64,000 nucleotides of DNA, taken from Lethocerus indicus (taxonomy: Eukaryota; Arthropoda; Insecta; Hemiptera; Belostomatidae). Positions 1-64,000 of the stretch are shown here, piece by piece (position 1 is the first letter of the stretch; every line of letters begins with the position of its first letter). The stretch spans positions 1,736,001 to 1,800,000 of the forward strand of contig JACDQD010000004.1 of assembly GCA_019843655.1 (NCBI GenBank), given 5' to 3'. Position numbers and translations under genes: made by a program. The notes below the pieces were generated by a model, which searched no databases, was not told the origin of the DNA, and was given only the letters and a program-made list of their open reading frames with translations.

Positions 1-413
1 TGCACTCAAAGGGAGATGCGCTGACTAGAATCAGCTTTGTAATGCGCGATGAAAAAGCATTATTTTCTCCAATTTGCTCCTTTACGCCATATTCCATCCA
101 AAACTGTATTTATCTGTGTGTCAAATATTGAAATGTTTTTCTTTATTATTATATTTTGCCGTTGCAATTAGTCGAGACAATAATTTCAGAGTAACCTCCA
201 AATTTGATATCGAATAAGTTATCAATTGTACAGTTATATGAGGGTCCTAAACAAAAATGTGGGTCGGCGAGCGCTAGTGGAATTATACCAAAGATATGAT
301 TGCATTTCATTATAACACTACCGTCAGCACCATCACTATGGTATTTTATGTGAAACAGGTTCTCTACGGAGCAGTCTAAGGCTCGTAAATCTGTAATTAC
401 TGTCTTTCTACGG

Positions 414-414
<1 letters not shown>
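1..414. other. Non-coding DNA, no gene seen
   Basis: This is mixed AT-rich DNA before the first TA microsatellite. No open frame of interest, splice-site pair or transposon end was recognised. The only long frame here, on the minus strand, owes its start to the adjacent TA repeat, which translates as alternating I and Y. Confidence 0.6.

Positions 415-460
<46 letters not shown>
415..460. repeat. (TA)23 microsatellite
   Basis: An uninterrupted TA dinucleotide array of 46 bp lies between CGGC and CATTTG. It is one of four pure TA arrays of 46 to 58 bp in the window. Such arrays are usually length-polymorphic, and the assembled length may be unreliable. Confidence 0.97.
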
Positions 461-463
<3 letters not shown>

Positions 464-3400
464 TTGTAGCATTTTTAAGTTTCTATAGATATTTCAGTAA
501 TCAATACCCTAGGTACGCATCTATACCAATACAGCAATAGAAAGACACCCGTCACTGCTATCATTCCGTTCGATAACCGAATAACAGAATTTTGAACGCT
601 ACGAAAACATTGGATTTACTTTTCAGTATGAGAATTTATTTTTCATCCTAATATAGCCAGCGTTTAAATATATTTGGGCAAACTATTTTGTACTCTGGGA
701 ACCCCCACTACGTTTTATAACCGGTTTTAGAGTTATTCGAAGGTCAGTGTCACTACTGTTTTCCTCCACATTTATTTTTCTGTTTTCTTTGGTTGTTCAA
801 GTTTTTGTTCGTGCGTTGTTGTTGTCTTTATTGTAAAAATTATCAAAGTACATTTATACTTGAGTACATTTAACTCTGTGGTTGAGGAGACAGTCGTCGT
901 CGAATTTACATAACCGCTTTTACTTTCTCGCCTTGTAAGCCTCCCGGGCCAGCCCCCAGTGCACAGCCGGAGGATGGCTGACCAAAAAAAAAAAAGTGGG
1001 ACCTCTCGTTAAGAGGTCAACACATTATTGATTGAGCCGGCTGAACGAGTGGGACGCGGTTATAAATAAGCATATGTTATTTCGTGATTGATTTAAACAT
1101 TCTTTTTTGTAAAAAAAAACTAATTATGTTGCTCAATTTTCGATATATTCGTTCATTATATTTTCACAGTTTGAAGTGAAGAAAAAGGGTAGTTTACAGT
1201 TTCCCACTAATCGAAATTTTATTTTTCCTCCAGGAATGGATATCCCATCTAAGAAAATGTTAATTGAGGAGATTCCTCTAAGCACAAATAATTACCTTTT
1301 TTTGTAGTAAATGTTTTTATTTCGAAAAGTATTGTTCTTTGGATGCATCGGTCTGTCTCTATCCTAATTTAGGTCGTATGTTCATAAAAATTATCAAAAA
1401 TAATTGCGGACAAAATTTTCGTCGCGTTTTCTGAACTTTTCCCGAACATTTTCCTATTCCGTATTTGCAACCGGGAATCATCTGCTTTACGTTTTGCACA
1501 GTGGGTTCGTCGTTAAGAGTGCTCGCTCTTGGTCGGTGGCCACGATAACAACTCCCGCTGTGATGTCTATGGGGCGGTGCGGTTCACCCTCATCGAGCTC
1601 GCCCTTGGGCCCAACCTCCCGTCAAATTGTGTTTTCCACGCCTGCCGCCGTTTTCAGAAATTTCCCGTCCGTTCGCCCGCCCAATATTTTCCGCCCTCCG
1701 ATATTTTCATAATCACCGCCGTCTCATATTCCCGCGGTGGGTACCTACCGTATTCCCAATATCGGTTCACTTAATACGATGAAACCTCTCCGATCTTCTG
1801 TCTCCCGTTGCTGATTTCCGTTAGTGGATTTATGAAACACTTACACATATTGGTTGCCAGTGGTTTGCTCAGTTACTGTGCAACGATGTACACATTTAGT
1901 AATGTAAATGTAAATGTGAGTGTATCATTGATTATAGCGACATTAGTTACAAAGGGTACTCTTGTTCCACTACACTTGTCCTGGAAAGATATTCCGTTCG
2001 ATGTTCCTCATTATTTTGGTGTAGATGGACTGTAGTCCTGCAAGACACCCTACCGAAGTCGAAATCAATCTAGCATGTGACCAAATCAGAGATGGAATAT
2101 CGCAAGAATGAAGATAGGCTTAACTCCTTATAGTGTTATATTAGTGTAAGGCGGATTACGTGTTTTAAAACAAAGTTCCGAAGTAAAGGTATTATTCTTA
2201 TAGGGGGAACCCTAGTCTTTGAGTAAGTGCGTCAGTGGCCCTGTTAAGGACACACATCTGGAATGCGGGTTTATAGCCGACATGCTTGTCGTGCATCCTC
2301 TTTGCCGAACAATAATAGTGTTTCCTTTGTCCGAAAGCCAGCTGCACGTTTTTTCTTCCCTCCGTCAACCGGAGAACGTCATTCGGTTTCGTCGTCGCGC
2401 TCATTTAACCGGTTCAACTCTTTCCTTGTCGCATTTTTACCGGCTAATTGACCGTTTTTTTTTTCAAAAGACATAAAGCCGCGTGGTTTCGCAACGAGCC
2501 CCGCAAAGTAATTCGAGATTTCGGCGGGCCTATCCGCCTAACGAAATTGCCAGGAATAACAAGAGCCGTGTATAATCCCTTTATCCGCAAAATTAATACA
2601 AAGAGGTGTTTCTGCGGGGTCGCGGGCGGGCCGCCTAATCCAAAACCAAATTAGGCGTCGAATAGAGTTATCTCAGCTGGCGGGGGGTGGGGTGGGGGTC
2701 TCAGTTCGTGCATAAGGAAATGGTTTTTCAAAGGGAAGTCTGTGAAAACTGGTGCTTTTGTGGAGGCGGCAATAATTTCCTCACCGGTTCTGCATTTTCC
2801 GGGGGGTACATTATGTTGGCGGTCCGAGGGGGTGCTGCCCCTCTACCTGACTTTTCCGGGAGAAGTGCCGCCGCCCATACGCCCCGTATTCAGACCGCGG
2901 GCCGGCTTAATTTTATTAGGCGACTGAATTTTCTTTCCCATATTTCATTCCGAGGGCGTCGCCCGTCCCATTGTCAAACCCGGGGCATTCGTCCCGGTAT
3001 TCCGGCAAAACGGGAAGCGTGTACCGTACGGGCGTGGTGTTGCATAAATTTAGGCTCAGTGAAATTCAGACGCGAATTTGTGGCTATTAAGATAGCCTCT
3101 CTGTACATAAATTACGTGCTATACGGTTTCTTTAAATTTACTGTATAAAATGTCTTCTGACGGGGGTATATAAGAGATTTTCGTAATAGCTCGTTCGAAA
3201 TATCCGAATTTTTGAGCGCTTGCAATAAATGTGATCCTCCCCACAGTAAAGTATTTAAACGAAATAACGTTATTTATTTATTTTATTTCTTTGACATATT
3301 TTCACTCCGAACGGGTGATTGTCGGTGTAGCATCCTTTCTACGCTGTTACGGTGTAAGTGCTTTTGTTATGCTGACGGAATGCTAATGAATTTGCAGTGG

Positions 3401-6400
3401 CAAGAAGGCCGAACCGGTTTAACGAGAGGAGACAGAAAATTTTACAAGACTAATGGTTCCAAACAGTTTCGGAACCCCGATAAGAGATTTTGTGTTCGTT
3501 TAAAAGTGTTGCCTAGGTCAGATGATAAATTAAATTTAATGTCGATCAAATTCATTTATACTCTCAATGCCAATTGTAGTTTTCTCCTTTTTCAAACTAT
3601 TTCTCATTTTAAAGGGTATTTACGAAGCCCTGCCCCATACCGACTACTGGATTATGCGCATCAATTTCAGTCGGTCGCTTAAAATGCGGACATATATCCG
3701 TCTCTGTGTCGGTTGACAGTATAAACTAATTAATTCCTGAAAAGGGAGCGTCACTGCACGGTCCAGTGTAATTTACAGCATTATTTAAACGAGTATGTTG
3801 GCGACAAAGGCCCCTTATGCTCATTAAAATAAGCCCGGTTGAACAATTCGGTTCGGACTTGGTCGAGTTGGGGCGAACGTGAACTAACTCAATGCATCGA
3901 TGAATTTGAAATTGTTGGTATACTTCGGGTCATTTGTATTGTATTACTCCTCAAATTCTGTAATTACTTTATGACTACGTACGGGCCTAATAAAAGGCTT
4001 ATTCGCGTGCGAGACAATTCCCCCCTCGCGAAGTTTATTTTCATTTAGCTATTAGTAGGACGTTAGGAGGGTCTTTTGAATAGAGTTTCTCCACTCCGGA
4101 GCTAGCCTTAAATCACCCTTTATTGCTTGCCAGACAGCCGCTGCGTATTCCATATTTTATGTCCCCCTTTAGGGCCGATAAAAGTATCTTCATAACTTTC
4201 TAATTCACGCGCCGAAGAGAATGTGGTCAGGTTTTTCGTTATTTAAAGCGCGATCGTTTGTTTCGTTACCAACAGCGGTTGCATTCATTAATCGGACTTC
4301 CGAGGTTAGTTTCGATCGTTGGAAAACATTTGTATATGGAATTGTAAGTTCCATTTGTGAAGTATAATGCTGTTAGCTGTAATTAAGTTCTCTTGTGAGG
4401 GCCTTTAAAGATAGATGTGCCAGTTCGAGATTCAGCAGAACGACTCCATCTCATGCGGTGTGCCGGCCACCGCCCGAGAGTTTGTGGGCCATATAACATT
4501 CCGTTTAGTGTTCGTTAAACTGCGGGCAGCCGATTTCCAGTCTGGCTTATAATGCGACCATAATATTAAGTAGTTCGCCCACTTAAGCGCCGAAGTCTCG
4601 GCGACAGAGACGGGCAAAAAACTGTCTGCAGTGTGGAGGGCGAAGGAGGAATATTTGTGTGTCTGTACTGTGGGTAAATGGCTTGCGGGAGACCGGTTTA
4701 TCCAGTAATCTTCAGTCGGTCGGTGAGTCACTTATTTTTCACTGTTTGCTCCGCGAAACCACTCTTAGTGCGATCCACAGAGCTGGTGGTGACTGAGCGC
4801 GACCGAAACCCGTCTGTCAAAAGACTCTCGACTGGAGACAGAAGATCGACCCGGCGTAGTGTTCCAAACTGTCGACGAACCGGGTATTCGCGAAGAAGGG
4901 TGGCGGGTGGGGGGGGGGGTTTAATTAAAATGCTCCACTGAAGCGGAAAGTGATGTAGCGTTTAGGAAGAATATTATTAGCCGGCTTGCACCGAGCTACG
5001 GCGAATCCTGGCGCTGGTCTGTGTTTAGATCGGCAGATGCGAGCGTGAAAATTATAATTGCCATAAATGTCCATTCATCCGTTTTACACCGTTGGCTGGG
5101 CAGATGTCGCTCCCTCTCCCCCCCCCCTAATTTACACCACGCATTCCCAGCCTCGTTAAAGGCTAATTAGAACATTGTCCGAATTCGGGCCCTACCTAGT
5201 ACCAACCAGCCCGGGTTAACGAGGCCTTCCCTTTTGCCTCCCGGCGATGGACTTATTCCACTGTTGAAATTCGTTCCCGCATTCTTCCCACCACAGCGTG
5301 TGGCCACTTTCCGGCAGCGAATTCTTACAGCAGATTATAATTTGTTCAAAAGTATTCAGCCATAAAATGCAAATCTGTCAGTATAGTGATTACGTCTGAA
5401 AATGTGGGCGAACGTCGTTATTAAATGCGAGACTTATAAAATAAATAAAGCGGCGAATCGTTCGAACAGTATTTATTCGGTTAAGTTTTTGTAGGAGTAT
5501 CTATTTTTAGCGCGTTGAAACGATATCCTCATATTAATTCCCACGCCGCGGTAAAATGTATTTATAGGTTCTACAGCAGACTTTTTCTCTTTATCCCTTA
5601 TAAACATTACCTTTATATCCTTGAAATTTATACAACATCGCATGCGACAAGTATATGATATACCGTATCGACGCACCGGTTCGGGAATAGTCTATTCAGG
5701 TTCGTGGATATTAAATGACTCATATTTAACCGTTATAGATTGTGGGACAGGGCTAAATCCTGTTTCCATATCGTTAGTTTGGGAGGGGGGGGGACACGCC
5801 CGGACGGGTATTAATCTAGAACATGTGTTCTTAGTAGTTTTTATTACGTCCTATCTATGACGCATATTGGGTTGGGTACTTTTTGACCGGGAGGAAAGAA
5901 ACGCTTTTCTAGGTCCAACGAGACTCGTTCGGAAACGTACACGATTTAACAGTATCGTGAAATTCTGATACACTCGTGCTAAGATATACGAAATCGTATT
6001 CTTTGTGAGGTCCGATTTTAATATATTTAGTAAAGTGTGTAAGAGGATCAATTAACTGGTTGATATTATTTGGGCTCCCTATCCTGCCTCGTGAACACAT
6101 ATACTGAATCTCTAGAAAGTATTAAGGGCATTGTGATAAATTCATCCCACGCGGATTCCAGATTTTGGAAGGATGTCGGGTCGATTCCATATTCCTGGTG
6201 CGAATTCTAAATAATTTTCTCCGCGAATTCTGACCGAATTCCTCGGAGTGGGCCGTGCCGCCTCCGACACAGTTCGGCTGCGGTGGCGGCCACTCTACGA
6301 GTGTTTATCGACCGGCAGGATTTTCGGGTACGGCGGCGAAGGGGGCGGAACGGGGGCGGTGTTTACTTGTCTGTCGCCCAGCCGCCGCCCCCCCCGGCTC

Positions 6401-7012
6401 CCCCAAGGACGCCCCCGGATCTTGCAAACACTCGGAGCCCGATACGCGTGAACGCTGTAATTTTCACTTCCATTGACTGCACAGGAATGTGCCCGAGGAC
6501 TCACGATTGCGTGATGGAAATATACGATTAGCTGTCGCGACGTATCGAACCCAAGAACCCCCCTGTCCTCCACGACCATTACGTTCCTTCTACGTTTGAC
6601 CATGAATAAACACTTTCATTGTTTTCACTGAAGACTCCCTAAGACTATTTAGTAGCGTCAACCGGGAGTTTTTCAGTTTTAAATTTAATTTTTCAACTTC
6701 ACTGTTTTTAATTACGCAATCCTTTATGTGTGAAATAAACGTTGATACTGAAAGCTGCTGAATCATTTACCTATAGTGCTAATTAAACGGTGTGAAACAC
6801 CGATAGAATTTTACAAAGGGTAATAGAATTACTTAATTATCTTGTAATTAGTTCCCCTATCGGAAACACCCATGCGGATACTGGGATTTCCAATGGCTCT
6901 CCCATTTAATTGCCTTGTTTAATCTCGCGTCTAGATAACCATTTTTATCTATTTCGCAAATCATTTTATATTACGTAGAAATGTTCTAAAATCATAAATA
7001 CAAAACGTGTCT
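461..7012. other. Non-coding stretch, probably intronic
   Basis: No gene is recognised in this stretch. The longest open frame (3212-3682, plus, 156 codons) shows no family motif and has no matching splice context. The DNA alternates between AT-rich parts with TTAATT-type words and GC-rich parts near 1530-1740, 2600-3050, 5090-5270 and 6240-6450. G or C homopolymers occur at 4909-4919 (G11) and near 5118. I infer that this is the part of the intron upstream of the first ratchet point. Confidence 0.55.
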
Positions 7013-7047
7013 CTAATATTATGCTTATTTCTTTGTTTCAGGTAAGT
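7013..7047 (+). other. Recursive splice site (ratchet point 1)
   Basis: A 3' splice site and a 5' splice site are fused with no exon between them. A CTAAT branch-point-like element lies at 7013-7017, with its candidate A 25 nt before the AG. A T-rich tract with no internal AG follows, then CAG at 7039-7041 joined directly to GTAAGT at 7042-7047. This is the established architecture of recursive splice sites: the upstream part of a long intron is spliced to this AG, which regenerates a 5' splice site for the next step. The match to consensus is seen directly; use in vivo is inferred. A candidate RS-exon donor follows at 7104. A chance juxtaposition is possible for one site but unlikely given two more of the same strand and form. 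Confidence 0.8.
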
Positions 7048-7103
7048 TCTATTTTGGAAACTCCAGGTCTCGTGTGGTGTAAACGTCAACTCTGTATGTA
7101 TAT
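7042..7103 (+). other. Candidate RS-exon after ratchet point 1
   Basis: The 62 nt between the ratchet AG and a strong downstream donor (GTAAGT at 7104-7109) could be recognised by exon definition before the ratchet donor takes over. This is the mechanism described for recursive sites in flies and vertebrates. Reading frame 1 is open through the segment, while frames 2 and 3 meet stops, frame 2 at once in the TAA of GTAAG. Inclusion would add 62 nt and shift the host reading frame. Only the splice-site sequences are seen; exon definition is inferred. Confidence 0.45.
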
Positions 7104-10100
7104 GTAAGTTTAATTAATTGTGATTAAATTGAAATTTTAATAGCCGCGGTTAATTATCAATTCGCGGTATTATCCAACCGCTAATAATGTACGGTAAACA
7201 TGTTATGTAATGTTTTACATTCCGATCAATTTTTCAATTCTTCGATATCCTGTCCGCCTCAGTTGATCATCTGGAAGTTACGCGAGGTAAGAGGGTCGTA
7301 TCTCTTATCAAATTAGATGGGGGGAATAATGTCTGTTGTTGATAACAGTGTTTCCGAAATCGAACCGCGAATAACCAGGAAATACGTTGAGTAACAGAGA
7401 GGGGAAAGCGTCGATTTATGCGGTAGAATTTTTGTCGATTTTCGATTTTTACAAGTTGGAGGTCGTGGGACCGAATTGGTGACGTGTAGCGAGCGGTGTA
7501 TTCGGAGGAACCTCGCGCTTTTGCCAGGAATCCTTCGGCATTCCAAGACCGACGCCAAGATTCCCGCCGCCCGCCATTCGGTTGCCGACGCAAAACTTTG
7601 ATCGGGGTATCAAAGTGACGGGACTCAAATAGACGTTCGGAAATATTCGAAAAGTGGACGTCTTGAGGGAGGCAATTTGTATTTGACGGCGGCTATAGGT
7701 TCTTTACAATCTGAATGGTAGACTTTACTGGTTATATTTATTTGATGAGCTAAGCCTCAGCCTTAACGCGTTGAGGCGTACTGCATTTATAAACGTAGCG
7801 AGGGTAATTAAATATCGAACGGGCCAAGGAGACTTTTGTTTTGTAATCGGGTCATTCTGGCCGGCCGCACTGTAATATTAGAACTGAAGTAATGCACGCC
7901 CTTAAATTGTATTCGTTGCGTCACGATTTTTTATTTTTTCTTAAATCCGAATACAGAACTTGTTCTACCCCTGTCTATCCTTTATTATACACAGCGTAAA
8001 ATATGGGAGGTTCTGTATAGGGAAAACAACTGGAGCAGCCCAACTGCAGCGGGGTGTAGTTTGTATGTAATAAGTTCGAGTATTTGTGCGGATGTCCGCC
8101 AGGGTTCTGAATACCATTTTCCATCCTGTTTTGTCCTTTGCTTTCGTCCATTTTCGCGTCTATACAGTAATGCATCCTGCCAGCACTTGTAACCAGTTCA
8201 GATATTTTCTTATTGCGCTCGTTTCGTCCTACTTAGTATTAGCGGAAAGACAACTGGCAATAATTTCTAGCGGAACTAAAAGCATAGAAAATTAATAAAC
8301 AAGATTCGCTCATTATAATTTCCACTAGACTATTTTCGAATTATATAACTTGCAGTTAAGACTGATTATTCTCAATGGACCAATGTTATCTTGATGTTAA
8401 CAATTCAAAAAAGAAAATGTCGGGTCTGTTTATCGACTTAATTCCGTTGTTCAATATCGTTGGGAGGGGCTTGTTCTATTCCCCCGCCCCCTACCCGTGT
8501 TGGCAATGTTATTACAACAACTAGGCAACAACATTCGATCAGAGTCCCTCCGGAACTGCCGTCCCCCTGCAGCGTTTCACAGGAACAATAGCCATATGGG
8601 GCTGTAAAGAATCGTGGTGATTCGGCCGCCAACGGACGAAGCCTCTAATTGTTAATGCCGTTACCGGTTTATTATTGCGCTCAAACTCTAACCGAGCTAC
8701 CACTTAGCGATTGAACAGCCACGGTTATGATGCCTTCACCTGGATTATTAACACCGGCTCTATTATATACTTAGGTTAAACCTCGTTGTCTGTCCGCGAA
8801 TATATATGAAAAATGTATTCATATTTCGTTTTCACCGAATATAATAATGAGCCCACCGAATCTCACCGAAGGGTTTTTTCGAATAGATACGCGGACGTCA
8901 AGAGTCAAAATGGCGTTCAACTCTATTTAGTGGAAACACCGCAGTTTAAAACAAATTGGGGCCTCGGGCCTATTCATTTGGGGTATCTGAATTACCGAAA
9001 ATTTTAAATGGGGGCTCTTCAAATGACTCGGCGTTTCGTATATTTAATTACACACTTAACTCGTAAATACCCACCACCCTGTTTGCTGTTTTTTCATTAT
9101 ATTTATATTCAGATGCTTAAATACATTTTTTTAAAATGTGAACGGCTATAGTTCTTCTTGAATTCCCATAGATTTTGAACAGCTCTTGACGCCACCCACA
9201 ATTGGAAGGTTTTTTCGAATCCTGTTATTATTTTTTGTGCCCATTCAATGGCAGTTCTTAGCCTTTTATTCGTGTTATATATTCGTACCATATTTTAAAA
9301 GTGCTGACTGTGAATTTAATGAGAGTTATTGGAAATTGATCCCTTTTTTAGTGAATATTCTGTCATGTTTGATGGCCCCTGGCCCTGAGTTAATTGGCTG
9401 TTATCGATACGCGTTATCCCAAATATCGAATCGTAGAGGCCTCGAATTTTAAATCGTTTCCTGCGATTCGCCACTGCTCGTTACAGATAATAGTATAATG
9501 GCACTTTTATTGTGTATCAGGGATCTCTTGGGTAATTTAGAATTCGATTTATGTAATTATAAATACTAATTTTTTTATTTGCTACTATATGTTCAGCTTT
9601 ATTTTAGCCGGATGCTTTCATTAATCTCATGCAACCAGATCTCGGTTAGTTGTCTTCGCGCTTGCCAGCATCAGCGTCGTGGAAGATATTTTAAATGCCA
9701 CCTAGACCACATTTGTTGACACGGTTTTCTCTTTAAATTATATTTAGGATAAAGGCCAATTAGAAACGCGGTGTTTTTGGTTTGAATGACTAATAGGTGG
9801 GTTATTTAGGAGGAATTTGTAAATGAAACCCCCAAAAAAAAAATTGATGTTACCAATAATGAAAATATCCGCTCAGCTATAATTATAATAGTCCTGAAAT
9901 TCTTTCAATTACGAACTGTTGAAGAGTGGGATGCGAAATTTATGTTTTAGACAGACAACATAGTTTCTGTCAATTTTGAAATTTAACCCTCGAGTACTGG
10001 ACCAGCGCAAGTCGCGTTGAAAGATAAAAATCCCTCCGACCGAAGCTAGTTTCAGTTCTTCTTTTGGAGTTTGAAAATTCTTTCACGTAGCGGATTAACT

Positions 10101-13100
10101 GTTTAACTTATTGTTTACAGGGTGTCATGCATGTATCTGTCTCATTTTCCTCGCTCTAACGTACGAACTGGCCAATGCTAAACACCTGCATTTTTGTACC
10201 GAACAGGGTTTCATTTTGAGAGACAATATCTATTTGTGTATAAATGACACTATTGGAATTATGATTTAAAAAAGAAAAAACATTCCTATATTTCGGCCGC
10301 ATCCAACTTTTACACACGAAAGTTTCACAGTCCGATTTAAAAGCTCTTGTTCGCCCCCGATAGCGGTGGCGGGCATATGCATTTAAAAAGCAGGGTTTGG
10401 ATTGTTACCATGTATCAAGGATGTCCGATAGCGGCCAGGATATCCCACAATTCCGGCGGGCACGGCCCCTTTCTTATATTTCCCGTCGGTGTTTCCGTTT
10501 TGTGTTGCTGTTGCCCCCGGTTATCGGCCTGCAACATCGCTGGGGGGGGGGGGGTCTCATTAGACCCGGCTTTAAATTCCATTTCCCAACAAATTGGACC
10601 GATTGGATTCCGGTTCGCGGAGTTTTTTTATCGTTAAAAATTGCGGAGAAAGTATCATCGTAGCTGGACCGATTAATAAATAAAGTTACATAATTAAAGC
10701 AGTTCCGACCGATAGATATAATTTTCGCCCCAGGAATCCCGTGGGAAAGAGGAACATGAGCTCAGAACTACTTGCATCGTACAACGGTGATTAACTGGCT
10801 TGTTCAATTAACGTTTAGATCATTTCGAAGTGTAATTGATGAAAATTCGATCCCCCACGTTCGGAGGAATTGAGTGCGTTCGCGCTGCACCAATCTAACC
10901 GTTGGTTTACGCGGTCCCTTAACTACTCCATCATCCGTTTTCCTCATTTATATAAAAAAATTATTTCGACCGAACGAATGAATGGATTCACTCCGGTATT
11001 TCCATTAGTGAGATGATTTGACGACATGCATGAATCCTCGAACATTCTCATATTCGGCTTGGGGGAGAGCAAAAGGAATCGGGCTGACGTACGCGACATG
11101 GCGTCACTGGCCGACAATATTCCACGGTATCGCTAACACCGCCTATATAATCTTCGCGACTGAATATCGGGACACCGAAAATAAAGTGTCGATGAATGAA
11201 ACTTTTTTTCACGAGTACGGTTTCTCGAAAGAAAGTCCGAATTTATCTCTGTTCGAATTCCTCCCACCCACCCCACCCCCCCTCTCTCTCATTTTCTTTT
11301 TTTATATTTTCCACACCCCGTTTGCGATTTGAATGTGCCGTTTTATAATGTTATTCATGGAAAGTGTGAGCCGCGGGCACCTGGTGTTTTCTGGGGCCCG
11401 GTTTAATTTCCTGCACACGCTCGGCACTGTGGCTAACCGCACGGGGGGGGCAATGTCGCCCTCTGCTCTCAACATTAATATTGTCCACCTATTTATGTCC
11501 CTAATAAACGCCACTGTATATGTACGTATGCGGGAATAAATGCGCGTTAGCAGTATATTAATTAGCGTCAAACCGGGTATTGTAAAATTTATACCGGGGG
11601 TTTATAGAGTCGCAACGTTGTTCAGTTCGATTTATATTTCTCTTTCGGCCGATTGCGTTCACGGACGAGAACTATTTTATATGTATAACGTACAATGCAG
11701 CAATTCTGAATTATCAGCACCTATTTTTATCTTTCTGTGGCTTCACAAATAATCTCAAACGTGTAGTTACAATTTGGAATATCCATTCATCCAGTTTATA
11801 ATTGCGATCACTATAATAAATTTTGAATTTTCTGTATCCCATTCCGATTTCACAGATTGGCTGACAAACGAAGTAATTCTTTCATAATTCAAGTTTTTTG
11901 AAACAAAAATTTCTTGGCTGTAACAGTGTTACTTCTTTCTGTCGTTAGCTGCGATCCAATTAAAATTTGTTCGACTATTAGCTTCGATTTGGTGCTCTCA
12001 GTTCTAGAGAGGTATATCTGAAATGTTAGTAGAGCGCCGAGATCCGGTTCGAATACCAGTAATTCTCTCTCGCCTATAAATATCATTAGGCGGGCCTCTT
12101 TCCAACTGTAACGCCTACTGCTGAATCGAGTTGGACATTTTTTCGCTAATGGATTTGCGATGTTTCCACCCGACTCTTTTACCTACCGGCTGTAGAGTTT
12201 GTGCCCTTAACACCATTTGTTAGTCTGTTGCGTGCCCGTGTTAATTAGTATCCCGACAGCGGGGAATCAGCGTGGAATTTAATGGTGAGTCAGTTCGGGT
12301 TCTTCCCGAAAAAGGCTTCGGATTTCAACTCTACGCCCGCTTTATGTTTGGATTCAATGATTCGCATTATTAATTACCGTATTATCTGTCCGCTCCGCAT
12401 AGATGTTTGATGCTCAATTAGACCGGAATCGGCTTTTCACCGAAGGCCTGTTTGTGTTTCCTCAACATATTTCTAATAGTTTATATCGGCCTTCCCTTCT
12501 TTCCTAATAGCGCGATTTAGAATGGATACACTCTATAGAAAGGATCATTAAATTTTATTGTAGATTTCCCTTTTTCTCTTCACCCATTTAACTACCTTTT
12601 TTTGGTATTTGTAGACGCTACAATTAATTACGCGATTAGATCCGGAATTCCCTTCGTCGGCCCCAATTTATTTCATTCGCGGTCCATTTATTTCAACAAT
12701 GAAGGCGGACAGGGTGGATTAAGCGTAATGACCGTGTCGTGAGACCCCTGTCCAGTGCCGAGACTGATCCCCTAATTGCAGTTGCATCACATATTCAGTC
12801 CTCGGTGGATCCCCCTGTTACTTGTACTAGATTTATTTAACTGAATCTCCCGCTTTGGCTCTTTCTAAACTAATTCATTCCTATGGCAATTAATTTCTTG
12901 TATTTAATTATTAAAAATGTGTCGCCCGTTGATGACAAATTTTTTTTATAATACCCACTAATTGGCTTCAAGTGCTATCGCAAACTGGATAACATAAAAT
13001 GCATTGCATGAATTACAAAGGTTTTTTGAATTATGAATATTTGTCACTGCATTATTCTGTATTGCATTCGGTTTGTATGTATGATATGGGAATGTGAGAC

Positions 13101-15940
13101 GCTCTAGTATAATTTGATGGCTGAAAACGTGAAATAACTATTGTCATTAATAGATAATACAAAGGAAAGCTGCTCATAATACGGCAATGAGCCCTATCAT
13201 AAAATTAGGTATAGGGTTTCTTCCTTTTTATAATCCATCTGTGCCAACAGATGTTCAATTTACCGTCTAATCTACAATTAATCTACCAGCATGGCTTTCT
13301 GTGGAGAGTTATTTGATATTAGGGAATATTGGTTCTGAAAATTGAGGCCGCCCGTCCCTGTTTCTTACCCTCTGATGGTTCGACCCATTTACTCTCCGGG
13401 TATTTTTTTTTTGCCTTCCGAAATTATGCAAAGCTTATGAATTTTTCGTGCCTCAGAATAATATCGTCGTTAATTATTCTTTCGTCTGTCGATGGACGAA
13501 TTCGGGTTACTTTCGATCGCATTATTCTCGGAATTGGGTGAAGATCAGTAATTTACACGCGTTTTGACCGTTCTCAGGGGGAAGTACCGCGGAATAAAGT
13601 TCGTTCTGTCGCCGGCTTAATTTATCGCCGTCGAATTTTTGCACTCCCGTTTATTTTCACGGTCCTTTGGGTACGGGATCGAATTTTTTAGATGGTTTTA
13701 TGAAGACCGGATTTTTATTACCGCCTGTCACCTGTTACGCCCGTTGGGCTCGACACGGAATCCGCACATCTATAAAGGTGATTTATATAGTTTCGCCTCA
13801 CCTGTTGTCCGTCCTCACTTGGGCCGGTTTATTTACCTCCGGGGCGAATTCTCACAGAGTTATGACCGAAAGTTTTGCTGGAGAATGCGAAATATAATTT
13901 TTTTATTACTTTTTCCCTTTATTATTAACGGAAAAATAAATGTCAATTCGTAGAACATAAGTTTGGGAAGTTACGAGAAGAATAATTTTGTGTGTACTCC
14001 AATGCATTAGAAATCGTGCTTATTGGGCATTACTGTCCCTCTCTATTATTATGACTTTCCGTTTACCTTTTCATTTATACTTTTCAATATAATTTGAATG
14101 TTAGAGGCATGTTGTTACAACATAAATTGTTCGAATATTACTCGATTATTCTAAATGATAAAACGTTTCTAAAATTCGAACGCTTTGAAATTATAAAAAT
14201 ACTTTCTTTGTATACGTTTATGGAACAATGTCTGCTAGAAATTGGCAGAAAATTATTAAATCCTACACTTTGCGGTCATGGCCGCCTCTGAACCGTGTGC
14301 ACCTTTCTGATCATTTCGCCGCTCCTAACGGGATTAATGCAGCGTGAAACTTGAAGAAAATATGTAGCCTACTGTTTGGCTGCGATAGTAATAGGTAATA
14401 CGGTGTTGGAGAGAACATCGGATTTTGTACATGGCTATGTATGTACAAGTTTGTAATGATGCTATTGATGTCCATGTCATGATTTTATTATATGCAGGAT
14501 TTCTCTAGTTTGTATTGAATTCCCTTGTCTCCGATAAGCTAGTGATAAGAAATCCAATAATAGGATTACCAGGTCCGCCAAGCTGCCCCGTCCCTGTTTA
14601 GAGTGCCTCTAGTCGATAATAATATCATTATCCAATTAATATCGTCCGATAATTCAAATATTTACTGATGTTATATCGGATTATTTTAGATCAGTATACC
14701 GGGATAATTAGTTCTATACTGATGTTGCAATCTTGCTGTGGGACGTCCTGCGCTTGACTGGCAGTGAAATTAATTTTATTCCAATTAAGGTTAACAATTT
14801 TCAATGACGCTTTGACGAATTATCACAATTTTGTTGAACCATTATTAATTACCTTTAAGGGTTCAGCTCGGCCCCGAGCGCACGAGTGTAGTGTTAATGC
14901 GAAGTTCGCGTGGATAGGGCCGTGGAATACTGATTTCGCCAGTTCCTCCGTATTTTACCCTTTCTGTTTAATTGAATTCCGCTTTTCCGTTTTCTTTTTT
15001 CATCCTTTACAGCGAATTTTCGATAATGAATTGCCATTATTATTGGGCAGAAGATGGTCCCCATACCCTATTTTCGCGCGTTTCAGTAACGTTCTCCGTA
15101 TTAGTCAGTGGCCCAGATTGTTTCAACTCGATTGCTCTAATCGCTATTTTTTTTTTGGTTACGTCGCGTTATCTGCTTCCTGTCGCATTTGAACGTCTCG
15201 AACCCTCGCGGCCAATTACAAAGTGGGTTATTGTATTTATAATTTATAAATGATTATTCTCTAATTGGAATACTCCCCGACCCGCTAGAGGAATATAAGT
15301 CAAAGGAAATAAAATGTCACTAAATTTTCTTCTCTAAGAAATCACATTTATTTGAATACGGTTTTGCAAGCCTCAATGTGAGGCCAACGTTCTGGAAACG
15401 GTTTCCTACATCTGGATTACCCGTTGGTTCAATTGGCCGGAACCCTCTACATTGTAATGCTACAGTGAATGGTAATATTGTTCGGTTTGGCGGGGAGCAT
15501 TTTTGTACGGTATTTTTTTCCTGTCGATAAAATCCAATATTTTTGCTGGATGGGGCGAGTGAACCATGGGGATGAGGGTTGGCGTTAGGGCGGCTGCCAG
15601 CTGGGGGTTGACGCGTGTGTGGGCGGCCAGGTGGGGCTCCCTCCCCGCTACTGTTTAGCCCCTTTTGGCTCCCGTCCAGTCGCCGGGCCCTACCTATAAA
15701 TATCGATTCCGAGAGCGAGAGTAGGCCTGTCTTTGGACGAGACGGATACGCCACTTGTGTCGAGTGTTTCTGCCGTTGAACGTTGCGCGCCTATATCCAC
15801 GTGCCGATCTGCCAAAAACGACCTATCCCAATCGGATTTGGACATCTGCTCCTTCGAGACAATGATTTCTGCCTTGACTATATCCTCGTGAGCGCTCACG
15901 TCATACTGACGAATGAGCAATCGCTGCCTACAATATTAGG
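7104..15940. other. Unique non-coding DNA after ratchet point 1
   Basis: No gene, recognisable exon or complete transposon was found. The DNA is T-rich on the plus strand with scattered TAATTA words. There is a G13 run at 10542-10554 and an A-tract near 9831. Open frames reach 144 codons (15320-15754, minus) but show no protein family and are of the kind expected in T-skewed DNA. A B-box-like word near 12046 lacks the rest of a tRNA. Confidence 0.5.
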
Positions 15941-16384
15941 TTTTTTTTTAAACTTTATTTATTGTACAATCAACTATGTGCCAGTTATAGGTACAGTTGA
16001 CTGAAAAAGAAAAGGGAAAAAAGAATGAAAAGAGGAAAGGGACCGAACGAGTGGATTTGGATGTGCAGAGAGGCGGGAATGGAATTTAAGGAAGCGTGAT
16101 TTTGCGACTTAGAAACATACCGGGGAGCATTAAGGATGGTACCGAGGACTTTTTGACTGGAATGTTTGGATGCGAGCGATGTTGGATTTCTTGGCGGAAC
16201 CCCATTGTTCTATTCCGTATGTCCGTGTCGGTTTTAGTATAGCTTTATATATTGTCAGTTTGTTGGCTATTGTAAGTTTTGATGTCCTTTTCAAAAGAGG
16301 TCTCAATAGTCCAAATTTACGATTTAGATCTGTTCTTTTCAGTCGGGTATGGCCTATTAGGTGTAGCGTTTTTAATAACAGTGA
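15941..16384 (-). mobile_element. Jockey-type non-LTR retrotransposon 3' end, decayed
   Basis: On the minus strand an open stretch of about 50 codons reads through motifs of the Jockey-clade ORF2 C-terminus. These include KRTDLNRKFGLLRPLL, LTIYKAILKPTRTYGIEQWG and SAKKSNIARIQTFQSK, equivalent to the usual TYGIQLWG and NI..iQrFQSK segments. A one-base shift follows, with LNAPRYVS in the next frame and then HPNPLVRSL back in the first. The element ends with two overlapping AATAAA signals (15954-15963) and a nine-base poly-A tail, seen as T9 at 15941-15949 on plus. This is a classic 5'-truncated, target-primed insertion, dead through frameshifts. It lies antisense to the inferred intron. The upstream boundary near 16384 is approximate, and the clade assignment rests on motif memory. 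Confidence 0.85.
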
Positions 16385-17820
16385 GGTTGCAACCTGAAAT
16401 GATTAAAAATGCACGTATTCTGACTGAAACCAGCTAAAAAAAATGGAATAGCCAAAAATTCCGTACAGCATACAATGTATACTATGGTTGATCACTTTGT
16501 TGTTGTGGCCAGCTCTGACAGTAAAACGAATTTCATTAATCCGCTGCTTCGGTATTGTCGTTTGGCGAAATATGTTTCTTACAATTTGTATTTCTACACC
16601 ACAGTAAATGTGGAAAGCTGGCGAACACCCCGTACTAAGCGCCAGTCTAATTTCGGTGTCGGATAGCGATCGCGTTTAACCCGACTATCGACTGCAATTC
16701 GGCTGGGGAATGAGTTCTAGTTTCGGCTATTTTTACAGGAAATCGTGTATAAAATCAAGATTCAACTGTGTACGGTGTGCCTGCCGTACTATTATTTGGG
16801 TTGTGGAGCGATACAATTGCGTAATATTGTTGTTGCATAATACAGTCGATGTAGTGTTCCCCCCCCCTCAGGGATAATTCAGTCGAGAGTCGGTTGGTTT
16901 TATTTTTTGTTATGGCGGCCGCGTTTTCAGATATATATTTCTAGCCGGGAATTCCTCCTTATCCATTTATATTGCGGGCTGTGCTGTTAGGCCCATTAGA
17001 CTGCTTTTCTGGCGTCGCCGGGTCGGGCCAGTGCATTGAATTTCGCATTTTCGACGTGACCCGTGGGCGTCCTCCCTTTCTTGCCTTTAACGACTCCTTT
17101 CCCAGTGCACTCTGCATATAAGACGACGTGCATAAGTAATAGATGGCCGGTTCGTCCCCTAATAGACTTAGGCGTTATAGGATTGGAATAATTTCGAGGT
17201 AGGATCTCATGCCAGTTTTATTCTCTCTGGAGTTTGATTTATAAATTATATTCTGTATATAATATTTGTAATATGTTTATATATTTTTCCAAATGCATGG
17301 TTCTAAAACAGTGAAAGTTTCATAGGGAATATGTCCCGAATATCCCAACCCTAAATAATGGATAATGTATGGAGCATTGTAAACATTGCTTAAATTATGA
17401 TTTCACGTCTGACAAAGTAACAGTGAAAGTAGGTTTAATATATTCGACTTTCCTCCTTCCGCTTTTATGAAGTTTCTTGCTTTGTATGTCTCATCAACCG
17501 CACTAGACCCCCGGCCCCTTCCCCTTCCCTCCACCCCATTAGTTGTACTTAATGTCGTTTTTGCCGTGCTAAACTTTCCTCTTCTTGATTTGTTCAGTTG
17601 AGGTTGTGAAAAGATACAACTTTAAAGTTAATTAACACAAGTTCAGTTTCGGCTCCGGTATTACTTGCCGTTTAAAACTTACATTTTGGGCCTTTTCCTG
17701 CAGTGAATTTTAACTTTCCCGGCGCTGACTTTAAATGCACCGAGTCCCGATTGCTTTAACGATCAAGACGTCATTCCGTGTGTACGTCATTCCTGTGCAA
17801 GTTTTCATGTGACTAAAATA
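16385..17820. other. Non-coding DNA, no gene seen
   Basis: No gene is seen between the Jockey fragment and the mariner derivative. A short C-run lies at about 16860 and a pyrimidine-rich patch at about 17507-17535. No splice-site pair or transposon end was recognised. Confidence 0.5.
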
Positions 17821-18003
17821 TTAGGGGTACCCAAAAATAATCAACATTTTGACTTTGGAATTCATTTTATTTTGCTAAAAGAGAAACTTCAATTTTTAAT
17901 CTCCAATATTATCAACAACTCTCTGCCAATTTTCCGGCAAATTTTCCTCCTCACAACCAAAATACATCTTATCAAATTGTTGATTACTTTTGGGTACACC
18001 TAA
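17821..18003 (-). mobile_element. Mariner-type deletion derivative (MITE-like), 183 bp
   Basis: The ends are imperfect inverted repeats of roughly 30 bp. The left end begins TTAGGGGTACCCAAAAATAA, and the right end read on minus begins TTAGGTGTACCCAAAAGTAA. Both are flanked by TA (17819-17820 and 18004-18005), the target duplication of the Tc1/mariner superfamily. On the minus strand a short frame ends LPENWQRVVDNIGD and a stop (rc of 17896-17898), which resembles the extreme C-terminus of mariner transposases. The element therefore seems to be an internal deletion that joined one terminal repeat to the last codons and 3' UTR. It encodes no usable transposase and could move only in trans. Superfamily is well supported by TIR and TA; the C-terminal match is from memory. 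Confidence 0.8.
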
Positions 18004-18260
18004 TATTTTACTTCGTTATCATAATTTTTTCTATTTCTTTTAAATTATTCTTATTTACTATATCTAGATAGCCTTTAATCTCCGTGGTGAGGTCATTCCA
18101 AACACTCACCAACTTCCGTATATGTATATTAAACTCATTACGGAAGCCCACAAAAACTTATGTACGCATTGTTTATGGTTAGATATAATATTAATTTTAT
18201 GTTTCACAACTCATATCCTGAATTTCTGGGTTGTTTTAACTCATCTATATGTGAAAAATA
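18004..18260 (-). pseudogene. Possible retroelement ORF C-terminus, uncertain
   Basis: On the minus strand, about 50 codons between two stops read as a basic, WN-containing tail with the core RKLVSVWNDLTTEIKGYL, then VNKNNLKEIEKI and a stop. A WN-x-L segment followed by a VN-F-K-like helix is common at the C-terminus of several non-LTR retrotransposon ORF2 proteins. It abuts the mariner derivative, which may have inserted at its edge. No catalytic motif is present, so the assignment is weak. It could equally be a chance frame. Confidence 0.25.
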
Positions 18261-19079
18261 TTTTGGGAAACTATAGGAACTATAGGAAGAGAGGGAATGG
18301 CTGTGGCTTAATAACATGTGCCGTTTCTTAGCCCCGTTGGTTATGAATGACGCATAAAGCGTTTAACTTCTGTGTGTAATTTAAGGGCGGAGTCTCCACT
18401 CCATCGTTATACACGTGTTTGTGATATTATATCCTGTATATAGGCGGCTAGTCTTTCCTCCTCCCTTCCTTTATCCCTTTCTCACTACCCTCGAGGGCAC
18501 TCCTCCGGCCAATTTAGGGACTGGAGTACTTCCCTTGAATCGGAAGTGCCCTCCGTAACGAAGTTTATACCAACTGGAGGGGGAGTGAATTTAATCGCGA
18601 TTGTGATTCGTTATTAGCAAAAAAAAATATATAGTGCCGTGAATATAAATGCCAGGAAGTATAAATCTGTGCTATCACTATTTTATGATAAGAATATTTA
18701 CACTACAAAGAGAAATACCTCCAACAGAGAAATAATTTCAGGTATGCAAACTCATTTTCCAGTCTTGGAACTATGGGCATTCTGATATAATAGGATTTTT
18801 AAAAATAGGGCGGGATATTTCATTGTCCGTCGTCCCCGCATGCCTCAAAGGTGCCATATTCATTTGAACGCATAATAACCGTGACTATTTTCGTTGTTTC
18901 TTTTTCCACTTTCCGTTTAACCTTTAAACGAGCTAAGTCTAATGTCGCGTTCCTCTGCGGGAGAAGAGGAACTCTGGATCACTTTCCGGCGGTCCTCAAA
19001 ATAGGCACTATCTCCCTCCGTTCGGCGGAGCGACAGATGTCTACAGCTTGGGGAGTTGTTATTAATACACACGGCGGTA
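18261..19079. other. Non-coding DNA, no gene seen
   Basis: Nothing gene-like is recognised. The sequence TTTCAG then GTATGC near 18736-18745 resembles a fused splice site, but its upstream tract is purine-rich and it was not accepted as a ratchet point. Confidence 0.5.
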
Positions 19080-19345
19080 AACACTCGAAACGGGGACGGA
19101 GTGTTCCTCGCCCCCGCCGCCCCCGCTCTACCGTCTCTTATGTTTTCATTAACCTCCCCCCGAAATGTTATATTCTCCGGGCGACCCCTTTGCGGTAAAT
19201 TCGCTCTAACGGCGGTGGCGTTCATTGGCGATGACGGCGCCCTAGTGGAGTTTCGAGGTCTCGCCTGAAAATTTAATGTGGGCTCCGCCCCCCCCCCGGC
19301 CCCCTACCGCCCTCGGGGGGCCCCCGGGCGGCCGCGCCCGCGATA
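19080..19345. other. GC- and CpG-rich island
   Basis: This is a clearly GC-rich patch in otherwise AT-rich DNA. It contains C10 at 19288-19297, several G and C blocks at 19310-19330, and repeated CGCCCGCG-like words. Overlapping open frames on both strands here are a by-product of the GC content. It could be a regulatory island or an alternative promoter, but no TATA box, initiator or coding exon could be tied to it. Confidence 0.4.
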
Positions 19346-19585
19346 TTACGCACACTGCTTAGGGCCCAGGTTAATGCTTTAACCGCTCCTCCCTGTGCGG
19401 TCGTCCGGTATTAACGATAAGAAGGCCCCTTTACCCACCCACCCCCCACCTTGGTCCACTCTGCTAACTTCACCCTAAATTATAACTAATTGCAGTTTAT
19501 AGTGGAATATTGTTTCTGATTGATGGTGGCATAATTTTCCGATAATATATGATTTTAATAGTTGCAAAATATTCGTATTTATAAC

Positions 19586-19588
<3 letters not shown>

Positions 19589-19644
<56 letters not shown>
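19589..19644. repeat. (AT)28 microsatellite
   Basis: A pure 56-bp AT dinucleotide array lies between GACG-C and TTCATT. It is the cause of a spurious I-Y repeat frame on the minus strand. Confidence 0.97.
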
Positions 19645-19646
<2 letters not shown>

Positions 19647-20316
19647 CATTCCAGATCTCAGCAGACCTGCTTCTTTTTGTATTTGCATGATTGTCAAGCG
19701 CTTCGATACATATAATGTTAAGGATATAATTCTTTTATCGGTTTATCGGATTTTTCTGGACTATCCTTGCCCGCCTTATCACGTCGCGTCAGCGTTATCT
19801 GTCGGATTACCGAACAATTGCTCAATTTATAATTGCCGGTGGGGGGGAATACTTTAAATTAATTGTTTCCATAAATTGTATTCGGATCGTTTTTGTAATA
19901 AACGAGCGGCACTAAAGGTTGACCACGCGTGGCGGCCTAGGAATTCCTGGTGAAGATGCGGCGGCGGCCATTAATTGCGGTCGGGTCGGGTCAGCGGTTC
20001 GGCAGAGAACAGTTTCTACGCCAGTTACCACTGGACAAATTGTTCTCCCTGTCGCCTCCCTCTTATCCCGGCCCGAGAATTTAACCGAAACCAAGACGAT
20101 CCCCTTTGCCAACAATTCAGATGCGGCGGTTGAACTTTCCACTCTTATAACTTCTCGAAGTTTTCCAACTCAGCAGTCTCGTAAGCTCCCTTTTACTGTC
20201 ACGAATGTTCTAATGCAGAACTGCCAAATTAGGTATAATTAAACTGGGTAATTAATTAATAAGGGCCAGGGCCTTTTATATCGAATACCAACAAATCCCT
20301 TGCGCCCCTACACTAA
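19645..20316. other. Non-coding DNA, no gene seen
   Basis: This is unique sequence between a microsatellite and a retroelement fragment. Open frames at 19912-20242 on both strands mirror each other over a GC-rich patch. They show no recognisable domain. Confidence 0.5.
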
Positions 20317-20505
20317 AAAGTGTTGCTGTATGGGTCTGAAACATGGGGAATGAGAAGGATAGAAGGAAAAAATCTTATAGTGTCTGACAATAAACTACAA
20401 CGAAAGGAATACGGGGCAACACGTGAACAATGAGAATGGAGAAGGATATATAATACAGAGATCGGGGACTTCTACAATAGTGCAGATAGTATAAGCGAAA
20501 TAATC
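20317..20505 (+). pseudogene. Non-LTR reverse transcriptase C-terminal fragment
   Basis: Plus-strand frame starting at 20317 reads KVLLYGSETWGMRRIEGKNL, containing the LLYGSETW motif typical of the region just after the reverse-transcriptase palm in many non-LTR retrotransposons. After one in-frame stop it continues EWRRIYNTEIGDFYNSADSI, which matches the usual R-N-EI...I..I spacing before a missing RLRW-GH-RM block. A TAA follows at 20506. The fragment is about 63 codons, interrupted, without catalytic residues, and has no visible poly-A tail or target duplication. The clade cannot be fixed (RTE-, L2- or Jockey-like are all possible). Confidence 0.8.
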
Positions 20506-21692
20506 TAATATAATTAATTCAATTTATTTAAACTGTTTGTTTCGGGGTCCGCGATGAGTGTATTTTAATACTCGTCATTGATTTCTTACATGAAAATTGT
20601 GTACAACAAATGTTATGCATGTGAATTTTAGAGCATTGTCGGGTTTGTTCAAAAAATTGGAATAATTTCTACCAAAAAAATTGAAATCAAATTTTTGGGA
20701 AATACCGATATTCATTTGATTTGTATATATTTTACTCCGGTTTTTATTTATTACTTGCCATCCGCCATATATTTTGTCCTTCGGTTCCTGCCTTCATATT
20801 TCTTTTGATATATATACGGCACTGTGGAGGAATGAGATATGGAAATGAAATAAATAGGGTGTCCTCACGGTAATTTCATATTTGTACCAATGTTTGAGTT
20901 GTGAACATATATAAAAATATTGTATTTTACTATTGTAATGAGGAATTACACACAAATGTGGTTATAATACCGGAGAATCGAACACGGACGTATGTCATAA
21001 ATTCTATCCTACGTTTTTCCTAAAGCGCAGCACAATGGCCGGTTTTTTTAGACACTCGGGGCTGGAAAAAATTTGAATCGATATCCTCATCTCTGTTGGG
21101 CCTTTTTGGGAATTAGTTTTTTTTCCAAAAGCTCCAAACAAGTGGTCCTTGACGTGGCTTGAGGTCACTGGGGTCGCTGTTGTTCGTGCGGCCCGATGTT
21201 GTTTCGGCCTTGAATTATGCTGTAATTATCTCGCTTTAGAGACAGCTGGCTGACCGGCAACGACCCCCTCGTCCTGTGTTTGACTCGAGATTTCCACGTA
21301 TAAAATCACGTCTGTAAAGAAACCGTAATCTGGTCCACGACCGGAACCGACGGGCCGATGTATACTATTTTTTAAATCTTTTAACAGCGCGGATTAAGAC
21401 GATGTTAATATTTCTGAGATTCTCTACTGGAATCCCGAAAGGCGCGGACAGACATTATATCTTAGAGTGAAGCGCGCTGTGCCACAACGACATTGTGTAG
21501 TGTTAACGCCGGTTAACCCACAGATATTTGTGTACGTTATTAAATGCCGGAGATATGCATAATAATGGGGGCTCAGGGGCTGGGGGTCATTGAATAACTC
21601 CGGTACACGTGCCCCGGGGCTCATTGTAATAACCCGAGTAATGAATGCGTTAAATCTCCCACGTTGACCCACGGCACAATGAAACATAGATA

Positions 21693-21695
<3 letters not shown>
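20506..21695. other. Non-coding DNA, no gene seen
   Basis: No gene is seen. On the minus strand, 20973-20985 holds a B-box-like GTGTTCGATTCTC, but no convincing A box or cloverleaf goes with it, so neither a tRNA nor a SINE is called. Confidence 0.5.

Positions 21696-21753
<58 letters not shown>
21696..21753. repeat. (AT)29 microsatellite
   Basis: A pure 58-bp AT array, the longest of the four in the window. It lies about 2 kb from the array at 19589. Confidence 0.97.
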
Positions 21754-21756
<3 letters not shown>

Positions 21757-22249
21757 TTGTTTTTATCGAAGTTGGATGTATCGCCCCTCCGGCTGTGTAT
21801 CACCCCGATGTGTGATACATTGTGCGTAAGTGCGGTCCCCATCCCTCCCCCCGCCCTGCCTTCGGTGTCTTCGGGGCTTTTTCAATGAATTATCGGGCGA
21901 CCGCGTGGGACAATAACAGGGGTGTCAGGCGGAAGAGGGCGTGGGTATTCTGTAATATCGAGGGAGGGGCGGTTAATGATAAACTATTGTTATTGGCGGC
22001 TATTTCTTTTTTTCGAGCTCTGTCAATAGGGGCGGAACTCGTAGGCGTTAGCCGCGCCCTTAAGGGCTCAATAGTAGGTTTCAAAAATTCGACCTAGGTG
22101 GCCTTACCACGGTCACTTTCGTTTTTCATTTTTTTGTATTCTAAGACTGCTGTGTTCTTTTTACCTTATTTATTCGTATCATATGTACAACAGGTTGTTA
22201 TATCCCTTTTTAACCTAAAACTATTTATAAAGGGTTTTACTTATGTGGG
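21754..22249. other. Non-coding DNA, no gene seen
   Basis: GC-rich to about 22100, then AT-rich. No exon, transposon end or RNA gene was recognised. Confidence 0.5.
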
Positions 22250-22289
22250 AATCTGTTGTTTTTAAGACTTTACTTAAAAACAACAGATT
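22250..22289. repeat. Perfect 16-bp hairpin
   Basis: AATCTGTTGTTTTTAA at 22250-22265 and its exact reverse complement at 22274-22289 are separated by eight bases. The RNA of either strand would form a 16-bp stem. The arms are too short for a typical miRNA precursor, and no flanking target duplication marks it as a transposon. AAGTACTTTA-type words just outside extend the symmetry loosely. Confidence 0.85.
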
Positions 22290-25200
22290 AAGTACTTTAC
22301 AATAAAAGTGGTGTTAAAATAACTTTAAAGTACTAAAGTAAAAAAAAATGTATTAACCGAAAGCAACTGTTGTATTTTCCTGTGTATCGCGTGCGCCGGA
22401 TCCAGAAAATGTCCAGTTCTTTTACCTCGAGAATTGATATCGGATACCGGAATATTTACCCAGACCCGAGGCCGGAAATAGGAACGATAAATTCGAAGAG
22501 GTGGCAAAACCCTAATCAGAGCCGACCCGCCCCTTCCCCTTTCCCTGGTTTTGGACCCTTGGAATCCCTTCCAAAGGGATTACCTGGCCGGGCACATCCG
22601 AAACAATTTCAATCTTGGGATTTACTCCTAGAATTTCGTTTTCGGGACGATCCCTTTCCGCCCACCCTCACCCCTGGACGGTTAGACGTCGAAATGTGTC
22701 CGGGCTATCCGATATTCATCCCATTCCTTTCTTCTCCTGGAGATTGAAAGCAATCGGTAACCCTTCGACCGAACAGTCTAGAGCAATCCCTTCCTTGAAC
22801 AGTTCAGTTGGAGCACACCTCGCAACTTATTTAACACACGTTCCTGAACATCAAAGTTTTAATGTAGGCAAGTAAACAGCAGTATAAATTGGCGGCTACT
22901 GAAGGTTCTTCTTCGTGCACGCATGAAACAATTTATGTTCGAGTCTTACAGCCTAAAAAGTGAATTTAAATACGAGTAAAATACTTTGTACAAGTGTTGT
23001 AAAGAAGAGAGTTCGTGTCTTGTTCCCCATTGCGATTTGGCTGCGGGGGGCATCAAACTTTTCTACTCCTCTCAGGTCCCCCCCCATTGCCCAACTTGTT
23101 GAGCCATAGCTCCCCCCTCGACAGTGTGCTCGCTACCCTGATATGTCGCAAGAGTCACTTTCGCAAGTTTTTAAACCGTTTATATGATTGAACTTTAACT
23201 GCACAGGAGGAGCGGGGCTCGAAGTGTCGAGCTTTCTCTTTTGGTCCACTGCCTATTACGGTGTTGGATAATTATGTCTATTCGTAAACAGTGGTCAGTA
23301 AGTGCCGTATGTAGTGGGGTGTCTATTTGTATGTGGAAATATGTTTTATTATTCGTTCTATAATATAATCATACTAATGATGCGTGAGCGTTGTCTACCA
23401 TCGCTTGTTTAAATTGAAAAAAAATTCTGGAGCGACTGTTTCATTCAAATAAAAATTATTCCGGATTCATTCCTATCAGTTCCTCTGAATATGTATGGTC
23501 TCTGAGGTTATTTAATGTTAATACCGCTGGGTCGAGCTTTAATGCCGCCCCCTTTCGTGCCAGGAGGAAACGCTATTGAAATATCAGTCGGAAGTTGGGT
23601 GCCGTAGACTCAGCGCTGTTGTAATTTATCCCGACGTTAACCGTGTTTGTTTATATGAGGATAGCACGTGCGTGTGACTGGTCGGGATATTTCATTCGGG
23701 AACGGTCGTTCGGGGGCGGTGGCGGGGGCGGCGGAGGCGCTCTCGTCTTTTGTAACTCGCGCGGCCATACTTCAGCCCGATTGTTAAAATTTACTGCCCT
23801 GCTCTTACACACTCGACGTCTTTCCGAGAACTCTGTGCACCCCCCTTTTTTTCACTTCTTCGCCCCCGTCCGTTCGATTCCTCTTCCCAACCGGTGACAA
23901 ACGGGTGTCGTCGGAACGCAAATGGCAGTCTCGGTTAGTAGGTAATATAAAATTCGTTCCGCTAGCGGTAACTTACGGTTAGAGTAATATTTTTTTAGGC
24001 ACACAAGCTTTATTCTATTTATACATTCCTTTTACAATTTTACACTTGAACTGTTTCTCAGTTTAAGATGTGCAAGACGTTACCTACGATTGAATGATGG
24101 TAAACTGTGGAGTTTAAAATCAACAAAAGCTAACACTCCAAAGGGGTTAATACAATAAATAGAACACGGCGGTCGTGTCGTAGGGCCCAGTGGAAGTAGT
24201 TCGTGGGGGTGACAAATTACCGAAGCCGAGCAATTTAATTCGGGATTTGGCGGTGGTGGTCGCCGATGGGGGAATTTAGGATTTACACGTAAAGAGTGGG
24301 CGCTAAAACCCGTCGGTGTTTCCGTCTGATTTTTTAAACGGCGGCCAAACAAAGCAAGATAAATTATCCTTCCGCAGGTTCAAAGGTTTCGTTTATTTAT
24401 CGAAACGGGTGGTGGTGGGGGGGGGGAGGTGTTCGACCAGGTGATCCGCCACTTGGGCCCGGGGTAAATAGTTAAACGGGCGTGCCGGGGGGTGGAAGGC
24501 CCGGCTAATGGGAGGGTGTTAATGACATACGCGTGGGAGAATGTCGCAGGTGGTATCTCATTACCGTCGGCCCGGTATTCTCGCATCGCCTAATTGTCCG
24601 CCGCGTTTAAAACAACTTTCGGCGGCGTCCGGCCTATTTGGCATACATGAGGCCTGTATGGATGACAGGCATTGTGATAGGTAAAATTCCGGATAGCAAA
24701 ATGTATAACTTAATTGAAATATCGCGCCCAGGCGATAGAATATTCTTGTTGGCGGAGAAATTAACTTTTTTCGCTTTTCTAATTCATCGGCTTCTGATGT
24801 TGTCGAATGTCAATCGGTGGAAATGACTTCGACATTCGTACACGGATGGAGGAGAAATTCACCTATCAAATATTGACAACTAGAATAAATTGACGCGACG
24901 GAAAGTACGAAATACTGAACGAATAAAAACAAGCTTTAGGCTGCATCCAATGTTTCCCACGTAACGGGAAACAAGACCCAATGGGAGGAGGTGGTGGTTT
25001 TGCCCGCTCCGCTGATTCCGGGACGGCCATTAATGACAGGTCATGGACCCCCCCCCGTACCGGTTATAAATAAAACGCAGCTGTCACCGAGTGAAAAACT
25101 GGAAGAAATAGGTTTACAGCATGTGCAGTCTGTAAATAAAACCGTATATCTCTGGAGGATGTAACTGTTTATTCCTTCTTTTAATCCGAACGCATTATCG

Positions 25201-28200
25201 AGATTTTTCTCCGTGTATTCGACCAAATTATTTCCACCAATAACGTTTTGCCTAGAATGATGAAAACTCTGGCATAATTTATTGTTTCTAAAATGACGAT
25301 CCGCGACCGAGACAATTTTACTGCTAGATTTGATTTCGTTTTTCCAATATTATTAGGATACTGCTATACCAAGGGACTGATTTCTGTATGTCTTTTGTCA
25401 ATTTTCTTTAGCGTAAAACGTATTGTTGAAACAAAGGTTAACAGAAGTGGTGAAATTATTAAGTGTAATAAGTCAAGAGTACCGCACTTGATCGGCTTCT
25501 GGGACTTGGAAAACGATATATTCATCGTAACAGTGTTACAATTAGAGATTGTTACAGCGCAATGGCTCTTGTAACCGGGTGGCATAGTGTTACGTGAGAT
25601 TTGAGAGTTTATTCCGAGGGTGAACGTGCTCGCCATGGAATGCTCTATTCGTGTTGGCGACCGGGAGGAGTTTTCTTGGTGCTCCTCCATTAAATAATTA
25701 TATGAATTAGGGGCCATCACGTAATTTGGCGAAATTGTAAGTAGGGACGGCCTCCTATTGCCTCGTAATCGATACTCCCCGGGGTCTAATTGCCCACACA
25801 TTATATCTCAATTGCTAAGTGCCATTTTAGAGGTAGACGATTCTGTGTGTATAAATCTATCTATCTATCTTAATTCTACTCTAGAAGAAGTACGCAAAAT
25901 TAATTATTTAAAAAAATTTATTTCAGTGCTCATTATACAGCCATAATTTTAAGAAATGTAGTTGAACATTGAGGAATTTGTGTTGAGGTTTAAGAGATGT
26001 ATTAAACAGAGTAAAGGTGGTATAACTCCGGGGAACTACTGTGATATCGTAGGATCCTAATTTTGGAATCATATTGTCGTCAAATTCGATTGAAAAATCT
26101 CGACTGTCCCTCTTATTTTCTCCGTAATATAAAATCCTCGGTGGTGGTGAAAAAATATAAATGTTGCCAACCGACTGGTAATGTGTATTTTAATGGTAAT
26201 TGTATTGAGCGAGGGACGAGGCGAGATCCCGGTAAGGAAACTTACATTCGGTGAGGGGGCTGGAAAAACAAAATCAAAACAAAAAAGGACCGAGAAGTAA
26301 CCGCTACAGACGCAGGCCCGGGGGGTCAAGATCGTGCACACAGCGGAGGTCAATATTGTAGCGAATACTACTACAGAACTACTCTTCGCCATGTTCTCGA
26401 ACTTCCCTCTCGGGGCTGGTTAGTAATGAAATTGTGGGCTACGGCGTCGCGTAGGCCCCCTCACCCCTTCCCCGCCCCCTCAATATGAGGCCAACTTAAT
26501 AGTCTGCCGCTTACGCCTTATCAAAGGGCCGAAAGTAATCAGCCAGCCCTTGTCGTAAAGGGCCCGGGTGGGGGGAGACCGGCGACCCAAATAGAGCGAC
26601 CGCGTGTGTGAAAACCCCCCCGGGGGCTGCACACGCCTCTCGCGCCCCTCTTAATCACACTGTTATTACACCGGGAGGAATATTGGATATACAAATACGG
26701 GACACCAATTTACTTTGTCTTTCGAGCGTTAAAACGCAAGCTCTTGCCGTCTTCAAATGGCAATGAAGGCGATGACATGAAATTTCATCGAAACCTAACT
26801 CAATATTGTTTCTCAGTTCGGCATTAATAGGCTGTCAAAATAACTGAAATTATTGGAGTAATTTGTAGCAATCTTATTATTATCGTACGAAATATTTATT
26901 TTTCCGTACTGAACTTCATTTTGGCGACAGTCGAGCGGTGGTCTCGCATGTGCTTAATTAAAATTCCTGTTAGCGCTGGAATATTTTTAGCGGAATACTT
27001 ACGACGATGCCAAAATGGTGAAGAACGTAAGATCATACCAGGGACTGCCGTGCTAATTCTCATTGGTTTAAAAGAAAAACTTCGAAAGATTCCTCCTTAT
27101 TTTCACTTTAGATGTGGGGCAATATGGATTTAAAAATATATACTACAAACATCGAAACGATCTCAACAGTAGACACATTTTATGCAGAAATGTAAATCGA
27201 TAGAAAAGTAAAAAGAAAATGTTAAAATTAATTGTCCTCCGAACTCATTTTATGAAATTATTTTTCCTACAGGATCGAGACATTTAACAAGGTGGGTAGC
27301 GACTGTTTTCTAAACGTTTCGACAAAGCATAGTTTCGAAAGAGCTGCTCGTTCGTGGCCTTGTTTGGCCGAGCGGCGTAATCGTGATCCTTCGCTGTCCT
27401 CTTTCTTTCTCGGCTATTCTTTGTAATTTTATTTCATTATTATTAACTAGACACTAAGCATTATTGAAAAGGCTCTAGGCCCATACAATGGGTTTGAGAA
27501 ATATTTTCCAAAACTGTACTTTCGCACTATACTTTATCGGTATAAATGATTGGTTAAAGAGGGAATTACACATTTTTGTCACTTGATTCGCCGCTTCCTC
27601 CCGTGCAATGTGAATTTCACCCATCGTGCAAGAGCGTTACTTTTTTGTCGACCTCGAGCAAAGTAAGACCATTAATCTTGACCTCGTTCAGTTTGCCCTT
27701 GCCAGATCAATATATCCGACGCCAGAAAGTATCCGGCGTTCAATTAAAAGGGACGGACCGTTCGAATTCCATGGGGCTGGAACCTACTGCATTCTTTAAA
27801 AATCGCCGCGATTCTATCGGTTTGCAATAATTTCAAGAGATGCAGGACATTCCGCCCGGGGGTTAATGGCCTCTTCGAGGAAATGAACCAGTCCTATTGG
27901 AAATGCCGACGGTCTTGGGACAAAGGGAGTGCACCCGGCAAGGTCAGAAGTGCAATTTAAACCGATTTATTGTTTTTATTTTTTTTCTGTTCTCTCGGCT
28001 TGCTGGAAGAGTTACCCAAGTGATCGATGTTACCCTAACAGAAAATATTTCGATCACGTTAGCCGACATTGTTATTGGAAATGGGTACAATATATTAGAT
28101 AGCTGCGATTCATCTGTCTTATTTAAAAAGAGAACATTTAAGATTTTAAATCTGATTTTATTGAACTAAAAGTCAAGGTTGATGTCTTTTACATACGCAT

Positions 28201-28249
28201 TTGTATGTAAGTATTGGTTTGATGTACTTGTTTTTTATATCGGTGTTAT
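22290..28249. other. Unique non-coding DNA before ratchet point 2
   Basis: No gene or exon was recognised in this 6-kb stretch. It contains GC-rich patches (22500-22740, 23700-23780, 26440-26660), a G10 run at 24417-24426, and a short (ATCT)4 at 25855-25870. Open frames reach 145 codons (25364-25801, minus) without recognisable domains. A 5' splice-site-like GTAAGT lies at 28207-28212, 76 nt before the end of the acceptor of ratchet point 2. Confidence 0.5.
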
Positions 28250-28288
28250 AACAATTTTACTATTTGTTACTTTCTTTTTCAGGTAAGA
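28248..28288 (+). other. Recursive splice site (ratchet point 2)
   Basis: A branch-point-like TATAAC (28248-28253, candidate A 31 nt before the AG) or ACTAT (candidate A 20 nt before it) is followed by an AG-free T-rich tract. CAG at 28280-28282 is fused to GTAAGA at 28283-28288. The architecture is the same as at 7042, on the same strand, 21.2 kb further on. A GTAAGT at 28207 would make a 76-nt decoy intron with this AG, a size common in insects. Use as a ratchet is inferred from consensus and from company with the other two sites. Confidence 0.8.
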
Positions 28289-28366
28289 AACTGACATTTT
28301 GGTTCTTCCATTTTGATTATCAACGGAGAATTGAACCGGACGGGTTCTAGGAGCGCAAAGTATTCG
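28283..28366 (+). other. Candidate RS-exon after ratchet point 2
   Basis: The 84 nt from the ratchet AG to a GTATGT donor at 28367 would form the exon-definition partner. All three frames contain stops (TGA, TAA and TAG), so inclusion would introduce premature termination. This fits a segment meant to be skipped. The donor is good but not perfect. Function is inferred. Confidence 0.4.
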
Positions 28367-31300
28367 GTATGTTAATCTCATTTTCAATACCGTGGGAATA
28401 TTCAATATCTTATCTGGTCTTGGAACGATTAAGAAAATTGTGGGATGGGAAAATTAGTTGTTTTTATCGTGATAAGCAGGTTTAATGTTTCTTTTCGAGG
28501 CGTATACCTGCAACCCGGTGCAGGAGTATTTACCAGGTCAACATAAATACTATTAGCTCTTGTATTTAAACATAGTTGTTTTTATAAAAATATGATCCAG
28601 GGATGTAGTTTTATTCTGTTCTCACCATTCTGATCTCCACCTTTTATTTTAATTGAAAAACTGAAAGTGGAATTACGATAGAAATTAGTAATAACCACAG
28701 AGGATCTTCTTGCCTGATATAGTCTTATACTAGGCTATCTTCTTCGGTATCGAGTGGAAACAGAAAGAACGAATGAAAAATATAGCTCTTCTTGCGTTCT
28801 TATTAAGATTTGACCTGGTTAGCCTTAATGCAGTCAACTATAATTAACACGACCTGTAAACCAGGGTCAATTCCGTACATTATTTATTTATATTTTGGCC
28901 AATCAGCGGCGGATGTGTGTGGATTAATTGAAAATTCAACGCGTATAATTTTTTCCAGGAATTAAAAACTATTAATTATTCAATCTAAAATAGAAAGTGA
29001 AAACAAATTACCGTTGTGGGAAGAATGGTGCCAGTATATTGCCTGTTAAATCCGAGAATTAATGGAATATTATAGGAATGAGAGTTCGAATGAATAACAG
29101 TCCGGTTTATAGAAATGCATGCAGGATTGTGGACGGTTTCGTGATGTTGTTAGATAGGGCTGGAATTAGTGGGGGTGAACGACTGGTCTATTCGCACGCG
29201 GTGATCGCCCTTTCCCAGGCCGGCCATCGCGTTCCCATTGTCGGGTCGTTTGGCCGGCGGAGTCAAGGAACCCCGGGGAGTTTAAACCGACCGCCGGAGC
29301 ACGACTCCTAGGGTATAAACGGGACGAGCCTCAAACTAATCCCGCTCCGAACACGCCCGACCCCCGGGTCGATTTGCATCCTGCGAACCGTTATTCGACT
29401 TCTTCCAGGTGTTGTTCCCCCACTAGTGGTAACCGTCGCGTAACGAACTGAAGTATAAATATGACGACCGGGTCAAATCCTGTTAATTACTCGCCTAATC
29501 CCGAGATATTACAGTATTCCGCTCTCGGCGGAAGCGGGGCGATACGGACTGCCGTTTCCGTTAGTCGCGGAGCCGCTGTTCGGCGGCGGAAACTCGACAC
29601 CGACCGTGAAGAAATAAGTGAAATTCGTTGAAAAAGATCATTCTTATAAATCGAGTTTAAGACCGAAGAAAATAGTGTATTTGAAATTTCATGGTTAATT
29701 CCCGGATTTCACTATCTCGAGACTGAACAAATACAGTCAAAATCCTGTCCAGAAGCATAAAACATAAACAGCAGTCGTGCCAGGGCGTAAGGTCAGATGC
29801 CAAATAGAGGGCAATGGATTAGTGATTCATTCTTTAGCTAATGATCTGGGCGCTTAGCTATAGCGTTTCAACTAATCGTGTTGTTTTCACCCAGACGTTC
29901 GTATGCTCGGTCTGTGACCCACAACGCTTTTAACCCCTCTCGAGTGCATTGACCTGGCACAAACGACGTCTTTGTATCACCTTATAAGTTCGTGTTTATT
30001 CCTTCAAGTTTAATTATCATCCGTGTGTCGAGCGAGAAGAGCCGCCATCGATCCGTTAACTTGGACCTCACGAATTTCCGGCCAACTGCAATGACAATTC
30101 CGTCTGAATTGTCAAAGAAGACAGCCGCAGTGAATAATAGTGTTAACACTTCGGCGAAATCCTGTGCGAATATTGTGCTCTATTTAAAATTCAAACGATC
30201 GCTTCCTGTACGCCCGCCGGAAGTCAAGTTACATGTCGGCGTTTAAAAATTAACTTCGTTTGACCGGCCCAGTAATTTTCCCGCCGGTAATCAACTAATT
30301 GAATAAAACCCCTACTGCCGGTTGGAAATTGTACCTGGGATTTAGTTTTACCGTTTTGTGAAACCCTGAAAGTGAAGTCTCTAGTTTCTAACGATAGAAT
30401 TACTGTAATTGCCTTAAATCCTGTTCTTTTGTCATCCCCGCTTTGTCGCCGGAAGGAAGGGCCCAGAGGATGGCTTCGGCATTGTAATTTTCATTCCTAC
30501 TTTGCACACTTACTTGGATCGGTAACAAAGTTAGAATGACAATTTACTTTTGTTTGTTGGCTATAATAGAAACGTTTCGGAAGTTCTCGCGCTGTCTTAA
30601 AGTAATTTTATTTAAATTGTTCGCCTCATCGGAACCAAAGTGTAAGTTGCTCGCGTGCTGGAATATCTAATACTAACAAACGGGTGAATTTATAGGATAC
30701 TTTTTGAGTTAATAGAGCGGTTAAAGACAGATAATGTTCAGATTAGATTACGGCCTAACTGGAAGGACTGTCGTCTCTTCGAAGAGGGCAGACATGTGGC
30801 AGGCACTATTGGTTTCTATAGTTAATTCATTGTAAGTTCCCAAACGTACCCAGCCGAAATTTGAAATAAACATTTTCAAGGAATAATTAAATAATATGAT
30901 ATTAAAATTCAATACCCTTTTTCGAGAATTCTATTCTAAGATAGGAAAATGGGGAGAAAGTTTATCACTTCAGTTTACATTTTCCATCCATTTCCAGTTA
31001 TTACACGTCGGATTCCTGATAATCGTTTCACATAAATGGGGGTTAATTTCACTCTTGGTTTTGTAAACTTAAAACGGAGTCGGGGAAGCGGAAAAATATT
31101 TTCCGCCGGATTATTCGTCAAATCCCGGATTGTCGGTGTTTGCAGCGTCCCTCTGTTTAAGAAAAATGACCGACAGCAATGCCGGGAATCCAATTTTAAA
31201 GGGTTCGGGCGTCGCATACTGATTCGGCCGCCATCGCGCCCCCAGGAATGATAACGTTTTTAATAATTCATGCAACGGAGGGATACGGGTAATAAAGTCA

Positions 31301-34228
31301 GTCGGTCTGAACACTTTCAAAATGCACCGTAAGCCGCAGTATATTCAGTGTAGAATTATATTTATTTCAGCAATAAACTATATTTTGGGCTTTATTTATG
31401 TCAGTCGAACCCACTGAGCGTCAGTTTTCGTAAGTATCGAATCAAAATTCAAATGGAGCATACGATCAGTTTAATAGTTGAAGGCCTTTATGAAGATAAT
31501 AAAAAAGTTTTCCTACAATCTCCAAAATACTGATGAAAAATTGGAAAACTTTCTCTAAAAATAAATTATAGCTCCGGACAGCCGATTTATTTGACTTCTT
31601 TCTGTTTTATACAGCCTAAAACGGAACGGGCTTCCGATTCGCTTTGTTCGGACGGAACATTGTTCACAAAAGGGAACCGCGGCACCGCGGTGGAATTTCG
31701 TTAGTGTGGGATGGAGATAGTTTCGGAGAGGGTAAGCGTCCACCAGATGGCGGAAAACGGGGTTTTAACCCCGTGGAAACTCATCTCCCTCCGGATGAAT
31801 TACGACCCCGCCGGTCCTACAACAATAAACACAAACGTTAAACATTTGAATTATTTAGGATTTCCACGGCACCGGTGACAAACGGCCCCCGCCTGTCTGT
31901 CTCTCACCCACTCTTATTAAGGACCGGAAAATTATCGTTTACTTTGAATGTAAGTGCCATGTTTTGACGGCTCATAACTTACATTGGACCGTGTTTTATG
32001 CCTTTTTATAAAGCGTAAGTTAATGATGTCAAACAACCGTAATGGTTGTTGTTACAAATAAATTAATTAAAATTTAGTAAATTCAGTTAAATAATACTAG
32101 TGCCGAAATACTAATTATAAATATGTTAAACTTTTCTGTTACAATCGGTTTAAACATTTGAGCCAACCATTTCGGCGTTATCGGAAGGTGACAATATTCA
32201 GTTTGGAGAGCGTGCAAACCGAGCTGTGGGGCTAATTGGCGAGGAAGGGGTGGAAGTTAAAGCAACAGTCCAATTATTTCCATTTATAAGGGATCGAGTT
32301 AACTCTACTATTGCTTGTGAGGTAGGCATGATAACTGACCACACGTTTGGGCTCGCGGCTTATCCGAACGTTAACAGTTCAGCCCTTCTCTGATTGAAAC
32401 CCCTCAGCCTCCGAAATGGTAATAACTTGTGACTATGACTTAAAAACCGAAGAACTTCTGGTTTGTATGTCGGTCGAATTGTCCCTTTACATTCAAATGT
32501 GTAATTCGTGATAAATTCACAATTTATTTATAGGTCTAAAAAATACCGCTATCCAATCCGCCTAGGGACTAAACTATTTTTAGAGCACAATTTTGACATT
32601 CTAAGCAGACATATTTGATTTATGGTTCGTATTTAATTAAATGTAACTAACGAATTTTATAGGATTTATTAAGGTAGTCCGCAGGATAGAATACGGCGAA
32701 ATCGTAGTATATTTAGCCTTAATGGTGTGTCTAGAACCATTGATGTAGGTCGTCGTCACCCTTAAAAGTCGAGTACTGTTCCCCCCCCCCGGGGGGCTTA
32801 GTTTTACGACTGTGCTTAGGGCCGTGTGCGAGTGGTTATTGTTGACAAGTCTTAGCCTTGTTTGTTTGTCGGCCTGTTTGGTTTTTACATGAATGGGCCG
32901 TGCTGTTCAGACGAGACTAGTTAGGTTTCATTTGAGGGGCCGCTAAGTGGGGTTGAATAGGCGGCCATTGAGACGGGGACCTTGTTGTCTCCCCGCCGCC
33001 TCATCGGCCATCGCCTTCTCTTCTCGTTTTATTTTTATGTCTGTATTGCTCCCCGCTTGGCACTGTCGGGGGAAGAGCTATTCCCAGGCTATTGGGGAAT
33101 TTTTTCTTACGAAGTGGTCCTACTCAAAACTCCCACCGGGCATTCTTTTCCATGTACGATAGGATATAAGAAAATTCCCTAAAGTAACATTATAATCGAT
33201 AGGACGCTTAATCTATAATAAAAAATATTCTATTTCATTATATATAAATACATGAATGTTTTCACTGTTCATAGCCGAATACTAACCTCATCGTTCAGTT
33301 GTTTCAGTAGAATTATCGGAATTTATTTGGGTTAAAACGAATAATCCTTCGGGAACTAATATACGAATGTGGTGTGTGAGGGTCTAATCACAGTGTAGAC
33401 AAATTATTAAATATTCCTCTTGGCGTGATGTAATTCTTATTCATACTGCATGACTGGACCAGATAGCCTTTTTTGTTCTTCCTTTGTTCTGCCACCATTA
33501 GATATGGCCAGCGAATAAGTTTTGTTATTTTATTCGAACGGCGCACACTGGCGACAGGACAAAAGGGACGGCTAGATAAAATAAAGGTATCGACGGTAAG
33601 ACCCTAACTGGTTCCAATGGACCCCTTCGGCCTTTTGAATTCGTAGCTAGTTGCGTGTAAAAAACGAGAAGGTTCCTCCGTGCACACATCTTATATCGGC
33701 GTCCAATTTTTCGGGACCTTTTTTGTTAGCGGTCCGGTTTCCGAAACCACCCCCTTATGCGCCCCAGATTGAAAAAAAGGACGTATAGGTATTTGGTTCT
33801 GAGAGTTTTATATTCTTTGCGTTGAAAGAGTACTTCGGGTCCGGTGGCCTCACTCAACAAGGGTAGGGGCTTTTGTGAAAGTTTTACCGTTGCTTACTGA
33901 CAGCCTTGACATGTTTCCAGCCTCAAACAGTGTCGAACGAAGTTTAATTACATATATTTTTATGCCAGCCATAGATGCAGACATAGTTATTATCGGGGTA
34001 AATTAATTTACATATGTAACCACATTCTACTCCGGCATTTTAGTAAGGATCGAATATCGCGATTAATGATTATAATTAAAACTTGGATCTTTCCATAAGT
34101 TCTCGACGGGAACAATTTTGGCCCGTCCTAATTGGCGGTTGAGACTACCCGGAACAATGGGACGTAATGAAATCTTAACCGATCCCTCAAAGCGGGACAC
34201 GGTTTCCTGGATCCCTTGAGCGGTTCAA
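28367..34228. other. Unique non-coding DNA after ratchet point 2
   Basis: No gene was recognised. A C10-G6 block lies at 32781-32796. Near 32033 a short perfect inverted repeat (AACAACC/GGTTGTT) sits in TAATTA-rich DNA. Small frames near 29078-29311 and 29992-30246 look balanced in composition but show no domain and no splice context. Confidence 0.5.
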
Positions 34229-34470
34229 GGAGAGGAACCGATAGAGAGAGATAGACAGAGGGTAGGGAGGAGGGGAGTTAGAGGTCTGTTCTCTTCGAAT
34301 GGGGGATTCAATACAGATTCAAGAGCGTTTGCCGGGTCAAAGTGGTTCCCAGAGGATCGGCACAGACGGAGGAGGAGACGTCTACAATAGACCTGGAAAG
34401 ACAGAGGGAGGGAGTGAGAGAGATGGAGAGTGAACGAGGGAGAGAGGGAATGGCGAATGGGAGAGAGATT
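34229..34470 (+). repeat. Purine-rich (GA/GGA) low-complexity patches
   Basis: Two purine-rich blocks (about 34229-34285 and 34393-34470), made of GAGA, GGGA and AGACAG words, flank ordinary sequence. They produce long but meaningless frames on both strands, rich in serine and leucine or in arginine and glutamate. GAGA-type tracts can bind GAGA-factor-like proteins in insects; that is only a possibility here. Confidence 0.6.
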
Positions 34471-35617
34471 GGTTGTGTGGGCAGCGGCCCTAGTTCTGCC
34501 CAACAAAGCCACCGAGACATATTGTAAGCCCACCCCCATTTCGCCCCAATCCCAAAACCGGGCCTTCGGTCCATAATAAACAACCCCATCCGAACTAGGC
34601 TAAATATACATAAATTATTTACTGCATTCCTCATTTATTTATAAATTTCTCGTTTACCGATAACCACTTTTTCATCATCTTTAGACGTTCGGTTTTGTGG
34701 TGAAAGAGAAGCATTCGAAATAACATTTAGACAGCCCCATAAATGTTTTACTCGGTTTTAACGAACACATATTCGCGCACGTATGTAGAACTACACGGCC
34801 GATGCCCATTGTTTGTTTGCGGAGCTCAAAAATGGTTCCAAATCAACCTCCGGGCTGCGTCCACAGATTTGAGCAATAAATTCGGGACGTCAATCAACGC
34901 GCCAATTGTGAAGCTCTCTAATTTGTCAACGGGAGTTGTACAATGGAGCGGTATCGGCGGCCCGGTCCTGCGGTATCCATAAAAAACGGTACGGCGGACA
35001 ACTATCGGTGGTACGCGGACTGTTCCTGCGGGACAGGGATCGAAACGGAAAAAAATATGGCGATATTAGCGCGTCCGATATCGGGCGAACTTGACCGACT
35101 ACAACTAGATTAACCGGCGGCGGCGTCAAATCCTTCACAATTGGTTTTGCATTTTCTCTCCCCTCGGAAAAAAGTATTCCCTCTCGCTGTACACGGCCGG
35201 AAAAAACCTTTTAAGCCGACTTTCCCCCTTTCACCGCCCCCCCCTCCTAGCCCCCGGAGTCGCCACGGGGTTTTTAATTATTCCGAATTTGCATAAGACC
35301 CACTCGCGCGGGGATAATTTGCGAGTCAATTCCTGAGGTTTTGCCCGAAACGTCGGGGGAATTGCCGAACGCCGCCGGTTTCCGTGTTCTTCTTTTCTCG
35401 CCGTTTTAAATGCTAAATCGAATACGACATTTGATTTATTATTGTCGGGCATGAATAAATCAGAGTTGTCGAATGTCACTTCACTAATTGTAAATATGGG
35501 CAATGAATTTTCTTCTCCGGTATCTTCGGGAACATTTATTTTTATTCCGTACTTGACAGTATGAAAAATAGTGATGATGTTTACTGGGGAAACACGCGCA
35601 TTACTTGTGTTGACAAT
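34471..35617. other. Non-coding DNA, no gene seen
   Basis: This is mixed sequence with a CpG-rich part at about 34960-35260. No exon or transposon end was recognised. Confidence 0.5.
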
Positions 35618-35770
35618 CAAGCGATTGTCAAAAGGATACTGTTTTAACTAGTGCTGATAATTCTGCGGTCAGCCTTGACGTAATCTGTAACAATTTAACT
35701 GGCCATTTTATCTTCTATGTTTTTGCGCAAATTATGACATTCGACATTTTCACGCGCTGACAATCGCTTG
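35618..35770. repeat. Element bounded by perfect 13-bp inverted repeats
   Basis: CAAGCGATTGTCA at 35618-35630 is the exact reverse complement of TGACAATCGCTTG at 35758-35770. The left arm also overlaps its own short palindrome (TGACAATC-AAGC-GATTGTCA, 35611-35630). The whole is 153 bp, a size seen in small MITEs, but no target duplication was found. It may instead be a chance or regulatory inverted repeat. Confidence 0.4.
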
Positions 35771-36256
35771 GTGCATAGAATCGTCAATGATGTAAATGAC
35801 AGGTAACGTTTAAATATTGGACTTGTTATGTCTAGTTTGCGGTATACAGCGTACCGCATCCGACCCCAAAAAAATTCATTCCCATTTTATTTACACTTCT
35901 ACACATTATAAATTTTTAATGAGAATTGCGTTGTAGCTAGTTGAATCATTCTGGAATAAAATTTAATTTTTAAATCGTCTTTAATTGCGCAAAGTTTATT
36001 AGTACAAAGTAACATGGCGGTCAGCCCCCCCGCCCTCGTTGCTCCCGTTCTCCTCACAGTCCGATTTATTTTTACCGAGGATTTGTGTCCTTCGGTCCCC
36101 GGAAAGACTGGGAAGTTATATTCGGCCGGACGATTTATGCTCCAGGTCGGAAGTGAAAGGTTCTGCCCGTCAGGGTCGGTAACCGTTGGTTGGAGTCGCT
36201 GGATCGCGTACGAATTTTATTTTCCAGCTCCAGCCCTGTGGACTCCCGGGAAATGA
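35771..36256. other. Non-coding DNA, no gene seen
   Basis: AT-rich to 36010, then GC-rich. Nothing gene-like was recognised. Confidence 0.5.
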
Positions 36257-36285
36257 CCCCCCTCCCCCCCACCCCCACCCCCCCC
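36257..36285 (-). promoter_or_regulatory. G-quadruplex/i-motif tract (G-rich on minus)
   Basis: Four C blocks of 6, 7, 5 and 8 bases are separated by single T or A bases on plus. The minus strand thus has four long G runs with one-base loops, the strongest G-quadruplex pattern in the window. If the plus strand is transcribed the quadruplex forms on template DNA and the RNA is C-rich. Biological use is unknown. Confidence 0.6.
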
Positions 36286-39200
36286 AGTGCCTTAAAAAAG
36301 CCGCCACCTTTACCCATAAATTTAAGTCCCCCATCCAGCCCACTTTAAAATGTAAATCAAATCAGCGTAATAAATCCGGGGTATACGCAAGAAATCATAA
36401 TTTAATGTAGTGTGTAGTATAAAACGAGGCCGTTATGATTACACAATTTTGAACAGCATCCCCTGAAGCACTTACACGTGTGGAGGAGTGTTGGGGAATA
36501 TTGGGATTATTTATTGTTTTTCATTTTATCGGCTTATCGAATAAAGCTGTTAATACGTTTTGATGGTAGAGCTCAAAAATGCTCGAAAATGAATTCAATG
36601 CATTGATTTCCATGGATCATCGTCCTCGGTGGGTTGTTGTTCAGCGGTAATGTGTTCTTTTGTTTTACCATTACTAATTTAATCTTTAGTAAAAGTTCTT
36701 TCTTAAATCACCCTACGTTGTGGGGGTTCACACTTATTGTTAGATTCTGTTTCCACAATAACACTTTTTTATTAATTAATGTGCCTCTGTTATAGATTTA
36801 TCAGGTATAACTTTTTAAACGAATTACTTATTTATATATTATTGCCGAAATTGTTGAGGTTGGCCCTATTTTTTTTCTCCTCTATCGACCCGCAAAATGT
36901 TTTCCAGCTCGGTCTGTCATTATTTAGTAGTTACGCATTGGAGAGGTCGTGTTCTCGACTAGCGTGACTTATTGTCCGACTGGCGAGTGCCTAGTTTTGT
37001 GCTCTCCCTCACCCAATACGCCAGATTAACGGTTCCTCTGTTTCGTGTTTTCAGTAGCCAGTATTCATCCATCCCTCGTCGCTCTGTCGGACTTTTCGCT
37101 TTCGGCATGTGATGGACTTTCGTGTGTGTAGACGAGGCGGACATTGAAAATTATTTATTGGAACGTATTTTATAAACCCTCGACGCGTTGTCTGCTCAGT
37201 TATCCTGACCATCATAACTCATTTCATTTTCTGCCTTCTGGGCTTATCGTCCCTATCCTAGACCTCTTATGAAACATCATCGGAGCGCTAACATTCCAAA
37301 ACCTGTCCCTAAATATCGTAAACTATTCAATTTATATTGCAATTTGTCGTTCCTCAATTGCTGGCGTTCTTAAATCAATTTGCAAAAACTGATTTGGCAG
37401 TCTAGACTAGTTAATTAGTGATTACTTGGAATACCAACATAATAATTAGTTTCTTCGTTGAAAGCAATTAAGAGGTTACGCAGCTTAATTGATGCTATCT
37501 CCGCTGGTTTTAGGAGGGGCCTAATAATCGTGTAATAATAATTGTTACACTTAATTTGTAGTAGGAAACTGGGGCCGATAATTTCCTCCGCCCTCAGGAT
37601 CGTATATTACGTGCCTCCCCTTACACCCCGTGTAGCGTTTTGTGTAATTACGCAATTTCTCCCCACTCAAGACAACTTGAAGGTTTCACTAAATAATGGT
37701 TTTAATATGTACCGAGACGTATTTTGTCTTTTTATGACCGCGGAACAATTACCTTAACCGAGCCCAATGGCGAGATTCACCGTAGGTTGTTCGGGTAATG
37801 TGTTCAACTTGTAAGAGTAGCAGTTCTACAGCTACTGGCATATTGTTTTAATTATTTGAATAATATGTATTTCGCGACTTTTTTTTATTTCTATTAGTTT
37901 TTCAAACGCATTTCGAAATAGAATAATTTTATAACATCCGGTTTCCACCGCTTTCAGAAAATAAACTGTCACTCCTATTGATGATGCAATTACTCATGCT
38001 CTCTTTCTGTCTGTGTCTTCCAATATTTCGACCCTCTCTCGGGTAATTGAATAACTTGGTTCCAACAAGTTGAGGATTCCCTGCAGTAGACCTCCTCCGT
38101 CCGCACCGCTAACAGGAGCTCGATATTTCAAAACAATAAATTATATTATTTTATAAAACTGCCAAAATGTTCGAAGTTTAAAAAATAAAAGACACGATCC
38201 AGAAGCGTTCATTTCTTATACTGATGTAAGATTAACGTAATATTTCAAGTGTCGAACTTTTTCAGGATAGTAATATATATTCTTCGACATTTTCTGATAA
38301 TATATTTGTATTTGTCACGAAGGATGGGTCGGTTTAGAAACTGATAATGTTCTGGCTTCCGGTCGCAGGGTACTGGAGCCGCCGCCGTTGTTTTTCATTT
38401 ATACATCTGGTCCACATAAACAGTAGCATCGTAATTTTTTTTTGGTTTCAACGCATGCTGTTAGCGTTCGATTCGAGTTTGCGGCTCACTTTCGAATCCC
38501 GCAATGAATAGACTTTGTGGCGTCAGTAGTACATTTCGATATTTTGAACCCGTCATTGTACGATTATGCGTTCGAACTTTGGAAGGAAAACTCGCTGTTG
38601 ATCCCCGTTCGGATACGTCGGTCTCAGCCTTATCGTTTAAGTTCGTAAACGTTCTTGATATGAACAATGTAATTGGGCTTTCCGAGTAACAACGTTTGTC
38701 TCTTAAGCTTTAATTCTTGCCGGATGTTCTATCGTCTCCGGGAAAGATTGTGATTCATACTTCGCGGCAAAACCCTTCTGTATGTTGTAAGTCTAGCGGT
38801 GGAGGGTCGGAATCGGGTAAGTCCCCGAGCCGCTTTCACGATTTCCATTATCCTCGGTCAGATCGGGGTCCATCCCCCCACCAGTTTAGGTGTACGGTCG
38901 TTGATTCAGACTTCGAGTGCTCTGTTCGTTATCGGACCAAGCAATAATGGGCCGGACGGCGGGTCTCAGTTTACAGATATTGCCCCTGTTATTGGCCAAA
39001 TAAGTTCACCCGCAGCACTTCGTGCGATGTTTACGCGGCCGACAGTCTGACCTAGGTTTAATAATTTTTCCCTACAAAAACATATCTTTGTGGTTCGGTC
39101 TTGATTCGATTTTTCGCCCGAGCGATATTCTAGTCGCCCGCTAGATAAGGATGAGATGTCCTTTCGAGCATCCACTTGCATCGTCGCGCTCCAAATTACT

Positions 39201-41880
39201 GTATTTCTGGATCGCGCATTTTGTTTCGATCGGCAAAAACAGGCGCGTTTTTATATTTGCCGAAATGAAGTCGGCGGAAGTGAGTGCGAGGAACGAGAAC
39301 AGGGACGAGAAAACGGCTAATAAACTGGTAAACTACTCGGCCCCGACCTTATCTACGGCCTAACGGCCGGAGGAAATTTATCCCGCCGTAAAACTTTACA
39401 GGAATGAACGCGGGGTCCCATACCGGCCCTAATGAAATACTTGGGCCTTTTTTCAACGTCTGGTCTCTGGAATGGAATGCCGACGAATATGATCGAACAA
39501 AACCTGTATTTGATTTATTCTGTACAGCCACCGCCACCGCCACCGAGCTGTATTTTCATGCCCGCAAAACATGCGATTCGGGCGATATTTGGGGCGGTTA
39601 TATCGCGTTTAATTTATTTTTTTTATTCCCCATTCTGTTCCGTGTGCCCCCACCACTGCCACCCATGGTCGCCCATTACTTCTGATTTTTTTGCGGTCTC
39701 AAGACTGCGCAGTTGAACGAGGCTGATTCTCAATTTAGTCGCCACATTTCGGGCGACACCCTCCCTCCTGGTTTGGAAATACTATAGATTTCGTGTTTTT
39801 CTTTCTCCAGACAGAAACACACCAAATCTACGGTATTCCAACCCCTCGCAGACCAAAAAATAGGTATTCTAAACTAGCATTGGAAATATTCGGTCACATA
39901 CAAGGCTTGCCATACGTTAACGGCGTGTTCGATACCGTTCAGTGCCTACATTTTGGACTCTTGTGGGCCGATATTTATTTCGTATTTATATTTATTCATA
40001 CTTTACAACATTCAATCTTTCTGTGCCCCAATCAGAATGTTTCAATAAGTTATTCTGCCTGGAAAATTTTGTTCCTGGTGGACGATTGAAAATTTCGATA
40101 AATAGTAGAACAGCAATTTATAGACGTAAGCTTAAAATCTAAGCTTAAAATCTGGCCATTATATTTGCATCTTTGCTTTCATGACTTTAAAGTATGCCAA
40201 GTTGATACGGATATTTCTGAAGTATTTATTTCATGTCGGACACCAATAATTAAACTGCGCCTATATTCGCGGATACCCTATATAACATATACTCCATTTA
40301 CTTCTGCCCTACATTAAAGTTAATCTTTCTCCTTTAATCGAAATGTCCGACACTAAGAAGAGCGCTCGGTGTGCTTCTTGGCGAAATTAGATCATTTATT
40401 ATCGTCATTTTGAAAGTGTTTCCAATTCTGGAGTGTCTACAGAATTGTGCCACTGTGTCATTATTTATTTAAATCGGATCGCGCCGAATAAATGAAAATG
40501 ATATCCGGCTGGCTGTAGAGCCAACACTAGCGTTTATTGTGCTGGCTGTGCGGATATTCCCCCACTATCAGGTCCGGAACAGCCGAGTTCGTGGCAGCTG
40601 TATTCTCCTGCTCTCCGGTCTACTTTTTTATTTATTGCTTGTATAATCAACGGACTCGATTTCGGCCCCGGACGTATTTATCTTACTTGTTAGCCCGCTA
40701 TTGTTAAATTCTGAATAATCATTACTGTTTTGAAAATTGCATTCAATTAGCATCAAATTGACTCCTTAAATTCAAATAGATTTTAACGCCCATTCCTCAA
40801 CTCCAAAGTTAACACTTTATTTTTATCAACCGAAATAGTTATGAGAATGATTAAACCTGCGGAAAAAGATATTTCCTGTCGTTGGTTTTGTTAGTATTTG
40901 CATAAATTCTCACGGTTGTTCATTGTGTTGCTAGTTTGAACGGCGCTCTGCTACCACCGACCTTTGGTACGAGCCCCAGATTTTGATTGGTCCGACAGCT
41001 CCAAGTCCGAATCAAGTCGCTCCGCGGGCTGCATTCATTACGGCCGATTCCATTCAGTTGCCGATGGAAATCAAAGCGGGCCAAACCGTCGCTTTTGATG
41101 CCGCCGTCGTGTTGTTCGAGACTGGGAAGGAGAGGAGCCGTCGGAGGGGGCGCGGGCGGGGGCAGAGATAAATCTCAATTTCGCCCGGCGATATCGATCA
41201 AATGAATTAAAGATGATTTCCTTCGTAACGGTGAGATGAGTACTCCATTTCAATTCCGTGGGGTTCAGCGGGGAACGATTCCCAGCCGCCGGCTGGATGT
41301 GACACGACCCGCTGCGTTTTCCAACCGCGGGACGGTTCCGGGAACTTATTTTTCTAAAAAACTGATACCGCGGACAAATTGTATTACCCGCTGTTTCAAA
41401 AAGTTCCCATTTCCTTTCTGGTACAACGTTTTTTCTGCCCGCGAATACCCCAAATATCTATATCGGTGACGGAATACTCCGGACGATGACGACATACCCA
41501 CCCACTACAGATTAGCTGCCAAAGAAGCGACCCAGCCGTAATATAATGATAGTATTCCTAGAAAATCACTCGATAGGCAAATAAGTACTAAATACGTATA
41601 TTCCGGTGGCGGACCGAATTTTCCTCCTATCGCTAATTTGAATTGTTCACGAGAGAAGCTCGTAAAATCCAGTGGACTCGTTAGCATTCAATTGGGTGGT
41701 TCGTTCCTTACCAACTGCTTCCTCGATACAAATTGCCCATACATAATGAGAGTAGATAAATTCTCGGGAAAATGGGGGAAATTTTAAAGTCGCCGATGGT
41801 GAACAGAATTTTCCTTCATTATATAAGCATTATTCCTGTAATAGATTACAATTGTCTCCCGCAATCCTGAGAGTCTATCG
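36286..41880. other. Unique non-coding DNA
   Basis: No gene was recognised. An acceptor-like CTTTCTCCAG near 39800-39809 is followed about 53 nt later by TAG-GTATTC, but no protein family supports an exon. TAATTA-type words are dense at 37409-37560. A 13-bp unit TAAGCTTAAAATC is duplicated in tandem at 40127-40152. Confidence 0.5.
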
Positions 41881-41900
41881 CTCTATCATGCATGATAGAG
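41881..41900. repeat. Perfect 20-bp palindrome
   Basis: CTCTATCATGCATGATAGAG reads identically on both strands with no spacer. It may be a dimeric binding site or a chance event. A perfect 20-mer is not expected by chance in 64 kb. Confidence 0.9.
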
Positions 41901-42807
41901 AGTGTATTGTGCTTACGTTAAGTCTGTTCCGCGTGCTTGTACCTCTTATTCGAATAGCCGCCGGTGGCGGGGGGGGGGGGTGTTCGCCGACGGAGCGTTA
42001 TAATCTGATCCCGGGCTATAGTTTTTATCGTGAGGCATGCGCGGAGATAGTTTACAGGAGGGCGGGGCGCAGATAGAGTTGGGCGAGTAAACTCTGTACC
42101 AAGTTGTGGCCCAGCGGCTTGGCTCGGTTTTCGGTGGTTGGGGAGGGGCATAGTTGGGCCAACTTGTCAGCGCCCGCCCTTGTTTGAGGCCCCGCAAACT
42201 TATGTAAAAACGCCCGGGGCGCTTCTATTTTGCCCCGTTCCCCAGGCATTGGGTTACGGCTTTTATCTCAGGTTGGTGTTACCTATAGCTCGGGCCCGCC
42301 ACCAGCCTCAGTTCTGTCCTCGTAACTAGATATACGGGAAATTGGGCTCACTACACCGAACACATGTAGAAGAAAAACATTTTTGAAATAATGAATTGTA
42401 CTCTTGCGCGTGAATATTGTATAGGAATTTTTAGCCCCTTTGTTCGTATTCGGATATTAATAAAAAATCATCGGTTACTTGACTGTAATTGGAAAAGATG
42501 AAAGATCTATTACCATGTTGCCATCAAGGGCGTCCAACTTAATATTTAAAACAGGAAAGAATTTTGTATTCGTAAATTTATATTTACTGTTGTCGAGAAT
42601 CGCTCAAATATACCGTTCGTCTGATTCGTTTCGAGAAAAAGTCGAAAATCCAGTTCACTTTTCACAAAGGGGCGGAGTCCGACCCTTCGATTCATTACTT
42701 CGTTTACATCTAATTGTCTTTGGTAATTGAAATTTGTCCTTTTGTGACGTTGAATGGAAATAGAAAAGACACTGCAGGGGAACGAGAGAATGGGAAGAGG
42801 GATGGCT
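41901..42807. other. Non-coding DNA with G12 run
   Basis: A G12 run lies at 41969-41980 in GC-rich DNA extending to about 42320. Frames here are GC by-products. No gene was recognised. Confidence 0.5.
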
Positions 42808-42845
42808 GGGATGGGATGGGATGGGATGGGGTGGGGTTGGGGAGG
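42808..42845 (+). promoter_or_regulatory. (GGGAT)n G-quadruplex tract
   Basis: Four tandem GGGAT units run into GGGG-T-GGGG-TT-GGGG. The tract has more than four G runs with one- to two-base loops on the plus strand. In the inferred transcript this would be an RNA G-quadruplex inside the intron. The unit resembles telomere-like repeats only superficially. Confidence 0.7.
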
Positions 42846-45800
42846 TGCTCTGAAGGCAATTTGGACTGGGGTTCGGACTCGGTTAATAATGGTGGGATGA
42901 GGTGCCCTACCTCTCTAGCTCGCGACCGGCCGACTGTCCCCCATCCTTTAGAATACGACCGAAAACAATGAAGTTCGTCCTTTATTTGGCCCCGTGTATT
43001 GAGTACCCTTTCACCCTCCACGCTCCCTTCGCATCTCAAACCCTTCCGAACTGAATTTAATGAGACGTTTATCTGACTCTGAACTTTCACCCTACTGTTG
43101 TTTCGGGGGCAGTAGGATAACAGTTAATTATTATTGTTTTGATCCGAACTGAAGCCTCGCGAAGTTATTTTTATATTTCAGCGAAATTTCTGTTTTTTTT
43201 TTCTCAACTTCCCCATCCCCAGCCGGACACAGTAGTAAGTCACCAACTTGGATACAGGTGTAAACTATTCAAGAAGGTCACGTTACCATTTACCTGTCAG
43301 GGCAATATTTTCCCCTACGGATTCGATAAAATGGTATTGTTCTGGAGCGAAGCTAAAAATGAGCCCAGTCAAGGTTGGAGGCCCAGAAGTTTTTATCCTG
43401 GGCTACTATTGCCAACTGGTCTAAAAACGGTAGCAACATGCATTCTTGCAACATACCAGTGATTATAATGTCGGAATATTCATTTTGTTTGTTTGTGTTG
43501 AAGTTGTTCTATTATAACTCTATTCGAAGCGTCCGGATTCGTTTGGCTGAACTCTAAACCGCGTTTTTAATCATTTTTTCCCACTTTTTTTTTTTAATTA
43601 GCCGCATCAAAGTTTCATCCCAGTATTCACAACGTTCGATCTTACACTAGTACATTTTAACAGAAAATGGATGATCGATAGTCGACGCTCATAAAAAGCG
43701 TTGCCGTCGTATATCTGAGATTCTGAGGGTGTATAAATTACAAATGAAACTCTGTCAGCGGTGATATTGTAAAAGTTATAATAAAGTAGAGCGGCGGCGG
43801 TACGGAATCCGGAGGAGTAGGCGGCAGTTAGGTTCTGCGCTGGGCTCCATTTTAATAACTTGGCCGGACGGGAATTTCAATATATGTCAAAAGACGCATC
43901 GCTGGGCGGTGTCACAGGACCAGCGTTGTTAAAACAACGAGCAGGGCCGATATGAGACTGATGGAGATGAGAGGGAAATGCTCGCGAAATGTTGCCTCCC
44001 GTGAGCAGAGTCCTCTACAACTCCAACTTCCATAATTTATTCGGCGGGCCCGAACTTTGATCTGGTAGATTTGAGTTATTTAAATGTTGGGTCTGATTTA
44101 TCGCCGGTTCGGAGTCGAAGGTGCGAATTACGGAATTTGAATTTCCAACCCCCTCCCCCGCCTTACCTTCGTCAACCCCCCCATAAGACCAAGTTGGATA
44201 GAAAGTAGAAGTTTGTAATCTGCGCGTGTAATCTGTAGAAAACTGTAATATCGAATATTTTGTACCCAATGCTCCCTATATAAGGTTCTACACATAACTC
44301 AGAGAAATTAATCTTGTCGTGTAATTATTTATCAAATACATTTACTGTATACAAAGTTTTACAAAACCCATTTTCATTGTGAAATTAACGAGACATAATA
44401 ATCAAATCTTCGACTATGTAACATTTAGATTTATATAGGTTCTGTATTCTGTATTCTAACACAGCTGGGGTTCTATAATATTTTATAAATTTATGTAATT
44501 ACTCCCCTGATGACAGTATACCTACCTAGGATTTTTGGTCCTAAAACCCCCTCCACGTGAACGCTACAATTTCCCTTTAAATGACGTTGGCAAAGGACTA
44601 AATATTTCACAATCTTAATTAATTTTTTGATACTTTGATTATAGATTTCATCGTAATTCGGAGTACAATTATGATTTTCATTTGTGAAATAACTTTGCGC
44701 TTCACGAAGGGAACAAATACAAAACTGTATTCAATATCGCCGGCCGTAGCATCATAGATTCGGTTGTCGCATGGGTGGGAAAAGTACTGGGTCGCCCCGG
44801 AGTCAAAGTCCTCCTAGAGCTGGCATTGTTCCAGATCTTGCACCAGCGCCGGTTGCACAACAGTCGTATTCGGTACCGAAGTGGAAGAAGTTGGGGCGGA
44901 TCAATTTTCTATCGTAAATCACAAATTAACGGATGATATAGGAATCGGATACGGTAATTTGGACGAGAGAGTTTGCGCGCAGTTTTAAAAGTTTTTTTGT
45001 AATGTGCGAAAAGTAAAATCGGGCTCGGGTTGCCTCATTTAATATTTTTCTACTAAATGTTTTTAGAACACCTAAATTCTGTCCAGAGTCTACATTAATA
45101 ATAATTAATTAATAGTATTGTTTTTTTAATTTTGAAAGCATTCTGAGGCCTATATTTATTTATATAACACGGTAATAGGTAGGGTAGGGGCCTGCCGGTG
45201 TAATTTGTTCGGGCCCCCCCCTGTTCGGTGTATATAGAAATAAACGGGCGTGTGTGGGTTCCACCCTCGGTTTATTTTTGTGTCCTCTAGTTTTCTCTGG
45301 GTATTCCTTCTGGCGAGTCCTTAAAGTATTCTGAGCAGATGTGGGCCGATGTGCGGGGTCAGTTTCATCGTCAGCTGTCCCGGCCATCGCCTCCACAAGT
45401 CCCCCATCAAATTTCTTCTTCCCCCTCCATCCCTCATCAATTTACATTTTTTTCCTTCGATATTCCCCGGGCCACCCCTTCGGTAATCGGCACATTACTG
45501 TTTTGACCCGTTTCTGTGACTGGTAGCTGGTTCTGAGGCAATTTTCATCAATTCGCCTCATTTTCTTATAGCCCCTTTCCAATTTACGGTTAGGCTTCGC
45601 GGTGATGTTACTCGCCGTTAATTTCTTCTTCCTCCAGACCTTGTCGATCCGTTATTCCTTTAATAGGTAGGATCCGGTCATTTACTTGGTCGTTTCTTTT
45701 GATTACTGGGACAGTGTTGATGGTGTAGAATTAAATGTTTGTTTAATATCATTTGTACGAAGCAAAAATGCTTTTATACATTTATCGGAAGAGCCTTTTT

Positions 45801-47936
45801 AATGTATCATTAATAGGCTTGTATCATAAACATGAAAGCCATTTAAAAGGCGCTTGGCTTATATTTGTCCTTGGTATTTTACAGCATCTTGAAATTGTGT
45901 TAATCTACAAAATCACAACTTGTGCTAATATTAGGAGTAATATACTGTCGTAATTTTACTAGGACTGATGTGAAACAGTACTATTCAATTCATTCTAGAT
46001 ACATGAACTAGTGTGCATTGCTCAAAGGTGAGTTTGGAGGATTTTCCCTTAATCGGTTGTGGGGAATTATCAATATTTTCAACGTTATAAATTCTATCAC
46101 GGAAAATAATAGGTCAAATGACGGGAGAGACCTTTGATAAGAGGAAGAAAGGATTAATTTCATAAAAAAATAGCAAAAAAACCAGGAGCGATTCTTCAGT
46201 TTGAGGTCTTACAGAAGTTTAATAATTCTCGTGAACAAAAAAAAAATAGCCGCTATAACTGGACAACTGTTGAAAGAAGTACTTTAATCCTAAAGAAGAT
46301 TACGGTCCCGCGCAAAAAAAGGTGCCCGACTTTGAGGCAATATTTTCATAACTTGATATCTTTATGGAGTTTAAAAGTAATTGGAAATTTCTGAAGATGG
46401 CGGTTAACGTTAAGTTTTAATGTGGAGCTCCACAGACTGGCAAATGTTTTTACCCGTTTCGATCGAATAAAATTCAAAATGTTCCGCTTCAAGAGTGTAA
46501 TGTTGTTTTCGTATTCCCAAGTGGACTTCAGCACTAATCATTAGTGCATTATTAAAGTTTAGATTCCTATTCGACTTCTTTAAGTGTGAAATTTGTTTAC
46601 CTCGCAGATGGGCTAAATTCCACCGCACTTCTTCTTTAAACAACTTCCTCCGTATGAAAGTTCTTCACTTTTATGGGGAATGAATAAATGTATATACTTG
46701 ATACACGGTTGTAATATGAATTGTATTCAGTATTCTATATCAAGAACATAAATACTGCTACTGTGAGTTTATATATTTCGAAGAATGCACGATGTTGAAA
46801 ATTACTAATTTGGTACACGTTTAGTATCATTTCGTATGTAAATTATCAAAGAAAACATAGTTATATGTTAATAATCATTCCACACATTTTTGCATACACT
46901 CGAGATAAATCTCGTAATATATTCGCGCATTTGAGGATTCCGATTTATTCCTCAAATTTTCGCTATAATATACCCCCATTCTTTGTGCAATAAAAAGGCG
47001 TTAAGAAAATAAATCAAAGGCTCTGTTGAAAAATAAAACAGATTTTCGCGGCTTAGGGTCTAAGAGGGGGTCGGGGCCGCCATAACAGAATTTGGCCGCG
47101 GCCGGAATATAAACTCGGAAAGATCAATGAGTATATCTCTTCGGCTTCAGCTCGCACGGATACTCGTTCTCGCTCTCGGCCCTGGGCGTTATTATTGTAC
47201 GCGTCCGTATTAATTTTCGGTTCGCCGTGTACACGATAATTCGAGTCAATGAGGCAGAAGTTGGAAGCCAAGGTCGGTTGGCCGGGGGTGAATTAGCACC
47301 TCGGGGGATGCGGGTCGGCGGAGATTTGTGGGATCCGCCGAGATTTATGTCGCTCGGGCCGCGCGTATCCACCCGATCCTCCGCCGCCGCCGCCGCCGCC
47401 GTATTGATTTGTTTGATATTTGGCGCATTGCAACAGCACACTTAAATATCGCCTAATGGACTGGGTGTGCTCTCGGGTCCGGCCGTGGACGCGTCATCCT
47501 CCGTGGAATCGTTGTACTCGATTCCCGGCGTTCTCTACTTCCCGTCATGTGATAATATTCCGTCTGAATGATAAGCATTCGACGTTAAATTTCCTCATGA
47601 CCTGCGAGGCATCGACTTCGGAATTCTACCCCCGGAATTTCCTTTATAAGGTAGCCGAAGTGGGTCTTTTAAAATACGGGGCTTTTTAAAGTCCGGTTGA
47701 ACCGGCGAGCAGGTGAGATTGTAGGTCAGAAATGCGTGTGGATATTATGCATCCGTGTTTCGGGACCGGTTGTTTTATTTCCGTATATGTTTTTCGAGTA
47801 TTCTGCTCGATCGGTACACCAGCAATTGGTTCGATACTTTACGGATATGCTCCGTAAGTTTAGAGGAATTGAAGGTTAAATAAAAAAAGCCTTTCATTAA
47901 GTCGACTTTGATCATTCCAGTTTATTCGAAATCAGA
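42846..47936. other. Unique non-coding DNA
   Basis: No gene was recognised. A (CCG)7 run lies at 47381-47401 inside a GC-rich patch (47050-47410). Two overlapping minus-strand frames at 46346-46643 are AT-rich and unassigned. A donor-like GTGAGT occurs near 46028 with no matching acceptor. Confidence 0.5.
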
Positions 47937-48093
47937 TGCTAATCACTAAGATTTCTATTCTATATCCCTTTGACACATCACAACATATTCTGTAATTAAA
48001 ATTGTTGCAGTTTCTATATCCTTTCTGATATTGTGATATAATTTTTTCACGAACTTCACTGTTTTCCTTGAACAATGTGAATTAAATACTGTT
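47937..48093 (+). repeat. Left copy of ~155-bp direct repeat
   Basis: It begins TGCTAATCACTAAGATTTCT and ends near GAATTAAATACTGTT. It is closely similar, with a few substitutions and small indels, to 48338-48489 in the same orientation. The two copies bracket a minisatellite, giving an LTR-like or duplicated-unit layout. No TG...CA ends, primer-binding site or target duplication was seen, so an LTR element is not claimed. Confidence 0.85.
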
Positions 48094-48109
48094 GTACATT
48101 ATTGTTTAG

Positions 48110-48330
48110 GCCCAATAATGCGGTTTTGGGGACCCCAAATCGGCCCAATAATGGGGTTTTCAGGCGTAAAATCGATCAGAAATGCGTGTTTTAGGCCCAA
48201 AAATACTGTTATTAGGTGCAAAATCGGCCCAGTAAAGTGGTTTTCAGACACAAAATTGGCCCAAAAATGCTGTTTTTAGGCCCAAAATCGACACAAAAAT
48301 GCGGTTTTTAGGCGTAAAATCGACCAGAAA
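48110..48330 (+). repeat. 32-bp minisatellite, about 7 diverged copies
   Basis: Tandem units of 31 to 33 bp begin GGCCCAAAAATGC, continue with GGTTTTTAGGC and end AAAATC. The third unit is partial, and copies differ by several bases. Each unit has an internal near-dyad (AAAAATGC-GTTTTT). The array exactly fills the gap between the two direct repeats. Confidence 0.88.
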
Positions 48331-48337
48331 GCAGTGA

Positions 48338-48489
48338 TGCTAATCACTGAGATTTCTATTCTATATCCCCTTGACACATCACAACATATTCTTCAATTAA
48401 AATTGTTGCAGTTTCTATAATTATTATAATTTTTTCACGAACTTCCCTGTTTTCTGTGAATATTTGTTCAATGTGAATTAAATACTGTT
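48338..48489 (+). repeat. Right copy of ~155-bp direct repeat
   Basis: It starts TGCTAATCACTGAGATTTCT and ends GAATTAAATACTGTT. Relative to the left copy it lacks a segment near TATCCTTTCTGATATTG and has a small insertion near GAATATTTGTTC. This amount of divergence indicates that the duplication is not recent. Confidence 0.85.
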
Positions 48490-48891
48490 ATAAAACAAAA
48501 CGGGACTAGGGTGTAACAGCACGGTGTCGTATTGAGGGAGTCCCTCTCGGGCTTCTTGGTAATTTCCTGGCCCCGGCCGCGATGGATGCGATGTATTTAT
48601 AGGGCGTGGACTGCCGGCTGGCATCCTGTCCGAGACGCCACGTGGTCGCGTGTCGCCCCCCCCGTGTCTCCTAAGCCGGGTTCTCCTGTTATTTATCCCC
48701 GGCGTGGACGTCCGAGCATCTGCGGTCCGGGCGAGAGAGAGAGAGCCGCCGGCCACCTGGCCTACGACCCCGAGCATCTGCCCGTCCAACCACTTCCTTA
48801 CCCTATCCCACCCAGCCACCAGGAGCCACTTGGTGCCCGTCCAGTCGTCATCATTCGCAGCCGGGTCAGATGGCACAAGACAAACAGAGTA
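48490..48891. other. GC-rich non-coding DNA between repeats
   Basis: This is a CpG-rich stretch with a short GAGAGA run near 48734. Frames of up to 148 codons on both strands overlap each other and have no recognisable domain. Confidence 0.45.
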
Positions 48892-49738
48892 CAGTGGGTG
48901 ATCGGGTTAACGGACAGTTCGGACAGCGAACAAATCGGACAACCAACACTTTCAGGAAAGATTTTTGTGTTCGGATAAAACTAATTCTGACGAAAACCTC
49001 TCGGCTCCACCAGTCCTCAATTCGTCCCGAAGCTATTCGTCTTATTGAAAAGGCGTGGTCAGAAATCACTCGACGACAGTTGGTTTCTGCCCGGCCAAAG
49101 CTGTGTCCATCCCTCGTTCGAGGAGACGGAGGTGATCTGGGTGACACCCCTGAAATTATGGATTAAATTGTAACAACCGCGAGAGATCTGGAATTGGAGG
49201 TGAACGAGGATGACATTCAGAGAATGGAACATGAAGGTGACTTGACGGCAGAAGAACTCCAAGAGATCTTGAATTAACAACACCGAGAAACTCGGCGAAA
49301 TGTGTTTCCTTCTGAAAAAGTGGAAGACGAAAGAGGAGCAATGCCGACATCTCTGCCATTAAAGATCTTTCGAAGAAGTGGGAGGATGTCGGAGCAACGG
49401 TCTTAAAATGGCACCCAAACCGAGCTGATGTCAATAGGGTTGCTGATCTCTACAACGACATTGCTATCGATCATTTCCTGAAAGTCCTGAAGGATAGAGA
49501 AAAAACAATCGACATTGGACATGTTCTTTAACGCCCAAAGAAAGAAAAAGGACTGGTTAATAAACTTACTAAGAAATTATACTTGTACATGACATCTTTT
49601 TAAATTTAATTTTTAGGATCTCCAGAACGAATTATGTAATCGAATTCCCATTAACATATATGGTAAATCGGTGATCGGTTAACGAACAATTCGGATAGCG
49701 ACCATAATCTTGGAACGTATTATGTTCGTTAACCACTG
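48892..49738 (+). mobile_element. pogo/Tigger-like DNA transposon, internally deleted
   Basis: This 847-bp element is flanked by TA (48890-48891 and 49739-49740). The left end starts CAGTGGGTGATCGGGTTAAC. The right end read on minus starts CAGTGGTTAACGAACATAAT. The shared CAGTGG plus GTTAACG(A/G)ACA and the TA duplication fit the pogo/Tigger branch of Tc1/mariner. Inside is a decayed C-terminal part of a Tigger-type transposase; the DNA-binding and most of the DDE domain are absent. At 49671-49710 a second copy of the left-end sequence lies in direct orientation, so the right end is complex. The element cannot encode its own movement. Confidence 0.85.
49008..49531 (+). pseudogene. Tigger-type transposase C-terminal remnant
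   Basis: In the frame of 49023, IRPEAIRLIEKAWSEIT corresponds to the I..aW..i segment that follows the DDE domain in Tigger proteins. After a stop at 49164-49166 the same frame gives LELEVNEDDIQRMEHEGDLT and then AEELQEI, matching the acidic E-L-T-EEL-EL block. A frame change near 49340 leads to KKWEDVGATVLKW, HPNRADVNRVADLYNDIAID and HFLKVLKDREKTIDIGHVL with a stop at 49529. The HP...R...L.ND....HF...L..R pattern is the usual Tigger C-terminus. With one stop and one frameshift it is a clear pseudogene. No catalytic residues remain. Confidence 0.85.
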
Positions 49739-49793
49739 TACAATATACCTCCCGCTTAATGTTCTCCGAGACGCATTTGTTGTTCACGATGTA

Positions 49794-50045
49794 TTGGGTT
49801 GACAACTAAGTAATTGCGGAATTCACCGACAAGTGGCGTATTTTCATATTTGCAGAATTTTTTTTTATTCATTCCTATTTGAGTCTGGGCTATATATTTT
49901 TTTGGTGACTGCCGTATTCAGATTTCAAATAAAGTTATGTTGTTTGTTGTGCACCCCTCGATTGAGCTTCGTGTGTTATTCCGATGTTTCGTCGGTATTC
50001 AGAATGGTATCCAAATTGCAAAAAAGGACAAACCTTCAACTTTAA
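49794..50045 (+). mobile_element. Mariner (irritans-like) 5' end, truncated
   Basis: Immediately after TA (49792-49793) comes TTGGGTTGACAACTAAGTAA followed by TTGCGG. This is the terminal repeat of a widespread irritans-type mariner group. A partner repeat in inverse orientation was not found downstream, so only the left end and some 5' UTR remain. The right limit is a guess; an ATG near 50008 does not continue into recognisable transposase. It starts about 55 bp after the pogo/Tigger-like element. Confidence 0.65.
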
Positions 50046-51647
50046 ACAAGAAAGGAAAATATTCGGTTATCCCCGGGAACAACTAGCAATTGCTGCAATT
50101 TTAAATAATAACGGCATAATTTTATAAATCATAAAACTAAGATATTCGAAACCTCCACGATTTAATATTAAATTAATAAATTACCCCGGCATTAAATAAG
50201 GCCCCATCGAAAATTCGAAGGAGGAATGCTTGAACCTCCTCCGATGGAGTAAGTCTGTTATTGCATTCCCTTCGGTCGGAAGAGTTATTCAAAAATAAAT
50301 TTCCAGACTTGCACGTTATAAATACTGAGCAGGGGGGAAAAAATTTCGCGTCTAAAAAGTTCAATGGTTTCGGAAATCCTTGCATTCTTGTTCCCTCGAA
50401 ATTCCTTTCGGCGGTCACTCGCAGTTTTAATATTTTTTTTTTAATTCTCTCTTCTTCAGTTAATCTCCTGAGTTCTGTTTCGTGCAACTTATTCCCCGGC
50501 CTTCCACGGCCGTCCTTAATTATCTTGTTATCGGGGTGATTACTGGGAAGCTCTTTTATCGAGGCGTGAATCGCCAAAAAGGAGCCGGCCGGGCGTGTTC
50601 TAATTACGATTACATTTCATTGCGTGACCCAAATCCAATTGTTGCCTGCGAACTAATTCCGAGGGCGATATACAATTCCGCGCTTCTAATTAAAACTAAT
50701 TAAATTTCTCCTGTCCATTCATTTCTCAGGAAAATATCTCTTTATTTTTTAAATAAGTTTTCTTAGTTGGTTTCCCGGCCGTCCACAATCTCCTCCGACA
50801 CGAGTGAATTAAGTTTTCCCCCGTTTCGAGGTTTTTCCCGTCGCCAGCAGATAACTCGATGGTTTATCCTGAAACGAGGAAAGTTACTCATAACGGAGAT
50901 TTGCGGGGAGAAACAAATGTCAGGAATGAGACAGTGATGACGAGGAAATGAATTGGTTGTGACACCTAAATCGTAGAGTCGACAGGTAGTATGAGTGCAA
51001 CATTTTCACACACGCCTGCCAGCAGGACCAGTGAGTTGATTAAATAAAAATGAGAATATAACGAATACAATTTATATATTTATTGACTCCGAAGATTGGC
51101 ATATTTGATGGGCACTCCCTTATCGACTGACGGCATGCACTCGACTACCTATCGGAAATCCGAGCGCTCTGAATACTTAAAGATTGGAAAAGTTCTCAAT
51201 TCATACCGTAAATCAGAATGGACCTGTGATTAAAAAAAATACTAGAGCACATTCCGTGCGTCATTCCTCCTTTATCTCAATTAACTGTATTACTCTCCTA
51301 TCATAGTATGCAGACCAATTATTTTTCCTTCTCCTCCAAAACATCGTCCCCAATGTCATCCGTCCGCATCTCCACATGCGGGTTATCCGACCCGCGAAGC
51401 TGGCAACATTCCGACAATCGGCCGTGTTCACTATGAAACTATAAATTGTTGTTAATTGAATTGTTTATTCTTAATCATTGTCACACTTCGGTCTGGGGTG
51501 TACAGGTTTGTTTGTGCTGAAAAATTGTGCTTGTGTAGCGGAATGTGTAAAGTCTTACGCTATTATATATTATTTTTGCACAGCAAAATTTACAGCAGTT
51601 TTTATTATTATTATCTAGAAGTTTATAATTCTCGGTATTTCTGTCTG

Positions 51648-51652
<5 letters not shown>
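50046..51652. other. Non-coding DNA, no gene seen
   Basis: Unique sequence. A 134-codon minus frame (50173-50577) reads as hydrophilic and lysine-rich but has no recognised family and no splice context. No transposon end was found. Confidence 0.45.

Positions 51653-51701
<49 letters not shown>
51653..51701. repeat. (AT)24 microsatellite
   Basis: A pure 49-bp AT array, preceded by a short TTA-rich stretch. Confidence 0.97.
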
Positions 51702-51706
<5 letters not shown>

Positions 51707-54148
51707 TCAATTCAGTAAATTTAGGGACGGTCTTCCAAATGGGCTTGGGCCAAATTACCAGAAACTCTCTCATGCACCGTTCGTCTCGACATCATTTGTC
51801 ATTTCTCACAAAAACGCCGACCGGGGTCCCCTCCTTGGATAACCGTTTGTGCAGTCTCCCCCATAGTCGTCTTCCCGATCTTATCGTGGAGGGAGTGGTA
51901 GCTCGGTGAAAAACTCCCTAACCATCTCGTCGGAAATTACATTTCCCCCAATTGCACCGTCAACGCATAAACGCGCGTTATCCGTCAGTCGCGTACAAGT
52001 TTTGAAATCAATGCTCGTTGCATTGTGGTTTCTGATTTTGAAGTATATGGATTGGGGAGGAATAGTTTGGAATCGTAAAATAACGTCGCTTCTGCGCTTG
52101 TTATTTGTTAGCTTATTGTGAACGAGGGTGATTACTTCATTGATTAATCAGTGAATGACACTGAACTGTTAAAACATTTGTATATTTTTTTTTAATTTTA
52201 AGAAGTTCGGATTAAATTTTTTAAAACCAAGAATGAGTTCAGAAATACAAAGCTGATCTATTATATTCCATTGACTACCGGATTGGGAAGACTTCCAAAG
52301 GAATGTGACCTCGAGTGACGGTTTCAAAAAATAGCAACGTACCGGCTAGAATTATCTTCGAATAATTGGCAGCTATATTAAATTCTTAATTCCCTTTCGT
52401 TTGAAACAAAACAGGGTAATAAATAATTTTCTAGTCCTATTCGAAAGCAGATGGGACCGCGAATAAAACAATCCGCTCTCTAGACATTTTCCGATAATTC
52501 TTACTTTGGAAGTCTGGGGCGGCGCCTATGGATTTTCGATTGGCCCCCTAATGAAAATCGTGATTCAGTACTTCCACCTCAGATTTAATTTAACAGTCTT
52601 ACAAATCTCCTTTTATTAGGGGAGGGGGGCCACGGTGAAGGCGAATAAATTCCTTTTTTATCGGGTTCCCCCCCCCCGTCCCCTCTCGCTACCGTTCTCC
52701 TTTTTGTTTTTAATTTTCTCCAAAGCCCGGGAGGGGCGCGGGCCCGTTTCGGGAATGAGCCCTGAGCGGCGCGGGCTTCCCGACCCCGAAAAGGGATTCC
52801 CGTTTAAATCTCTCGGGCGGGCTAATAAATCAGGCTTATTACTTGGCCATTGCCGACAGCGCTCGGCAGGGTAATCAGGGTCCCGGTTGTATCACTTTTA
52901 TTAGGTTAGCCCTTATTTTTACCGGGTCAGGTCCCGGCCTGCCTCACGTATATAAATTGGAGCGCCGGCGGAAAAGTTAAAGTTGAAAATCGGGAACAAA
53001 ATCTTCCTCCCCTCACCCCCCCCCTGGGTCTATTCCCGGCGGGAGTTGTAGCAGGAAATTTTAGACATTGAAAGACTGATCATATTAAAAGGCCATTACA
53101 ATCTTTTTTGGGGGGCCGAGAATGAATAATGCACTCAAATTGAAATAAATTATTCGGGGATTAGTAAAAAAAAACGCCTCCATTACGTTAAAACCTGGTG
53201 AATAAGTTCGGCCGTACGTTTTGTTATCCGATGATTGATTCCGACCGAAGTGTGTTCATCCCGGTTAATGAACGAGTCGAACGGAATTTTGTTTTTGCTA
53301 CAGGAGAATTTGGTTTGTTTTCCATTTGCGCAGTTTTTACTTTGCCGAGTTTTAGCATACAAACCGGGCGCTGTCCTCCATCCAAGTAAAAATATCAGAT
53401 TAAAAGTTTAGCGAAATTTTCGCCGGCTCCCCCCCCACCCCTACTAATACAAATCCATACCTCGGCAACTTTTAGCCCAAAATGTACCCCGCTTCGACCA
53501 ATCCTCTTTGCTGTTGTGCCGGGTAATGGCTGTTGTTTTTATTCCGGCTTTTTATGCCGTTAAAGGAACTTTCTTATCTGAATTTTAGATTTCTTATCGT
53601 CCCCTTTTGGACGAGTTTTACATATATTTGCTAACTCATTGCACTTACAGATTATGATTAGATTCTGTGGTAAAGGTTGACGCTTTGATTGATGCTTTGT
53701 CATCAGTTGTAAGTCGTTCTGAGAATATATTTTGGTTAGGACGCATTTCCGGTTCGCATTTAATATAGCCGGTGGATCGTCCGTTTCATGAACGGGGAAT
53801 GCGGTTTTGCAATGTAAATTATTTCAACCGAGTCAGTTGTTCCATTGATTGACTCGATGAGTCAATATTGTCCGTATTGTGGTAGCGTTATTTGGATAAC
53901 CAAGAATGTTTCACTCGTTATGGCATGTGCGTCATCTGTTTTTCATAACTTTTTCCTTAGTGAGTCACGGCCACTATCTTTACTAACATTGCAAATTGTA
54001 GAAATTTAAACTTGGTTTTAAATATATTTTATTCCGAATAATGGGTATTTTTCGTATTTCTGGACCCTCAAATTAGTTATTTATTGTGCTCACAAATCGA
54101 AATTCGAAATAAGCGGTTTTCACATGATATTGATAACTCGATTAAAGT
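51702..54148. other. Unique non-coding DNA before ratchet point 3
   Basis: No gene was recognised. A GC-rich part lies at 52620-53050 with several C runs. A perfect 8-bp inverted repeat (ATTGACTC-GAT-GAGTCAAT, 53848-53866) contains two TGACTC half-sites. The stretch becomes AT-rich towards the splice site. Confidence 0.5.
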
Positions 54149-54183
54149 CTAACTTTTGTTTTTGTTTTTTCTTTCAGGTAAGT
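54149..54183 (+). other. Recursive splice site (ratchet point 3)
   Basis: A CTAAC branch-point-like element at 54149-54153, with its candidate A 25 nt before the AG (the same distance as at ratchet point 1), is followed by an almost pure T tract. CAG at 54175-54177 is fused to GTAAGT at 54178-54183. It has the strongest pyrimidine tract of the three. It lies 25.9 kb after ratchet point 2. Same strand and same form make a chance origin unlikely. In vivo use is inferred. Confidence 0.83.
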
Positions 54184-54254
54184 CATTTGGCAGTTCTTGT
54201 GTGAGATATCCAGCATTGAACATGGCTTGAATTTAAAATAATCTCTACCTCGAG
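54178..54254 (+). other. Candidate RS-exon after ratchet point 3
   Basis: The 77 nt up to a moderate donor, GAG-GTTAGT at 54255, could act as an RS-exon. Every frame has a stop (TGA in frames 1 and 3, TAA in frame 2). The downstream donor is weaker than the ratchet donor, which would favour removal of the segment. Function is inferred. Confidence 0.38.
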
Positions 54255-55073
54255 GTTAGTTATATTGAATCTGTTAATAATTGTGATATAAATAATAAAA
54301 AGTTACCGTTGTTTGGAATTAATTATTTTATTTATAATAATGGAAATAATTTCTGATTATTTTGGATGTAGTATAATGTTTGGCAAGTATTAAATTGTGT
54401 ATCGTTTGCTTTACTGTTAATTATGTAGGGCTTTGGTGGGTATTTTCGGTTTTCGCCCATGAGAGCTGAGCAAACAAACCGGAAAAGCTCTGAACTGATC
54501 AAACAATAAAAACGGAACGTTCCGATCCTTGTATCGGGCCTGTAATATTATTGTTTTGTGAAATAACAATCCCTCCTAGTCAAACAACAACAACACAATC
54601 GTCGTAATGATTTCTGTCCGCCGCATCAAATTGTGATTGCGTCCTCCCTACTATTCAACGCCGTATTGAGTGTTAAAATGTTGCATTGGTGATTCTATTT
54701 TTGAGCCGTTGTTGTGGCCGGTATGGCGTTGGATTATTCTTAACGATATCTGGGACGTTGCTGCAGACCGGTTTAGCCTTAATGAATTTGCTCCAGATAT
54801 GGATGTCGCAAAGGCGTAATAACGCTGAAATGTGTCGGTGAATTTGTTCTTTTTTTGTTCGGAATACCTCTCTTCTGTCTCCCCTTGCTGGCCTTTCTTT
54901 TGCCGAACCGGTTTCGGCTGCACGCCATCTTCAGTAGCTCATTTTTGGCAGTAGGATGGTGTGTCACTCTGGCATATTGGTTGCTTGTGTCAATTCAATT
55001 TTTCTGTGGAAGTTCTCGTGTATTTATACGGTTTCTGTCTTTGTTTTCTAGTTGTCATTAATGTTTCGAAATA
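54255..55073. other. Non-coding DNA after ratchet point 3
   Basis: This is AT-rich unique sequence. Short frames on both strands near 54651-55061 overlap and show no domain. Nothing gene-like was recognised. Confidence 0.5.
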
Positions 55074-55127
55074 TCATTATTATTTATTATTATTATTATT
55101 ATTTTATCATTATTATTATTTATTATT
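55074..55127 (+). repeat. (ATT)n microsatellite, imperfect
   Basis: ATT/TTA trinucleotides with a few extra T bases and one TCA interruption cover about 54 bp. Confidence 0.93.
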
Positions 55128-58100
55128 GAGTGGTTGCTCATTGAACTGTGATCATTACATTATGTATTCACGGCAGTAATAAGAGCATTCGAATTAGTTC
55201 AATATATCATTTTGCTGAGAACCCGTACAGCCACTTTGCTATTACTCAGTAATATCCTGTATTAATTAAGGTGAAAATCATGAGTACGTTGAAGGTAGAT
55301 TGTAAGTAAAATGCTTTAATTCGTCAGTGTAATTTTTGGGCCAGTTACTTTGAGCGAGTTAGGGTAACTTGGAAAGGGTCGTAAAGGCTTTAACTGCTCG
55401 TTAATTCTTTTTTGCAATCGTAAAGCAAACATATAGTTTCAGTCGAGAAGAATTATGAAACCGTCTGCTGCTAGACCTGTTGTTAGAGCCCGTTATTTAT
55501 AAATCGCAACGCGCGTCGTTTCTCGAGACGACGCCCGTTGGCCAAATGAACTGCGTGGGGATATAAAATGGCGCGGTTATTTCTGTATACTCTACGGGAT
55601 GGGGGACTCGAAAGGCGAAAAAGCCGTCCAAAGTTGGCTCATGTTTATACCGGGACAACAGCTGGACAATTTGATGGGCGTTAACCCCTCCCAGGACGGG
55701 GACTACCGGCTCCCCTTGGAGGGGGTGAGGACCTCTCTCGCACAACGGTACGATGTATGATGAAAGTAATTCTCTGCGTTTTCTCCTTTCTATTCTTTCT
55801 TTTATTCAGTTTTGTATTCTTTATTAGTTTCGCCTTCGTTCTCCAAATGGCCGTGCAGCGATTGAAAATAGTTTTTATTTTCAATATATAATATAAAGGT
55901 TGCGGAATAGGCACGTTAAATGCCCATTGGAGCGATACTTTCAATTTATTATCGTCTCAAACGGTTGCTGTTGTTTCTGGAATTGTACATATGGTTTGAC
56001 CTATTGATTATTTAAATTGGTGTACATTAAATTGTAGGCATCTTTTGAAGATTCCAGTATTTGATTATAAAATTGTTCCACCTGTAGTCGACAGAAGCCC
56101 AGACGCTGTCGGCGCCACGGACATTGTATAATGTCATTGTCTCAGTTGAACTTTCGTGAAAGGAACCCGAATAACATTCTCCTTTCAGAATGTCAACGTC
56201 TCATTTTTCGGTACACTCCGTATATTCACGTTCTCACGCCGTCTATTGAATAAAAACCGAATCGTCCCTAAGGAATAATTTGTCGGCAAATGACACCGAG
56301 GGAAAAGGAAAGTAAAATCGACGCCGGTTGACGCGATATATTTGAAAGATGATATTTGTTTCGTTTGTTCAGCGCCGCCCAATATGCGTCTTTGAGAGGC
56401 TCTTCTCACTTGGAAGTTGTCAGAGTCCATCTCCGGGTGGAAGGCGAGCTTGAGAGTAACTCGCGTTGAAGTTATCGGTGGGGCGGAGCGGGATGTTTAC
56501 AGTCCCGGTAAAGGGGGAGAGAAGAGGACACAAATAACTTTTGTCCCCCCCCCCGTCTTTTGCTCGCGTGAGGCGTCTGTTCGGTTGAAAACTTTTCGAG
56601 AATTCTTCGCGTCCTCCCTTTACGGGGTGGAGCGCTTCGGAATATGAGAGAGCGCACAGCGTCGGGAGGTAAATGCGAAACCACGAAATCGTTGAAAAGA
56701 GAATTGCGTTCAGGAACCAATGGTTTCTTGTCTTCAGTGTTCTCGAGAGGTACATCATTTATGGCTTTCCAGTTGTTTCAAGATTGCTATCTTGACTGGA
56801 CAGCAATGCCTTGTGCTAAATCTGTACTAATGGGTTTCTTTTCATATAGTAAAAATTAAAAAAAATTTTCTACAATTATAAAAGAAGTACTTTCCTTCTA
56901 GTACCATAATATTCGACCTACATCGGTCCCTTAAATCGGAAAAAAATGTAACCTCCAGCCAATGGGCAGTAGCAGTCATAATGCGTCTATGATACTGTAG
57001 AATGACATTCCAATTTGATTTTAATGGTCAGATTCAATGCGTAAAATGGGCTAGACTGACTTTTAATGTCGGTTTTCTCAGTGGTTTGACATTGGCCGGC
57101 CGAGGTCAGAGGCTGAGTCAGCGGCCGGTCCCGGCATTTTCTGCAGCTGCAACACGCTTCTAAAGGTCGACGGATTGTTGTCTTATAATGGAGCGCGAAA
57201 GGAAAAATCTTTGTGCGAATACAATCTCTCTTCTTTTTATCTCTGTAAGGCCGTACAAACGTTTTTGTAGGGGGAGCAAAGGGTTTTTGAACTTGAAAGT
57301 GATGATTTTAATGCTGCGACCGTTAAAAACTCGCTAATTGGAAACAGAGAAAAAACATTATCGCTTGGAATTCTGTATCCTCCAGATTCTGGATTGTACT
57401 TTTACTTAGAACATTATAGAACGGGATTGTACAGCTTTATTTTCAATTTTAGATAGTCCTGGGATTGTCTATGGTGCTGTTTTCGACGATTTGACTTCAT
57501 CGAGAACACATTTAATCGCCTATGGATATGTCGTGGTCATTTAAATGATTACGATTCTATTAATGAATGAAACGCAACATGCACTCGGTAAATAGTCATT
57601 TCCGGTTTTATGTTATTATCAGTGATGTATTTCTTTGTACATACGTATATAATTTCTTTCAGATTGTTATAAATTAACATGCCCGATATATACTGTGTTA
57701 GTTATTTTTATCCATATAGTAACCATTGAGAAATCGTCATGCGGAGTTTCTGAGGGCAAAGCGTTGGCATTTATTCCTTTTTGAATAAGGCCCTTACGCT
57801 CCAATGAGTTGTCGGCCCTCGGCCTTTAAATAACGTCCGCTAAACGGATGGGGGAATAAAATCGAAAGCGTTTCCGAGCTATCAGTTTACAATGGACATT
57901 TTACAAGACGCCCGCAGTTAAACGTTGGCCCAACCCTTTTAGCGTCCCCCGGCTCCATTGTCCATTTCCGTACACAAAATTCTTCTGATCGCCCTACCAT
58001 GAAGAGCGCCTTTGGTGGAACTTCCGTCGGATCGTTAGTGGCACCGAAAAGGGTACAGTCGCCGTCTTTGTCAGTTGGAAAGTATTTTTTGGTTAACAAA

Positions 58101-61100
58101 TAACCGATTTTCCTAGTTTAAGATACTTTTATTTATCTTGCACAATTTGCCTTCCCATATGGTGCGTCCTTTTTTTATTTTTCAACAAGTGAAACTATAA
58201 GAATTCATTATTATTAAATAGTTATCATTTTTAATCCTCTTGAAGTATTTCTAATACTTAAGATCGTTAGTTCGCTAAAGATGTAGAGTGCAAATGCACT
58301 ATCCTGCAAGCCATGATATGGACGCCGGTGAAGATAACAGCATTTAAAATGTCATCGGAAGTACATTTTATTAAGCCATAAAAAACAATAATTGTTTCCG
58401 TACACACGGATAAAACAAATTCGGCCCGGAGAGTAAACTTGTAGAGGGCGTGTCTTTCATGTAATTACTGATAAAGCCCCGTTCAAATGATTTTCCGTCG
58501 CATGAATTTGTGGTTGAATATCGTAAAAGTCGGAGGATTTACCAATTCTGGCGTCCGGCACACCCACGAGCGCTATCGGGTAAAAAAAAACCACATTATC
58601 CCGCTGCCCCCACTAAAATATAGTCGGGTCTAAGACTCTTTGTATTCAAATGACGTTGCGCTCGTGTGGTTATCTCCATTGAAAAAAAAATCCTCGATCC
58701 GAACTTTCAGCCCCCTCCCCCACCCCTCTTGCCGTTCCAGCCATCGATTTCCCCCGCCCTATAGTTCTTCAATTTGTTGCCAACTACATATTAGATAACG
58801 TCCTCTGTTTACGATCGCCGACGTGACCTTTTAATGGCCTCACGGATCATCCGATATAATGCACTCTGTTAATTTACACTCGAACGTATTCGGTTTAATT
58901 AAAACAGTATCGCACGAGTCGTGCGAATTTTTCTTATTCACTCACGTTTCAATTCCGTACTGCGGCTTCTTTCAGTAACCTCTTCTAGCCCTGTTACTAT
59001 AGCGGTATAAGAAAAGAGTGTATCACTGTACGACTGCGCTCGACAAGTCTAACTGTCCAACGAACGGAAGTTTTCCTTCAGTTTTTCCATAGTATTTTCG
59101 GCCGTATAGTCTGGCCGTAGCCCCGGACGGAAAATTCTGTTTAACCGATTCCCTACGAGCCCCCGGACCGTTGGCACACTCGAATCAGAACGGGGGATTC
59201 CCTCCATTAGGGGTCGGGTTTCGGATACCGGGAGGGCCATTGATCAATTATGGTGAAGCAGCGGCGGGTGGGGGAATACCTGATTGACTGCATTTGCAGA
59301 CCAGTGGAGCGTATTCCGCGGGTCAGACTGCCGAGAGGGGTCCGCCGGCCCCTCCATTATACCCTCCAACCCGCTGTACCTAATGAAGAACTGGATTGTG
59401 TTTTTCCCCCCAATGATTACTGTAACAACGGTAGTTCAGGAACTAACGAATTTTTGAAACTCGTACTTTTAACAAGAGCGAATATTGTTCCTATATATCG
59501 ATACAGACCCAACAGTCGACAGGGCTACAAGATTTTAAGAGCTGTAGGTGGATTTTAGTAGCTGTACAGTCCAATGATAGCTAACTCTGTTTTGCAGTTT
59601 CGTATTCATCCTCCAAAATCCCTTCTAAATCGACGCCTTCTAAACTGATTTAAAAGCGTCGAAATCATAAAATGATGTCCTCATTTTAAAATCATTACCA
59701 GCGAAATATATAGACGAATAGGAGGAAGTACTTACATTTTTGGATGGAGAAAGGGCCAACCCGATTTTCACTATATATACTGTATCGCCCGGATAAAAAT
59801 ATTTCTCCCCTCCTCAAATTATTAAGTGTACTCTTTAAGAGGATCATGGTTCTGAAAAGAGAAATTTTAATTTAAAACATCCTGTTTGGCCAAGTAACGA
59901 TTGCAAGAGTTAAATCGGTGGTAGTGAAAAATTACCCTTTTCTCAATCATTCGTTATTGAGCAACCGCGAAATCGGTCTAACAAAAGACCAAACAGGTAT
60001 GTAGGGAGATGAACCATGGTATATACAATATTTACTGAATAGCCTCGTGTGCGGAATTCGTCTTAAACTTAAGAATTAGAACGAAATTTATTATTAACCT
60101 GTAATGTAATGAAGTACGTGATAACGATACCGGGAAATGTTCTGAAACGGCTCACGCCTACTTCAGTTTTAAATTGCCTTAATGCTCGTCGAGTGTTATA
60201 AGCGGGTATCACGGAAGCGGTGTGACTTGAATCGTGAAGTGAATTATTATTGGCCGGCAGAACTCCGGCTGTAAACTGCCGAGACTCTTTATTACTCTTC
60301 GGAGAATATTCAAGCGCGTATTTACCGGTTCGAAGTTATATAACGTCCGTTATCTTATAATCCTTTCCATTTGAGATGTCTGGATCTTGTTTATCCCTCT
60401 TATGAGCGAGACCCTTTATTTCCTCGGTAAATTTTCAAGAAACGCTTATAGAACTCGTGCTTGAAGCTTCACCTTATCGATAAATGTATTATTTTATTTT
60501 GGATAAAATCGGTCATTACAGTTTTTTCACATTTAATTTATTGTCAGTTAAAGCTAAAATACAAAATTATGGAAGTACGGAGTATATTGTAGTGCTATAT
60601 GATTGTATTAAAAAAATAATAAATTTATTATCACTCGTCAGTATTTTTAGACTTAAGTAGGTAATAACTCATTGACGTCTTTACAATGTTTTGAAAATGA
60701 AGCTGACGTCGGTATAAATTGGACTAATATGCACGAAATTATTGATCAACTCCAATCACTCCAGATAAAATCTCCAATTTTATATTTATAACTATATTCC
60801 GTTTTTTAATTTGACTAATGCACAAATCCTGTCTTAAAAGAATGCGGGCCTCTACTTAATTTCTTAATTCACCTTTTAGATATTAGCGCCAGGATTGGAC
60901 CCCCGGAGAGCTATCCGCAGCATTTTATGACCGTTCGCCAGTTAGCACCGGCCGTAGTGTTTACGCATTTTATCTTATACCTTCAGTTTAGGGCTTATTT
61001 TGGGAATTCGGCCCCTGGGCCGGGCTCCTCCCAAGGGCTCTATTCTGTAGACGGGCGGGTCCGCCCACGCTACGCGGGCAAATCTCATTAAGCCCTCCCC

Positions 61101-64000
61101 GTGCTAATTCTTTACAGCTATTTTATTTTCTTCTTCGGGCTTTACTTGATTCTTTTTTTTTAGGCCGGCCGCATAAGTCTCCGCGCCGTTTATTTAGCTA
61201 ATAAATTGTTACTTGTATCTTGTAGGAAACGGTTTCGTTTTTTTATTTATCGTGAATTCGGAGGGGGCGTAGAGCGGGTCCGAGATAATCCCGACAATGT
61301 AGTCCATTGTTTCCACGCGGGGGCGCCGCAAAATAACATTTTCATAATTTAGAAAATTCGTTGAAAAATAAATTTAGCAGCGTGGTATCGACTGAATTCG
61401 GATATTGAGGGTGTACAGTTTGATTACAAGATTTGGCAAAATGTTGTAGAGGTTAATTGAATTTATTCGTTTACATTTTTTTGTGATTGATGAAGACGTG
61501 TTTTATTTATTTTGACATGTGGCGCATTATGTCAACTTGAATCAAAACGTTTGGGCATTGATACATTCAGTATTGACAGTCCCTTAGTCAATACTAGTAC
61601 CCATTATACTTTAACACAATTGAACCCCATTCCTCCGTTCTAACCACCCCCGCACATCAATCGAAACTAATTTCAGGCGGATCTCTTCACTTTTTGCCGT
61701 GGGCAACGGGGTTCCGGAAAATATTTGCTTCTCGGAACTGAGTGGAAATACTTTCACGCTCGAGATTGCAAAAAAATCCTTGTTTCAAGGGTCGCCGGAT
61801 GTAACTTGAGCCGTTTTAGAATTCTCTCTGTGAATTCTTTAGGCCCTCCCCCCCCGCTTCACTCTCGAGTCCCGCACCTATGGCAAAGAATAACGCGAAG
61901 ATGGATGGCACTTTCCCATCGGGTTATCACAGGATAAGTCCGCCCTCGAGTGAGTGCCCCCCCATCCCCAATTTCCAGACATCCCGTTCCGGCTATTCGG
62001 CAGTCTGTAACTTTCGGCGAACAAAGGAATCTCTACATTCGTAATTTTGATAGTAATTTACTTTAAAGCATGAAGTCCACTTCGTGGTCTTGTAAATTCT
62101 AGTCCGAGTGTCTAGTTTGTAGATCGATTATGGGTAGACAAAAGGCTTTTTTCAGGACGACATTGGGGCCGACAATAGGCCGTGTAGACATCAATCTTGC
62201 CGTAGAAGTAAGGCCCATCGAAGAAATTCAATAGTCGACCGAATGCGGTTCCTTCCTTCGGTCTACCCAACTTATTATTCCTCCGCCTCGTGTCATTGTC
62301 TTTCGACCAGCAATGCGTGTCCTGCATTCATGAGTAGAGGGACAATGACCTCGAAAACACTGTACCGAACTGTTTTATCCTGAACTCACTCGAATGTTTG
62401 GTACTTATTCTCTAATAAAAAACTTTATTACGTAAAAAAAATTATTAGCCGCCTATTAAATGTAGGCCAATTACAAGAAGGCCGTTTCTCTTGGCAAATC
62501 AATTTTGGGCGCCCTCCCAAAATTGATCCGAATTGATTACGCTACAGTTATACTTATTGTGATTTTCTGGCGGCGAGCGCGAGATCAAAAATATAGAGGG
62601 ACCGCCGCTTAGTATTCATCCCGGAGGAGGGGACCGAGCGCGCATATTAAAGGGTCACGGCCGGTCGACCCGACGTCAGCGTCAGCCGCAGCGTCAGCCG
62701 GTCTCGCCCAGTTTCCCCAGTAATTGCCCGTCGCGGGTTACGCGGCAATTCGGTTATTTCCATGTAGATGAAACTCGGCAAAAATACGACCCTCCGGCCG
62801 CACAATTTTTATGGCCCAATAATGAATTACACGGCCGTTTCGGTGGCCGGGGGGGGGTGAGAGGAGTTTTTGTAATTGATTCAGAGCGAGTAAGTAGCCG
62901 GCCGGAATTCAATTTCTGCCCGCTCGGAAGTGCGTTTTTTCGTCGGTATCGATCGGGCCCAACTGGGAGGATTTGAAAATAATTAAATGGCCGGGTTCCG
63001 CGGGGGCGTTCCCCGTCCGCTTATTTAGTTTCGGGAAGGGTTCTCAGTCCGGTCCGGCCGGTTGTCAGTCTCCTGTAAACGGAACTAATTTCGTCTTCCG
63101 AGGAATAAGCCCGCGTAGTTTACAAAGAGGAGGCAATATTAAAATGAACATTTTCCGGGTGAAATATTTTACAGGCCCACCATTATTCTTGCCATCGTTT
63201 CACTCGATTGTCGAAACCCGCCTCGAATAAGACCAAACGAGCACCGCGCGGGGGCAGAATATTGCAAGAACCAGCAAACAGGTATCTTGTAATATTTTAT
63301 AAACTGAGAATTATTTATTTCTTCCTGGTCAATTTTCTATTGCGCCAGAATCTATTTTTGTTGTTCCTGTAACAAGTTCTTAAATGGATAGTTTGTAACA
63401 CATATTTTGTGTAATCCCGGTTTTTCGTATCGCCTGCCTAACGCAATGGAGTTATAACAACAAAATTGACGCGTGTAACTAGGAGATTGAACGCTCGACT
63501 ATGACTGATACCGCACTCGGCGGTACGTGAGACCAATCCCGAAGCGGGATTTTATGGCTCTCGCCCGTCCCGCGTTACTGCCGCTATCCTCGGGCCCGTG
63601 CCCAGACGGCATACGTTTATTTCCTGTACAGACACTGGCCCGGCCCCGGTCCCACGTCCTATCATTTATTCATTCGGGCGGAGGGCGAAAAAAAAATTAC
63701 CCTCCCCCTTTTTCCCGTTGCTCGTCATACACCCGGATAAGTTATGCTCAGGAAAAATTGGATCTTCGGATTGTCGTGCCGGCACTACAGAAGACGGTTT
63801 CCTGTTGTGGCGTTCTGTTTTACAGCAATTACTAAATGAATGAGAATATTACACCCGTTATAATATTTTATTCACAAACACTTTTATTGCCGGTATTTTC
63901 GAGAATGAAAAAAATGACGTATAAAAAACTTAGATAATCTTGATGCGTCGGGGCTTGCTTTGAGATACGGGACAATGGAAAGCAATGAAACGTATTGATT
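55128..64000. other. Unique non-coding DNA to window end
   Basis: No gene, exon or transposon was recognised in nearly 9 kb. Notable items are a 17-bp near-palindrome TCGCACGAGTCGTGCGA (58910-58926), a C-run near 56545, a G-run near 62848, and a GC-rich stretch at 62560-62760 with GCGTCAGCCG twice (62679-62688, 62691-62700). Open frames stay at or below 112 codons. No fourth ratchet point is present, so if the intron continues its next splice site lies beyond 64000. Confidence 0.5.

What the first reader, a model, noticed from the sequence alone, without database searches (positions are those of the whole stretch)
7013..54254. Three-step recursive splicing relay inside an apparent giant intron
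Seen: exactly three CAGGTAAG words in the window, all on plus, each preceded by an AG-free pyrimidine tract and a branch-point-like element, at 7042, 28283 and 54178. Known: juxtaposed AG|GT sites with strong Y-tracts act as ratchet points in very long introns of flies and vertebrates. Inferred: a plus-strand gene is spliced through here in steps of at least 21.2 and 25.9 kb, with no exon in between. By chance about one CAGGTAAG per strand is expected in 64 kb, and few of those would have a Y-tract.
Basis: partly seen in the sequence, partly recalled or inferred. Interest (0 to 1): 0.9.

Follow-up and report, generated by a model that had tools for sequence, protein, structure and literature searches.

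The report
Ratchet-point relay in insect giant intron
A very long stretch of insect DNA carries a series of back-to-back splice signals, all on the same strand, of the kind that lets cells remove a giant intron in several bites; the mechanism is known from flies, and the sequence evidence that this insect uses it is strong, although no RNA could be examined.

Summary
The three CAG|GTAAG junctions lie at 7042, 28283 and 54178 on plus. The bare word is unremarkable (3 seen, 1.25 expected). The complete juxtaposed acceptor plus donor is not: scores 20.1, 20.4 and 23.3, against 10.8 for the next plus-strand site and 11.9 for the best minus-strand site.

The relay runs past the window. In the 269 kb fetched there are five such sites on plus and none on minus; the two extra ones are at +103,989 and +117,217 in window coordinates. 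Each window site is followed 62-84 nt later by a second, weaker donor, as in Drosophila RS-exons.

A strict ratchet pattern occurs 350 times in this genome, against 15 for the pattern read backwards. Among the 100 places listed, all 20 neighbour pairs within 100 kb are on one strand.

Best reading: intronic ratchet points of an unidentified plus-strand gene beyond PGAP3, in an insect whose nearest named PGAP3 relatives are Hemiptera. The mechanism is known (flies), and motif excess is published for bee, beetle and mosquito. Missing: RNA data, conservation, host exons and gene name.

The parts
7013..7041 (+). Acceptor half of ratchet point 1: CTAAT branch-like element, pyrimidine tract and CAG
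   Evidence: sequence; acceptor score 10.7; branch CTAAT at -29; AG-free 61 nt
7042..7047 (+). Donor half of ratchet point 1, GTAAGT
   Evidence: combined 20.1; 9-nt donor score 13.2
7042..7103 (+). Putative cryptic RS-exon 1, 62 nt, closed by the weaker donor tat|GTAAGT at 7104 (alternative donor gag|GTAAGA at 7287)
   Evidence: scores 7.2 and 10.5; length not a multiple of 3; one frame without stop
28250..28282 (+). Acceptor half of ratchet point 2: pyrimidine tract and CAG; no branch consensus found with the motif set used
   Evidence: (acceptor 12.7; AG-free 69 nt; no branch motif hit)
28283..28288 (+). Donor half of ratchet point 2, GTAAGA
   Evidence: combined 20.4; 9-nt donor score 11.5
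28283..28366 (+). Putative cryptic RS-exon 2, 84 nt, closed by tcg|GTATGT at 28367; stops in all three frames
   Evidence: (6.1)
54149..54177 (+). Acceptor half of ratchet point 3: CTAAC branch element, T-rich tract and CAG
   Evidence: (acceptor 13.9; CTAAC at -29; AG-free 28 nt)
54178..54183 (+). Donor half of ratchet point 3, GTAAGT
   Evidence: combined 23.3, best junction of the window; 13.2
54178..54254 (+). Putative cryptic RS-exon 3, 77 nt, closed by gag|GTTAGT at 54255; stops in all three frames
   Evidence: (7.4)

Best explanation
The sites are intronic ratchet points (recursive splice sites) of one plus-strand gene that starts downstream of PGAP3 (whose coding part ends at about window -20.1 kb) and whose giant intron spans the window. 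Inferred order of events: the upstream exon is spliced to the acceptor at 7042. That joins it to GTAAGT, which is a fresh donor at the ligation junction. The regenerated donor is spliced to 28283, then to 54178, then to +103,989 and +117,217, and finally to the next true exon further on. Each acceptor is probably recognised by exon definition through the weaker donor downstream (62-84 nt at the window sites), which closes a cryptic RS-exon. The stronger ratchet donor then wins, so nothing of the RS-exon stays in the mRNA. Shown here: the signals, their strand coherence, the RS-exon donors, the genome-wide excess. Inferred: transcription, the order of steps, and usage.
For: Extreme combined acceptor plus donor scores. 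Five sites scoring 15 or more on plus and none on minus in 269 kb; simulations of 264 kb give per strand 0.75-1.06 sites of 15 or more, 0.07-0.11 of 17.7 or more (5 seen on plus) and 0.007-0.02 of 20.0 or more (4 seen). A PWM-free rule gives 5 to 0. RS-exon donors weaker than the ratchet donor at all three window sites (13.2/11.5/13.2 against 7.2/6.1/7.4). In 30 other genomic TTTYAGGTAAGT places, acceptor strength correlates with the strength of a donor 20-120 nt downstream that did not enter the score (Spearman 0.65, P 1e-4). Genome-wide 350 strict sites against 15 for the reversed pattern. 20 of 20 neighbour pairs within 100 kb on the same strand, among the 100 of 350 places listed. T-over-A skew from PGAP3 on. 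No Pfam domain on plus in 4600-54595, with the positive control found. No similarity between the flanks of the sites.
Against: No RNA evidence of any kind. No host exon was found on either side, so the intron and its length are inferred, and the gene has no name. Site 2 lacks a branch consensus. A donor of 6-7 or more within 20-110 nt occurs by chance in 7-15% of places, so each RS-exon alone is weak evidence, and site 4's RS-exon donor is poor (4.6). The splice-site PWM was recalled, not trained on this genome. Conservation could not be tested (no relatives held). Sites 2 and 5 do not match the strict genome-wide pattern.
Confidence: 0.88

Rival explanations
1. The sites are 3' splice sites of ordinary alternative (cassette or poison) exons of 62-84 nt whose first bases happen to read GTAAG; the juxtaposed donor is little used and the exons are included in some mRNAs (expressed RS-exons, as in Ubx or many mammalian genes).
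For: A downstream donor follows each window site; exon 1 has one frame without stop and exon 2 is 84 nt, a multiple of three.
Against: The ratchet donor outscores the exon donor at all three window sites. Exons 2 and 3 have stops in all frames, and two of three lengths are not multiples of three. Five ordinary exons in a row starting with GTRAG would be an odd coincidence.
Confidence: 0.07
2. Chance: T-rich insect DNA throws up an AG|GTAAG with a pyrimidine tract now and then, and these three are unused.
For: CAGGTAAG alone is expected 1.25 times, and 16 of 100 shuffles have three or more.
Against: Simulated and mirrored sequence almost never reaches these scores. Five plus against zero minus. 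350 against 15 genome-wide.
Confidence: 0.02
3. The junctions mark copies of a transposable or other repeat that carries an AG|GTAAG splice cassette.
For: The strict motif is numerous genome-wide (350).
Against: The 600-nt surroundings of the five sites (and of a sixth weak one) match nothing but themselves in the 269 kb at E 0.01; the 40 nt upstream of 30 other places, printed, look unrelated by eye.
Confidence: 0.01
4. The sites are genuine recursive sites but belong to two or more transcripts or introns (for example nested promoters, or exons without a Pfam domain), so the 'relay' is not one intron. This overlaps with the best explanation rather than excluding it.
For: Host exons are unidentified; exons without a Pfam domain and untranslated exons would be missed; plus-strand acceptor-donor pairs with high scores exist, e.g. 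45638-46027, though without an open frame.
Against: No coding domain between the window sites and T-over-A skew throughout.
Confidence: 0.15

Closest known systems
Drosophila intronic ratchet points / recursive sites (Joseph et al. 2021, PMC8605326, part 1 of 6 of the text read; Pai et al. 2018, PMC6110457, passages and first third of Results read)
   Different: Different insect lineage (closest named PGAP3 relatives are Hemiptera); use not shown; in the first 55 of the 100 listed genomic sites G stands at -7 in 40, and whether flies share that was not checked.
RP-site enrichment in large introns of other invertebrates (Shepard et al. 2009, PMC2773006, passages read)
   Same: Computational excess of RP motifs on the intron strand: fly 21.7-fold, bee 4.0, beetle 8.0, sea urchin 8.2, mosquito given as much more than 10.
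   Different: That survey used database introns over 50 kb and the opposite strand as control; its invertebrates were sea urchin, fruit fly, mosquito, bee and beetle, with no hemipteran. Added here: RS-exon donors and runs of neighbouring same-strand sites.
Mammalian recursive splicing with RS-exons (Sibley et al. 2015 and others; known here only as cited in the papers read)
   Same: Donor regenerated at an exon start, competition with the RS-exon's own donor.
   Different: In mammals most RS-exons are thought expressed and nine fully suppressed sites were noted definitively (introduction of PMC8605326); the window sites look like suppressed, fly-type ones.

Membership tests
Drosophila-type intronic ratchet point | Juxtaposed strong 3' and 5' splice sites around AG|GT | tested here: met
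   five sites on plus, none on minus in 269 kb
Drosophila-type intronic ratchet point | Pyrimidine tract and AG-free zone upstream | tested here: met
   14, 15, 15, 15 and 12 of 17 pyrimidines at the five sites; AG-free 61/69/28 nt at the window sites
Drosophila-type intronic ratchet point | Branch site upstream | tested here: inconclusive
   CTAAY at -29 at sites 1 and 3; none at site 2 with the motif set used
Drosophila-type intronic ratchet point | Cryptic RS-exon closed by a donor weaker than the ratchet donor | tested here: met
   3 of 3 window sites at 62, 84 and 77 nt; outside the window site 5 at 38 nt (6.8), while site 4's is poor (4.6)
Drosophila-type intronic ratchet point | Lies in a very long intron of a gene on the same strand | tested here: inconclusive
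Drosophila-type intronic ratchet point | Conservation of the AG|GT core between related species | not testable with these tools
   The genome has no held relatives
Drosophila-type intronic ratchet point | Splicing intermediates: exon-to-site junction reads, lariats, saw-tooth density | not testable with these tools
Expressed RS-exon / cassette exon | Exon present in mature mRNA, usually frame-preserving | tested here: inconclusive
   Lengths 62, 84, 77; stops in all frames in two of three; expression not testable

The most novel reading that the evidence does not exclude
Recursive splicing is a genome-wide routine in this hemipteroid insect, with several hundred ratchet points, and its sites share a composite signal tighter than a generic acceptor plus donor, TGTTTCAG|GTRAGT with G at -7. 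That would suggest that ratchet acceptors are read as a class of their own rather than as ordinary 3' splice sites that happen to abut a donor.
Probability: 0.2. Interest if true: 0.65.

Novelty: new member of a known kind. Interest (0 to 1): 0.5.

Why it matters
Recursive splicing is experimentally established in flies and, for a small number of fully suppressed intronic sites, in mammals; for other insects I found only one motif survey in the papers seen. A clear relay in a hemipteroid genome, with RS-exon donors and same-strand runs elsewhere in the genome, argues that the fly-type mechanism is old in insects. It also suggests that ratchet points can be called from raw sequence alone, and it gives a list of testable places in a newly sampled lineage.

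Tried and rejected
Rejected: chance; repeat copies; Rfam elements at gathering score or tRNAs in the window (0 hits); coding exons with a Pfam domain between the sites. The idea that the giant intron is the last intron of PGAP3 was tested and dropped: its last coding exon (ending in a stop) lies at C4:1,715,824-1,715,875, just 88 nt past the previous one. A sixth candidate at +64,860 (score 13.2) is within the range of the controls (up to 14.3) and of the minus strand (14.5) and is not counted. The bare word TTTYAGGTAAGT is a poor detector: 426 against 295 for its mirror, and 14 of 30 fetched places have a strong acceptor. My first guess that the CpG-rich genome was hymenopteran was wrong: PGAP3's nearest named relatives are Hemiptera.

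Led nowhere: naming the host gene. The Pfam scan of plus-strand flanks (L010, L016 second half, L017-L020, L052) found nothing, and whole-genome family searches (PF00076, PF00046, PF05593) did not complete. Not scanned for domains: the minus strand, window 1-4599 and 54596-64000, L009, L011-L015 and the first half of L016. The check whether G at -7 is general to acceptors of this genome did not complete. Paper searches were badly set (they matched papers without 'recursive splicing') and say nothing.

Full report
Observation. CAGGTAAG occurs three times, all on plus, at 7039, 28280 and 54175; 1.25 are expected for both strands and 16 of 100 shuffles hold three or more, so the word itself proves nothing. 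What sets the sites apart is the upstream half. With an approximate fly-like PWM recalled from memory (22-nt acceptor plus 6-nt donor) they score 20.1, 20.4 and 23.3. The next plus-strand junction scores 10.8, the best minus-strand one 11.9, and the best of the reversed and complement sequences 13.7 and 14.3. Of 100 simulated 64-kb sequences at each of Markov orders 1, 3 and 4, none, none and one held a site of 20.06 or more.

The source genome. The window is contig C4:1,736,001-1,800,000 of a 426.8-Mb assembly of 209 contigs without held relatives. I fetched 200 kb around it and 5 kb more. Scanning 264 kb gave two further plus-strand sites, at 1,839,989 (score 21.8) and 1,853,217 (17.7). In 269 kb there are five plus sites of 15 or more and none on minus. 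Simulations of the 264-kb region, 150 each at orders 2 and 5, give per strand 0.75 and 1.06 sites of 15 or more, 0.07 and 0.11 of 17.7 or more, and 0.007 and 0.02 of 20.0 or more. A rule without a PWM (YAG|GTRAG, at least 12 of 17 pyrimidines, no AG just upstream) gives the same five on plus, and none on minus or in the reversed and complement controls; at 11 of 17 it gives 6, 0, 0 and 1. The spacings are 21.2, 25.9, 49.8 and 13.2 kb.

RS-exons. In Drosophila an intronic ratchet point needs a short cryptic exon closed by a second donor, generally weaker than the ratchet donor (PMC8605326, part 1 of 6 read). The three window sites have such donors after 62, 84 and 77 nt, scoring 7.2, 6.1 and 7.4 against 13.2, 11.5 and 13.2 for the ratchet donors. 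Donors that good occur by chance within 20-110 nt in about 7-15% of places, so the evidence is moderate per site. Outside the window, site 5 has one at 38 nt (6.8) and site 4 only a poor one (4.6). As an independent check, in 30 other genomic TTTYAGGTAAGT places (the first 30 of 426, all on C1) the acceptor score correlates with the best donor 20-120 nt downstream, which does not enter the score (Spearman 0.65, P 1e-4). Splitting at acceptor score 7.5, a cut set after the values had been seen, gives 14 strong and 16 weak places with medians 8.2 and 4.4 (one-sided P 0.003).

Genome-wide. YYYYYYNYTTYAGGTRAGT occurs 182 + 168 = 350 times, against 8 + 7 = 15 for the same pattern read backwards. 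Among the first 100 places, which are the ones listed, 20 consecutive pairs lie within 100 kb; all 20 are on the same strand. Within 200 kb it is 31 same and 4 opposite; within 500 kb, 35 and 14. This is what sites in shared long introns should do. Sites 1, 3 and 4 are among the 350; site 2 (GTAAGA) and site 5 fail the strict pattern.

Host gene. A PGAP3 homologue (Per1 family, PF04080) lies on plus; six pieces with similarity to PGAP3 proteins run from C4:1,713,018 to the stop codon near 1,715,875. The giant gene therefore begins after it, so the first step could be up to about 27 kb. From 1,716 kb on, T exceeds A on plus in 91% of 183 one-kb bins (mean skew -0.084), against +0.022 over 76 bins before 1,712 kb. 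This fits plus-strand transcription but is no proof. No Pfam domain was found on plus between the window sites or in the flanks scanned. The host gene was not identified; whole-genome family searches did not complete.

Organism. This rests on one protein. PGAP3's best hits are two unnamed sequences (62 and 59% identity); the next eight, all named, are Hemiptera, among them Lycorma (60% over 89% of the query), Clastoptera (56%) and Halyomorpha (55%). I therefore call it a hemipteroid insect; the species is unknown.

Prior knowledge. Pai et al. [quoted passage not shown] Shepard et al. 2009 (PMC2773006, passages) found RP motifs in excess on the intron strand of bee (4.0), beetle (8.0), mosquito and sea urchin (8.2). 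A bee paper that mentions recursive splicing does so only to exclude it for one microexon (PMC8553928, passages). In the held library 'recursive splicing' together with 'Hemiptera' gives one paper, a piRNA review that I did not open; with 'Apis mellifera' six (listing, one searched for passages). Most subscription papers are not held. The finding is thus a member of a known kind in a lineage where these searches showed no report.

Verdict. The sequence case for a recursive-splicing relay is strong. What is missing is RNA, conservation and the name of the gene.

Noticed in passing
genome-wide, first 55 of the 100 places listed (C1 and C2): G at position -7 of the acceptor in 40 of 55 strict ratchet sites (TGTTTCAG|GTRAGT), an unusual break in the pyrimidine tract; whether ordinary acceptors of this genome share it could not be checked. 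Window sites have G, T and C there.
   Followed up: partly
C1:8.667-8.828 Mb (+), C1:10.110-10.183 Mb (-), C2:28.445-28.579 Mb (+), C3:10.534-10.879 Mb (+), C3:27.024-27.225 Mb (-): Other same-strand runs of three or more strict ratchet motifs, candidate relays in other giant introns.
   Followed up: partly
C4:1,636-1,690 kb (window -100 to -46 kb), L002-L006 and L021: Tandem cluster, on both strands, of Ala-rich proteins with the repeated motif DTPEVAAAKAAH, by recollection a cuticle-protein motif.
   Followed up: no
C4:1,713,018-1,715,875 (+), L008: PGAP3 homologue, six exon pieces; marks the upstream limit of the giant gene.
   Followed up: yes
window, whole length: CpG observed/expected 1.23 and T over A on plus in every 8-kb bin.
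   Followed up: partly
48196-48325: Minisatellite of about four 32-bp units; (AT)n or (TA)n runs at 415-460, 19589-19644, 21696-21753 and 51648-51701.
   Followed up: no
45638-46027: Plus-strand acceptor (13.0) and donor (12.3) 390 nt apart with no open frame; possible untranslated exon or chance.
   Followed up: no
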